Assembly (NCBI RefSeq): GCF_032854445.1
Contig: NC_088304.1
Location: 9,807,704-9,871,703, forward strand
Direction of reading: 5' to 3'
DNA from: Liolophura sinensis
Taxonomy: Eukaryota; Mollusca; Polyplacophora; Chitonida; Chitonidae
Length of the DNA: 64,000 bases
Within the stretch, counting starts at the first letter, position 1; each line of letters opens with the position of its first letter. The notes under the pieces are model-generated. The model did not search any database. It saw only the letters and a program-made list of their open reading frames with translations, and was not told where the DNA came from. Made by a program: the position numbers and the translations under genes. Below, one piece after another: positions 1 through 64,000 of this stretch.

Positions 1-3000
1 TGCAACCAGCTTGCTCCTGCAACTGCAACTTTGGAACATCTTCAGAACCCGAACATAAAGGTAGAGTATTCAACCCATTTATCAAGAACTCATGTTCTGG
101 TTGGCACAATGGTTTGCATTAAAGAATCAATGTACAAATTTTAAACTCTCATAAAGCGAAATATTTTAATTGTAGCTATGTTTGATTTTTTGTCTTAAAT
201 CTCAAGACGTTTGATAATTATGGCTCCCGGCCTTTGAGCTAAGGCAGGATGGCCTTAAAAATCTTCCATTTCTACATTTAGCTTGGGTGGAGGTTTGTAG
301 TCACGGAGAGCCTTCTAGTTTTAGTGCTTTCTGATTTAAAGTTACCTTCTAGTTTTGGAGGTTCACATTCTATTCTCGGTCCGCTTGAATAGGGAGCAGT
401 AGTCTTTCACGTTTAAAATTTGTAAAATTTCTTTCTGCATGACAGCAGTCTCCCAATTAAAGGTCTCAGTGGATGTTCTACAGTGGCCTACCAATGAGAT
501 TTCCTCTTTCAAAAGGTCATTTTCCCGAGACATCTAAACCTAGGTCACGGGGCTTTATTGGTCGCCTCGAGATTTGCAGCACGGTCCACAAGACACCGCA
601 TTCTGGAGAGTTGGTGCTATTCCTCAGTTAAGAGTTAAAAGCTTTAACTGTCTGTAAATTGGCAACAGTACTGGCCAAACATATCGGTTTATAATCTTTA
701 CTGCGGTGGATCCTGAAGATTTCAACTGATCTTCGAGATCACTATCTCGTGACCTCTGACCTTAGGTCACGGTTTCTTATTTTACGGTCCACAAGACATT
801 GTTATTTGCGGTAGACTGATGGGGAAAACTATTCGTGACCCCTGTGCCTAGAGGGTCAGATCAAGGTGTCGGTGTGGTCTTTAACTGGTTTGCACGCCAC
901 CTAGTGGAAATGTAGCACACGTTTTTGTTCGTAGAAACCAAAAAAATCCATTTTATATAAGTAGACGCATTTCAATATGTAGGCCACAAATTCACACAAA
1001 TTTTGTTACATTATTCTGTATATATAGATGAAAACCAACGACATTAGAAAAAAAATAATATTTCATTCGATAAATCATACTGGCGTCGGGATCTGACCAT
1101 CATAAGCATGGTTGATCAATTTCAATTTTAGCATATATTTAGATTATATATGTTGATAATACACTCGAAAAAATAATCTGTTAATTTTATCAGAAAGTCA
1201 TTTGCCTGAATTATGCTGGAATGTATTCTGTTATTATGACATAACAATGTGTCATATTTAAACCAACATCCTATTAGTCTAATGCAATTTATATGTTACC
1301 TTGGTTCTGAAAAAAGTGATGAGGGATCTCTGTGGTCTAGTGGTGACGTGTTGACACAGAGCAATGACCAAGAATCTTCTCAAAAATGCGGTTGTTATGA
1401 GTTCAAGTCCAGCTCATGTTGACTTCCTACCCGGTCGTAGAGGTAAGCGTGGGTGTCCCAGGGCTCCTGTCCCGTTTCCACCCACCACAATGCTTTATGT
1501 TATATAAGTGGAATATTCTTGAGTACAATATGAAGAATGAAGTACATCAAACGTATGAAATGAAAAAAAAAACGATTGACTAATTTTTCGCTTTGACTCA
1601 CAAGGTGGATATAAAAGCGGTATATAGCGTCATAAAATACTGTTGATGTTCAAAGCTAAAAAAACAACCCATAAAAATAAGGCAAGCGTCATCAATAAGG
1701 CGATTAAATATTATTCATTTTTACAGATTTTTCAACTGAATCGGATGTGTGAAGATTGATTTTATTTGATAATGTTCATGTATGTGGCCAACGACGTCAC
1801 ATCAACTATTCTCTGGCCCCAAAACTGGTATCTAGCTGTTGCCAGATTCGCCGTTTCATCATAGACACGCATTACATGAGAAAAGTTCACAAGAGAATTG
1901 TTCAGGCCTGTGGAAACAGTTTTGTGACGTCATTGAGGTCATATATCAGTATGTGTTATAAGGCAATCACACACAATCCATAAATTTGTCTGTATGTGAT
2001 TCAGTGCAAAATATCTAACAAAAGGAAGTAAAGGTATTTTCAGATCCAGTTTTTATTGGTCTTTCAGCATACCCTATTTTCGATTTTATGTTTTTTTCCC
2101 TTTAAACGCCGATTTCCGGTAGAAAAATACAACCTCAATCATTCAATAACACTGTTACTTTTTGTCTTGTGGAAAATGCACCATACGTCAAGTGAGCATC
2201 GTACCGATACTGTACATTTGAAGTTGTGATCCGCGCTACAATGGCTATATGTAGTTGTATATGGTAGATCATTGTTTTAACTGTCGTCTACTTCATTCAC
2301 AAGGAGCTGATTGTAAGCGAGTTATAATGTAACCACTTTTTACATTTATCTTAACGATTGAAATAGATGTCCATAAATTGTCTCTCTCACCATTTTACCA
2401 TGAAATTAATTTGTGGTCGGAAAACATTCCCAGTTTTCCAGTGGAAGCATGTCTATTATAATGCCTTATCGCTTGTAGAGCATTGTGAGTGGAAAATGGT
2501 CTTCAAGGCCGTCAGCGGTCAAGGTCATCGCGTTTTCAACGACTTTGTGAACGGTGGTGACATCAATGGGGGCGTGGAACAGGCGCAGCAGATTACTTCC
2601 GGCATGCGTTATAGAGACAGCGAGATCTTGGACTACTGGTACCTCCATTATATTAAACAGGTATACCTAAATACTATTACTCTACACGAACGGGTGAAGA
2701 GTGTTCACGCGTTGCAAAAGGAACTATGTACACCCTAAATATTATCTCTTAAATTTAACTTAAAATCATGTTTTATCATAGTACTATTCTGTTAGTTTAA
2801 CAGATTAGGTTTCCGCTGACTCGACTGTGGCCTTACGTCATTACCCTGTTAAAACTAGTGCTGCCTTTAACACTTAAAAGGTTTCCGCTGACTCGACTGT
2901 GGCCTTACGTCATTACCCTGTTAAAACTAGTGCTGCCTTTAACACTTAAAAGGTTTCCGCTGACTCGACTGTGGCCTTACGTCATTACCCTGTTAAAACT

Positions 3001-6000
3001 AGTGCTGCCTTTAACACTTAAAAGGTTTCCGCTGACTCGACTGTGGCCTTACGTCATTACCCTGTTAAAACTCGTGCTGCCTTTAACACTTAAAAGGTTT
3101 CCGCTGACTCGACTGTGGCCTTACGTCATTACCCTGTTAAAACTAGTGCTGCCTTTAACACTTAAAAGGCTAGATGACTCTGTTGTGGCCTTAAGTCAGA
3201 CACTGTTAACACTAAATTCCTCTCCTTAACACTTCAAAGGCTGGATGACTCTGTTGTGGCCTTACGTCACACACTGTTAACATTAAATTGCTGTCCTTAA
3301 CACTTCAAAAGCTGGATGACTCTGTTGTGGCCTTACGTCAGACACTGTTAACACTAGTGCTGCCTTTAACACTTAAAAGGCTAGATGACTCTGTTGTGGC
3401 CTTACATCAGACAATGTTAACACTAAATTGCTCTCCTTAACACTTAAAAAGATGGATAACTAGTTTGAGCCCTTACGTCAGGGCATTGTTAAACGTAAAT
3501 AGCTGCTTTGAAGACTTAAAAGGCCGGGTGACTCTGTTGTGGCCTTACGGCAGACGCTGTTAATACTAAATTGCTGTCCTTAACACTTAAAAGGCTGGGT
3601 AACTAGTTAGGACATTGTTGAAAGAGCTGCCTTCAATACTTAAAAAGTGGAATGGTTCTGTTGTGGCTTACGTAAGACACTGTTAACATTAAATTGCTCT
3701 GTTTAACACTTAAAAGAATGTATCACTAGTTTGTGCCCTTACATCAGGGCGCTTTTAAAACTAAAAAAAACTGCCTTTAACACTTGAAAGGCTAGGTGAC
3801 TCTGTTGTGGCTTACGTAAGACACTGTTAACATTAAATTGCTCTCCTTAACACTTAAAAGGATGTATCACTAGTTTGTGCCCTTACATCAGGGCGCTTTT
3901 AAAACTAAAAAAAACTGCCTTTAACACTTGAAAGGCTGGGTGACCCTGTTGTGGCTTACGTAAGACACTGTTAACATTAAACTGCTCTCCTTAACACTTA
4001 AAAGGATGTATCACTAGTTTGTGCCCTTACATCAGGGCGCTTTTAAAACTAAAAAAAACTGCCTTTAACACTTGAAAGGCTGGGTGACTCTGTTGTGGCT
4101 TACGTAAGACACTGTTAACATTAAATTGCTCTCCTTAACACTTAAAAGGATGTATTACTAGTTTGTGCTCTTACGTCAGGGCACTTTTAAAACTAAAGGA
4201 CTGCTTTTAACACTTGAAAGGCTGGGTGACTTTGTTGTGGCCTTACGTCAAACACTGTTGATATTAAATTGCTGTCTGTAACACTTAAAAGGCTGGGTGA
4301 CTGTTTTGGCCTTACGTCATAACACTGTTAACACTAAATTGCTCTCCTTAACACCTGAAAGCAGTATGACTCTGTTAAAGCCTGACGTCAAGATATTTTT
4401 AAAACTAAAAAGTTGACTTTAACACTTATAAAACATGTCAGGACACTGTTAAAACTAAAGCCTTGTCCATAATACTTAAAAGGACGGAAGACTCGGTTGT
4501 GGCTTTAACAGTGGATGATCATCAGGTACATAGACCTATACACGTTTTCGAGATGCAGCAGTTTCTTCTGGGTGTTTCCTTCACCCAAATACGTGGTATA
4601 TAAGTGAAACATTCTTCATAAGGGTGTAAAAGGGCATTTTTAAAAAGAAATAATCAACTGAACTATTCATCTAAAAGGGTTGGCCTCGTGGTTACCATGG
4701 TAGTGCAACCTAATGTCCCAGAAACCTCTCACCTATGCGAGCTGGAAGTCCACCTCGTGCTGGCTTCCTGTCCAGTTGTATGTGGCAAGGTCTGACAGCA
4801 ATCTGCGGATGGTCGTGGGTTTCCCACGGGCCCTGCTCGGTTTCTCCGACCATAATGCTGGGCTTTTGTCCTATAATTGGAATAATCTTCAGTACAGGGT
4901 TAAACTCCAATCAACTAAAAAAAATCATTGAATACCCCATTCTTTGGGATTTGCAGGTAAAAATAGAGGTTTTCAAGGACGGTGTGAGGAAATCTTGGAT
5001 GATATTCGACGGCCTCGACTCAGACATTACCAACTGGATGTCCCAAGAGCGTTTGATTGATTCAATGTACAGCGACATGAAATTAGGGAGCTATGAAAAA
5101 TTTTCAGTGAGAGGGTTAGTTCATTTATTTATTTATTTTATTACTGTTAAATGGCGTGTTTAAGAATGTACTTATTTATTTAGCCACACTAGGTCATTAA
5201 GTTTTCACTTACAAGTTGGTGGTCATTTTTATATTACGCATGAAACCAGATTGCCTTAGGTAAACCACCGACCCTTGGTAAGTTACAGGCTAACTTTCCC
5301 CCGTGTGACGACTAGACATGCATAACACATTGGTGTATAAAACGAAAAGATGTAAACTTCTCGGTAAAGTCTTCTATGTAGCCTGTATAGCTACCGCTGA
5401 TTTGTGCCACTTCATTAGAGGGTGTATCATGAAAGACATAAGCACGTAACCTTACATCATGCGTGAGAGGGTTGAGCCTGAAATGTGGTATATCTGAAGT
5501 AGTACAGTAATTGACTGTTCAGTAATAGTTGCAACTTCTCGTAACAACGCCCCCTAGCACTATGGCCTAAGCGGAATTCATTAAAAATAAAGCAGTGATG
5601 TTCACTGAAATGGATGGATGTCCCACAACACATCTGATGTCCCACAACACATCTGATGTCCCACAACACATCTGGTGTCCCACAACACATCTGATGTCCC
5701 ACAACACATCTGATGTCCCACAACACATCTGGTGTCCCACCACACCTTCTCCTGACGTTACTTTTCGTATCTGGTAGTTTAATACAATATGTGAGCTATA
5801 TTTAACACAATAATCAACTGCAGTGACAATGTCGTATACCACAAAAACAGAATACATTCTAGCATTACTCAGAAAACAGACTTTCTGTTCAAATTCAACG
5901 AATTATTTTTGGTAAAGTCGTAACATTTGGTCTCCAAACAACTCTGATTAAAACATTTTTTCCCTTTTCCGTCAGGGATCGGAGTTACCCGATCAGCTTC

Positions 6001-9000
6001 ATCACGTTTCGCCATTACGGCCCAACTTGTGCAGACGACTGTGGATATTTGCTTGTTTCCGACTCCGAAGCCGGAAGTTCTCCATGTGCTTACCCAACTG
6101 CCTACCCTCGACCGTTCTTCCTGTATGGAAAGAAGACCGATTCCTGTAGCCTGTATGCGTCCCAAGGTTCGTATGAGCGTATTTAAAGGAAAGGACCTCC
6201 AAAAATCGAAGTAGGCATCATTAAATAGATCACTTAAAACTCTAGATAATCATAGTCCTACTTTGATTTGTTTTCTTAGATTTTTGTGAGGAGAGTTAAA
6301 GGCGTTCAAACATTTGAATTCTAAGGTGAACTTTATGGACCATACTGTCAGAGGTTAGGAACTCTGACGTCACAGGAAGTGTTTTCAACTCTAGTTAACA
6401 ACACTGAATGTTGGGATAACTCTATTACTTATGAGTAAAAGATTACTGAAATAATGTTCCCAAAAATTCCTTCCTTCTGGTCAACATCAGGAAAAAAGGT
6501 AATCTAATGTCAGAGTTCCTAGATACCGTCAGCATGGCTCATAAAGCCCAGTATAGTTTTCAAATATTTGAAAACCTTTCACACTCTAAAAAAATCTGAA
6601 ACAATTAATGAAAGTATTTTTACGCATAGTTTTCAGTTGTCTGTATGATGAACCTTACTTCATATTTTAGCTTCCGTTTACTTTAATATGGTTGAATTAT
6701 TTGATTGTTGTTTAACGCCATGCATACTGAACATTTTTTCCACTAATTTTATTCGCCTATATTCACGAGCAAAGAAGCCATCCCTATGCAAGGCGTTAAA
6801 CAACAATCAAATAAGCTAAAATATGAAGTAAAGTTGACAGCGCCAATATCGAAGCACAACTATGACGTTCCTCTCCCAGTCTTCGCCTTCTACAAAAACT
6901 ATAGATGTAAGAAAAATGTGTTCCGTGAAGAATGTCTTATCGGTCTTGTCTCGGATGTATGTCTTTTGAGTTGCTTGTACGGTATACGTCTGGGAGTCAC
7001 CTGGTTTAAATGTAAGAGGCAAAGAATAATAAAAAAAATAAATAAACTACCAGGCAAAAGAAAGGTTTCACCCACTTTTTCAGCCCATAAAACAAAAACA
7101 AAGGTAGATATAAGAATTAAGAAAGATTGGTTTATAAACAGAAATCATTGTGAAATATTCTCTCAAAAGGGCTTTAAAATATTGCCATTCAATTGGCCAC
7201 AAAACAAAATGAAAGAGACAAGGGGTCAGAAGAAAAAATTACACAAATGTAAAGTTAACTGGCAAGTGCATGTAAAGTCACAGTATCCACAGAAACGAAG
7301 GACTACAGTCATCAGTAGCGAGTGTGGCCACCCTGGGCATCAATGCAAGCAAGCACACGCCTCCGCATTGACGTCGTCAGTCACCGGATGACGTCAACAG
7401 GGATAACGTTCCATACGTTTAACAGAGCTTGCTCAAGTTCCTGTTGGTTAGTTGGAGGAGACACCAGCTGTCTCAAACGGCGGTCAAGGTGATTCCAGAC
7501 ATGCTCAATGGGGTTCATGTCTGTTGAGTTGGCTGGCCAGGGCAACACGATGACGTTTGCGGTCTCGAGGTAGTCTGTAACAATGCGGGCAGTGTGAGGT
7601 CTTGCGTTGTCGTGTTGCAAGATCGATCCTCTTGGCTGTCGTTGGAGGAAAGGAACGACGACAGGTCGCAGTACCTCATCAACGTATCGCTGGCCAGTCA
7701 GATTACCTTGCACAATAACCAGCTGCGTCTTCATTTGGTCACAAATCCCTCCCCAAACCATGACGCCTCCGCCTCCAAACGGATAAACCTCTCTTACGCA
7801 GTTTGGCGCGAGACGCTCGCCTCTTCGTCGGAAAACTCGAACTCTGTCATCGTTCCTGAATAGACAGAACCTGCTCTCGTCTGTAAACAGCACTCTCGCC
7901 CAGTCACGTCGCTGCCACCGACGTACAATACGTGCCCATCGCAATCTGCGTTCACGGTGTAAAAGGGTCAAGGCCATCCCACGGTAAAGTCGTAAACCAG
8001 CTGAACGACGCAGTGTTGTTCTGGCGCTGATGACATGGTCTAGTGCCGTCGCCGCTGTTGACGTCGCCGTGACGAATCGGTTTTGGAGGTGGATTTGCCG
8101 GATGTAGCGATCTTCAGCCGCAGTTGTTACCCTCGGTCTTCCCGATCTTGGTCTGTCTTGGGTCTGGCCTGTCTGCTGACAGCGTATCAACAACCTCCTG
8201 ATGGTGGTTTGGCTGCAGTTGAACGTTCTTGCAATGTGACGTTGCGAGACTACCATGGTGGACATGCCGATGGTCTGGTTGTCTTGGCATACTGTTTGTG
8301 TTTTTTCGGTCACTGAATGTCTGCTCTTTCGAGCAAGAGTATTTATGCAACAGTACCGCACGTGCATCACGAGCCATGCCTCAAAAGGACGTTTTGCATG
8401 TGGCCACAATTTCACAATTCCAATTGCTGCGTTCGTGACGATGCGTTCTGGTAGAGGAAACGATGCAGTCATACACTAAGTCCTGCTTAGAATCAAACCC
8501 GGAACCGCGCTTTTACTTTTTTTTATGACAAAAAATACGGTGAAACCTTTCTTTTGCCTGGTAGTTTAGTATAAAATAATACATCTAAAATTAATGGAAA
8601 TCAGTTTGTAAATCACCGGTTGTTTGCTGTAACACTGGTGCAGATTACAATTTTAGACTCCTCGCGTATAGCAGATTAAAGTTTTATTCGGCTTGACCCT
8701 TTTGCCTAATTCTGTTGCGAATATGTTGGTGAAACTGGGTAGGACTAACCCGTTTCAAAAAACACTTTCCGTTTTCAGGTAAGATTTTATAAGTTCAATA
8801 AAGATGATCTGTCAAAGAATTACAATTATAGGTACTAGTCTCTTGTCTGTTATAAGTAGTACCTGTATTTACTCAAATTTCCAAACGGTTCACTCATTAA
8901 GCATACAGATTTATTCAGTTTTCGAAATCTATGTTGAAGATATTCACTGCAGTCCAATGAAAAAAAAGATATTGTGTTTTTGTTCACAGATGCTGGCGTC

Positions 9001-9057
9001 GGTGATCGCTTTGTGATATCAGTAAAGATATGCGAAAAAGACGGTCACAGACGATGA
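1..9057 (+). CDS. 3' part of a gene for a probably secreted protein with a WKMVFKAVSG domain (five exons visible)
   Basis: Exons read 1-60 (partial), 2479-2660, 4957-5114, 5976-6166 and 8990-9057 (TGA at 9055-9057). All junctions are GT-AG and the phases agree (1, 0, 2, 1). The visible protein is about 217 residues. The first exon gives a Cys-rich tail (PACSCNCNFG). The next exons give CEWKMVFKAVSG, then IEVFKDGVRKSWMIFDGL, then FITFRHYGPTCADDCGYLLV, ending VGDRFVISVKICEKDG. From memory, the order W-K-M-V-F-K-A-V-S-G, a charged beta-like exon, and an H-Y-G-x-x-C...G-Y-L-L-V-S-D exon recalls uncharacterised extracellular proteins of molluscs and other marine invertebrates. I cannot give the domain an established name. 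The cysteines suggest disulphides and an extracellular location, but the start codon and any signal peptide lie upstream of the window. Introns hold a SINE, a 72-bp minisatellite, a 19-bp minisatellite, foldbacks and a Tc1 element. The exon at 1-60 is the least certain; it rests on phase and a donor only. Confidence 0.68.
61..2478 (+). other. Intron of the WKMVF gene
   Basis: Apart from the SINE at 1325-1560 I see no coding exon here. The stretch 950-1320 is strongly A/T-rich. The short reading frames at 1756 and 2367 have no splice or composition support, except where the second overlaps the real exon that starts at 2479. Confidence 0.5.
1325..1560 (+). mobile_element. SINE family 1 copy (tRNA-derived)
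   Basis: A tRNA-like head has an A-box-like TGGTCTAGTGGTGACGTG and a B-box-like GTTATGAGTTCAAGTCC. It is followed by the family body (CCACCACAATGCT...ATATAAGTGGAATATTCTTGAGTA). The same body recurs throughout the window in both orientations. It lies in the first visible intron of the WKMVF gene. Confidence 0.75.
2807..4500 (+). repeat. Minisatellite, 72-bp unit then diverged units of about 70 bp
   Basis: Units beginning GTTTCCGCTGACTCGACTGT start at 2809, 2881, 2953, 3025 and 3097, exactly 72 bp apart and almost identical. After 3170 the units diverge (GGCTAGATGACTCTGTTGTGG, CACTGTTAACACTAAATTGC) and continue to about 4500, with a higher-order unit around 3720-4170. Because 72 is a multiple of three, one frame stays open for 123 codons, but this is an artefact of the array. 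It lies in an intron, about 150 bp after a donor site, and does not include the junction. Confidence 0.9.
4690..4930 (+). mobile_element. SINE family 1 copy
   Basis: The copy reads from a tRNA-like head through TGCGGATGGTCGTGGGTTTC and ACCATAATGCTGG to the tail ACTCCAATCAACTAAAAAAA. It ends 27 bp before the 4957 exon of the WKMVF gene, so it sits very near that exon's branch-site region. Confidence 0.8.
5619..5750 (+). repeat. 19-bp minisatellite
   Basis: About seven units of CCCACAACACATCTGATGT (A/G variant in the third-last region) run in tandem inside the intron between the 4957 and 5976 exons. Open frames on both strands here are produced by the repeat and are not genes. Confidence 0.9.
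6305..6580. repeat. Foldback (MITE-like) element
   Basis: The left arm (around 6310-6372: CAAACATTTGAATTCTAAGG ... GGAACTCTGAC) is matched by the reverse complement of the right arm (around 6508-6575: GTCAGAGTTCCTAG ... CAAATATTTGAAAA). Arms are about 65-70 bp and imperfect. There is no coding capacity. It lies in the last intron of the WKMVF gene. Confidence 0.55.
6645..6835. repeat. Hairpin of two inverted SINE-tail-like sequences
   Basis: ATTATTTGATTGTTGTTTAACGCC near 6695 is mirrored by its exact-looking reverse complement near 6792. The flanks (CTTCATATTTTAGCTTCCG and GCTAAAATATGAAGTAAAG) are also complementary. The paired sequence resembles the tail shared by the SINEs here (GGCGTTAAAC..CAATCAAATAA). 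Confidence 0.6.
7045..8566 (-). mobile_element. Tc1-type DNA transposon, full length
   Basis: The element is 1522 bp with 28-bp terminal inverted repeats: AACTACCAGGCAAAAGAAAG... at 7045, and its reverse complement ending at 8566. It is flanked by TA at 7043-7044 and 8567-8568, the expected Tc1/mariner target duplication. It carries one transposase frame on the minus strand and sits in the last intron of the plus-strand WKMVF gene. Confidence 0.92.
7312..8472 (-). pseudogene. Tc1-like transposase (DD34E) with one premature stop
   Basis: The frame is open for 363 codons from 8472 to a TGA at 7381-7383. It contains helix-turn-helix-type DNA-binding segments (SQRHIARTFNCSQTTIRRLL, then a GRPR hook in RPRSGRPRVT). 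The catalytic core shows FTDESRF, QHDNARPHTA and DMNPIEHVW. The second D and the E are separated by 34 residues, which is the Tc1 signature DD34E. After the TGA the same frame continues for 22 more codons with a typical Tc1 C-terminal end (GGHTRY) to a TGA at 7312-7314, so a single in-frame stop trims the natural end. The catalytic triad is intact. Activity of the shortened protein cannot be judged from sequence. Confidence 0.88.
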
Positions 9058-9153
9058 TGGAAGCTAACATTTTGCTCCTCCATGGATCTAGCCTACACAG
9101 CGTTTCATGAACTGAGAAGACGGTTTCTGCAACGATCGAACTGATCATCAGGG

Positions 9154-9159
9154 AATAAA
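9154..9159 (+). terminator. Polyadenylation signal AATAAA of the WKMVF gene
   Basis: AATAAA lies 97 bp after the TGA at 9055-9057, a plausible distance for the 3' end of this transcript. Confidence 0.5.
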
Positions 9160-10019
9160 ATTATACAGTGCATCTGCATGATCATTAAAATTTACCACAC
9201 TGGTTTAAAAATACCAATACCACATATCTTGTCAGATTTCGCGCGTTGTATTTAAACTATGAAATTAGCAAGAAAATTTCAATAATCCGTTTTGGAAGAA
9301 ACATACATGTATGTAAGTATTTTCTGATTGTTTACGATAGTTAAATGTTAAAAATGTATTTAGGCTATTTTATGCCCCATTGTAAAAATTATTTCATGGT
9401 TGTTTGGGTGATGTAAAGCCGATTTTTACTGATACAAGAATGTTGTAAAATCTGAGAATATTTATGGTAATCTTATCCAGCCAAATACTTATTATTTTCG
9501 CGATAATTCGTTCCTCTCACCCCTTCTTGTTTCCACAAATACATTCGACAAAATTTCAACCCGATGCATTCCTCGATGATGCATGGCATTCAACTGTATA
9601 ATTCATACACAGGGCTAGTTCACTGTCACTTTGCTGCATTGTGAGTTACTTTCAAGAGTCGTTAAAAGTGTAGACATTTTATATGTAGGACATTAAGAAA
9701 TATACCTTTATAAGGTTGAACATTTTCTGTATGTATGTAGTGACTAAAATACAATATCCGACAGAAAAAAATGAAATAAAACCTTTGTTAGGTTTGAATA
9801 AAGTAAGTTTATTTGTACACTGCTTTGGATAGACTGTTCAGAAATACTGGTTATCAAACTGGTTTCGAACTCTCTCGCTTTGTCCTGCACATATGGAGAT
9901 ATTTGAAGCAACACCTAACCGGTGAAATATGGCCTCTTGAAAGTTCTATCCGAGTTAGGGTTTACTGTTAATGTAAATGCTTTAACAGTGGCAAAGGCGA
10001 GGTAAAAGGTTTACGGAGC

Positions 10020-10320
10020 CGTAAAAGGGACATGTCGGTTTTTTATTTTTTCCGCTTTTGAACTGGCAGTTTTTCATTTCTTTAAGTAGGTTCCAAAAAA
10101 AAAAAAAAAAAAAAAAAACCAAGAGCTTCCAGAAAGAGGGATCGGGTGGTAGTTTCACTTTTTTAAGCAGGAGAAAAAAAAAGGAAAAGAAAAACGTAAT
10201 CCGACTGATTGCTGACAGATTGCTCACGTACGGCCGGAGAGTACCCCCAGCGACCTCACTGATGAGAGGCTTCTGCGTCATTGCGCCGCGCGGGTACACT
10301 AACTACCTCGGCAACGTAGG
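10020..10320. repeat. Foldback element joined to a SINE family 1 head (minus orientation)
   Basis: GGAGCCGTAAAAGGGACATG is followed by pyrimidine- and purine-rich arms around a long A run (10096-10118). A related piece starting GGAGCCGTAAAACGG is at 13878. The right part (about 10225-10315: CTCACGTACGGCCGGAGAG... GAGAGGCTTCTGCGTCATTG) is the head of SINE family 1 on the minus strand. Confidence 0.5.
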
Positions 10321-10454
10321 CCCCCATCATATTACATAAGTAATGACTGTGTAATGGCTGACTATAACAGATAAAGCAATTCGCCACAAATGAAGAAGCT
10401 TAAATTTCACATTCGTTTTTACCAGTACTTAATTCTAATAAGGTTTTTATATTC

Positions 10455-10790
10455 ATTCGCTGGTTCAGACAGTTAAACCACTGGTTCGCTGGAACTGTGA
10501 CCAATGAGGTCGCAGGTTCGAATCCAGCTCATGCTTTTGAGCTGCGGCTTTACAACAGGAGGCTTGTCAGGTGCTTTCCTCCACACATAAATCCGATCGA
10601 CATTGTATATTTATTCGATGGTTCAGACGGTTAAACCCCTTGCTCGCTGCAACTATCAGGTCTGTGACCAGTGAGGTCGCGTGTTCGAATCCAGCTTATG
10701 CTTCTTGGACTGCGGCTTTACGACAGGAGGCTTGTCAGGTGCTTTCCTCCACACATAAATCCGATCGACATTGTATAAGGGAAAGACTTT
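10455..10790 (+). mobile_element. Two tandem copies of SINE family 3
   Basis: Copies at about 10460-10605 and 10615-10780 share GGTTCAGACAGTTAAACC, a B-box-like GTTCGAATCCAGCT, GCTGCGGCTTTACAACAGGAG and CACATAAATCCGATCGACA. A further diverged copy is at 50190. The tRNA-type B box supports a pol III origin. Confidence 0.65.
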
Positions 10791-10899
10791 TGGATATGGC
10801 GTGAAACACAAATTATCAAACAAATAAATGAATAAATCAAGATTTTGGCGGGTGGAAGAAACAGAGCAGAGTGTGAATGAGTGTAACGGCCGCACTTCC

Positions 10900-11216
10900 T
10901 CACGTGTACACGAATGAGTAGAAATCAGGAGACCTGGGATCAAACCCTGGTCGGGTCATACCAAAGGCTTTAAAATGATACTTACTGTTGCCTCGCTTGG
11001 TGTTCAGCACTGAGAGATTAGAGCAGGGATACAGACTGATTGGCCCGGTGTTAATATAATGCGACTGAGTTGGGTGTAATGTCTGGTCTCTTCGGTTAGA
11101 TACGGCACTTTGGCGGCACGGCCTCGCCCTACCACAAGATGACATGGTATATGTACACACCTAATGACTCTTCGTCGTCCTGTGGCTGAAACATTGTTAA
11201 GTACGAACACCAAGCA
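10900..11216 (+). mobile_element. SINE family 2 copy
   Basis: The head has a B-box-like GGGATCAAACCCTGGTCGGG. The body contains AGCACTGAGAGATTAGAGC, GGCCCGGTGTTAATATAATG and ACTCTTCGTCGTC, and it ends GTTAAGTACGAACACCAAGC. The same body occurs near 20600, 28880, 47750 and 63240. Confidence 0.75.
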
Positions 11217-11402
11217 TGCATGCATGCATGCATGCCTGCCTGCCTGCCTACCTACCTACCTACCTACCTACCTACCTACCTACCTACCTACCTACCTACC
11301 TACCTACCTACCTACCTACCTACCTACCTACATACATACATACATACATACATACATACATACATACATACATACATACATACATACATACATACATACA
11401 TG
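11216..11402 (+). repeat. Compound tetranucleotide microsatellite
   Basis: TGCA repeats pass into TGCC, then a long TACC run (about 11246-11330), then a long ATAC run to about 11400. It starts directly at the SINE family 2 tail. Open frames reading as Leu-Pro-Thr-Tyr or His-Thr-Tyr-Ile here are repeat artefacts. Confidence 0.95.
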
Positions 11403-11499
11403 AATGATACACAGTCAAACCACAGCCATCCATGCCTAATCGACGCTTGTCGTTTGTACGTGAGAAACTACAAGCAAAACAAATAACAATTGGCATATT

Positions 11500-11925
11500 A
11501 AGTTCTTTTACGCCGTGCTCAAGACTGTCTCATGTATATGACTGTGGCTATCATTATGGTGAGAGGAAACCTCGCAGAGCCCGGCGGAAACCTACTACGA
11601 TTCGCACGTTGAGGGCAGATCTTTAAACGTGCTTTAATCCTAAACACTCATGGGTCACGCTGTCTTTCAGATAACGCTTTGGACTTATCAACCCCAGAGG
11701 TCAAGGTCGCCTTGTGAGCTGCACCTATCGGCGGACACCTGCCAGACATTCGTGGGTCACGCTGTCTTTTAGATATCGCTTTAGATTCATCAACCCCAGA
11801 GGTCAAGGTCGACTTGTCAGCTGTACCTAGCTCTGGACACCTGCTAGACGACAAACTGGAGATTTCCATGCCTCCACTGGGGAAAACCACGACCATCCGC
11901 AGGTTGCTGCAGCCCTTCACACCAA
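11500..11925 (-). repeat. SINE family 1 fragments flanking a two-unit repeat
   Basis: A minus-oriented SINE 1 piece covers about 11505-11600 and a second short piece about 11870-11925 (CCACGACCATCCGCAGGTTG). Between them, at about 11650-11850, two units of roughly 115 bp share TGGGTCACGCTGTCTTT and CAACCCCAGAGGTCAAGGTCG. Confidence 0.6.
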
Positions 11926-12829
11926 CGAAAAAAGCCTGGTACAAGGAGACACTGTTGCGGTATTCGTGAAATAATGTTAAAAATGACGTCATACCACAAT
12001 TAAACAAACAACAGATATGAAGACAACCCATACGATTGTGTGACAGTACCATGATTTAAAGTCACTTGTGATTTGTTACTTCCAGAGGCTTTTCTCTGCA
12101 TACTACATTAAAGTTTGGAGAAAACATAAACATTACAGAGAATTCAGATGAAAAAGTGCGAAATGTTAGTTCTAAATGTGGTTTCCATACTTTTTTTGGC
12201 GATTTTGAAGGGAATAAGATATTTGAAACTAACATTTGTCTGGTGGGTAATTGGGAACACCTCGTGCTATATTGTCTTTATGTGATAATGTCATAAATGA
12301 GGAAATAACACATGTTTGATAAATTTGTTTGCACTAGAATTTGATCTGCTATAACATGAGTATAACTTGGATTTTGGTCATATTTATATTTTTAATATAT
12401 TCATAACTATTATCATAATTCAGATGAAATGCATCTGTATGGATATAAACAATAGATTTATATTAAAATAACTTTATTAGACATGCATCACATCTTTACT
12501 TAGAAAAGTATTATGTAAAGACTATATATACCAAGGGGGGGGGGATCGAAAAAAATATTATAGACGATATTTGCAAGTAACTTTAGCACGCTATTTCATC
12601 AGATATTTTGGATCAGCTTTTATTTATGTGAGATCACTTTAACAGTCCCACCAGTATCAGCTATGTTTTTTGTCATTATAGAATTTCAGCGGTTGTGAAT
12701 ACGATCAGTCCATATTTGGACGCGATAGATTTGAGGGTGGGTGGGTCATCATAAAAAATCCATAAATTAATATTTTATAATTATTTATTTATTGGTTTTA
12801 AAAAGATGACTCTCTTGTAAGGAAATATG

Positions 12830-13220
12830 GACAGAGCGTCTAGAATCACTGATGCTCTTCTTCATTACTGTGTCTAATTCCTCTTAATCCGGGTCTAGCG
12901 ACTGTATATTCATCGTGTTGAATTAGAGCCCCACGTTGGATGAACAGTTGCCATGAAAGCACAGCTGAGATACATGTTTTGTTATCGACAACTGAGATAC
13001 TAGCATGGTACACGATTTGAATACACATTTCACTCAGTCGCCTAGAACATGCCTTGCGTCTTTCCAACATCGCTGAAAACTGATGACTGCTTCTCTTTGC
13101 ATGATTCCGCCCTAAGTTCGTACTTTACATATTTTCTTACTTCTTTGGTGGTTTGTGTTACATGTCGTTTTAGGAATTGGATTTGCGATTATTGACCTGA
13201 AACGCCGTTATCGGTTGAAG
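12830..13220 (+). repeat. Interspersed repeat family A, copy 1
   Basis: The sequence runs from GGACAGAGCGTCTAGAATCA through TCATCGTGTTGAATTAGAG, GCATGGTACACGATTTGAAT and CTTTCCAACATCGCTGAAA to GTCGTTTTAGGAATTGGAT. It matches 15550-15900 in the same orientation, and 16640-16880 and 43440-43730 in the opposite one. No protein-coding signature was seen, so it is probably a non-autonomous element. Confidence 0.6.
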
Positions 13221-13639
13221 ACTGGTACATGAATTGTGATAGACTTAACACACTGATCATAAATATGTCACATATACTATGACAGGTTTATGGATAAGAC
13301 TACCAGGGTATTTGGAGGAAACCACCCGACCTTTGGCCAAAAAACCGCTCGCTTATTGCCACCAAGATCACGAAGAACGGTGTAAGCTCGAGAATCTTGC
13401 AGGACTCGGTGTCCAAGGCTAGGTTGTACCTTAACCTTTTGGGTCCTTGCGATTCAAAGACAACCATATTGCCCCTAAATGTACTGCATCAAACAAACAA
13501 AAATACTAAAATAAAATACAGTGTTATATAAAATGCAGAAATTGGTCACAACCGAGGAAGGAAATGAAGGCCTGTGTAGGTTACTGCTTAGGGTGCCAGC
13601 ACAGTGCAAAGATTCATAAGCCTCTAACCACTGCGATCA

Positions 13640-13876
13640 ATGTCAAACTCATGTGAATTAAATGTAGAGGAATTCAAGTCCTCTCCTGTCGTAAGTGGGA
13701 AGGCCTGACAGCAACCTGGGGGTGATCATGGGTTTTCCCCGTCTTCGTCGAATTCCCCCCCCCCCCCCCACATAATGTTGGCTGCCGTCGCATCAGTGAA
13801 ATATTCTTAAGTGGGGCGTAAAACTCCAATCAAATAAGGAAAGAAAGAATGAAAGAAAGAAAGAAGGAAGGAAATT
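13640..13876 (+). mobile_element. SINE family 1 copy with GAAA/GAAG microsatellite tail
   Basis: The family body is present (GGTGATCATGGGTTTTCC, a C run, ATAATGTTGGCTGCCGTCG, AAAACTCCAATCAAATAAGG), followed by a GAAA/GAAG repeat to about 13876. Confidence 0.7.
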
Positions 13877-13877
13877 A

Positions 13878-14120
13878 TGGAGCCGTAAAACGGATATGGC
13901 GTGTTTCCTGTTTGTTTTTTTTTTTGTTTTTTTTTTCTTAAAAGAGAAGAAAAACACCCGATCCCTTCTTCTGGGAGTTTGATTTCCTTTTTTTATTTTT
14001 TAGACTGCTTAAAAAAAGAAAAACTCCCACCCGAACTCTTTCTCTGGGAGTTTTCTTTTTGTTTGCAAAAGTGGGAAAGAAATGCACAGTTAGAAAAAAC
14101 AAACGTCACATCCCTTTCAC
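13878..14120. repeat. Foldback-like element with long T and A runs
   Basis: It starts GGAGCCGTAAAACGG and carries complementary purine- and pyrimidine-rich segments (ACTCCCACCCGAACTC and TTCTGGGAGTTTG types). It resembles the element at 10020-10200. Confidence 0.4.
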
Positions 14121-15549
14121 GGTTTCGTTCTCTTACGACCACGAATGAAATGGATACATTTGGCAAATAGTTAAGTAAATCAACAAAGAAGCAAATCGTT
14201 AAATAAAAAATAAACTCGACTTGTTTATTTACTTATTTGTTTACTTAAACAACTTTTGTTTATTGTTTATTTACTAAGGGCACTGTTCCACAGGGCAGCA
14301 GTCCGTGGAGGTTGCTGGGTCTCTAGTAGGTTTGAACACTCCCACACATCCGGGTCTGTATACCATGGGAGAGCACCTAGACGAAACACGGTAAATAACC
14401 GACTTTATCATTTGGTATTTACTGGGCCTGTGTTTAACGCTGCACTTAAGAAATCTTCGCCTATAAGTTGGTTTTCAACAATTTAACGTTAAAGAAGTAG
14501 GCTAAGCCCCACCGGTTAAATACTGTTATAAGTGCCAATGAATTGGATATACCGCTTATGAATGTAGATTGCAAAGGCGATGATCATGCATGTTTGGCCT
14601 GCCCAAATGCTAAGGACCTAAACTGTTACAACTGTAACAGTAATCATTAGGCAGGCCGGTAAATAAAGAGACACGCAAAGCGCAAGTAATTAAATATCTC
14701 AAGAAGTCTCTTATACAGATTGTAACGGATTACAGCATAAAGAACTGATATATATGCTTAAACAGAAACAACTTACAGGATCCCCAGCCCCATCATGGGT
14801 TAAGCTTAATTACATAAAAAAATATATACTGCGCTGATGGTAATTGCAATTTATTACATCTTGTCATTGGTCTGGATAGTCTCGATATGTTGTGTTGCCA
14901 TCAAATTTAATAAACATTTACTGGAAAGCATTGCAAAAGACCACGCCTTGGGGATAGTTAGCCCACCACAAGAATCCTACTTTTGGCAGGCATACTATAT
15001 ATTTTAAAAAAAAGTCTAGCATGAAATAGCTAATGGCTTTGTAATAGATATACTCACTATACTGTTTTTTCAGAATTACACAAGTGGGATTCACGTGAAT
15101 AAGCAATCAACATTGATTATATAAATACCGCCATCACCATAAAGGAACAAAATAATGACCAAACTTACATGTCCACGCACCCTATACCTCCTGACTCGAA
15201 ACAAGTGCAATGCGCGGTACAACCGTCCTCGAACACCCCAAGAGGGGTAGTGTTTTACCGTAGTAGACACAGACTGTAAATGAGAGGCGTTGACGTCACT
15301 TTGTGCAAATTCATGAGTCTGGACTCTCTTCACACTCACGAATTTTGCTATCTTACTTGTACAGCAATATACCGAAGTGTCCTACATACGACGTATGCAT
15401 ATCTCGCCTTGTGGCATGTTAGATCCCGTGTGCTACGTGACGATTTCAATCAACGTCACAAGTTATTACAGCAAAAACTATTGTAGCAAGATTATTCCAT
15501 CAAACGCATTCATTCTTAGTTTACAATTAATATAATATAATTCTCTTGA

Positions 15550-15900
15550 AAGTAAAAATGGACAGGAGCGTCAGGATCTCTGGCACTCTGCTGCATAACT
15601 GTGTCAAATCCCGTTTAACTTGCAGCTATAGCAAACTATATATTCCATCGTGTTGAAATAGATCGCTAAATTGAATATATAAACATTTGCACTCAAAGCG
15701 CAGCTGAGATACATATATTGATAATCATCACTTTTCTACTAGGCATGGTACATGATTTGAATACAGATTTCAGTCATTTGCCTAGAAGACATCATGCGAC
15801 TTTCCAACATCGCTGAAATTTGCTGATTGCTTCTCCATAATTTCGGACTTGTTTGGTGACTTGTCTTAGACGACGTTTTAGAAATCGGCCTTGCCATTAT
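15550..15900 (+). repeat. Interspersed repeat family A, copy 2
   Basis: It shares GGACAGGAGCGTCAGGATC, CCATCGTGTTGAAAT, GGCATGGTACATGATTTGAA and CTTTCCAACATCGCTGAAA with copy 1 at 12830, with many substitutions. Confidence 0.6.
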
Positions 15901-16119
15901 ACAACTAAAATAATGTTAGATCCAATATTTTGGTAGTGGTGGTAGGATAAGTAGATAGGCCATCGTACCACTCTCGCTCTGAAAGATTGCTCACAGTGAC
16001 AGGTCTACGGCGGAAGACCACGACGGCCTCCAAGATGTGGATTTTCACGCTGTTCTATACAGGTGTAGACCATGAAAAAGGCGATTTAAAAAAATAGTCA
16101 TTATTAACCATGGGTCTTC

Positions 16120-16390
16120 TGTAGTTTTTCATACTGAATGTGATGACAACAAAGCATTTTAAGTTATTCTAGATCAGTGGCGTATAATAAATTGCAATTA
16201 AAATTACCGCATTTTTGTTCCTCTTAACTCTTCTTAAGCCATGGGGCTAGAGGGCGTGTAAATTGCTACTATTCAGGCATACACGTGTACATGAACAGTC
16301 AGAACAAACTGCTAACAGAATAAATTGACAAGAGGTCGGATTTCACCGGTAATAGGTGTGACGCTTATATTGTCTGTCTTTTTAATGTCC
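16120..16390. repeat. Interspersed repeat family B copy
   Basis: Shared blocks are ATTCTAGATCAGTGGCGTATAA, GCCATGGGGCTAGAGGGCGT, ACATGAACAGTCAGAA and TTTCACCGGTAATAGGTGTG. Related copies are near 14810, 27280, 27940-28745 and 44100-44400. Confidence 0.5.
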
Positions 16391-16439
16391 ACGTCACACT
16401 GTGCTGTAGCACCAGGGAGATGCCACTGCACGGACAGTA

Positions 16440-16890
16440 TTTCGAACTCCGCGCCAACTCATGCTTTCTGACATGTGTGCAGAATGCGAAGGCGATGACA
16501 CGTCCATGTGAATCTATGCGTCGAAACAGGCATTCGCACACCAGCCATCAACCAATAAGGACGTTCCAGGTCAATAACCTCAAGGCCCATTCCCCAAAAC
16601 GACGTATAACAGAAACCACCAAAGAACTAAGAAAGTATATAAAGTACAAAAATAGGACGGAATTATGCAAAGAGAAGCAGTCAACAGCCATTGATGTTGG
16701 AAAGACACAAGGTATGCTCTGTGCGAATGAGTTAAATCAGTATTCAAATCGTGTACCATTCTAAAATATCTGTTGTCGACAGCAAAATATGAATCTCAGT
16801 TGCGCTTTGATGGCAACTGTTCTTATATCCAAGGTGGCGATCTAATTCAACACGATGAATATAGCGCCCCTGAAGACTGGGTTGCGATAG
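16440..16890 (-). repeat. Interspersed repeat family A, inverted copy
   Basis: It contains ATTCAAATCGTGTACCAT and ATTCAACACGATGAATATAG, the reverse complements of the family A blocks, plus an upstream extension (CACCAGCCATCAACCAATAAG, CCCAAAACGACGT) that recurs at 43320-43400. The 114-codon open frame here follows the repeat and has no other support. Confidence 0.55.
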
Positions 16891-18384
16891 AAGTAGACGT
16901 TCCAATGATTTTCTTGCGCTTGGATGAACACTTTGGGAACACACAACTTTGTTGCTTTATCCTAGCAGCGCACACTACCCTGTGTCTACACAAGTCAAAC
17001 ATTCTTGCTTATGTCCCATGTAAGATCATGTAATGCCCAATCCTTTTCATTCAGCAGAGGCTATACTATGAGCGAGTCAATTTCGTGATCTAATGGATTA
17101 AGCTTTTCGTTAAGTTGTTGCTTCGTCCATGGAGACACTAAGACGTGTTTGTTAATCTTGTCTTACAAAATCTCGCACTAACTACGTCCTTGTTGTCTAC
17201 TGATCAGAGCAAAGGAAGGCTACGTTAGCAGTAAAACGCCCAATGTCCGCCTAGAGTTTCTGCTCTTATAGAATACCATTATTATCATGCAGCGTCAGTG
17301 ACAGTTGACGCTCATTGTGGGAGTTCTCAAAGCGCATGTGCCATTTTTCATGAATGCAGTGGTATCTTTCTGGCGCTGTGACAGAATGTGATGAGGACAT
17401 TTTATCGCTTCTCGTTAAATCCATATGATGTAAGCCACATAAGCTTTGTTCTGTTCTGTTTTTTACCAAGAATGTATGACTGGGCTTTAGTGGGATATTT
17501 ATTAAGACAGACAGCTGATGGATGCCTGTCCCAAAATATAGTCTTACGATATGCTGACACTTACAACTGAAACATCCAATGAGAAACCGCGTACGTACTT
17601 GGTCGCACCGGACTATCATTGGAAATGTATGTATGTATATCATCCATGTGGGAGCGGCCGTGGCCGAGTGTGGTTAAAGGTGCATGCCTTTCAATCGCTA
17701 TGACCGCTATGACACACCAGGCGCGCGATCAATGAATGAAAGGAGAGGGAGGGGGAGGGGTGGTTTGAACTCGGGAGGTGGGGGGGGGGGGGGGGCTAGT
17801 ATGGCTGGTGTAGCTAATTAATTCTTTTTCTCTTTGAAAAATTTTCAAAATATATAACTTACTCTTATTCCAATGTATATAACTGTAGGAACTCTCCCCA
17901 TGTGCCGTAGGCGATAAACATGCTAAATCAAAAAGTTGTTAAAGCGAAAACAAAGCATTGCTTTCATATCTTTGAGTTTCGATTTAGGGTTAGTTTCAAA
18001 TCGTGGGAATAAAGTCATACGGTAGATATTAAAAGTCGTCTAAAACAACTCCTATTGTAAAGGGTCGTATTTTAAACGAGAGCAGTTTGTGTCACACGTA
18101 TGAGGTGAAATCTGGCCTCTTGTCAGTTTACCTTTGCACTGATCTGGGCGCCTGTATCACGAAGTCAACATGGGATATTTTGTGTTACATTTGACATGTG
18201 TTTTAATACATAGAAATATCTTCAGGTAACGTTAGTTTACCTCCAGTTCTCGGACACACTGCAGATAACACTAACTTTACCTCGTAAAGCTTTATCCATC
18301 TGGCGTTACATGACATTCATTCAGGTAGTCTAACCTTTAAAATGTTCAAAACTTCTTGAATGTTATCCTTAAAGACTGTACGCT

Positions 18385-18655
18385 GGACATATTTGACTGG
18401 TGTTTTACGCTGTACTCAAGCATATTTCACTTATAAAACCGTTGCCAGCATTGTGGTGGGTGGAAACCGGGCAGGGCCCGGGGGAAACCCACGACCATCC
18501 GCAGGTTGTTGCCAGACCTTACCACGTACGGCCGGAGAGAAAGCCAGCATGAACTCGACTTGAACTCACAGCGACAGCATTGGTGAGAGGCTCCTGGGTC
18601 ATTACGCTGCGCTAGCGCGCTAACCAACTGAGCCAGGGAGGTGCCAGATATAACG
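18385..18655 (-). mobile_element. SINE family 1, near full length
   Basis: On the plus strand it reads from the tail side TTGACTGGTGTTTTACGCTG through CCCACGACCATCCGCAGGTT and CGTACGGCCGGAGAGAAAGC to the tRNA-like head (CATTACGCTGCGCTAGCGCG CTAACC). It is one of the most complete copies in the window and lies just downstream of the signal-peptide-like exon at 18692. Confidence 0.85.
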
Positions 18656-18691
18656 CCAGCGAGTACAAGACTTTGCGAGAATAACACTCAC

Positions 18692-18779
18692 CTGGTTTGA
18701 ACGGGCTTGCTATGGTGGCGGCGAAGGTCACGTGGCTGATCACTGTTCCCAGCAGCCATACTGAGAAGACGGCAAACAT
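18692..18779 (-). CDS. Orphan signal-peptide-like first exon
   Basis: On the minus strand ATG at 18779 opens 29 codons beginning MFAVFSVWLLGTVISHVTF, a short hydrophobic stretch ending in Ala-rich residues (FAATIASPFKP), then a GTGAGT donor at 18691. The exon ends in phase 1, as first exons with signal peptides often do. A TTTCAG and a TACAG lie just upstream, so a 5' untranslated exon could precede it. No following exon was recognised between 9.1 and 18.7 kb, so this may be a broken gene or a chance reading frame. Confidence 0.33.
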
Positions 18780-19329
18780 GTTGAAGCTGTATAGACTGAA
18801 ATAAACGTCATGATTCTGCTAAGAACGTAACCGTTGAAACGTCATGGGCCGTCGATATAGCACCCAGTCTCGGCGTTGTAGTAATAACTGTCGTGTTAGA
18901 TCTTTTGAACTATCAATCTTCACATATATTTTCTTTTCCTCCCTTTGGGCCGCGTTTTAATTTTTTTCTGAGGAGGTATCAATTTGCAAGAGAGGATTCA
19001 AGGTTTCATATTAGAGTAGATACAAATATGAGTGTTTTTCACAAAATGGAGGCAGATACACACTAGGCAAAAGAAATGAAAAGTGCCGGATGACCGCCCT
19101 CTGACAGGGTGGGTTTGACCTCGACTAGCTTTTTGTCAGTTTTGTGAAAAAAAAATCATCGGCCAATCACCATCAGGAATTTGACCGGAGTTGTCTCAGA
19201 CGACGAGGGTTATCGGGCCCGGAACGTTCGGGGATCCGAGATTTAGGTACAGTGCTGTGAGAGAAAATGTTAACATGTATATAAATGGAAGCTTAATTGT
19301 GAGCTTGGATAAGTATACCCATAGTTGAC

Positions 19330-19520
19330 AAACAACATGTATTTATTTATTTATTTATTTGATAGTTTTTTTTACACCATACTCAAAAATATTTCGACGG
19401 CGTCCAGCATTATGGTTTCGGAGGAAACCCACGACCATCCGCAGGTTGGTGGCAGACTATCTCACGTACAACCAGAGAGAAAGCCAGCATGGGTTGGACG
19501 TGAACTCACAGCGAGCATGT
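19330..19520 (-). mobile_element. SINE family 1, partial
   Basis: The tail side (TATTTATTTATTTGATAG) leads into CCACGACCATCCGCAGGTTG and GAGAGAAAGCCAGCATGGG. The tRNA-like head is missing. Confidence 0.7.
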
Positions 19521-20559
19521 ATTTAATAGACAGCACTTCGTACCTACCTGGATACGGAAAGACCTGTTTTTCCTCCTAACTTCCAAACTGTCAATCCCTT
19601 GTATTACGAAAATCGGTTAAATGTTAGAAAAGAAAACAGTTATCTTTTACGTAATCATCCGAGCCTGGTTTTTTTTTTTTTTTTTTTTTTTTGGAAGAGG
19701 GTTTGGGCGAGTGCAAGGGGAACACGAGGTGTTATTCCCATGCCTTGTGAATGTCACAGACGGGTCATACGGTTTCCACACACCTAATCTTATCTTATGC
19801 TCCCTGCGACCGCTTCTGTAGTCACATGGGCCTCGAAGCCTCGAGGTCCTAACCAAAATCCATGGGTTTAAAAGGGATCTGTTTATTGTGTGGTGCAGTT
19901 GCAGGATTATAAGGTATTAGCTGCACGAGGAGATCAGCTGATCTGACGATGCACTGACGTACTGAATAGAACTGAGCCACGCTGACTAGTGGTATTAAAT
20001 GGTATGTCCAACCATTGAGGTATTTTAAGAATCTATAATTATCTATATGTATCTATGTATACCTCCATGGTCCAACGGATCTGTTACTATCGGCTACTAA
20101 AACATTAGGTTTTAAAAGATGCCGTTGTTAGATTTTAGGACCTACATTCATGATGTGAAGATGAATGTGCTGTAACGTAGAGGATGGCATGGATTTTTCT
20201 TCTAACTCCGACGAGAGCAAGCCTGTAATTACGAACCTAATTTCGGTAAATTGGAGCAGTACACTGGTTTGTGTTCGGCAATGTTTGTGTTACAAAGACA
20301 GAAATTCTCAAATTTCCCGAAAAAATTAAGTCGGCCCGAATTTAGCCAGTCGGTCACCTTACCCGCCAAAAATACTTTTTTAAATCATGCCCTGGCCGAA
20401 TCACTGGAAATGTGACCATTTTGCATCATGCGGCTAAAGAGTGCGAACAGATCATGGCCTGGCCGAATCAATGGAAACATACCACAGCAGTGCACTCTAA
20501 AAGTTGAACTATTTCGGTAAATCGGCGACGATTTTCACCACTTCAGAAATGCCCTCACA

Positions 20560-20935
20560 GGACTCTTTGCTTTGCTTTCAACCCTCCAAAATGGTATTTG
20601 TTGTTGCCTCGCTGGCGCTAAGGACTCTTTGCTTTGCTTTCAAACCCCCAAAATGGTATTTGTTGTTGCCTCGCTTAGCGCTCAGCACTGAGGGGTTAAA
20701 TCAAGGAAACCTAACAGGACTGGTTGCTGCGGTGTCAGTATAATGTAACTGGGTGGAGTGTCAAGTCTGGTGTCTTTGGCATGATACTTCGGTCGCGGCA
20801 GCACTTTGACGGCATGGATCCGCCCTGCCACAAGAAGATACGGTATATACACACACCTAATGACTCCTCGTCGTCATATGACTGAAAAATTGTTAAGTAC
20901 GACCTAAAACATCAAGCATACGTACGTACATCCAC
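20560..20935 (+). mobile_element. SINE family 2 copy with duplicated head
   Basis: GGACTCTTTGCTTTGCTTTC through GTTGTTGCCTCGCT occurs twice in a row, about 65 bp apart (from 20561 and 20625). The family 2 body follows (GCGCTCAGCACTGAGGGGTT, GCTGCGGTGTCAGTATAATG, CCTCGTCGTCATATGACTG) and ends at 20935. Confidence 0.7.
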
Positions 20936-22224
20936 ATTCAGCCCCCTCCTGAAAAGGGAAATATTCTTGAGCAAGTAAATAAACTAATTACATAGGTATA
21001 AGTGATTCTATCAGTCACGCTGATTAGACAAATCATTATGCACAGTCCATATTTCATATATTTTATTATCCATATTGTTGAGTATACAACATTATAAGTG
21101 TAAATAATATTCCAACAATAAAGCAATGAGAAATGTTCAATTAGTATTTTGCTAAATACAAACGAGGGTTTGGCCCATGTACAGTGATTCGACCGATCTG
21201 GCTGTATTAGCAGGGATATCTGTAAGTAAGCTTCATAAAACAAGCCCATGTAGGGGCTATTTTTACGATGGGGGAATCCCTCGGAATTGTTTCAGGCCAG
21301 ACAAACCCAGTAATTCGCTACCATCATGTTTACATACAACACACTATCATCTCACACGTCGACGTTGCTTTAATTCCTGTTACATCAGCATTTGCCACTG
21401 TAATCAGTGAGCTTTACGGTTTGGCCAGCATGACTTTGCATTTTGCAGACACCATATGTAATGCCGCTAGTTGTATATGGCACAAAGTTTTGCAATGCAC
21501 AACCTGCTTGTATCCGAAGAATAAAAGCACCATATATTATTCACACTTGGTTTACATGATAATTTTCGTTCATTGATCACGCGCTGCATCATCTTTTTTT
21601 CAAAATAAATACAAATATTCAGCTGTAACATACACGTCGTTATTGTTGAAAACGGTACACTATTGCAAGTGCCTTAATGTTTGCGTGCGCATGGTCAGGA
21701 TCCCAAAGTTGCTCACGTACCTGTACACAAGATGGCCCGAGTTCTGTCATGGTTAAGGGTGAAGTCACCAGCAAAAGGATCTAAATTAACCAACTTTGAA
21801 GTCTTAATTACAGTTAAACGTCATGATGATGGTTTTCACGAAAATTAGGCTCGCCCAGTCACAGGTCTACAGGCTTCTCTGAGAAACTTTTATTAAAGAA
21901 ATTAGTAATAATTCCTATAATTTGATGAGTTCAAGATATAACCCTCGAAGAAACTTAACCACCATTGTATGCAAGTGACGTATATTCTTTAGTACGGGAT
22001 CAAAAAGCACCTGTCAAAGGAAATTTCACGTATTTGTGACTGGTACCTTTCTGGATCAAACACTTCCGGGTCAGTCCAGTAGCCATGGTGGATCATGTAA
22101 ACAGGTAAAGCGACGGTCATGCCAGTTGGAATATGGATACCTTTTTATTGTGACGTCACGCTTACATACTCTGTCCATCCTGCAGAGAAATTAGAACTAA
22201 TATCATCATTTTACATGGTCTTCC

Positions 22225-22400
22225 AGGGGTCTCTCACCAATGCGGCCGCTTTGATTTCGAATTCAGCTCCTCGCCGGTAGTGCGTGGGAATATCTGCCAA
22301 CAACCTGTGAGTGGTTGTGGGTTTTTCCTCGGCCCTGCCCAATTTTCTCCCACCATAAATTCTTGAGCACGGCGTAAAACACCCATCAAATAAATATATA
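22225..22400 (+). mobile_element. SINE family 1 copy
   Basis: The body runs from TCTCACCAATGCGGCCGCTT through GAGTGGTTGTGGGTTTTTCC to the tail GGCGTAAAACACCCATCAAA. It is inserted upstream of the broken P450 exon 12, in its intron. Confidence 0.75.
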
Positions 22401-22875
22401 TAATGACGAAGACGGTGATGATGATGCTTTTAATTCACACATTTGTATGCCAAGCCTAAGTGTGCCCCAACATTATTATTTTTCTCAAATTCTTTGCATC
22501 GAAACAGATATTCGTATACCAGCCGTCAACAAGAATTGGCTTTCCGTGGGTCAACAATCGCAGAACAAATTCTCAAAACAATGATGAACCCAAAACACCA
22601 CTAACCACCAGAACTATGTAAGTGCGTAAAGAAAGAAATTACGTGAAAAAGTTTTCAGTGATAACAGAGAGACGGAAGGAATAATCTAGGCAAAAGCGTT
22701 ATATCAGAATCCAAATGGCGTGACGTGTTGGTCCTTTATATAGTTTTGATGACGAAAATAGAACAAATGTGAAGTTGACGTGGAAATCTTCACGACAATA
22801 CAGAGGCAATGGTTATGATGCTCAAAAAAGCCCTTATGAATTAAGATGGCCATGATGATAATAACAATAAACGAT

Positions 22876-22950
22876 CATGGTGGTGGTGGTGGTGCTGCTG
22901 CTGCGGATGATGACGACGATGACGACAATGACGACGATGATGCTGATGAA
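22876..22950 (+). repeat. Trinucleotide microsatellite beside the broken exon 11
   Basis: GTG, CTG and GACGAT units lie about 40 bp from the 22986 end of the exon 11 copy. The matching intron of the intact P450 holds a similar repeat at 31925-31990. The polyhistidine frame read on the minus strand is an artefact. Confidence 0.8.
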
Positions 22951-23687
22951 GGGACAAAGAGTACATACATAATAAAGACACTAACCTTGCGATAGGAGGA
23001 TTTATACGCAGTCCCTCTTGAACTACCATGTCTAGATAAGACAGCTTGCCGACAGTTTCGTAGTCAGGAACTTTTCTTTAAAAAATATAAAAACATTTTG
23101 ATATAAAGTTTGGTTTTAACGCTTTAATGTCTTCTCTTGGAACTTTGGTGCCATCAAAAGTAAGGAGCCTTTTAAAGCAAAATAAAGCGGTCGAAGCAAA
23201 AGCAACTGTTGAAAATGTACCTTTTGTTCCTGACACTAAAATTCAACCCAAATTTAAAATGGTCAAAAACTGCACAAAATCCATAATGAGCACAATACTT
23301 TCTCAATATTTTACTACTGATGGAAACGACTTCAACAACACGTGCACCTTTCTATTGGTAATCACAGCTGAACATAGGGGTACAGTAGGTGAATCACCAA
23401 TATGAGTGAGAGTGACTGACAGGTCACGGGTGACTTACATACGGGTAGTGCTCGAGTAATCTCAATAAAAAATTTGTCCATGTGGTCAGGAATCAGGGCC
23501 AGGTGGTAGAACAGGTGTGTGAGTGAGTGAATGGTGACTTACATCCGGGTAGTGCTCGTCAATCTCGGCGATAAGCCTGTCCATGTGGTCAGGATTCATG
23601 GCCAGGTGGTAGAGCAGGTGGGCCAGTGTTGAAGCTCTCGTATCGTAACCCGCTATGAACAGCTTTAGCGTGATCTCTCCAGTATAC

Positions 23688-24575
23688 CTGGAAATACCAT
23701 AAGAATTCACTAGCTTTTTTGGACACTGTAAACAACTTCAGTGTGAACTCTCCAGTATACCAGGAAATGCCATAAGAATTCACTGGCTTTTTGGACACTA
23801 TGAACCATTTCAGTGTGAACTTTCCAGTATACCAGGAAATACCATAAGAATTCACTAGCCTTTTTGGACACTATGAACAACTTCAGTGTGAACTCTCCAG
23901 TATACCTGGAAATACCATAAGAATTCATTAACCTTTTTGGACACCATGAACAACTTCAGTGTGAACTCTCCAGTATACCTGGAAATACCATAAGAATTCA
24001 TTAGCCTTTTTGGACACTATGAACAACTTCAGTGTGAACTCTCCACTATACCAGGAAATACCATAAGAATTCACTGGCTTTTTGGGCACTATAAACCATT
24101 GCAGTGTGAACTCTCCAGTATACCAGGAAATACCATAAGAATTCATTAGACTTTTTGGACAATAAGAACAACTTCAGTGTGAACTCTCCAGTATACCTGG
24201 AAATACCATAAGAATTCATTAGCCTTTTTGGACACTATGAACAACTTCAGTGTGAACTCTCCAGTATACCAGGAAATACCATAAGAATTCATTATCTCTT
24301 TTGGACACTATGAACCATTTCAGTGTGAACTCTCCAGTATACCTGGAAATACCATAAGAATTCATTACCTCTTTTGGACACTATGAACAACTTCAGTGTG
24401 AGCTCTCCAGTATACCTGGAAATACCATAAGAATTCATTACCTTTTTTAGACACCATGAACAATTTCAGTGTGAACTCTCCAGTATACCTGGATATGCCA
24501 TAAGAATCCATTTGTCTTTTTGGACACTGTGAACAATTTCAGTGTGAACTCTCCGGTATACCTGGAAATACCAGG
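23688..24575 (-). repeat. 73-bp minisatellite carrying splice-acceptor and exon-edge copies
   Basis: About 12 units of 72-73 bp (GGACAC marks near 23721, 23794, 23867, 23939 ... 24520). On the minus strand each unit reads TTCTTATGGTATTTCCAGG TATACTGGAGAGTTCACACTG AAGTTGTTCATAGTGTCC with few changes, that is an acceptor-like CAG followed by an exon-like edge. The array runs without a break into the hybrid exon at 23543-23687. The unit is homologous to the array at 38151-38900 in the intact gene. Confidence 0.9.
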
Positions 24576-24599
24576 TATACGTCTTATAAACTGTACACC

Positions 24600-24790
24600 G
24601 CATAGAATAGTTTCACCAATACGGTCGTTGTAAGTTCAAGTCCGGCTCATGCTGACTTCTTCTCCGGCCGTAAGTTGGAAGGTCTTCAGCAATCTGCGGA
24701 TGATCGTAAGTTTCCCACGGGCTCTGCCCGGTTTCCTTCAAGAAATATTCTTGAGTACGGCGTAAAACACCAATCAAATAAATAAATCAA
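24600..24790 (+). mobile_element. SINE family 1 copy
   Basis: It contains TTGTAAGTTCAAGTCCGGCTC (B-box-like), CAATCTGCGGATGATCGTAAG and the tail CGGCGTAAAACACCAATCAA followed by ATAAATAAATC. Confidence 0.8.
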
Positions 24791-25214
24791 AACATGAGAT
24801 GTGGTTGTGTGTTTAAAGTCTTCTTTCAAAGGAATAGACAACGGAAAATCGTAATGCTTTTTACTTTGGAATTTTGGATTTCTCCATCTATGAATCGTCT
24901 ATACCACAGATGAAGTAGTCTATAGAATCTGACAAGAACACAAAGATATCAAATACATAAATCAGAAAACAATTATTTATCTACATATCTTCCGACAAGA
25001 TGGTATATTTTCGAACATGGCGTCATATATTGGTAACTTGTTTGCAGAGCCTAGCATACTGCGTACTTATTTACGTATTGGCATGTTCATAAAACAATAA
25101 ACCTCACCCAAACATCCGCCCGTAAGTCTTAAACCACTCCTCGCATGCATCCAAGAATCCCTTTAAAAAATCATAGTTTTCAGTTAAAACCATATGAAGT
25201 TTAATATGACTTAA

Positions 25215-25315
25215 ATAATGTTGGGTTTCCTCCCACCATAATGCTGGTCGCCGTGGTATAAGTGAAATATTCTTGAGTACGACGTTAAACAACAAATAAA
25301 TAAATAAATAAAATT
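25215..25315 (+). mobile_element. SINE family 1, 3' fragment
   Basis: Only the 3' half is present: CCTCCCACCATAATGCTGGT through AAATATTCTTGAGTACGACG to AACAAATAAATAAATAAA. Confidence 0.75.
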
Positions 25316-25389
25316 ATGTTTTGCTATTCGTTACTATTTAACATACAGACTCATTAGGGGTTTCGCTGTACAGTATGACACTTCCATCT

Positions 25390-26215
25390 ACAGTCTGTTT
25401 CTATCAGAGAGTCACCTATATTCATCTGTCTGTAAAATCAGACATACTGGCTACCAAAATTGCCTTTAGTCAGTGACAAGCTCTACACATGGATGTATTT
25501 GAAATTCATATTCTTGCTAGGAAAATGAAGTTAGAACATTTTTCTAATTCATGATGATAAACCCCATAAAGCTCGGTTTCGGCGACAAGAACCAATTGCC
25601 TCGGGTGACGTAATTATCATTCCAAAACCAGTGGCATGCCGGGTATTCGGCGGAGTTCAACACGTTTTAAAGGAGGGTGACATCAATTACCTGAACTGTT
25701 GTCGACTTTACGGTAAACCCTGTCTCTGACACTGCCATAGTTGAAATCGTTCGCACGATTTAATATAATATAAATTTAAAACATGAATTTTACTTTATCG
25801 CTTGTAGTATATGATCTCACGGCAGCATACTTTTAGAGATAGATATTCGCACAAACAGCTGTGTAGGCGGTGTTATTGCATGGAGTTTGTTCTGACCACT
25901 TGTCGCTGCAGCCACTGTAAAACAAATTACTCTCCACGCCCATTGTCCAGCATGCAACTTGTTTTGAATAATGAGGACGTCACCTGAGGCAATGAGTTCT
26001 TGGTGTCGAAACTAAGCTTACGGAGTTTAACATTATGAATTAGAAAAAGTATTCTAACTGCCATTTCTTTGTAACAACATGGACGCCCAACGTATCAATG
26101 TGTAGAGCTTGGGTTGTTATATGACGCTGGCTAAAGGCAATTTTGGTAGCGAGTATGAATGATTTTACAGACGGCTGAATATAGGCGACTCTCTAAAGAA
26201 ATAGACTATAGACTG
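25390..26215. repeat. Foldback element with arms of about 230 bp
   Basis: The left arm (about 25390-25615) and right arm (about 25978-26215) are imperfect inverted copies. For example, CTACCAAAATTGCCTTTAGTC at 25451 pairs with GGCTAAAGGCAATTTTGGTAG near 26130, and GCCTCGGGTGACG pairs with CGTCACCTGAGGC. The 360-bp centre shows no coding frame. Confidence 0.7.
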
Positions 26216-27270
26216 TGTGGATAATGGGAGGATAATCACAGAAACTTATACATACGACGTCAGAGTTAAGGGGCTCTCACACTTATCCGAGTTTCATCCC
26301 GGGTAGTCCCGATCTATAACTCGTTCAACTCGGCAAGAAATCTCCCAGGCAGCAACATGACAGCAGTAGCTTATTTGATGAGTCTATTAGGAGTGAATTA
26401 CGAATTTGGTACGAGTGCTACAGAGCAATCTACGAGTTGTCCCGTTGTGACGATTTTGTAACCAGTTGTGACGATTTAAGTATGAATTATTTACGAATTA
26501 CAAAAGTTTGATACTATTTTTGTACGAGTAATTGGGCGTTCTCCACAACTTATCCCCAATGCAGCGGGTAAATCGTGCGAAATTTGGCAGGATTGTATCA
26601 CTCCCTGATTAGATAATTTATTTTATGGCTAGATAATTTATTTTATGGCTAGATGGCTGTTACAATAGGCTCTCTCTTCTTAACTTCTTTTATTTGTCGC
26701 AGAGGCAACAATTCTTACCAGGAGACGACGGAAACGTCATCGGCAGTCTGAACTACTGGCCGAAATGATAGGAGTTCGTCATGTGATCGGAACAACGTGT
26801 CGGGCTCGTAGAGAACTCGGGCTGCTCGTAGAAAGCTCTGGAAGCTCGATCGCAGCAAAATCGTATCGAACTCGGGGCAACTCGGGACAACTCGGGATTG
26901 CTCGTAATAACTCCTAATGAACTAGTACAAAACTCGTACTCCGCTTTCACATGCCTCGTGGAGAGTAGCAGAGTAACTCGCGGGTATCGTATTTTACTCG
27001 AGGGAGCCCTACAAGTATACGCGTCTAGTGCCAAGTTCAGTTTAATTAAGGTGTGGCTCGCGTAAATAACGTGAGGGTTGACAGGTACATATATGCAGTC
27101 TTGTCAAATTTCGTCAGTGAGCTTCAAGATAACTAAATAGATTATAGCTGTTAGTGAAACTATATCAAATTTCATCATAAAATCTACCCCTGAGCTCGCT
27201 CAACTTTGAGTATACATGTACGATCGACATACATTGTATTCCTGCATAAATCAGGATTCGGCTTGTGGAC
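26216..27270. other. Spacer with recurring ACTCG motifs
   Basis: No exon is supported. Between 26280 and 27010 the motif ACTCG/CTCGG recurs many times (for example AACTCGGGACAACTCGGG near 26879), which suggests an unidentified repeat. Confidence 0.35.
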
Positions 27271-27560
27271 TAAGCAATGTTTTAATGTGATTGTATCTGA
27301 AGTGTGGTGACAACACAGTATTTTGAATAATTCTAGACCAGTGACGTCTAACAAATTGCCATGAATATCACTGCACTTTTTTTAACCTAATTCTGCGCAT
27401 ATACGCCGTGATGCTAGAGTGCGTGTAATGTGCAACTATTTATGCACTGTGAACAGGTAGAATAAAACCACAACTCAGGTAAATTGATAAGACGCCATAT
27501 TTCACCGGTTACGTGTGACAATTTTCCAGCTATCAGAGTGTCGTTGATGTTTTCCCCTCT
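27270..27560. repeat. Interspersed repeat family B copy
   Basis: TAATTCTAGACCAGTGACGTC, GCCGTGATGCTAGAGTGCGT, GAACAGGTAGAATAAAACC and ATTTCACCGGTTACGTGTGA match the copies at 16120 and 44100. Confidence 0.5.
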
Positions 27561-27939
27561 ATTCTGTATGTCTTAATTAAATTATAAGCTGCTTACGAGC
27601 ATCAGAGAGTATATAGTCTTCAGCATATTTGGATTTAGCCTCGCATTCAAATAGAGTCGTATAATTGCAGTCTAGCTCGACAAATGCACGTGAATATAGC
27701 AGCGCTGCAGGTTTAAATATTTGGTATAATTGTCTAAAAAGTTGATTAATGACAACATAAAATAAAGCCACCGTTAACAGACAGCACTGAAAATTGTACA
27801 TAAAGTACGTTTGTCTTTTTTTAAAGATTGTTTGAACGAAATTCAATGCATTCAAATATTTGGAATTTGTAAAGTGGAATTTCAGTACCACATTGATATT
27901 ATTGGGTGCCGATTTGGCCATGCATACAGTCTTTTCCCC

Positions 27940-28760
27940 CAAATCATGGCGCTAGAGGGTGTCTGCTTTGCTGCATGTGCATGAACAGTTGGAATAAAAC
28001 CTTAACTAAGGTAAATTAACAAGAGGCTGGCAAATGGTCACACGTGTTACCGGTGAAATACGGCTACAGATCAGTGACGACAGTGTAATAGCTGGCAAAT
28101 GGTCACCCGTATTACCGGTGAAATACGGCTACAGCATACAGAGTAACACCAGATCAGTGACGACAGTGTGTTAGCTGGCAAATGGTCACACGTGTTACCG
28201 GTGAAATACGGCCACAGATCAGTGACGACAGTGTGATAGCTATTTTCCTAAGAGACCAGTGACGACACGTGTGACCATTTGCCAGCTATCACACTGTCGT
28301 CACTGATCTGGTGTTACTCTGTATACTGTAGCCATATTTCACCGGTAAGACGTATGACCATTTGCCAGCTATTACACCGTCGTCACTGATCTGTGGCCGT
28401 ATTTCACCGGTAACACGTGTGACCATTTGCCAGCTATCACACTGTCGTCACTGATCTGGTGTTACTCTGTATGCTGTAGCCGTATTTCACCGGTAATACG
28501 GGTGACCATTTGCTAGCTATTACACTGTCGTCACTGATCTGGTGTTACTCTGTATACCGTAGCCGTATTTCACCGGTAACACGTGTGACCATTTGCCAGC
28601 TATCACACTGTCGTCACTGATCTGTGGCCGTATTTCACCGGTAATACGGGTGACCATTTGCCAGCTATCACACTGTCGTCACTGATCTGGTGTTACTCTG
28701 TATGCTGTAGCCGTATTTCACCGATAACACATGTGACCATTCGCCAGCTATCGCTGACAG
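27940..28760. repeat. Large palindromic array of family B termini
   Basis: Units containing GGCAAATGGTCACACGTGTT ACCGGTGAAATACGG and GATCAGTGACGACAGTGTG repeat in one orientation from about 28020 to 28245. After a centre near 28255 they repeat as reverse complements to about 28750. Some units carry an extra AGCATACAGAGTAACACCA block. Confidence 0.85.
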
Positions 28761-28834
28761 GATCGCATAATTCGCAGGATTATTCACTGACAGGATCGCA
28801 TAATTCTGAACCATTCTTTAATGGGACCACTTCA

Positions 28835-28980
28835 GCGGCCTAGTGTTTAGAACGTCCGCCTTGAAGTCGGGAGTTTGGTCATACCAAAACGTAACTTGTT
28901 GCTGCCTCGTTGACCCACAACACATAGAGCAAGAAAACAGGACTGTTTGGCCCAGTGTTAGTATAATTTATTTATTCCAT
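28835..28980 (+). mobile_element. SINE family 2, 5' fragment
   Basis: The tRNA-like head (GTGTTTAGAACGTCCGCCTT, GGGAGTTTGGTCATACC) and the start of the body (TTGTTGCTGCCTCG ... TTTGGCCCAGTGTTAGTATAA) are present. The rest is replaced by a short SINE family 1 piece to about 29055. Confidence 0.6.
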
Positions 28981-30544
28981 AGATATTTTATGTCGTGTAC
29001 TGAAGAATGTTTTACTTATACGACGCTTCTATTATGCTTCCCATGGTACACACGTTGATTTCAAAATTCATTAGTTCTTGTTCTTTTGGGGGCATTGGTG
29101 ACACTATGTGGTCGACAATGTAAGATTGGGATGTCTCCAATATGGCGCCTTAGTCTCTACACGTGGGAAAGTTCATCATTTAGTATAATATTGCAGTAGT
29201 TTCTTAGTCAGTTTCTTAGTTTCTTAAAACTGTGACCGTTTTTGTACCAGGGGAAAAAAATCTCGATTATGTGGCGTTAATCAACAATGAAATAAATACA
29301 TCAATAAATCACACACAAGGGAATACGTATATTTAATAGAAAAACTAATTCAGGATGTTTTACAGTGATTATAAATTAAAAAAATAAAGAAAGATAAATA
29401 TAATAAAAATAGTAAAATCATAAAGCACATAAAGATTTTGGAACCAGAAATTGGGATGGATTTAAACAACACAAGAATTCATTTCCAGAGGCGCTGCTCT
29501 CTCTCAGAAGAGCGCATATTATGTGGAATTACAGATTCAAAATATCCATAACGAACGCAGAATCTTTAAGTTGTAATACTTAAATATTTTCTGCAAAATA
29601 TCTCCTGGAACCAAAATGACAGTATGCAGAACAATATTGTGAAAGGAAACTAAAAGAATGATTTTGGTTTCAGGAGGCATATTTTTGCAGTTATAGCAAT
29701 AAATCGTTAGAATGGAAATATTTGCGCAAATCGCTCTTCTGAGCCATTTAAAGTGAGCTTTGAGCAAATTTTGGGAGATAATATTTTACTAACACATTTG
29801 TATACATTTAAATGGACCAGAGCTGCGCCTAAATGACAATTAACATTTGTGACTGGTTGATCGTTAATAAATCAGATATGCATGTAGTATACTGCATACA
29901 TAAAACATCTATTAAAACTATAGAGCACGAGACACTTTTACCATGCACTATATTAAAGGATATACATTTACTCTAAACTCAAAAACTGTATAAAATCCAG
30001 TTGATTTTTATGCAATTATTAGTATTATTATTATTCGAATATGATTGAAAACTTATATACAAATCAAGCGTAGATATAGGTATCTTGCATTTTCCAAAAA
30101 TGCCTTTGGAGAAAGTTGTAAGAATCATACCACTCACGTTATAAGAATAAACCGAGGTCATTTGGTTATATATTTTACTTTCTATAAAGGGCTGGTATCG
30201 AAAAGTGGAAGCCACATAGATACAGGCTTGATGGAAATTATTATTCTATACCTATATTTTATCAATGCATGTATGTGCCCATTTTCTTTACAAGTTGCTT
30301 ATTATATTCTTTCCGTCATCTACTAACAATGTTCGTCGGTGTATGTAAAGCCTATGTTATATGTCACGTGTATATAGCGCATTCAAAATAGTGCAGCGGC
30401 CAATCAGGATGCAGCTCGTGTGCACTCGAGTGTGACACAAAAAACGTCTTTAACCCATGATCTCCATTCGCCACTGTCGACCAATTAACGCTAAGTATTT
30501 GACTTCGAGTGAGAACGTGTTCTCATCAAGTCGGATCACGTGAC
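28981..30544. other. A/T-rich DNA downstream of the P450 gene
   Basis: No exon is supported. Because the intact P450 ends at 30545 on the minus strand, the part nearest 30544 is its 3' untranslated region. I could not identify a convincing polyadenylation signal. Confidence 0.45.
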
Positions 30545-33500
30545 TTATTTCCTGTGTTCAGCAGTTAGCCAGACGCCATCTTTGGTATTGGAGAGAAGAG
30601 GGTTGTCCTTGAATTTCAGTGGTTTCTAAAGCGAAGAAAAGCAGTTACCATATGAATAAAGCATTATAGTCTGTCATTTCAACTTCACAACACCTTCAAA
30701 GGCAAGAGACTACGAAAAATGAAGGAAGCATCTGTAGAAAAACGACTTCCGTGGCCGAGGGGGTTAGCGTGTCAGCAAAGCGCAATGACCCTGGAGCTTC
30801 TCTCCGGTCGCACGTGGGAAGGTCTTGCAACAATCTGTCCGGTTTCCTTCCATCATAATGCTGGCCACCGTCGTAAAAGTGAGATATTCTTGAGTCCGGC
30901 GTAAAACCCCAATCAAATAAATAAATAAGTACATAAACAATATGGCACATCAAATCAAAATAAACTGTAGAAAAACTGTATTTGAAAATACCTTCCCCTA
31001 TACTTCTTAAGACTTTTGTTTTTTTTAATTACAGTTAATTGCAACCAACTGCCGTTTGGTTTGTACGGTGAGCTGTACGGGCCATACTGACTATGTATGT
31101 CGTCTATAACAACATACAACTATGTATTCCGTACAGACACTGTACCACATTACTGGTGTCTACTCACCGTTTTACTGTTGGGGACAAATCTATACCTCTG
31201 TAAGAGTTGGACAATGATGACCTTCATCTCAAACAGAGCCAGTCTCATCCCGATACAGTTTCTGGGGCCGTACCCGAAAGGGATCCACTGGAGCGGATGG
31301 TGTTTCTCCTTGTTTTCCGGGGTGAATCTGACCAATAAAAATCAATTACAGTATCACGTGGTATGTTATTTAGCCAATGAAAATAATGTCTCTGACTTAA
31401 AAAATTATTTATTTGCTCCTTGTTTTACTCCATACTATTTTCATTTACTCCATAGAATTTTTCATTTATACAAAGGCAGGTGACTGGTACCTTTCTGGAT
31501 CAAACACTTCCGGGTCAGTCCAGTAGCCGGGGTCATGGTGAATCATGTATATAGGCAAAGCCACGGTCATCCCGGCTGGAATATGGATACCTTTTATAGT
31601 GACGTCACGCTTACATACTCTATCCATCCTGCAGACAAAACAGACCTAATATCGTTATTTACATGGTTTTAGTCGTCGCTCTCTATACATTACCGCCACT
31701 ACGTGCAATTTTGGATAGAAATACTGAAGAACGCTATGGTGATGAAGCAAAAAGTGATGTCAGAAAAAAATCTGATAGATATGTTTTTTCTTTACTTAGA
31801 GTATGCACAACATGGCTGCAACGGGCAACTAAAACTGTTTTACTGAAAAGTGCTGATCTTAATAAGTGATCTCGCTCTCCTTAAATAAGCCCACATGCGT
31901 TGCACAGGCTCCAGTCAAACTTGTCTCGTGATGACGATGATGCTGATGCTGATAATTACAATGGTGATGACGACGATGATGATGGAGATGAATGGAAGAG
32001 AATACAAGGATAATGAAGATACTAACCTTGCAAAAGGAGGATTTATACGCAGTCCCTCTTGAACTACCATGTCTAGATAAGACAGCTTGCCGACAGTTTC
32101 GTAGTCTGGAGCTTTTCCCTAGACAATTGAAAAACTTTTTTTAACTCTTTACCTTTTTGTTGTATTGTGAATGTTAGCAGGCCTTGCATATAATCTGTTT
32201 TAATCTGGTCTTGCAGTGGAACTGTAGGCTTGGTGACCACCTACTGTTTTAATCCACCGCAACGCTGCATATCAGGACCAGTCATGTACGTTACTGTTAC
32301 AATTGTCTGTCTGTAAACCTTGTTAAAACTTGTTTGTTACTATGCAGTATGTTTTTGTATAAAAATGTACTGTCACTTGTCAAAGGAAACCCAGAGCCCC
32401 GGAACCACCGACTCTGCGATACAATTGTGCCATAGCTGAAGTTACACCAGCTAGTGTGAATCTGTCTAATTTATATGTGCATGTTTTCCTATCGTTCATA
32501 AAGTGTTCAGTACATAAGTAAATCCTGCCTTGAGTGTTCCTGATTACAAATTGTGACCGGCATCGCAATATTTTTAATGTCTCAATTCACAACTGGCTTC
32601 GTTTGGAACTTTGGTGCTATCAAAAGTCAAAAAAGGTTTTTATGTAAAATGTTCAGTTGAAAAAACAAAATTTCATCTCATTTGAGAAACATCCACAAAT
32701 TATAATAAATCCGTTAATAATTAGCTATTTTTGTGGAGGGGAGAGGGGAGGGTTTAAAAATTAAAATTTTGATGGAAGTCTGCTACACAACTTCTAATTT
32801 TACACCTTTCTAATGGTTATAGCTGGAGTACATTAATTGAAAATAAAAAGTGTGCCAAGGTGTGATATCATCGCATATGTATATAGTTGAGTGTCTGTCC
32901 GCCGTCTGTGGTCACTAGACTGATGTTACTAAAAATAGACAACGTAATACAGAGGAATTCTGGGAAATAATTAGTCGTCTTCAAATCACAATCAGTACCG
33001 TCCATGGAACACCTTTCCCGCTCAATGTAATTCGGACGTTGTTTTATGTATTTTTCATTACCCCCCATGACGGTTTGTGCACAAACTGGTAATGCATTAT
33101 TCTTGCATTGCAAGGTTATAATAGTAAATTACACTTCGACCCTATTCGCCATTGCGCCGGAAAAGGAATCCGGTTCTAACACACCAGTTAATTCTTTCGC
33201 CTAGAAAGCACTGGACAGGGCAAACAACGTGCCAAGTAGTTCTGGGCCACGCTGGGCCAAAACATCCGTGCCTATCGGTTGCAGTTTCATCCATGCCATG
33301 TTGCTGGCCGCGCATCGTATAAGTGAAATATTCTTCAGAACGGCGAAAAAACACCAATCGAATAAATAAATAAAATAAATAAATATCGGCCAGACAACAT
33401 AAGGTTTCAAACAATGTTATTTTGCTCAAACCGTCTTAAAACTCGTTCACATGACAACACAACCTGTTAAGGGTAAACAAATAAGGACGGACTCTACTTC

Positions 33501-36500
33501 AATATTCACGACAAAAATACAATCGACTTCGATGCACGAGTAACGTTCAATTCTTTGGGGGATGACTGACAAATGCCGCTTCCATTTTCCTCCCATCACG
33601 TGACCCGTGGATTCCGACTGGAAATGTCATGACTTGGATATGCAAATACGTCATTGTTTCACGTCCAAGGTAATTTATTATTGTGCAAGGTTTCTTGTCC
33701 AAACATGGCGGAATTGCACGGAAGCGAAAAGGCCAGCGTCCAAAAGGCACGGAGTAACTCCGCCTTGCTTGACCGAAACATGACACTAAAAACACGGGTG
33801 CCAGCATCGATGCATAGATTTACCATATCAGGGTAATAATTAAGATTTTCTGAGGGGAAATAGGGTCTAACTTCCAGTTTATCCTGAATCAAGTCTGTAT
33901 TTCCTGCCATTATTTAAAAGAAAAGAAAACCAAAAATTCAACCTCAATTATTTCACAAACGAGCTGGAAACAGACATAAACGGCCACAGCAATTTTCTTC
34001 TGACGAACTTGGTAAGTTTGTAATTTTATTTTTAATCTGGATTTCTTACAAACCCATGTTAAAGAAACCAGAAATAAAATGTCGCGCCACTTGTATCCCG
34101 CGCTCATGCAATGATCGTCTGTAAATACCGACAAGAGATCCGCTGTTTCCGTCAATCACATCCCGATGATGCTCTTAAATCGACCACATAGACCTGTCCA
34201 TGTGGTCAGGATTCGTGGCCGAGGTGTAAAGCAGGTGTTTTGAATAAATCTCGATAAGCGTGTCCATGTCTTCAGGGTTCATGACTAGGTTGTGCTAGGA
34301 CAGGTGTGTGACAGGTGATACATCCGGGTAGCGCTCGTCAATCCCGGAGATAAATCTGTTCGTGTGGTCAAGTGGTAGAATAGATGTGTTAGTGATTGAA
34401 TCAACAGGTGATTGACTCAGTGAGTGGCAGCTGACTTACATCGGGGTAGTGCTATCCATGTGGTCAGGTTTCATGGTCAGGTGGTAGAGCAGGTGTGTGA
34501 TTGTGTGAGTGAGTGACAGGTGACTTACATCCGGGTAGTGCTCGTCAATCTCGGTGATAAGTCTGTCCATGTGGTCAGGTTTCATGGTCAGGTGATAGAG
34601 CAGGTGTGTGATTGTGTGAGTGAGTGACAGGTGACTTACATCCGGGTAGTGCTCGTCAATCTCGGTGATAAGTCTGTCCATGTGGTCAGGTTTCATGGTC
34701 AGGTGGTAGAGCAGGTGTGTGATTGTGTGAGTGAGTGACAGGTGACTTACATCCGGATAGTGCTCGTCAATCTCAGTGATAAGTCTATCCATGTGGTCAG
34801 GATTCATGGCCAGGTGGTAGGACAGGTGCGTAATGACTGACAAAGTGAGTGAGTGACAGGTGACTTACATCTGGGTAGTGCTCGTCAATCTCGGTGATAA
34901 GTCTATCCATGTGGCCAGGATTCATGGCCAGGTGGTAGGACAGGTGCGTAATGACTGACAAAGTGAGTGAGTGACAGGTGACTTGCATCTGGGTAGTGCT
35001 CGTCAATCTCGGTGATAAGTCTGTCCATGTGGTCAGGATTCATGGCCAGGTGGTAGGACAGGTGGTAATGACTGACAAAGTGAGTGAGTGACAGGTGACT
35101 TACATCTGGGTAGTGCTCGTCAATCTCGGTGATAAGTCTATCCATGTGGTCAGGATTCATGGCCAGGTGGTAGGACAGGTGCGTAATGACTGACAAAGTG
35201 AGTGAGTGACAGGTGACTTACATTCGGGTAGTGCTCGTCAATCTCGTCGATGAGTTTGTCCATGTGGTCAGGATTCAAGGCCAGGTGGTAGAGCAAGTGG
35301 GCCAGTGTTGAGGCTGTGGTGTCGAAGCCAGCAATGAAGAACAGGATAGAGGCTGCCAGAATCTCAGAGTCAGACAGACCTACGATGACGTAAGCATATG
35401 TAAACAACACGCAAACAAGATGGTTATACAGACCTAAGATGACATAACTATACGTAACACTGTTGGAACATAGACCTACGGTGATATCAACATACGTAAA
35501 CACTGTCGGAACGTAGATATACGGCGTCATAAACATACATAAACACTGTCAGATAACAGACCTACGGAGACACAAACATATGTCATGGCGAAGCTTCCGA
35601 ATCACATTTCACGCCGTCAACCCGTGAAACCATATCCATCATCAAATTCATAAAAACAACCTATAAAAATAGTTATTTCCAAAGTAACTTAAAGGTCAAA
35701 CTAATCCTGGCTTATACCTTTTCCTTTTCTTTTATCCTTCCAGTGGGTGTCATCCCCACCAGTGTCATCCCCACCAGCCTCATCGACTGCGCCGTTGCTA
35801 TGGGAACCATCGTTATTCTCAGCCGCTGAATCGGCTTCCTTTTTGGCGTTGACCATAAGTTGAAGGAAATCTGAATATTTCTGCAAGGAATAAATGCTTG
35901 CAATATGAGGCGTACTACTATTCGTAAGAGAACTTAATGGCTTTTATAAAAAGTGAATAAAAACATTGTGCTTTTCCCAATACCGCTAGTAACGATACAT
36001 TCCATAGTAAAATACCTTAGTTCGAAGTAAAAGCCCTTGATAGAAAATAATTCAACCGATGGTGGGCCTTATGTAATGAAGCTTGCTAGGTACATCGTTG
36101 TGATTTATCATATGGTCCCCAATAAGGTAAGAACAACAACAACAGCGCCGTACTGTCATAGGGCCGCTCGCCCCAGCTAAAACTATTTGGGCTACTATAT
36201 GGCATCCTGAATGGAAGTGCTTTCATTTCTTCGTTTATTTGAAGCCTTGGTCAAGAATTATCCAGGGTCAGTTTTATGGTGGCTGAACCGGAGAGCCCGG
36301 GGAAAAACCATCGACCTTTGGAAAGTCATTGAAGAAGTTCCACTATATATGACAAGGAAATCATCATGAACGGAACTCGATGAGGTGTGATCATAGATTA
36401 CCCTGCCTTTTATGCCAACCACCCTCCCTCATCCGGGTCAACCACCTGCCTTGGAGATCAGCGGAAAACCCACCCCACCCCAACACAACCCTCTTCCGAA

Positions 36501-39500
36501 AAAAAAAAATGGTCCACAAAAACATACTTACGCCCGGATTTTTTCGTCTCTCCTCCAGAGCCTGGTTTACAACGTTCCTGAAGAATTCTATAGAAACTTT
36601 CGGGGAAATCTCTAGCTTGAAAATCTTGATAAGTGGTGTCAAAAAGGGAAAGAAAACTGAAACCAGAAATTACATGTGACCTCACAGCACATGCGCCGCT
36701 CTCTATGTTCGCTTTATATGTCAGAAAAAAAATCAACACACTTTGGCTCAGCCTTTGTCTCTATTAATACTTTATAAACATGCATACTTTTTATCTGTAT
36801 ACGCAGCATTATTCGAATGGACACCTGGAACAATTTTACTCATGAATGCTGGTTATAGGTCATCACAAGGACATAGGCGGTGAAGTTAAGCTTCAACAAG
36901 CCTACATGCCACACACAGGCCCCAAAGGTCAAGCTTGTCGAGTGGTGGCAGCGATGTATGCGAGCGTAGAGAGCGGTGCATGCGCTGTAAGAAGTATAGA
37001 TCTGTTATATGACTGAATTTGGTCTCATATATTCATGATTCATTGTTGTATTTCATGAGACCCGAGGATAGTGGGTGCAGCTGTGCATGAGTAGGAGAAG
37101 GGGGGTGGGGATGTGGGGGTGGGGGCGCAGGGTGTAATTGCTTCTGAAGACGCCCGTCTCTCACCAATACGACTGAAGATCTCTCTCATCCAGGAGCGAT
37201 TTATACATCAAAGTAGGTAAGGTGCTCTAGTGGGGATTTGATCGAAAGCCGATTCATTCACTGGGTTGATCAAAAATTTTCCTCCATTTTTTGTTTCTAC
37301 CATTTTACACCGTATTACACAAAATGCTGAGGGAAAACTAAACAATGAGGTAGGACGGGAAGTTAGCTTATGGTTGATTCCGTAATTCATTCCAAAAACA
37401 ATTTAGTTCAATTTTCCTGATTCTACAATTTCTACAAACACATAACACATGTGTTCAAATGTATATCTGTTTGTAATAAAGTGTAAATGTTTGTGTTGTA
37501 GGAATGAATACTTTGAGCCATCCAAGTTGATTCAGTGTTATTGTTTCATCAATGTTTCTATCATTATAATTATATACCTATGTTAATTTCAGTCAACTTG
37601 ATGCAATTTTACCCTTTCGAGCCCTTTTCATTTGTGCACCATGCACCACACAATTTCTAACCCAATGCTTCTAACTGCTGGCCAAAAGATCTCTTGGGGG
37701 CTTTTTGGACAATTACCTTCATAGTGTTCTAGTGTAGCACAATGACCCAGTAGCCATCGCTATGAGTTCACCTCCAGCTCATGTTAGCTTCCTCTCCGGT
37801 CAATCGAGGAAGGGCTGTCCTGGCCCTGCCCCGTTTATTCCCACCATCATGTCGCATGGCCGTATGGTCGTATAACTGAAATATTCTGGCGTACAGCGTA
37901 AAGCGCCTATCAAATGAAGAAATAAAAACGCGATATCGTTTCAAAGCATGACCTTAAAAAAGAACTGTATTTTAGTAATGAAGCTAAGGTGGTTCAAAAC
38001 TTACATAAAATTATGAAGGCCATGTTCAGCTTGATATCAAAAAACTTCCTTGCGTATTTGATAAAAGGATCGTCTGGTGAAATCTGAGTGTCCAGTTTCA
38101 TTCCGAAGGCTGTCGCAGCGATGACGTCCATGGTGAAGGCCTCGGTGCACCTATAAATACCGTAATAATCAATTCATTAACCTTTGTGGACATTATGAAC
38201 AAATTCAGTGTGACCCCTGCGAAGTACCTGTAAATACCGTAACAATCAAATCATTAACCTTTTTGGACAATACCAACAAATTCAGTGTGATCCCTCCGAA
38301 ATACCTGTAAACACCGTAACAATCAACCTTTATGGACACTATGAACAATTTCAATGTGAACACTCCGCCATATTTGTAAATACTGTAACAATCAATTCAT
38401 TAGCCTTTTTGGACACCATGAACAAGTTCAGTGTGAACGCTCCGTAATATCTGCAAATAGCTGTAACAATCAATTCATTAACCTTTTTGGACACTATGAA
38501 CAAGTTCGGTGTGAAAGCTCCGCCATATCTGCAAATAGCTGTAACAATCAATTCATTAGCCGTTTTGGACACTATGAACAAGTTCGGTGTGAAAGCTCCG
38601 CCATATCTGCAAATAGCTGTAACAATCAATTCATTAGCCGTTTGGACACTATGAACAAGTTCAGCGTTAACGCTCCGCCATATCTGCAAATAGCTGTAAC
38701 AATCAATTCATTAGCCTTTTTGGACACTATGAACAAGTTCGGTGTGAAAGCTCCGCCATATCTGCAAATAGCTGTAACAATCAATTCATTAGCCGTTTTG
38801 GACACTATGAACAAGTTCGGTGTGAAAGCTCCGCCATATCTGCAAATAGCTGTAACAATCAATTCATTAGCCTTTTTGGACACCATGAACATGTTCCATG
38901 CTCAGTGTGAACGCCAGTGCATACACATGGTAAGAGTCACAATTAATTAAAGGGCAAGACAGCGCTTGGCTAAAACATATTTCAGTGGAAAGCAGGATTT
39001 TTAAGCTTTTGAAAAAGTAACACACTTTATTATTTAAATGAGATGTCACCGAATAACATGTAGAACAAAATGTTAATAGGGCATAAATGGCCATTGTGAA
39101 TCGAGGCAGACATCTTCAGAATTTCATCCAGTCGAACACGTTGCCATCAGATTGCGCGGCCAAAGCTGTGACGTAGCCTCTACCCGTTCACTCCATGAAG
39201 TGACATATGATAAGCCGCGTCAACGAGGGTATAGCAAATAATGTCAGACAGTAGCATACCGTCTCTGCCCAAACCGCATTCACCTCCCAAAATACATTTT
39301 TTGTTGTTCACTTTAGCGTTTCGTCCACAGTTTCTAACTAATAAATATCAGAGTCAATGAAAAACTCATTAGGGATGCCGAAGGTTGATGGGAATGAGAA
39401 GACGGCATCTCACCAGACAATGTTTAAAGTTAATGAAATCTTACGATATCATTTTTTCTCTAAGTTTATGAGAATTGAACAATTTAAATTTTGCTCCTTT

Positions 39501-42500
39501 GTCTTTCTTGCATACAAGGCATGGTTATTTTCTGTTTTCTTTTTAAAAACACAGTAAAATCATTGAAAAGCCGTGTTTAAACCGAAGTGCTTTCTCTGTC
39601 CGCGATAACAAGGTCAGCACTGCTTTCTTAGAAACCACCACAACAAAACTGAAGCATATAACCCAGCGACAGTGGAATGCTTAGTCCGGCGTCATTAGTA
39701 CTTAGATCTATTGTCATTTGTTTCAGAAATGAGCATGAATCCAGTTGTACAACAATCCTATTGTAATTTGGTGAACATTTAATTGGAGTCAAAATCACTA
39801 GCACAGCCCCTCCGGAGGGTACGACCTGAACCAAGAATACCCCTGCCGTGCAGGCTATTTAAACTGTAAATGATATAGCAGTCTTACTGTATCATCATTT
39901 CAACCAGTGGAAGAAATATCCTTCCAATATGTTCATTTTCCGAGAAAGCTATTTATCACTTGCACCTCATTGGCGAAGTCCGCAACTTTTATCTGCCACA
40001 GGCTACTGTTTTGACTATAATACGGAAAATAACTTCGACGTTAGACAGCTAGAGTAAATGTGACGTCACCGTGCTGTCGATAATGGACACATGCTGAAGC
40101 TGTATGAAGACGAAGTTTCACTGAACTTTTACTCGGATTTAAAAAATCTAAAAAAATATTTAATGCCGGTTTAAGATACTTTTGAATGGTAGTCTTTCAG
40201 TGGACACAAACACTTGTCAGGTGCTCTCTTTCACTATAAGATTTTCGGGACACAATAAATAACTTCCTCTGTGCACGATGCGGTACGTCTGTAAATACGG
40301 AAACAAATTTATTAGGATTGTGAACAAGTTTATTGCTCAAACCCAACCACACCTGTAAATACGGTAACAATTCTCTAATATTTGAGATCCTTTGTCACAA
40401 CGGTGTCCAAAAGATGGAATATATAAAGATTGCAATGGATTTGCATTACAAAAATTTCCGGTATAACATATTTAAGTCTTGAAACATAACTCATAAAATT
40501 ATTGGCAAACTGAATAATGCAAATATAGCATCTATTTAAGCCATCGGGTCTTACCCTTTGATATCCACGGGTTCGCCATTGTCTGCCTTAGTCTTTAGTT
40601 TGGCCACAAAGCTTTCACCAGCCTCAACAATCATACCAATCATCTGTAAACAACATCAAATATTACAGCAAAAACTTAACTGTTTCATTTAAACAGAAAT
40701 TCAGCTGTTTAAGTGATGCTAGAATTCTGTTACTACAGCACAATAGAGTACTTATTAACCTGTTTGTCTGTTACTATTTTTATGTTGAGTAAACAGAATG
40801 TGTGCTATACTTAACTGAATAATCCGCCACATTAACGAAATTCACTCTAACATCACTCATACATCATTCTTGCTGTCAAATTTAACGGATTATTTTCTAG
40901 GAGTAAGTCTTACTATAATGTTACACAAGGAAACACCAATACAGAATACTAACACATAATAAAATATTACAACAGTTTTCTTTGACAAGTCTATGTCACA
41001 AATGTAACAATATTTTTTTCTTACAGCTCGGTACATTGCAAACCACTGTGATTCTTTTGTCAAACAAGTCTATGTGTTTCTGAATTGTAAAGTGGAATAA
41101 ATGGATAATCGCATTCGTTCGTTTCGCCACCGTTTCACAGTAGTTCCGCAATATTTTGTCGTACTTTTTCTCGCCATTTCCGCAAAACACAAATTTCTTT
41201 TCACTTTGTTTCGGTGCTATATATATAGCTAGCCATTCTATGATGTTTTTAGATATTAGATAAATGTTGACTGATTTATGAAAAAACGAAAGCGGCTGTC
41301 TTCAAGATATATGCCTCAATGCCTATAAGTGGCTTCTATTCCTGGCCAACATTTCTTATATTGGGCAAATGTGACTTAGGTTTACTTATATGGGTTATAT
41401 TTGGGCAATGTGGCCAACTGGTGACCGCTTCTCTCTCGTGAGTTACCAGCTTTATTTCCTATTTGTATAATTTCTTACATACCTTTGTCTCTGGGAGCTA
41501 CTGTTAAACGTTGTTTTGGAAATGGATCTTGCGATTATCGACTTGGAACGCCCTTTACGGACTACGAATGGTATATGAATGTCAGACATGACATATTTGG
41601 TTTACTAATATGGGTTAAATTTTGGCAATGTGACTAAAGTTTACTAATAGGGGGTTATATCTGGCTAATGTGGCTTTGGCTTACTAATATGGGTTACATT
41701 TGGCAATGTGACCTAAGTTTACTAATATGGCTTATATTTGGCCAATGTTGCTTAGATTTGCAAATATGGGTTACACTTGTCTAATGTGGCTTTGGTTTAC
41801 TAATATGGGTTACATTTGACCAATGTGGCTTTGGTTTACTAATATGGGTTACATTTGGCCAATGTGGCTTTGGTTTACTAATATGGGTTATATTTGGCCA
41901 ATGTGGTTTAAGTTTACTAATATGGGTTACATTTGTCTAATGTGGCTTTGGTTTACTAATATGGCTTATATTTGGTCAATGTGGTTTAAGTTTACTAATA
42001 TGGGTTACATTTGTCTAATGTGGCTTTGGTTTACTAATATGGGTTACATTTGACCAATGTGGCTTAGGTTTACTAATATAGGTTACACATTAAAGAAGAA
42101 GAAAATTTAATTATCAAACAAATACCACTGAAAATAGTATGCATTTCCTCGCAGGTGCATACCATAAATATCTGGCCAATGTGGCTTTGGTTTACTAATA
42201 TGGGTTATATTTGACCAATGTGGCTTTGGTATACTAACATGGGTTAGATTTCTACAATGTGGCTTAAGTTTACTAATATGGGTTTTATTTCGCTAATGTG
42301 GCTTTGGTTTAGTAATATGGGTTATATTTGGCCAATGTGGCATATTAAAATGGGTTATATTTGGACAATGTGATCTTCGTTTACCAACAAACGCTTATAC
42401 TGGTTAGAGAATTGTGTGACCTTAACTGACCTTCTTTAATTTACCACCGCTGAAGGCCGGGGTCAGAGTGTTACGGTTGTGGCGCCAATCGTCATCTTGT

Positions 42501-45500
42501 AATACTGTTAGGAACTCCGTCACCGGCGGTTCGGCAATTTCCGCAGCGCCGAAGTCCTGAGGAAACGAATGACACTGAGTCAGATTCTTAGCACATGTAT
42601 ATTTCTACGCAAAACAGTCGTATTACCACTAATAGATTTGACTTTTTTATCAAGTGGGTGAGCTTGGTATATGGTAGATGACAACAGTGTGTTGAGAAGG
42701 GTATGTGTGTATTAAAACCCAGGGTGTGAAATTTTAATCCTGGGATGCAGGTTTTAAATTCCCCAAACCCTTCTCAGTACGAGGATAACTAGTTATATTT
42801 AAACAATGCGCATACTTTATTTAATTCTTTAATTGTTTAAATAGGCTTGGCCTCAGTAAACTATAGTTACTACAGAGGTAATATGTATATGGTCAGAGTA
42901 GCGCACGATCATTTAATACAGATTTTTCAAGACTATTTTGCTTGCCACCATATGTCAAGTAAAACACCGTACCCGTCTGTTGGTAAAACTGTTGAATTCC
43001 TTCACAGTTATCTCCCTTAACATATCCAGGTCACCCACAACCAGCATGGGTTGTTGACCTTCAAAATGGCTGAAACAAGCATCGTAGTGAAAGATTTACA
43101 GAATTTAGAACTATACTTTATATATAATACTTAACTATTTCATTTGATAATTCATTTTGATTTATATGTCCTGGAATATGGATGAGCACACTCTTAACGT
43201 ATAACGAAAACGCCTCGCAAGTTGATATCCTGGCCTCGTAGGGAGACCAACATTTCGGGAGTTCAAACTGGCCATGCAGCAAGTAATTTTTTTTTCTTAC
43301 TGGCACTCTTATTTACGTACAAATCTATGCGTCAAACCAGTCGTCAACCAATAAGGGCGGTTGTGGTCAAGAATTGCAAGGCCAATTCCCAAAACGACGT
43401 TTAACACAAATTACCAAAGAACTAATAAAGTATATGAAGTACGAAAATAGGACGAAATCATGCAAAGAGAAGCAGTCAGCAGTTTTCAATGATGTAGGAA
43501 AGGCGCAAGGTATGTTACAGGCGACTCAGTGAAATCAGTATTCAAACCTTGTAACAAGCTAGAATATAAGTTGTCGATAAATAAATATGTATCTCAGTTG
43601 GGCTTTGATTGCAACTGTTCTTATATGCAAAGTGGCGATCTAATTCATCACGATGATCATACAGCCCCTATCCCCGTGCTAAGTGGCATTAGACACAATC
43701 ATGAAGCAGAGTGCCAGAGATAACAGGATAATTTACGATGTAAAAATTGAAACTATCCATCTTGATACAAAAGCCTGCAACCGACCATTGTATAGCCAGT
43801 TGGAATAGGGCCGCCATTTTGACAAGCCACGTGACGGATCCTTCTGTCCAATCAGAATGCTCAAAACGCTTTATTCATTCCGAATGTGACATTCAGTCTG
43901 AATGTTCAACTCTTAGCCTACAGCGTACATATTTACATATCTGCATATTCATGAGCCAGTCCTCACCCAAACACCCGCCCGTAAGTTTTAAACCACTCCT
44001 CATACGCTTCAACGAATCCCTGAAAAAAAGAAAAAGATATCAACTAAAACCATAGGATGTTTAATCCAACTGACAAAAATGCATTAATATTCGTTACTGT
44101 CTGACAATTAAAGGTGTACAGCATAAAGAGTAAAACCAGAGCAGCGACGACTGTGTGACAGCTTGCAAATGGTCACTCGTAACCGGTGAAATAGGGACTC
44201 TTTTCAGTTTACCTCAGTTAGGCTTTGGTTCCAATTGTTCATGCAAATGTAATTAACACGCCCTCTAACACCGCAGCTTAAGCCGAATTAGGTAAAAAAA
44301 AAAAAAAAAAAAGAAAATGCAGTGATGTTAATTGCAGTTTATTATACGTCACTGGTCTAGAATTACTGTCTTGTCATCACATACATTCACATTAAAGGAG
44401 AAAAAATTTAAATATCAAACAAATACCACTGAAAAGAGTATGCATTTCCTCGCAGGTGCATACCATAAAACAATTCTAATATGTACCTCAAGTTGGAATT
44501 AGGTAAAAAAAAAAATTTAAAAAAAATGCAGTGATGTTAATTGCAGTTTATTATACGTCACTGGTCTAGAATTACTGTCTTGTCATCACATACATTCACA
44601 TTAAAGGAGAAAAAATTTAAATATCAAACAAATACCACTGAAAAGAGTAGCATTTCCTCGCAGGTGCATACCATAAAACAATTCTAATATGTACCTCAAG
44701 TTGATAAATTATAAATAAAGTCAGCGCCAAAATCCGCTGTGGGCGACTCCATTTTGCCTAAAAACTAATCCTAAAGTCTTCTGTGTTAGGAGGAGAATTG
44801 CCGTTGGAAACCGCCGAAGAGCAGTTCGTACATTTCCGGTAGAATTCTTGTTCAGAGAAGGTAGTGAATAGTACAGTTCGTTTTCCGCTTGACGATCGGG
44901 AAACCGGAAGGTTGGACGTAGATTCCGAGTTTACACGAACAAGCCGGCAGTTTTAACATCTCTCATTGGCTGAGAGGCAACACACCCCCAGCATAAATTA
45001 CAGGGTGTTAAAGATGGAGGACGCGATGAACTCAGTGATTTATGCCAGCTTTGCCGTTTTTAGACTTTACGTGTATGGTGAGGAAAAATTGCAAAATTAT
45101 GCAGCAGGCACCGCCAGATAGAAAAAAAGCTGTTTCATGGGTTAATGGTGGGACATCAGTTTATATTTGATAAGACGACAGCTTGTGCGAGTGTGTGATC
45201 ATCTAGGCTCACATACCTTTTTGAAGACAACACGAGCATTCCCCATCATAGGCCACGGGCTGGGGAACGGGACACCCATCTTTTTGAAAACGCCGAAATT
45301 TTTGGTCTGATAGCTGAAACAGACATTACCGTCAATAACATTCTAATCCACACTAGGCCTACACAATGCATGCAGTATGGTCATTCTGTCGTTACCTAAA
45401 TCCCTAAACAGAGGAGATCACATTATCGAGCAAGTGTGTGTATATGCATCGATAAAATGTCCCACATGAACCGAGTTATCGCAGCTCAAAGTGAGGAACC

Positions 45501-46183
45501 CGCGCATACTCAAAAAATCAAGATTTTAAATAATCCTGCCAGTTATTCCTATAAACCGAGAACGCAGCTGTTTTCGATGACGTCACTGGAACTCCGTTTT
45601 GCCTTTTTAACCATATGAGCGTGGGTTACTAGTTACGCGGCATCGGGATTCTGCTTGGCGCCTCCCATCGCATCTTCAGGACTCTGAAAAGAAGCTGATT
45701 TATAGAGTTACCAAGAACGTCCGAACAAAATTCGCAAAGTTTCTGCCGAAAAAACTAGGCCTATAGGCCTATGGTTAAATTAGTTGTTGTGTTTTCATGT
45801 AATAGACGATTATCCCCGTTTCGTGTGCAGCCTGAAGTCAGATATGATGGGTAACTGACGAAGTGCTTTAGTTTAGCCTGTGAGTGAAAAAATCAAAGCA
45901 TTAAACATCAGTCAATCCATTATTAAGTATATGGAAAGTCACTTCGTACGTAGGTTCTACGGTAGGCGCATAACCAGGTACAGGAACATACTTGTACCTG
46001 CTTACCTCCCTTGGTTCTATTTTTAGGCTTTTACAAATACAACGTAAACACACTCCAGTTAGATATCCAGAACTTTAGATCTTCGTTAGCTTATGACATT
46101 GAGACTTACCGGTAAAACAGGATTAACACCGCTACCAAAATGATTACCCAGAGGGGCAGGTTGAACAGTCCAAAGACGTCCAT
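30545..46183 (-). CDS. Cytochrome P450 monooxygenase, CYP3 clan (3A-like), complete, 14 exons
   Basis: Exons on the minus strand: 46110-46183, 45217-45313, 43967-44019, 42973-43069, 42431-42556, 40555-40643, 38005-38150, 36532-36656, 35718-35880, 35222-35379, 32027-32118, 31491-31628, 31168-31327, 30545-30625. All have GT-AG borders with matching phases, total 1599 nt (532 residues plus TAA), a normal P450 length. Residues 1-25 form a hydrophobic microsomal anchor, so the enzyme should sit on the ER face. Visible motifs: C-helix WRHNR (131-135), I-helix AGFDTT (340-345), K-helix EGLR (397-400), PERF across exons 12-13, and heme loop FGYGPRNCIG with Cys477 as iron ligand. Order and sequence (TNRR in exon 4, FFPFLTPL in exon 8) resemble vertebrate CYP3A and CYP5 families. 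The substrate is unknown; xenobiotic or lipid oxidation with NADPH-P450 reductase is the family norm. Exon 9 has an acidic insert with a doubled GGDDT. Confidence 0.93.
30740..30935 (+). mobile_element. SINE family 1 copy in the last P450 intron
   Basis: CGTGGCCGAGGGGGTTAGCG is a tRNA-like A box. The body (CCATCATAATGCTGGCCACC) and tail (GGCGTAAAACCCCAATCAAA TAAATAAATAAG) follow. Confidence 0.8.
31925..31995 (+). repeat. Trinucleotide microsatellite beside P450 exon 11
   Basis: GATGAC/GATGCT units lie about 35 bp from the 32027 end of exon 11, in the same place as the repeat beside the broken copy. Confidence 0.75.
32119..34190 (-). other. Part of P450 intron 10
   Basis: Mostly unique-looking DNA. 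It contains a SINE family 1 3' fragment at 33290-33385 and a block at about 33910-34020 (GAGCTGGAAACAGACATAAA CGGCCACAG) that recurs near 62770-62820. No further exon is seen. Confidence 0.5.
34190..35221 (-). repeat. Minisatellite of P450 exon 10 donor edge (111-118 bp unit)
   Basis: TGACTTACAT (the reverse complement of the exon end plus GTAAGTCA donor) recurs at 34521, 34632, 34743, 34861, 35096 and finally 35214, which is the true exon 10 end. Degenerate units lie at about 34200-34432, and 34979 has a mutated donor (TGACTTGCAT). Each unit holds about 75 bp of exon-like sequence (HLAMNPDHMDRLITEIDEHY in frame), a donor and the start of the intron. Units of 111 bp keep the frame open across copies, so long apparent ORFs here are the array and not an extra gene. 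Confidence 0.93.
36220..36365 (-). mobile_element. Diverged SINE family 1 copy
   Basis: GCCTTGGTCAAGAATTATCC, TTTTATGGTGGCTGAACCGG and GAGAGCCCGGGGAAAAACC follow the family 1 order on the minus strand, with many changes. Confidence 0.45.
37745..37930 (+). mobile_element. SINE family 1 copy in a P450 intron
   Basis: GCTATGAGTTCACCTCCAGC, CCCACCATCATGTCGCATGG and the tail CGTAAAGCGCCTATCAAATG match the family, with divergence. Confidence 0.65.
38151..38900 (-). repeat. Minisatellite of P450 exon 7 acceptor edge (77-78 bp unit)
   Basis: About ten units have GGACA marks at 38188, 38265, 38334, 38411, 38489, 38567, 38644, 38722, 38800 and 38878. On the minus strand a unit reads ATTGATTGTTACAG CTATTTGCAG then GGAGCTTTCACACCGAACTTG. 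The true exon 7 border reads ATTGATTATTACGGTATTTATAG then GTGCACCGAGGCCTTCACCATGGAC, which is clearly related. The array therefore copies the intron end, the acceptor and about 30 bp of exon 7, and it abuts the real exon at 38150. Confidence 0.88.
40200..40385 (-). repeat. Isolated diverged units of the exon 7 edge repeat
   Basis: GTCTGTAAATACGGAAACAA and CTGTAAATACGGTAACAATTC with GGACACAATAAATAAC and TTGTGAACAAGTTTATTG follow the same order as units of the 38151-38900 array, but are strongly diverged. Confidence 0.45.
41380..42370 (+). repeat. 39-40 bp minisatellite in P450 intron 5
   Basis: Units of TGGCTTTGGTTTACTAATATGG GTTACATTTGGCCAATG type recur from about 41380 to 42370. They are broken near 41450-41580 by a family A piece and near 42085-42180 by a copy of the element duplicated at 44280-44705. 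The array ends about 55 bp from the donor of exon 5 but does not include it. Confidence 0.88.
43200..43735 (-). repeat. Interspersed repeat family A, inverted copy
   Basis: CGTCAACCAATAAGGGCGGT, CCCAAAACGACGTTTAACAC, AGAGAAGCAGTCAGCAG and TTGTCGATAAATAAATATG match the 16440-16890 copy. It lies between P450 exons 3 and 4. Confidence 0.6.
44100..44705. repeat. Family B copy followed by a 213-bp tandem duplication
   Basis: GTGACCATTTGC-type blocks and ACACCGCAGCTTAAGCC identify family B. From about 44284, the stretch AATTAGGT, A run, ATGCAGTGATGTTAATTGCA ... ATATGTACCTCAAGTTG is repeated almost exactly from about 44497. Part of it (ACAAATACCACTGAAAA...GCATTTCCTCGCAGGTGCAT) is also found at 42117-42165. 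Confidence 0.8.
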
Positions 46184-46398
46184 GTTCTAGGGCGAGACTT
46201 GCACGGTTTCACACAGACCCTGTGTATACTGTTTGACAGTATGCCGTCGTGCGCAGCGAAGGTAAATCGTCCAGCTTCGTTCAGAGCAAAACCTGCCTCG
46301 CAGGGTTGTAGTGTGGTTCACGGTGTCTGTGTATAGGACGTCTTACCCATACTAAGTGTACGCAGATATATCTGCCGTGTTGCAGTTGAGATGTTGTA

Positions 46399-46406
46399 TA
46401 TTTATA
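46399..46406 (-). promoter_or_regulatory. Possible TATA box of the P450 gene
   Basis: TATAAATA on the minus strand lies about 215 bp before the ATG at 46183. The distance fits a 5' untranslated leader of roughly 190 bases. This is a motif match only. Confidence 0.35.
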
Positions 46407-47439
46407 AGCCTAGAGTAATAGAGTGAGTCGCTGTTGACCCTACTTGTATATCCAGACGGGATATATCAGCGGGGCGATGGGCTTTTCCTCGCAAGATATC
46501 TTTGCCATTGGCTACTTTTTAACTCACGTGGTATATATCCTTATATGGAAGAAGTGCAGAGCCAGGACCATCTCCCTAGTGATATAGTTCTGTAAGATAG
46601 GCCTAGGCCTATGCTGTTGGGTCCGTTACATTCAGCCGTCATATTAATTAAACTAAATATTTTACAGCTGTTGCTGACAGTCAGATTTCGTCATGTACAA
46701 ATACCCTTGCGCTCAATCACCCTTACTTTTTGTGTACATGCATGGGAATGGCGCAAGCTTCAGAATAGCAAACAAAAAAAATAAATAAATAAATTAACGT
46801 TTATTGTCTATATTTAAAACTCCATTATTTTGGATAGTTCGTTTGTTTGTCTATTAAAATTTAATCAAAACATCAAAAAAGTCATCGTTATACTTCTCAG
46901 ATTCGCCCCTGAGAATGGTACGCCCAAAATACCTTCACCCTTTTTTGGAAGTTACAAATGTATAAAATGGATCTTTTGTACCACATCGATAGTATTGGGT
47001 CCCATGAGGCCATGACCATGCTTTTCTTTATCGTTCTAAACCATGCAGTTACAGCGAGAATAGATGTTTGTATTGAAGTGCACATTAGGCCTCATGTGAT
47101 AAGTTTGTCAATAGCCGTACGCAAAGAACAAGATTTAGCCTCTCTGAGGCCATACATACATACACACATACATACATACATTAGCTTACATGGCGACTCC
47201 ATTCTATGGAATGATTTGTGTCAAGGCAATAAGATGTGTTTCAGGGATTTGGCTGTTCTAATCAACGTTGATGAATCCATATAGAGGACAACTGCAGGAA
47301 TAATGTGGCTTTATATCTGTCGACCCTACATAAATAGTTTCCCAGAGCTTAAAAACTATAGAAACTCTCTGACGCTATCGGTGTACGAAAATACACAACT
47401 AACGTGGTAGAAATAAGAATTCCAGCATTGAAATGGATT

Positions 47440-47690
47440 TAATTCTATTCAAAAAGGTATTAAATATAAATAAAGGTATTTTTACAGTTTTCATCTTATG
47501 TTCTTTTATATTCTCCAGTTACGTCACAGTGACTATTACATGACTGTTTACGAATACATTAACCAAAGCCGTCATTAAAACAAGCACTTTGACAAGCATA
47601 ACGGATTTTTGTGTCAAACGTTTCCTGCCATGTTTATCACTAAACAGTTAATATGAGGATTAGTTTGTTGTTTGGTGAGAAATTAAAACA
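47440..47690 (+). repeat. Diverged duplicate block, first copy
   Basis: GTATTAAATATAAATAAAGG, CCAGTTACGTCACAGTGAC and CAAAGCCGTCATTAAAACA correspond in order to GTATTAAATATAAATAAAGG, CCAGTTACGCCGTAATAAC and CAAAGCCGTCATTGAACCA at 49410-49560. Confidence 0.55.
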
Positions 47691-47699
47691 GTTTTAAGC

Positions 47700-47935
47700 T
47701 AAAGTCGCTGCCAAGGGGTGCAACGGCTGGTTGACTCGTATCAGTATAATCGTTGAGGCGGGACGGCTTACTTGCCTTCGGTAAGTCGTCTCAGTGAAGC
47801 AGCACTAGATAAAAGAGTGATGGAAATCCGTCCTGCAACAAGGAGGCACGTTAAGGATGCCTTCGTCGTCATATGACTGAAAAATTGTTGAGTACGACGT
47901 TAAATCTACAAGCACTCACTTACTCACCCAAAGAG
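47700..47935 (+). mobile_element. SINE family 2 copy
   Basis: The body has TATCAGTATAATCGTTGAGG, CAGCACTAGATAAAAGAGTG and TTCGTCGTCATATGACTGAA, and ends GAGTACGACGTTAAATCTAC. Confidence 0.65.
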
Positions 47936-48439
47936 ATGACAAAGAGACATAGAGAACAGACAATACTGGATTTACTACACAGGGCTTTCTGGATAAAGGA
48001 TTATCATCATGCATAGTCTGCATTAATCTACACGGTCTCAGCTAGCAGTTGTGATTTACTTTATAACACTGAGTATAGTTTGGATGAACAGCGTCATATG
48101 CACGTGTACAGGGACTTCCACCTTAATGGTGGTCTTTACGAAGAAAGCAGGTCAACTGGTGGCTAAGCCATAAACCTTTGCACTATGACATTTGCTTTGT
48201 ATGGCATTGCGCTGGTTGAGTGTCATCCACTTATGTGCTATGGCATTTATACATAGAGCCTGGGTTACAGTAACCTGTAGATCTGAAATATGTCATGGAT
48301 TTCATATTTACGCCCTATATGGCACATGAAAGAGTATGAATATATTGAGAAACCACGGGTTTATGCGGCTTAATACAGCGTCCACTTGGACATGTACATA
48401 CCATCTAGGACAGTTTTTGAAGCTTGGATTTTATAATTT

Positions 48440-48560
48440 ATCTATTTCGTTGGTGTTTTACACCGTAGTCAAGAATATTTCACTTATACGACGGCGGCTA
48501 GCATTATCGTGAGAGGAAAGTTAGTAGAGCCTTGGGGAAAACCACGATCACCCGCAGCTT
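48440..48560 (-). mobile_element. SINE family 1, 3' fragment
   Basis: GGTGTTTTACACCGTAGTCA through CGGCTAGCATTATCGTGAGA to CCACGATCACCCGCAGCTT on the plus strand, that is the element on the minus strand. Confidence 0.7.
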
Positions 48561-49394
48561 TGCTTGCCGACGTTATAAAACTTGAAAGTGAAAAGTTTCA
48601 TATTTTCATATTTTCAGTGTTACTTAAAATAACACGCCACTTCTGGTACATCCTTTTCATGCTATAGACAAGAGGCAAAAAAAGCATCCTATTTTTTCAA
48701 ATATATTTCACTGGTCTTTTACACCATACTGCAGAAAGTTGCCCTTACATCACGACGATAGTAAAGTCTGTTGAAACCAGTATACCTCACCACATCGTGA
48801 TGATGAAAAACATGTTCTAGCTGCCGAAATAGTCCACATTAAAGTCTCAAGAAATTTTGCTTTAAAATTTATGTACGATAATAGAGGTTTTGGCGGAAAA
48901 TTTCTAGCACCTATCCAATTTGACTTTGAATTTAACTCAGCCAATTACATATATACTGCACCATGCAATATTTCTCGACGGGTATGCGCAAACTAGATGG
49001 GGGAAAAGACAACAATTTTTCTTTTTGTCATTTTTATGTCTGTATTTCACGCTGTGACTTCTTTGGTCATACCATGCAGCATGCATTACTGGTCGACCAC
49101 AAGATGCACATACCATTAGAAAACGTACCCCCTAAAAAACCACACCCCGAGTACACGGACCCCCCAAGTAGAGGTTGTGTATTATATAAACTAACACTAT
49201 GTATCTATGTATCTAACTGTCACACAAACCAACTCCGACTGTGTCCAAGCATACACTGTCCCAATCAACTGGTGACAACGGATGAAAGGTCCCAAAACTC
49301 GAACTTGGTTTGTAACTTGCCTCGGTGATGAAGTGGTGTACTGAATTCCGTGACGTGGTTGAACTCAGTATTAAGATATTAGCGAGAATGCGTT

Positions 49395-49625
49395 TATTTC
49401 AATTCAAGGAAGTATTAAATATAAATAAAGGAGTTTGTACAGTTTATAGTTTATGTTCTCTTTTACCAGCATGAATTTATCGCCAGTTACGCCGTAATAA
49501 CCACTACATCATTGTTCACAGACGCATTAAGCAAAGCCGTCATTGAACCATAATGGATGTTTGTGCCAAACATCGAGGATAAATCGTTTTCAAAATAGTT
49601 CGGAGAATTGATTACAGAGTAACAG
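49395..49625 (+). repeat. Diverged duplicate block, second copy
   Basis: It pairs in the same orientation with the block at 47440-47690. Confidence 0.5.
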
Positions 49626-49849
49626 ACGAATATAAAAGTACATTATAAGGGATTTTTAGCCTCCATTGCCGCGGGTGGTTACACTCAGGAAATTTATCCG
49701 TTGTCTGAGAGATGCCGAAAGATTCTATAAGACTAACAGTATATTATGTTGAATATGACAGAATATTGTGGAATAACAGAATATACATTATAGCATCGCT
49801 CAGACCACAGACTTTCTGTTGAAATTAGCACATTAGGTTTCTGAGTGTA

Positions 49850-50065
49850 GAATGCCAGGGTAGCAGAGTGGTTTATGGGTCTCACTTATGCTGTTGATGC
49901 GAGTTGTCTCCCATCGTATGTGGAAAGGCCCATCAGCACCTGCGGATGACTTTGGGTTTTCCCCGCGCTCTGTCCGGTTTCTCCCAACGTAATGCTGGCC
50001 GCCGTCGTATAAGTGAAATATTCTTGAGTATGGCGTTAAACGCCAACCAAACAAATGAATAAATC
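49850..50065 (+). mobile_element. SINE family 1 copy
   Basis: CACCTGCGGATGACTTTGGG, AATGCTGGCCGCCGTCGTAT and TATGGCGTTAAACGCCAACC match the family order. Confidence 0.75.
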
Positions 50066-50189
50066 TGTTTATGTTTTGGGCTCTAGAGCTATTGGGAACA
50101 TCCAACAGAGGTTATTCCTGTAATTGTTATGCATTTTTCCATATGTAAATTTTATCGTAAATATTTATTTCTTGTGACATTTAAATGGT

Positions 50190-50520
50190 TAGACTGCTAA
50201 CTCATATGGTTAGACTGCTGGCTCAGGTGGTTAGATTGTGTCTCGGGTGGTTAACCGCTGGCTCGCTGCGACTACCAAGCCCTGGGTCAATGAAGCAGCG
50301 CGTTCGAATCCAGCTCTCATTATTTCAGCTGCGGTTTTAAGACAGATGAATATCTGTGCATGGTCTACTCCTGTGAAGCAATGTCTTTAGCAATAATCTT
50401 AGACAGATTACCTGAACTGAACGATGAATTGAAATTTATTTGATCGATGTTTTACGCCACACTCGGTAATATTTCGATACACGACGACTGCCAGCATTAT
50501 GGTGAGAAGAAATGTCGGAG
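50190..50520. mobile_element. SINE family 3 copy (plus) and SINE family 1 fragment (minus)
   Basis: About 50190-50395 carries GGTTAACCGCTGGCTCGCTG and a B-box-like GCGTTCGAATCCAGCTC. About 50440-50520 carries the minus-strand SINE 1 tail side (GATCGATGTTTTACGCCACA ... AGCATTATGGTGAGAAG). Confidence 0.6.
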
Positions 50521-52189
50521 GATCGTATAAGAAAAAAAAAAACAGAACTGGAAATATATTTACTTTGTCGACAATTAGGACTAATTGTTGACAATTCTTC
50601 CTAATGAAAACATATTTACATTATCACAAAGTCACGTCTTGAAAAACAGGAAAATCCTAAAAATCAAAGAAAATAAAAAAAGTTGTATTTTACGTTTTAT
50701 TTTCATTAAAATTGAACCGGCAATTGTGCTGATATAAAGAGCATTCGGTATTAAAACAGCAGACACACGATACAGTATTTGTGACAAAATCAGACACCTA
50801 TTTTTAGGGTTTTTGGGGTGATTCCCACAGGCCTTTTCATATAGGGTGACCTCCACTAGATTTCAAGGAAACCTGGGACCCAAAATCTCATACTGTACCC
50901 CCCAAGAATTACAGAGAATTGGATGACACAGAGTTCGGAATTCTACAATGGACTATTTAGACCATATTAAGCAAGCTGAATAACGATGACCATATTTAGT
51001 TTACCAAAATTTTTATTACGCTTAGTTTGTTTATATATCATTAAGAAGGAAGGAAACTTTGTAGAGCCCACTGCGGAAACTTATGTACGACCATTCGCTA
51101 GTTACCGGGTGATTTTTTAACTGTGTGCCGTGTGTACTGTTTTTCTAGGTTCCAATGTATGTATAATTGTTTTAACTTTGCACATACGCTTCTAAATCTA
51201 GTCATATAAGATTTTAAGAAAAAAAAGTTGGGAAAGACTGATTTAATAGATGTCAATTGGCCAGGATATATTTCAATCAGCGTCTTGTTTATAATATCTG
51301 CAAATATATAAGTGTAATGTAAATATTCATAAAATCCTGTCGGAGAATTTAATATAGATTGCTAAGTATCTTGGAAACTTTTAGACACTAAATCTTTTTT
51401 TTTATGAAGGTAAAGTTATTTTTTATTATTTTTTTTGGTTGTTATTTTCAAATTCGAAATAGAAGGAAATAAATCTATCGTGTACATGTATTAACGAGTA
51501 TACGTCTACAAAATCGATATAATCGCACCTTCAAACGTCCCGTGTTTAAATTATTACATTAAAGAAATTAAAAATTAAAACGTTCAGTTTCTTTTCAAAA
51601 ACACATTGCATTTATGTAACTCAATTTCATGTGTGGCTGTGTTTGGTCTAAATAGTGCGGTTCATTAGTTTTGATGTATATTCATGATATTATATAAAAG
51701 GAGGGACCAAATTTAGCAATGACGTCACTCGCGTGCATGCATGGCTCGCAGGCTTGGACTCCCACATGGGAAAAGGAGTTTGTGTAACGGAAGAACATGG
51801 CTTGATAATCTACTGGTAAAACTCACACCTCCACCCCACCCGTCTTAAAGCACTGCCTCACCTGTACGCCCTCATTAATCCATACCCCCCATCGTACCAA
51901 TTAACACCTTCATCAATACCGAGTTACCGGTCAATCATTGTGTTTATTACCTTAATAATCTGTTTATTGTAAAACACTGTAACCCATTGAGAAAACATGG
52001 CGTGTGTTTTAATACACTGGCTTTCTTTTAAAACTACACTTGCAGGTGTAGACCTACATGGGGATTACGTGTCATTAATACACCGGCCCTCGGAAAACAT
52101 CAAAGGGCAGAAATCACATGTAATGGGTGTATATAATGAGGAAAATTGAGACCGACTGACACATTCACTTAAAACTCAGAACAAGAAAT

Positions 52190-52999
52190 ATGGCAGCAAG
52201 TTCCGTATTCAACCAGAGGTTCGAAGCACAGAAAGATGACTATATCCAAAGTCGCCTGAAGGAACTCTCCCCTAACAGGTTCTATATTGGCATCAACTCT
52301 TCGTGTATCTGGGGCAAGGAGAATCCAGTGGAGGAGAAACGCCACCTGGAAGAAGTTTGCCGAGGTGCGGAGAGCAAATTCTCGTCTTCGCAGCAGAAAA
52401 CGTCTCATTACAAAAGAGGCTGGCAGTTACGTAGGAAGGCCTTCAATCAAAGGTAATTGCATGCATAGCGTCTTTGTGAATGTTAATGAAATCCTGGACA
52501 TAAAATCCTGGAAGCTCTTTGAATAGCACCATATCTCATAAATATATGATACTGATGTCATGTATTACCGAACTCAAAAAGAAAGAAAAAACGTAGTAAA
52601 TTCACGGCTGATATGGCTCCATACAAGTAAATGTATTCTATTTTCTGGAGATATTTTATAACCCCTGGCCTAATCTATTTATATTTTATTATTTCTACTG
52701 TTTACATTTTATACTCGTTCATTGCGTGTCAGGTAACGATTTATAACTTTACATTAAATTTTTTTATGGTTTTCAGGCAGCTGGCTTTAACAGACCCTAA
52801 AGGAAGTGCCAAACCTGAGAGAATCACCCCTGGGTCGAAAGTTCGTAGGTCGTGGCAGAGCATACAGTCTGATCGGTCCCAGCTGTGGAGCGAGCCTTCT
52901 ACGTCCTACGATGCATGGAGACGGTCCTCCACAACTGGTCATGTGCAGGGAAAGCAGGAAGTCTCTGTGTCGCGAAAAACCCTGTCCCTGAGGATCTGA
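52190..52999 (+). CDS. Small basic protein of unknown function, two exons
   Basis: Exon 1 is 52190-52452 and exon 2 is 52777-52999 (TGA 52997-52999). The donor is AG|GTAATT and the acceptor TTTTCAG|G, with matching phase (AG+G). The product is 161 residues, starting MAASSVFNQRFEAQKDDYIQ and ending in a Ser/Arg-rich half (GSKVRRSWQSIQSDRSQLW). The ATG is in good context (AAGAAATGG). There is no signal peptide, membrane segment or catalytic motif that I recognise. The high Lys/Arg content with aromatic residues (RFYIGI, HYKRGWQLRRKAF) would suit a structural or nucleic-acid/microtubule-binding role, but this is only a guess from composition. It is divergently placed to the P450 gene and co-directional with CCT6 1.3 kb downstream. 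I do not recognise the family. Confidence 0.75.
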
Positions 53000-53300
53000 A
53001 TGAGTGACAAGTCGTGTTGGAATATTTCGAGCTCGAGGAGAGCGACGTCGATAAACATTTACCGGTCGGCATTCCCATACGTCGTGGCGGAAGTAATTTA
53101 TAACCACGAAAAGCTAGTGCTATGACTTTCCGGGTATTATACCGCTGCGGGCCCATATATACATATTTGCATGGGCCTACGATTGTCAACTGATATCTTA
53201 ATGTGCTTCCTCCTCTTCTGTCTTCTTCACCTCACACGCGATAATTTAATTCACTGATAGCTATATATATGTTTGTATTTATGTGACCCAGAGTTTCTTA

Positions 53301-53306
53301 AATAAA
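53301..53306 (+). terminator. Polyadenylation signal AATAAA of the small basic protein gene
   Basis: AATAAA about 300 bp after the TGA at 52997-52999, in an A/T-rich setting (TTTCTTAAATAAATCC). Confidence 0.5.
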
Positions 53307-54302
53307 TCCGGAAAGGATCTTTAAAAAAGCACTGTTGTTTTCATTAGGTACATAGGCCTATACGGGAGTGGCGTAACTTTATAAAATTTTGGAGTCTGAT
53401 GCAGCGGCAGTTGTATGCCTTTGTATGCCTCCCACCCCCACCGCCTATGATATTTCACACAAGGTTCAATCCTGGTCTTTGGTTGGGGAATTATGCAAAC
53501 TCCTTCTCGCTGTTCATGGGTCGACAAAGCGGTCCATGACGCTCCTTATGGCCGCTTGAGCATTCTACATATGACGTTTGAATATCGCTTGCGTTGCACC
53601 TGTGGGCCTTTAACGTGTACATGTATAGGCCTAGAACGATTCAGTGTAGGCTACTGTTTCTGAACAGATCACTGGGGCTTAAGATAAACCTGAAACCAGA
53701 TTAAAGTCAAGGAAGAAACCTGTGGCGCCATTTTTGCCCCTAAACTTCATCTTGGCCGAGAAGAAGAAACTAAAGCACTGCATCCTTCAAGGAGTATCCC
53801 AAAACAGCCCAACACCGCGCAAAAAACAGTGTGGATCCATCAAACTCACAGAAATGAAACACTTGAAGTCTATACGTCTGTAAACCAGAAAACTGCAATT
53901 GTATTTGGTACAACAGTACTAAAGGCTCCTTTCAATACCAATAACGATCTGAATACTGCCAGATCGATATTTAACGCGACATTAACCCGTGTACACAGTT
54001 GGCTCAAATTTACCGGTATACGAATACATTTATTATTTAATTCCTTTTTTAGAGTGTCTTTAGATGCTTTGTAGCCGTGTTGCTATTTTACAACTCTTGT
54101 TCACAAAGCGCAAAAATGCTAGTCCGTTGGTAGGCTATTATTAATGAGTTTTGACATCGAATGTTGCCCGCTTTGTCCAGAAATATAGCGGGGAGTCGCT
54201 TCCCCTAATTTTCAGCAGTCAGCCAACAACAGATGGCGCACTGAGTACTTCCGGAGTGAGAAAGCGTGTTCACCATTTCTCCGGCTTATCATTCAAGCTA
54301 GA
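53307..54302. other. Intergenic DNA and probable CCT6 promoter region
   Basis: No supported exon. The last 150 bp before the CCT6 ATG should hold its promoter and 5' leader. No clear TATA box is seen, as is usual for a housekeeping gene. Confidence 0.45.
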
Positions 54303-57300
54303 ATGGCAGCGATAAAGTTGTTAAATCCAAAAGCTGAGGTAGCAAGAGCAGCTCAGGCCTTAGCTGTCAATATCAGTGCAGCAAAGGGATTACAGGATGT
54401 CTTGAGAACGAACCTTGGGCCGAAAGGAACGATGAAAATGTAAGTGTGTTATTTGCGTTGACTTGACAACTGCCGGGGAATTTTCTGGAGCACGTGCTCG
54501 AAATAGACATTTCTTTCTTTTCTCACATATAGACATAGGGTCATTCCTTGACAAAGCAATCCCAAAATATTTTTTTGGGAGTGACTCAATTGGATTATTT
54601 TGCAAAAATTCTTAGACATGCCTTAGCAGGTATGAGGAAGGTTTACCTAGTTACAGATCCAAATTCTAAGTGGTTTTTCAAATATAGCTTTTTAGAAACA
54701 CCATGTAGTGTTCATTAGCATGCACTTATTAGTTTTGGAAGCATTTTTAGATGACTGTCATTTCCTATTCTCTGCACTCGGTGTTCACAGCACACTGCAG
54801 AGCCCTGTGCACCCAAAATCAACCATTGAAACCTTTTGAATCGAGAAATTAAATTGGCATCTGCAATGTACATGCTGGCCGTTTGAAAGACCCGTGAGAA
54901 GGAATTTTTTGAATGTCAGCACGTGGCTTACCGGATCTCGGTACAAGTTAAAATTCAAAACAGAGCAGACCTGCCGAATGAACTTAATAGTATTTTTAAA
55001 GTGTACGGCTTATAACACCAATCTAATATTATAATAAACTGGCTGTTTTTGTTATTACTCCTCAGGCTTGTGTCTGGTGCAGGAGATATCAAACTAACCA
55101 AAGATGGAAATGTTCTGCTTCATGAAATGGTAAGTTTTCCACAGTTAAGCAAAAATGCTTTGAATTACAGGCGAAGTTCGATTTAAAGTCCGTGAGGAGA
55201 CTATGGACATGTTCAAAACAGGTCATAGTTTTATTATATTACAATAGCCTTCTTTGTACACCACTAATCGTTTACTAATCATGTTGCTTCGTATCCAGGT
55301 TGCTGCTGTGTCAGCTACAGCATTGTTTGTTAAAGTATGCTTGTGAATATTGTGATGTAGTGGCTTTCTCAACTCTGGAAAAATGCTTAGGCCTAAAGTT
55401 TCGGACGTTCGGTACTGTCATTTACTTTCGCATGATCTGAGTTGGTGGCAAGATGACAGAAGAGAGTGATAAGCTCCCCCCCCCCACACCCGTTTTATTA
55501 CCCTGCATGGCAGCTCTGGTTGCTAATCTTCACCGCATGGGGTCAAGTCAGTGACAGTGAGGTGTGCAGGACTCCCGACTAGCAGGCCTACATGTACATG
55601 TACATCTCTAAATATACCCATGAATGAATTAAAGAAAGTATCAAGACAGGCGATGCCTATTACAAACCTTTTAATTCCAAACATTATCTCAAAGCATGAC
55701 CACTTTGACCTTCTTTGTATATGCTAAATTCTGCTGCAGCTTTGTATAAGGAGAGCCCTACAGTTCAAACACGGATATTTGACACGACACTCCACACGCT
55801 TCGAGATTCTGGGTAGTCAGGCTTAATGGTCATAAATTTCCCTTTTTCACAAAATAATGATAATAAAACAATCAACCTGTTGTGACGTGCATGTACTTTA
55901 ATCTCATTTTAATTAATACTGAGGAAAAGATGAACTGTTGGTGGTAGGGGAATAGTCTAACCGTTGAGTGAAGCGTGGGCTTGTTTATTTCATTCTTGAA
56001 CTGTCAGTACAGGGTATTCGAAAAGGGCAAGTAGCAGGCTGTAGACAGCTGTCCACTGATGTCGCTGTAGCTGCCTACTTTGAATATTCTTACTATTTAA
56101 ATCAGTAGTAATTGTGACATAATTACTTTTAATTCAGCTGCCTACTTTGAGCTTTGACCTTCTCCAGTTGTAAAAAAAAGCCTATAGTATAATCTCCTGA
56201 CCACCCCTGATGTTCTAACAGACGGTAAAAACCAATCAAAATAGTGATGCGCTTTCCAATTCCCAGGGTGAAACTTTAGGTCATGTACTGTAATCCGGTA
56301 GAATTAAAGCATCACATAAACTGATGAAAAGTTTGATTGTTTTCCTATAAAATGTTAAGGTTTTGTGCAAGAAATGCATCCTGCACTTTGCTCTGTAGTA
56401 TCCTCTTTCTGGAATTTCTTATTTCAGCAAATCCAGCACCCAACTGCCTCCCTGATAGCCCGTGTGGCCACCGCCCAGGATGACATCACTGGGGACGGCA
56501 CCACATCTAATGTGCTCATAATCGGGGAGTTACTGAAGCAGGCAGATCTCTACATAGCCGAGGTATGGTCTTCAGAATCGTTAAGTCAATCCCCCCCACC
56601 TCCCCCACCCAAAAAGTAAAACCTTCTTTGCTAGATGTGATCATTTACCAGCGACATAGATTCACTATAACAGCATGTTTTATTCAAAGACTGAACAAGG
56701 AGATGTGTGCCAGACAGGACTTCAGGCAATTGAGATCCAGCTGTATTCGTCGTAGAAAAAGTGACAATTCATTGATACATAACATGGCAGTGTATTTTAT
56801 CTCATCAAGTATTTTAAATGTGTATTAATTTGACTGGTGTTTTACACCGTACTCAAGAATGTTTCACTTATACGACGGTGGCCAGTATTATGGTGGGAGG
56901 AAAACAAGCACAGCCCGGGGGAATCCAGCGACCATCCGCAGGCCTTCCCACGTACGGCCAGAGAGGATGCCAGGATGAGCTGCACTTGAACTCACAGTAA
57001 CCGCATTGATGAGAGGCTCCTGGGTCTTTAAATATGTAGCCTCTCTATTTAAATATCATTGTAGTCAATACTCCATATTAAATCACTATTTGTGGGTTTC
57101 TTAATTTTCTCACCATCGCTGGCTGATTTTCGCGGTAAATTTCAAGTGATTAGTCAATTAGTCAAATCACTCTTCGTTTTGAACTGCTTTTGCTGATTGA
57201 AATCTTACTTGGACAATATAGGATTATATTTCAAGAGAGTTTAGATAATGCACAGAGCTTCCATCTGGGTGCACTATTGAAATTAGTTTCTAGTATACAT

Positions 57301-60300
57301 GTAAGGTGTTGCATGATTTTTGATTTTCTCAAATGTTTTTTTTTTTTTTTTTTTTCTTTAGATCATTTCTGACATTTCCTTTTACAGACTGAGAGAGACA
57401 ACCACATATTCCATAAGCAGTTAATGCATGACCCTTCTGCCTTGATTCATGACTATTGTATATTTTTAAGTGATGTCAAGATCACTTGCTCATTTTGTGA
57501 GTTTAGTCAATGTGGACTGATGCTCTGGGCTCTAAGCTTTTTGGGCAGGTTTTCACTGGACTGATATCCTGAAACACATGTAACAGTATTATGTATTTAT
57601 GTATTTACTTGATTGGTGTTTTACACCGTACTCAAGAATATTTCACTTACACGACGGTGGCCAAGACTTATGGTGGGAGGAAACCAAGCAGAATCCAGGG
57701 GAAGCCCGCAGCCATCCACAGGTTGCTGACACAGTAACAGTATTAACTTGCAGTGTGTGCCGATTATCAGTTTGCAAAATAAACTAGCTGTGGGAGGCCA
57801 GCTTGAGTTCATAACTAGGCAATGATAATTACTTCAATCAATAAAGTATAGTAACCTACAAAAATAATCAATTTTAGTATCCCAAATGGTTTGTTGAAAC
57901 CAAAAAAATCCCCTCAATTTCAGTTGAAACAAAGAAACTCAATTTCTTCCAGAAAGTTGTGGTCAGCACGTGGAAAAATGACTTCTTTGAACCCCTGCTC
58001 TAATGGCAGTAAATTAATAAAATGTATGCAAAATTGGATGTATGCTAAGTTTGATTATCCTTCCAAATAATGACATTTTATTTTGTGTTTTTATAAAAGA
58101 TTTCCTTTCTTCTTTGCTCTCAGGGTCTTCACCCACGTCTCATCGCAGAGGGGTTTGAGTTGGCCAGGAACAAGGCTTTAGAGGTAAGAGAACAGGCGAC
58201 CATACAAAGTCATGCCGCAAATTTGGACAGAAAATTGGACTAAAGGTGGTTAAGAAAACAGGCGCTTATGAAGTCATGCTGCAAATTTGGACAGAATATT
58301 GGACTAAAGGTGGTTAAGAAAACAGGTGACCTTATGAAATAATGCAGCAAATTTGGACAGAAAATTGGACTAAAGGTGGTTAAGAAAACAGGCAACCTTA
58401 CGAAATCATGCAGCAAATTTGGACAAACTTGGACTAGGTTAGATGGTTAGTTCTGACTGGGAAGAAACTCTGAATTTAGAATTCCTGCTTGACACTGCCA
58501 GGATATTACGATATTTAATTGTTTGATAGTACTTTGTCACTGGTTTACCTTGTTAAGTTTCATCAAACTGGCTACCAAAAAGATGTTCTTGTGACAGGTT
58601 CTAGATGAGGTGAAAATAGCTCGCGAGATGGATCGAGATACACTCATCAATGTAGCGAGGACGTCACTGCGTACGAAGGTTCATGCGGAACTGGCTGATC
58701 TGCTGACAGAGGTAAGAACATAGCGGTGTCAGTAAGAGATACAAAAGTTTCCAGAATTTTTTTTGATTTTGATTTTCTTTTTTAATTAAATAGATGCTGA
58801 ATTTTCTGGGTAATTAAAGACAGTTTACTAATTTTTGCATATAATTAGTCTATTTCCAGTATTTTGACAGTTTTCTGCCATTTTTTCTGCAGTATACTTT
58901 GGCTGGTTACAGTGTCTTATTCTATGTATTTAGGATGATAGAGTGAAAAATGCATCTTAAAAGAACAGCATCAAAGCAGCAGTCATTACTCAGGTCGTGA
59001 TGTTTCATGATTAATTCATGATTATCTATGTTGCAGCACGTGGTTGATGCAGTGCTAGCCATTAAGAAACCAAATGCACCGATTGACCTTCACATGGTAG
59101 AGCTGATGGAGATGCAGCACAAGACTGATATGGACACCACGTAAGTGTAAGCTCACTAGACAGATATGGACACCACCTAAGTGTAAGCTCACTAGACAGA
59201 TATGGACACCACCTAAGTGTAATCTCACAAAGCAGAAATGGAAACCACATAAGTGTAAGCTCTTGACACCGATACCTGCGCTATGTAAGTGTAGGCCAAC
59301 AAGACATATATGGACATCACATAAGTGTAATCTCACAAAGCAGATATGGACACCACATAAGTGTAAGCTCACTAGACAGATATGGGCACCAAGTAAGTGT
59401 AAGGTCACAATACCGATATGGACACCATGTAAGTGTAATCTCACAAAGCAGATATGGACATCAAGTAAGTGTAAGCTCACTATACAGATATGGACACCAA
59501 GTAAGTGTGAGGTCAGAAGACAGATATGGACTCCACATAAGTGTAAGGTCACAAAGCAGATATGGACACCACCATGTGAGTGTAAGCTCGCTAAGCAGAT
59601 ATGGGCACCATGCAAGTGTAAGCTCACAAGATAGATATGGACACTATGTAGGGGTAAGCTCACAAGATAGATATGGATACCATGTGTGATGTCATAAGGC
59701 AGATATGGACACCACCATGTGAGTGTAAGCTCGCTAAGCAGATATGGGCACCATGCAAGTGTAAGCTCGCAAGATAGATATGGACACTATGTAGGGGTAA
59801 GCTCACAAGATAGATATGGATACCATGTAGGAGTAAGCTCACAACACAGGCATGGACACCATGTGTGATCTCATAAGGCAGATGCAGACACTACCATGTG
59901 AGTGTAAGCTCGCTAAGCAGATATGGACACCATGCGAGTGTAAGCTCGCTAAGCAGATATGGACACCATGCGAGTGTAAGCTCTCTAAGCAGATATTTAC
60001 ACCATGTGCGTGTAAACTTACAAAACATATAGGGATACCACTCAAGTGGAAGCTCACTTGGATGTTAAAGATCGCATCAAAATTCTCTTTGATGTCTTCT
60101 GTCTTGAACACAATGTGACCGGTATTTTTCTGAAGGGCCATCAGCTCACATCTTTCAGTAATTCATCCTTTCATAACATGTTGAAATATTCTTTTAAAAT
60201 GAGGAAATGTTCCTGAAAATTTGTAAAAATTTCATACGAGTTTTTTTGTAACTTGATTCTCGTGTTTCTCCCTTGTTTCCCTAGAGTTGAATTTGTAATA

Positions 60301-63300
60301 TAAAAATTGGTAATTGAAAAACTTTGAGTTTTTGTATGTTTTCAGATTGATTCGTGGTCTTGTACTAGATCACGGAGCACGTCATCCAGACATGAAGAAG
60401 CGTGTGGAAAATGCCTTCATTCTAACCCTGAATGTTTCCTTGGAATACGAAAAAACGTAAGATAAGACTAAAGTTCGCCCGTAAATAAATTTATTAGCTA
60501 GGCCATCTGTAAAAAAAATTTTTGTTGAGGGTAACCATGCTGAGATCGAATAGAATAAGGGATTTGTAGAAATTTATGTAGAAAACTTGTTTTCATGTTT
60601 GAAATATGAACATCCCAAAATATTTATTTATGTTTTAAAATTTAACTGCATTTTGAATCTGTTTACGAGGTTTTAGTCATAGTAGAAATTTAGGTCATTG
60701 AAAATGTTTTGTCTGGATTTAACTCTGATAAATATTGGGGTAAAATTTCCAGTTCTAATCCTCACAAATCATTGTATTTCCAGAGAGGTGAACTCCGGGT
60801 TTTTCTACAAGAGTGCAGTAGAGCGTGAACAGCTGGTTCAGGCAGAACGCGCATTCATCGATGAGCGCGTTCGTAAAGTCATCGAGCTGAAGAAAAAAGT
60901 GTGTGAAGGAAATGACAAGGGGTTTGTTGTGATTAACCAGAAAGGGATTGACCCACTGTCATTGGACATGCTGGCCAAGGAGGGCATCGTAGGATTGAGG
61001 CGTGCTAAAAGGCGAAATATGGAGAGGTAGATATGGATTGTTGTGCGTGATAAACTTGGTTTCGATAAAATTTTAATTCGGTATAATTTTCAAAATGCAC
61101 AATTTCAAAAGATACGTATAATGATCAAACAGAGGAGGGAATAATGTCATTTTGCTTCCTTAAAAAAAATGAGTATAAACATTGATGAATAGGTTAAATG
61201 TAAACGATACAATATATCCTCCAGGAAATTCAGAAGTTTAGGAATATACAGAAAGTAAACATTGTTAAAGCATGATATTATTGGTTACATGGTTACTCAG
61301 TAACTCAGTTTCTCAGATACACTAACGCCCCTCTCATTATGACAGTTGACGGCATATGTTACCATATCCTGTGACTCGGTAACCAATTATGAATTTATGG
61401 TGCAAATAACCCATCAGTTCACTACCAATGATCCATGCATGTATAGGCAAATAGCTTCAGTGATGTGACCATGGCTTTCACAACCATACAAAGGGAGATA
61501 ATTTAGTCAGCTGTATTTTGTCTGATGTGGGACAAGTAGATTACATGTGGGAATATTCAGAAGGTAAATAAATAAAAAGTAGATCAGAGGCTGGAAAGCT
61601 GAGAAATTAAGTGGGAGGAAAGTATTTCCAGTTTAAAAGTTTTGTTTTGTATATTGACGGCAGAGAGTGAGGTCTTGAATGTTGATGTCACGGGATTGGG
61701 TTGTGATGTTGATATCAAAGGTAGGGTGTTTATGTAGCCCGAGACCGCGGTCTAAGGGTTGCTTACATATACTGATAAGCGGAGACCGCTGGCCTCCTTT
61801 AGCCCGAGAGCTATCTGGACCAGATTCCGGTATAATGCTTACAAAGAACTACCTCCACGTTCAGTTCCGATGCATGCACGTTACATTTGTCCTGAGTACA
61901 CATAAAGCATGGCAATTGTGAAAGCTAAAATATTTACGCACATTTTGCCACAATCGCTATTTGCCTTTACATCACCATTCTCCTGTAACTTTTAGCCGAA
62001 GAGGAAAATAGGCTCATATTTAGCAGGCGACCATGCACTGGTATATTTTTAAAATCTGGTTCAGAGAGGCGCACATGCGGTTGACCGTTCCATCAAATTG
62101 TATGGAAATTATGCCGAGGAAAACCCCACGTTTTTCTCTGCAAACTTAATTTTACAGTTCGCACAAACTGTGGGGTCTGTCATTCTGCTCCATAACCTTC
62201 AGCCGATTGCGAATTTGTGTCTCTGCAGTCACATGGCTGGCTGGCCGTCAAAACTGATCAAAACATAGTGACATCGTGAAGGTCAAGCACACATACGCGG
62301 GGAGCAACAACCCGGTTTATTAGGTCTCGATGTTGACACGGCATGTGAACATAAGTCACCACTGTGATCATCTTGGATTTACTGGTCGTAAAGGCTACAG
62401 AATGTGGGAAAAATTGAGGAAGGAACAGAGATTGTTTTGATGAACATTAATGCATGTATTAGTTCATTTTGCACAAAGTACACATAAAGCATGGCAATTG
62501 TGAAAGCTGAAATATTTACGCACATTTTGCCACAATCGCTATTTGCCTTTACATCACCATTCTCCTGTAACTTTTAGCCGAAGAGGAAAATAGGCTCATA
62601 TTTAGCAGGCGACCATGCACTGGTATATTTTTAAAATCTGGTTCAGAGAGGCGCACATGCGGTTGACCGTTCCATCAAATTGTATGGAAATTATGCCGAG
62701 GAAATTGTTCAAAATTATTCAAAATTATTTGTAAAAGAAAACACAACACATAATTTAAACTTTAGAAGAGAGTTGGGAACTGACATAAATGGCCACAGTA
62801 AATTTGTTCTGAGGAACTTGGCAACTCTGTACTCTTATGATCTGGAGTTCTTGCAAAGCCATGAGAGGCACCATATGTGTAAACAGGCTTGTATGGCTGT
62901 CAAGCAAACGTGCATCTGATTGGTTAAAATTGATCGGATGACGATTGTTTTATTTTTCTGAATGTGTGTGATTTGACTTCAAACTGGGATGTCCCGGTAG
63001 TGCAACATCACAAAAATATAAAGGTATGCTTTTTAAACTTTATGTGTTATACTTTATCTATGCTAATACACAGTTGGTTTAGTGTTGTAAGGCTTTCTTT
63101 GCTTTTGCAGACTGTCTCTGGCATGTGGCGGGATGGCTATGAACTCCGTAGAGGACCTGACACCTGACTGTCTGGGCTTTGCTGGACTGGTGTATGAACA
63201 TGTACTGGTGAGTAGTTGGCCATGAAAACCGTATCAAATATCCAACGTAACACTGAGAGATTTGAGCAGGGAAATATGACTGGTTGGCCTGGTGTCAGTA

Positions 63301-64000
63301 TAATGTGACTGGGTGGGTTGTCATGTCTGGTGTCTAAAGTGGCGGAAGCACTTTTGCGGCATGGACTCGTCCTGCCGCAAAGGGCACAGTATATGTACAC
63401 GTAATGACTCCTCATCGTCATATGACTGAAAAATTAAGCACAAAGTTAAACCCCAAACATTCATTCATTCATTTATTTCCAACATAATTTTTCTAAAAAT
63501 TTTTTTAATCGGATCATAGATTAAACCAGTAACAGTTTCTTAAACTATAAAGTAATTAAGTATTATAAAGACGCTTAAATTGTGTATTTATTGTGGAAAT
63601 TTTTACAAAAAGAGAGGGATGTGAATTTGTGTCTTTTCATCTTTTTGTCCATCTGTGACGTTTTGGTTTCCATGAAATAGCTGCTCCAAATATTGTCTGA
63701 CTTTGCATAAGTTTTGCATAATCATTGAATTCTGTGGTAGTCTGTTTCTTATAATTTCTTGATAAATTGTCCCATTGTGATCAGTTATTGTATGCCAATT
63801 TCTGGCTCTGCAGATCTAGTTTGACTCTCAGCTTTCTCCGTGCGTAATGTTTCATATTTAGCTCTGGATACGAATCTCTGAATTTGCTTTTTTTTTTGTT
63901 AGGGAGAAGATAAGTACACTTTCTTGGAACAGTGCAAGAACCCGATGTCTGTGACAATTGTCATCAAGGGACCAAACAAACACACTCTGACACAAATTAA
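54303..64000 (+). CDS. CCT6: CCT6, zeta subunit of the cytosolic chaperonin CCT/TRiC (5' ten exons, runs off the window)
   Basis: Exons: 54303-54439, 55066-55129, 56428-56562, 58124-58183, 58598-58711, 59037-59140, 60346-60456, 60784-61026, 63111-63207, 63903-64000. All borders are GT-AG and in phase, giving 387 codons plus two bases of an expected 530 or so. The protein begins [20 protein letters not shown] and follows the vertebrate zeta subunit closely throughout. Group II chaperonin ATP-site motifs are visible: NLGPKG (37-42), KDGNVLL (58-64) and GDGTTSN (residues 90-96 approx.). The first equatorial and intermediate domains and most of the apical domain (to [10 protein letters not shown]) are present. 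The rest of the apical and equatorial domains lies beyond 64000. CCT folds actin, tubulin and other proteins in the cytosol with eight different subunits per ring. Introns hold SINEs and two tandem arrays, one of them made of the exon 6 splice-donor edge. Confidence 0.97.
56825..57030 (-). mobile_element. SINE family 1, near full length, in a CCT6 intron
   Basis: It reads TTTGACTGGTGTTTTACACC, AGTATTATGGTGGGAGGAAA, CGACCATCCGCAGGCCTTCC and TGATGAGAGGCTCCTGGGTC on the plus strand. Confidence 0.85.
57600..57750 (-). mobile_element. SINE family 1, 3' part, in a CCT6 intron
   Basis: It reads CTTGATTGGTGTTTTACACC, CGACGGTGGCCAAGACTTAT and GCAGCCATCCACAGGTTGCT on the plus strand. Confidence 0.8.
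58184..58440 (+). repeat. 65-bp tandem array starting at the CCT6 exon 4 donor
   Basis: Four units of 64-66 bp start at 58184, 58249, 58313 and 58379. The first starts with the real donor GTAAGAGAACAGGCGACC and the next ones with GTTAAGAAAACAGGCG. All contain GCAAATTTGGACAGAA.TTGGACTAAA. The donor itself is thus the first bases of unit 1. Confidence 0.8.
59122..60060 (+). repeat. 36-bp minisatellite of the CCT6 exon 6 donor edge
   Basis: About 26 units of 36 bp. Unit 1 is the end of exon 6 plus its donor (GATATGGACACCAC|GTAAGTGTAAGCTCACTAGA). The next units repeat CAGATATGGACACCA, a donor-like heptamer and AAGCTCACTAGA with changes. Exact GTAAGTG occurs at 59141 (the true site), 59285, 59393, 59429, 59465 and 59501, all spaced by multiples of 36. 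Long open frames on both strands here, rich in His-Ile-Cys or Lys-Gln-Ile-Trp-Thr, are array artefacts. Confidence 0.95.
61895..62122 (+). repeat. 228-bp direct repeat, copy 1
   Basis: AGTACACATAAAGCATGGCA through ATGCCGAGGAAA matches 62477-62704 over the full 228 bp with about one mismatch seen (AAAGCTAAAAT for AAAGCTGAAAT). It lies in CCT6 intron 8. Confidence 0.9.
62477..62704 (+). repeat. 228-bp direct repeat, copy 2
   Basis: The second copy lies 354 bp after the end of copy 1. It is followed by a block (GGGAACTGACATAAATGGCC ACAG) also seen near 33970-34015. Confidence 0.9.
63230..63475 (+). mobile_element. SINE family 2 copy in a CCT6 intron
   Basis: CACTGAGAGATTTGAGCAGG, GGCCTGGTGTCAGTATAATG, CCTCATCGTCATATGACTGA and the tail AAACATTCATTCATTCATTT match the family. 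The head is truncated. Confidence 0.75.

Follow-up and report, generated by a model that had tools for sequence, protein, structure and literature searches.

Minisatellites that span intron-exon boundaries have been described in amphioxus as mirages, in the genes Adh3, the globins BflGb6 and BflGb9, and troponin C, with PGBD5 likened to them (PMC3087553, PMC3902484). The units of mirages range from about 10 to 160 bp (PMC3087553), and regular splicing, haplotype differences, and somatic instability have been reported for them (PMC3087553, PMC3902484). The authors considered mirages to be possibly general in cephalochordates, and none is named outside amphioxus among the literature matches listed. 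Human segmental-duplication paralogs also have internal tandem repeats at exon-intron boundaries (PMC2812944), and a tandem duplication with splice sites lies across an intron-exon border of the potato RdRp gene (PMC4974935).

Our analysis of a 64,000-nucleotide stretch of the chiton Liolophura sinensis genome (hereafter the window) found arrays of the same kind, although the original prediction made on this DNA had treated the pattern as one without a known name. As in amphioxus, the units include an exon edge and an intron edge, occur on donor and acceptor sides of unrelated genes, and are tens to 160 bp long; inner copies are homogenised and edge copies are not, and the spare copies often have splice signals. 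Unlike the amphioxus mirages, the chiton arrays belong to another phylum (Mollusca) and are known from one assembly and its gene models, whereas a donor duplication could be traced here over five gene copies and array placement was tested against a uniform null. The human repeats are likewise of minisatellite scale and some lie at exon-intron borders of recent paralogs; however, those alter exons or may form novel introns, whereas the chiton models need no changed exon. The tandem duplication in potato also carries splice sites, but it made a new intron, while the chiton introns existed already and were lengthened by the array. The presence of mirages in several mollusc genes suggests that they may occur wherever intronic minisatellites turn over quickly, and chitons provide a second lineage for asking whether duplications are seeded at exon borders or only tolerated there. 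Mirages can mislead gene prediction, and they offer a source from which new introns or alternative donors can arise (e.g., the 66-bp unit of CCT3).

Genes and arrays in the window

The P450-A model is splice-bordered and free of internal stops, and its top PDB matches are CYP3A7/3A4 (E about 1e-117). The CCT6 model is collinear with PDB TCP-1 zeta over 1-355 (E 4e-192). Exon borders in the gene models follow GT..AG, and it is by these models that arrays were placed at junctions. The Pfam scans covered positions 1-15000 in six frames, 15001-30000 in five of six frames, and 40001-54998 on the minus strand; these parts yielded p450, a DDE_3 transposase, and two weaker helix-turn-helix matches, with DsbD_N (E 0.0056) and DUF7327 (E 0.16) below the cut-off, and no clear host gene besides p450. 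Arrays were detected with TRF, which recovered every array named in the original prediction.

Table 1. Genes, exons and tandem arrays in the window (positions counted from its first nucleotide).
Feature	Position	Strand	Details
P450-A, CYP3A-like gene	31168..46183	-	13 exons found; C-terminal exon not located
P450-A exons 1-5	46183-46110, 45313-45217, 44019-43967, 43069-42973, 42556-42431	-	
P450-A exons 6-10	40643-40555, 38150-38005, 36656-36532, 35880-35718, 35379-35222	-	
P450-A exons 11-13	32118-32027, 31628-31491, 31327-31168	-	
Array, P450-A exon 10 donor (border 35222)	34452..35299	-	TRF 34452-35291, copy alignment
Decayed array up to P450-A exon 10 acceptor	35380..35587	-	43-bp unit, four copies; TRF 35441-35580
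Array, P450-A exon 7 acceptor (border 38150)	38151..38896	-	TRF 38155-38896; 78-bp unit
Array, P450-A intron 5	41599..42341	-	TRF; 39-bp unit; purely intronic, counted as a miss
Broken P450 copy B	22040..25220	-	Remnants of A exons 3, 10, 11, 12; tblastn/blastn, Pfam p450
B donor duplication	23429..23620	-	Two copies, 103 bp; unit is that of the A exon 10 donor array; TRF, blastn, genome search
B array	23653..24573	-	73-bp unit, homologous to the A exon 7 array; TRF, blastn, profile, alignment
CCT6 (TCP-1 zeta)	54303..64000	+	Exons 1-9 and start of exon 10; splice-bordered model
CCT6 exons 1-5	54303-54439, 55066-55129, 56428-56562, 58124-58183, 58598-58711	+	
CCT6 exons 6-10	59037-59140, 60346-60456, 60784-61026, 63111-63207, 63903- (start only)	+	
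Array, CCT6 exon 4 donor (border 58183)	58184..58436	+	TRF 58185-58436; 66-bp unit
Array, CCT6 exon 6 donor (border 59140)	59118..60057	+	TRF; 36-bp unit

Arrays across exon borders

The junction arrays originally predicted in the P450 gene were borne out at the exon 10 donor and the exon 7 acceptor, both of which are crossed by their arrays according to TRF, the gene models, and an alignment (exon 10) or a profile (exon 7) of the copies. Alignment of the copies at the exon 10 donor gave a unit of about 78 exon and 40 intron bp, arranged as 118-bp units followed by 111-bp units (eight copies, with the exon and one partial copy included). The exon 7 acceptor unit holds the intron end and the exon start, and two decayed copies further upstream have acceptor sites near 40352 and 40288. 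In a profile built from the copies only, exon 7 (its first 25 bp, read in splice register) came top of 2129 exon windows, and with 20 bp 3 of 2244 windows reached the score of exon 7; the exon-side identity is just 0.52 to 0.55, and exon homology was not seen in an unanchored test (p 0.41). Inner copies of this array are 0.95 identical and edge versus inner copies 0.59 to 0.66, so that concerted change with the edge copies excluded was found in the exon 7 array, the one array on which it was measured.

The decayed 43-bp array at the exon 10 acceptor had been absent from the original prediction. Anchored extension on its intron side was matched by none of 200 controls, and the first six exon bases are contained in two of its four copies. 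The exon side was equalled by 5 of 711 controls, a value that is inflated since the copies were picked partly by those bases and that we do not rely on; with an unanchored p of 0.55, the entry of this array into exon 10 is uncertain. The 39-bp array of intron 5, which lies 89 bp from the exon 5 donor, was considered as a further donor array and rejected, as its donor homology is not above background. Local matches at the P450-A exon 13 acceptor and the CCT6 exon 9 donor are weak single matches and were left out of the counts.

At CCT6, where arrays at two donors had been proposed (the one at exon 4 as a possibility), the exon 6 donor is crossed (a unit of 23 exon and 13 intron bp; 27 rows including the junction and one partial in the copy alignment), whereas the exon 4 array begins at the donor and only abuts the border. 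Its exon homology is not significant, being equalled by 30 of 711 controls in the best of four registers, and the unanchored scan gave p 0.74 with a donor null pool that held the arrays themselves. Among genes chosen blind to repeats, CCT3 has three junction-touching arrays and CCT5 one. The units cross the border at the CCT5 donor and two CCT3 donors, and the CCT3 acceptor array reaches the exon by 1 bp only. A 66-bp unit at a CCT3 donor is in frame and open, as read by eye.

The last exon bases and the adjacent intron are therefore found within units at five donor junctions in four genes (P450-A exon 10, CCT6 exon 6, CCT5, and two in CCT3), and the profile places the first exon bases within units at the exon 7 acceptor of P450-A. 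Borders at the 5' and at the 3' ends of exons are affected, as exemplified by exons 10 and 7 of P450-A, with the stronger evidence on the donor side. The copies extend from the exon edge into the intron, and in the gene models the coding sequence splices in frame via the exon-attached junction. Arrays of different genes are unrelated in sequence, and their unit lengths (36, 41, 43, 57, 60, 66, 78, 109, and 111-118 bp) fall inside the range given for mirages. In a genome search, which skips very common words and establishes locus restriction at that sensitivity, matches to the exon 7 unit were confined to A and B and those to the CCT6 exon 6 unit to CCT6, and the exon 10 acceptor array had a single match, in A. 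The arrays are real and their recurrence across unrelated genes is shown; with units restricted to their loci and with CCT3, CCT5, and another P450 having arrays of their own, a recurrent local process and not one spreading repeat is at work, as originally predicted.

The broken copy B does not add to these events. Its donor duplication occurs also in A and in three paralogs. Its acceptor array, once counted as a separate event, is the exon 7 array relocated by a deletion, judging from blastn, profile, and alignment; it meets the I-helix exon (the homolog of A exon 10) at the shared letters TTCAT. The exon 10 donor duplication thus occurs in five P450 copies, each having 2 to 8 units, and its copy number differs among the paralogs: the genome search matched P450 copies on C10 only, with 2 to 3 copies at the three paralogs and 2 in B. 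In another P450 (L055), exon-derived copies lie at the donor of a large exon; this donor is present in L053 and L054 by CYP17A1 alignments, with no TRF array near it. These genes (L051 to L057) were left out of all statistics.

Placement of arrays within genes

We then compared array placement with a null of uniform placement, using a sample of seven other CCT genes and HSP60 fetched blind to repeats. TRF rows with a period under 30 bp or copies under 1.9 were dropped, as were exons shorter than 25 bp, doubtful terminal exons of CCT5, CCT3, HSP60, CCT7, and CCT8, and the CCT1 stretch 6172-9254; TRF-based tests treat the 43-bp array as a miss except where noted. Of the 15 arrays in the repeat-blind genes, 4 touch a junction, where the uniform null gives 1.7 to 2.4 (P 0.10 to 0.20); these positives come from two of the eight genes, three of them from CCT3, and may not be independent events. 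In the two genes of the window, which was selected for its arrays, four of seven arrays have an end at a junction against 1.2 expected (P 0.017 to 0.021). Four of seven touch a junction (P 0.003 to 0.019), rising to five of seven when the 43-bp array is included (P 0.0001 to 0.002). Spanning units were counted in four of seven with that array (P 0.014) and in three of six without it (P 0.069). Pooling the sample with this discovery window gave 8 of 22, where 2.5 to 3.8 would be expected (P 0.004 to 0.022); with so few arrays the test is weak in both directions.

We also scanned 36-bp windows for a nearby same-strand copy at a score of 16 or more (0.9% of unrelated pairs). Such copies were found for 1452 of 6762 windows in introns, 5 of 109 at donors, 4 of 109 at acceptors, and 11 of 581 in exon interiors, the ranking that purging of exon duplications by selection would produce. 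These data do not establish preferential seeding at exon borders, one of the candidates in the original prediction; a border bias of about twofold may nevertheless be compatible with them. It is rather unlikely, in our estimation, that tandem duplication favours exon borders across the genome, about twofold or more over what selection and chance give, with a process tied to transcription or splicing marking the junctions. If this bias were true, it would be common to amphioxus and chitons, by convergence or by generality where minisatellites turn over fast.

Origin of the arrays

The reading that we favour, with a probability of roughly 0.72, is that the arrays are mirages, i.e., local tandem duplications in which the initial unit by chance took in a splice junction, tolerated there and not seeded. 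Slippage, end joining, or unequal exchange of the ordinary kind would produce duplications anywhere in genes, and those within exons would be purged. Those at junctions would be tolerated, since under exon definition it is the splice sites closest to the coding exon that are paired, and the spare copies are therefore removed with the intron; the arrays would subsequently expand, contract, and become homogenised through unequal exchange. Splicing is presumably undisturbed, given the in-frame gene models. Random duplications tolerated by splicing can account for most of the pattern, and the best-supported reading is that duplications are tolerated when they leave a working junction in place, which was one of the candidates named in the original prediction. 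That exon borders are instead mutational hot spots, at which splicing- or transcription-coupled breaks or R-loops seed duplications, is unlikely. The excess in the window genes and in the pooled set would agree with seeding, as would exon 10 of P450-A with arrays at both its borders; however, the window was chosen for its arrays and the repeat-blind genes have no significant excess. An origin through R-loops, suggested originally, would predict a uniform G-rich sign, but the coding-strand GC skew over the five junction arrays of the window is mixed: +0.18 (P450-A exon 7), +0.10 (exon 10 acceptor), -0.34 (exon 10 donor), +0.24 (CCT6 exon 4), and +0.07 (CCT6 exon 6).

Compared with tolerated local duplication, a mobile or introner-like element that brings repeats by inserting at splice junctions is extremely improbable. 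The homology of the A and B arrays could be taken as a trace of such an element, but A and B are gene duplicates, the units hold the host exon's own sequence and differ between genes, and dispersed copies were not found for the three units searched genome-wide (exon 7, CCT6 exon 6, and exon 10 acceptor). We also hold it to be highly improbable that the arrays are intermediates of intron gain by tandem duplication (the Rogers model). Although the duplications carry splice sites, the amphioxus authors propose such a route, and the potato duplication crossed a junction likewise, the chiton introns can be excised through their outermost borders, leaving the coding sequence whole, and an extra intron is unnecessary; a future role of the duplications in intron gain is possible. 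It is very unlikely, too, that the spare junction copies are functional, as decoy splice sites or splicing-factor binding sites kept by selection. In the P450-A exon 10 donor array, five of the six full spare copies retain the donor GT (the sixth has GC), as do the CCT5 copies and the first CCT3 donor copies inspected, and most exon 7 acceptor copies carry CAG in place of the TAG of the real site; yet this retention says little because the copies that keep GT are near-identical throughout. GT is lost in some copies of the second CCT3 donor array and in the first three CCT6 exon 6 copies after the exon. In the diverged CCT6 exon 6 array as a whole, 29 of 36 columns are conserved above 0.8, and those at -1 (0.42) and +1 (0.69) are some of the least conserved.

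Junction arrays of P450-A and CCT6

The assembly was published under the name Liolophura japonica (632 scaffolds, 609,495,693 bp; PMC11068029), since corrected to L. sinensis (PMC12441733). In our gene model, 13 exons of the CYP3A-like gene P450-A were located on the minus strand, which splice in frame with no internal stops; the nearest PDB matches of its product are CYP3A7/3A4. The broken copy B is a second P450 on the same strand, and CCT6, on the plus strand, is collinear with TCP-1 zeta over residues 1-355.

Junction arrays and the analysed window (C10, contig NC_088304.1)
Feature	Position	Strand	Unit, copies or extent	Basis
Window	C10:9807704-9871703		genome 609,464,459 bp, 632 contigs	
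P450-A exon 7 acceptor array		-	78-bp unit	profile of copies, splice register
P450-A exon 10 acceptor array	35441-35580	-	43-bp unit, four copies	TRF
P450-A exon 10 donor array	34452-35291	-	8 copies, one partial	TRF, copy alignment
CCT6 exon 6 donor array		+	23 exon + 13 intron bp	copy alignment
CCT5 donor array			97 exon + 12 intron bp	
CCT3 donor array, first			44 exon + 22 intron bp	
CCT3 donor array, second			exon entered by 25 bp	
CCT3 acceptor array			exon entered by 1 bp	

The junction arrays originally noted at a P450 donor and acceptor and at CCT6 exon 6 were recovered. By copy alignment, the exon 10 donor unit of P450-A comprises about 78 exon and 40 intron bp, with units of 118 bp close to the exon and 111 bp farther off. 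At exon 7, a profile built from the copies only ranks the exon's first 25 bp top of 2129 exon windows, in splice register, and scores the exon 7 start above the other 22 exon starts; when 20 bp are taken, 3 of 2244 windows attain the score. The exon side is much diverged (identity 0.52 to 0.55) and its homology was not detected by an unanchored test; on the intron side, identity to the nearest copy is 0.90, and two decayed copies of the unit remain about 2 kb upstream. At the exon 10 acceptor, copy extension from the splice site into the intron beats 200 of 200 controls, and the exon's first six bases are present in two of the four copies. Bias in the test for exon homology anchored at the splice site, together with a negative result when the test was unanchored, leads us to call the 43-bp array border-reaching. 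The arrays at the two borders of exon 10 are mutually unrelated.

Neither a 39-bp array in intron 5 of P450-A nor a 209-bp duplication at 44285-44703 contacts a junction. By eye, a short insert in the former (42075-42165) looks like the element duplicated in the latter, which lies near exon 3. The unit of an array between B and P450-A (28265-28752) resembles, by eye only, a single stretch near 44060-44200, upstream of exon 3.

The CCT6 exon 6 array has 27 rows, including the junction and one partial row. The suggested CCT6 exon 4 array, with a 66-bp unit, does begin at the donor, but it was not found to span the junction, its homology to the exon being not significant in an anchored test. Intron 8 carries a direct repeat of 237 bp (98% identical, 61886-62122 and 62468-62704, spacing 582 bp), which is not a TRF array.

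Broken copy, paralogs and number of origins

B has a 103-bp donor duplication (23429-23620) whose unit is that of the P450-A exon 10 donor array (blastn). A genome search found the unit also at three paralogs at about C10:11.23, 11.27 and 11.28 Mb; copies number two to three per paralog, eight in P450-A and two in B. The simplest reading of these sequences is that a single duplication preceded the spread of the P450 family and that the array of P450-A grew later; gene conversion could also account for the donor duplication common to the P450 copies. With 2 to 8 units, these five copies form a natural series from which the growth of the array might be dated.

The acceptor array of B, at first listed alongside the others, turned out to be homologous to the exon 7 array of P450-A, to which it has a full-length match (blastn). 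Its profile fits exon 7 at rank 2 of 2129 and does not fit exon 10, and in the alignment the array homology ends, and exon 10 homology begins, at the letters TTCAT, which both share. B has therefore probably lost the intervening stretch, so that an exon 7 array now adjoins a different exon. Genome searches with this unit gave matches in P450-A and B only. The original count is to be lowered accordingly: in the window, P450-A would account for at most three independent origins and CCT6 for one or two.

Junction arrays in other genes

Eight genes (CCT1, CCT2, CCT3, CCT4, CCT5, CCT7, CCT8 and HSP60) were picked without regard to repeats and modelled with a spliced aligner against human protein queries. 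The modelled spans hold 15 arrays whose period is at least 30 bp, and 4 of them contact a junction; six of the eight genes have no junction array. A further P450 locus (L055) has a 57-bp array of many copies at the donor of a large exon; the homologous donors of two other P450 loci, identified from CYP17A1 alignments, have no TRF array nearby. The predicted recurrent process is thus borne out, with arrays also at junctions in CCT3, CCT5 and this P450. By eye, the 66-bp donor unit of CCT3 (L044, gene-oriented 7484-8338) is in frame and stop-free in its first copies; splicing from a donor further along would then lengthen the coding sequence by 22 codons for each unit.

Of the 7 arrays in P450-A and CCT6, 4 lie at junctions, where 0.6 to 1.3 are expected (P 0.003 to 0.019); counting the 43-bp array makes this 5 of 7 (P 0.0001 to 0.002). 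Together with the repeat-blind genes the figures are 8 of 22 against 2.5 to 3.8 (P 0.004 to 0.022); with the 43-bp array they become 9 of 22 (P 0.0007 to 0.006). Its arrays were the reason for choosing the window, and the repeat-blind set alone is therefore a fair test: the 4 junction arrays seen there compare with an expectation of 2.4 if founder units are placed uniformly (P 0.20) and of 1.7 if it is derived from how densely purely intronic arrays occur (P 0.10), which does not establish an excess. Junction arrays are real and recurrent in this chiton; exon borders could conceivably attract duplications as well.

Origin, retention and known counterparts

The arrays are local duplications of the host genes' own sequence, and genome searches with three units (P450-A exon 7, CCT6 exon 6 and the exon 10 acceptor) found no dispersed element. 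A nearby same-strand copy (score 16 or more) was found for 11 of 581 36-bp windows in exon interiors, 9 of 218 at junctions and 1452 of 6762 in introns, the last inflated because each array contributes many windows, against 0.9% for unrelated pairs. On the simplest account, tandem duplication would strike anywhere in genes, duplications within exons would be lost through selection, and those over junctions would be tolerated because the exon-attached splice site still works; how duplications come to be retained is an inference. Near-identical arrays retain splice signals in their spare copies; in the diverged CCT6 exon 6 array these signals have no visible protection, columns -1 and +1 being among the least conserved. 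R-loops, put forward as a candidate cause, are not supported by the coding strands of the window's junction arrays, which are not commonly G-rich.

The pattern, first thought to lack a named mechanism, already has a name: the chiton arrays are of the kind called mirages in amphioxus (PMC3087553, PMC3902484). Work on amphioxus globin genes describes minisatellite-like duplications at intron-exon boundaries, named after earlier Adh3 work, with units of 10-72 and 150-160 bp, concerted change that excludes the edges, haplotype differences, suggested regular splicing, somatic instability at Adh3 and a proposed role in intron gain (PMC3087553). PGBD5 repeats have been likened to mirages, with troponin C as an added case (PMC3902484), and related cases appear in human (PMC2812944) and potato (PMC4974935). 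Among the matches listed, going by titles and abstract starts in a search that covers subscription journals thinly, none named a mirage outside amphioxus.

Elsewhere in the window, a DDE_3 transposase Pfam match (7465-7896, minus strand, E 4.5e-13) adjoins weak helix-turn-helix matches. A dispersed element of SINE length, possibly akin to a molluscan V-SINE, has copies at 24613-24795, 25224-25323, 30841-30934, 33296-33376, 48428-48519, 49976-50078, 56823-57012 and 57591-57685.
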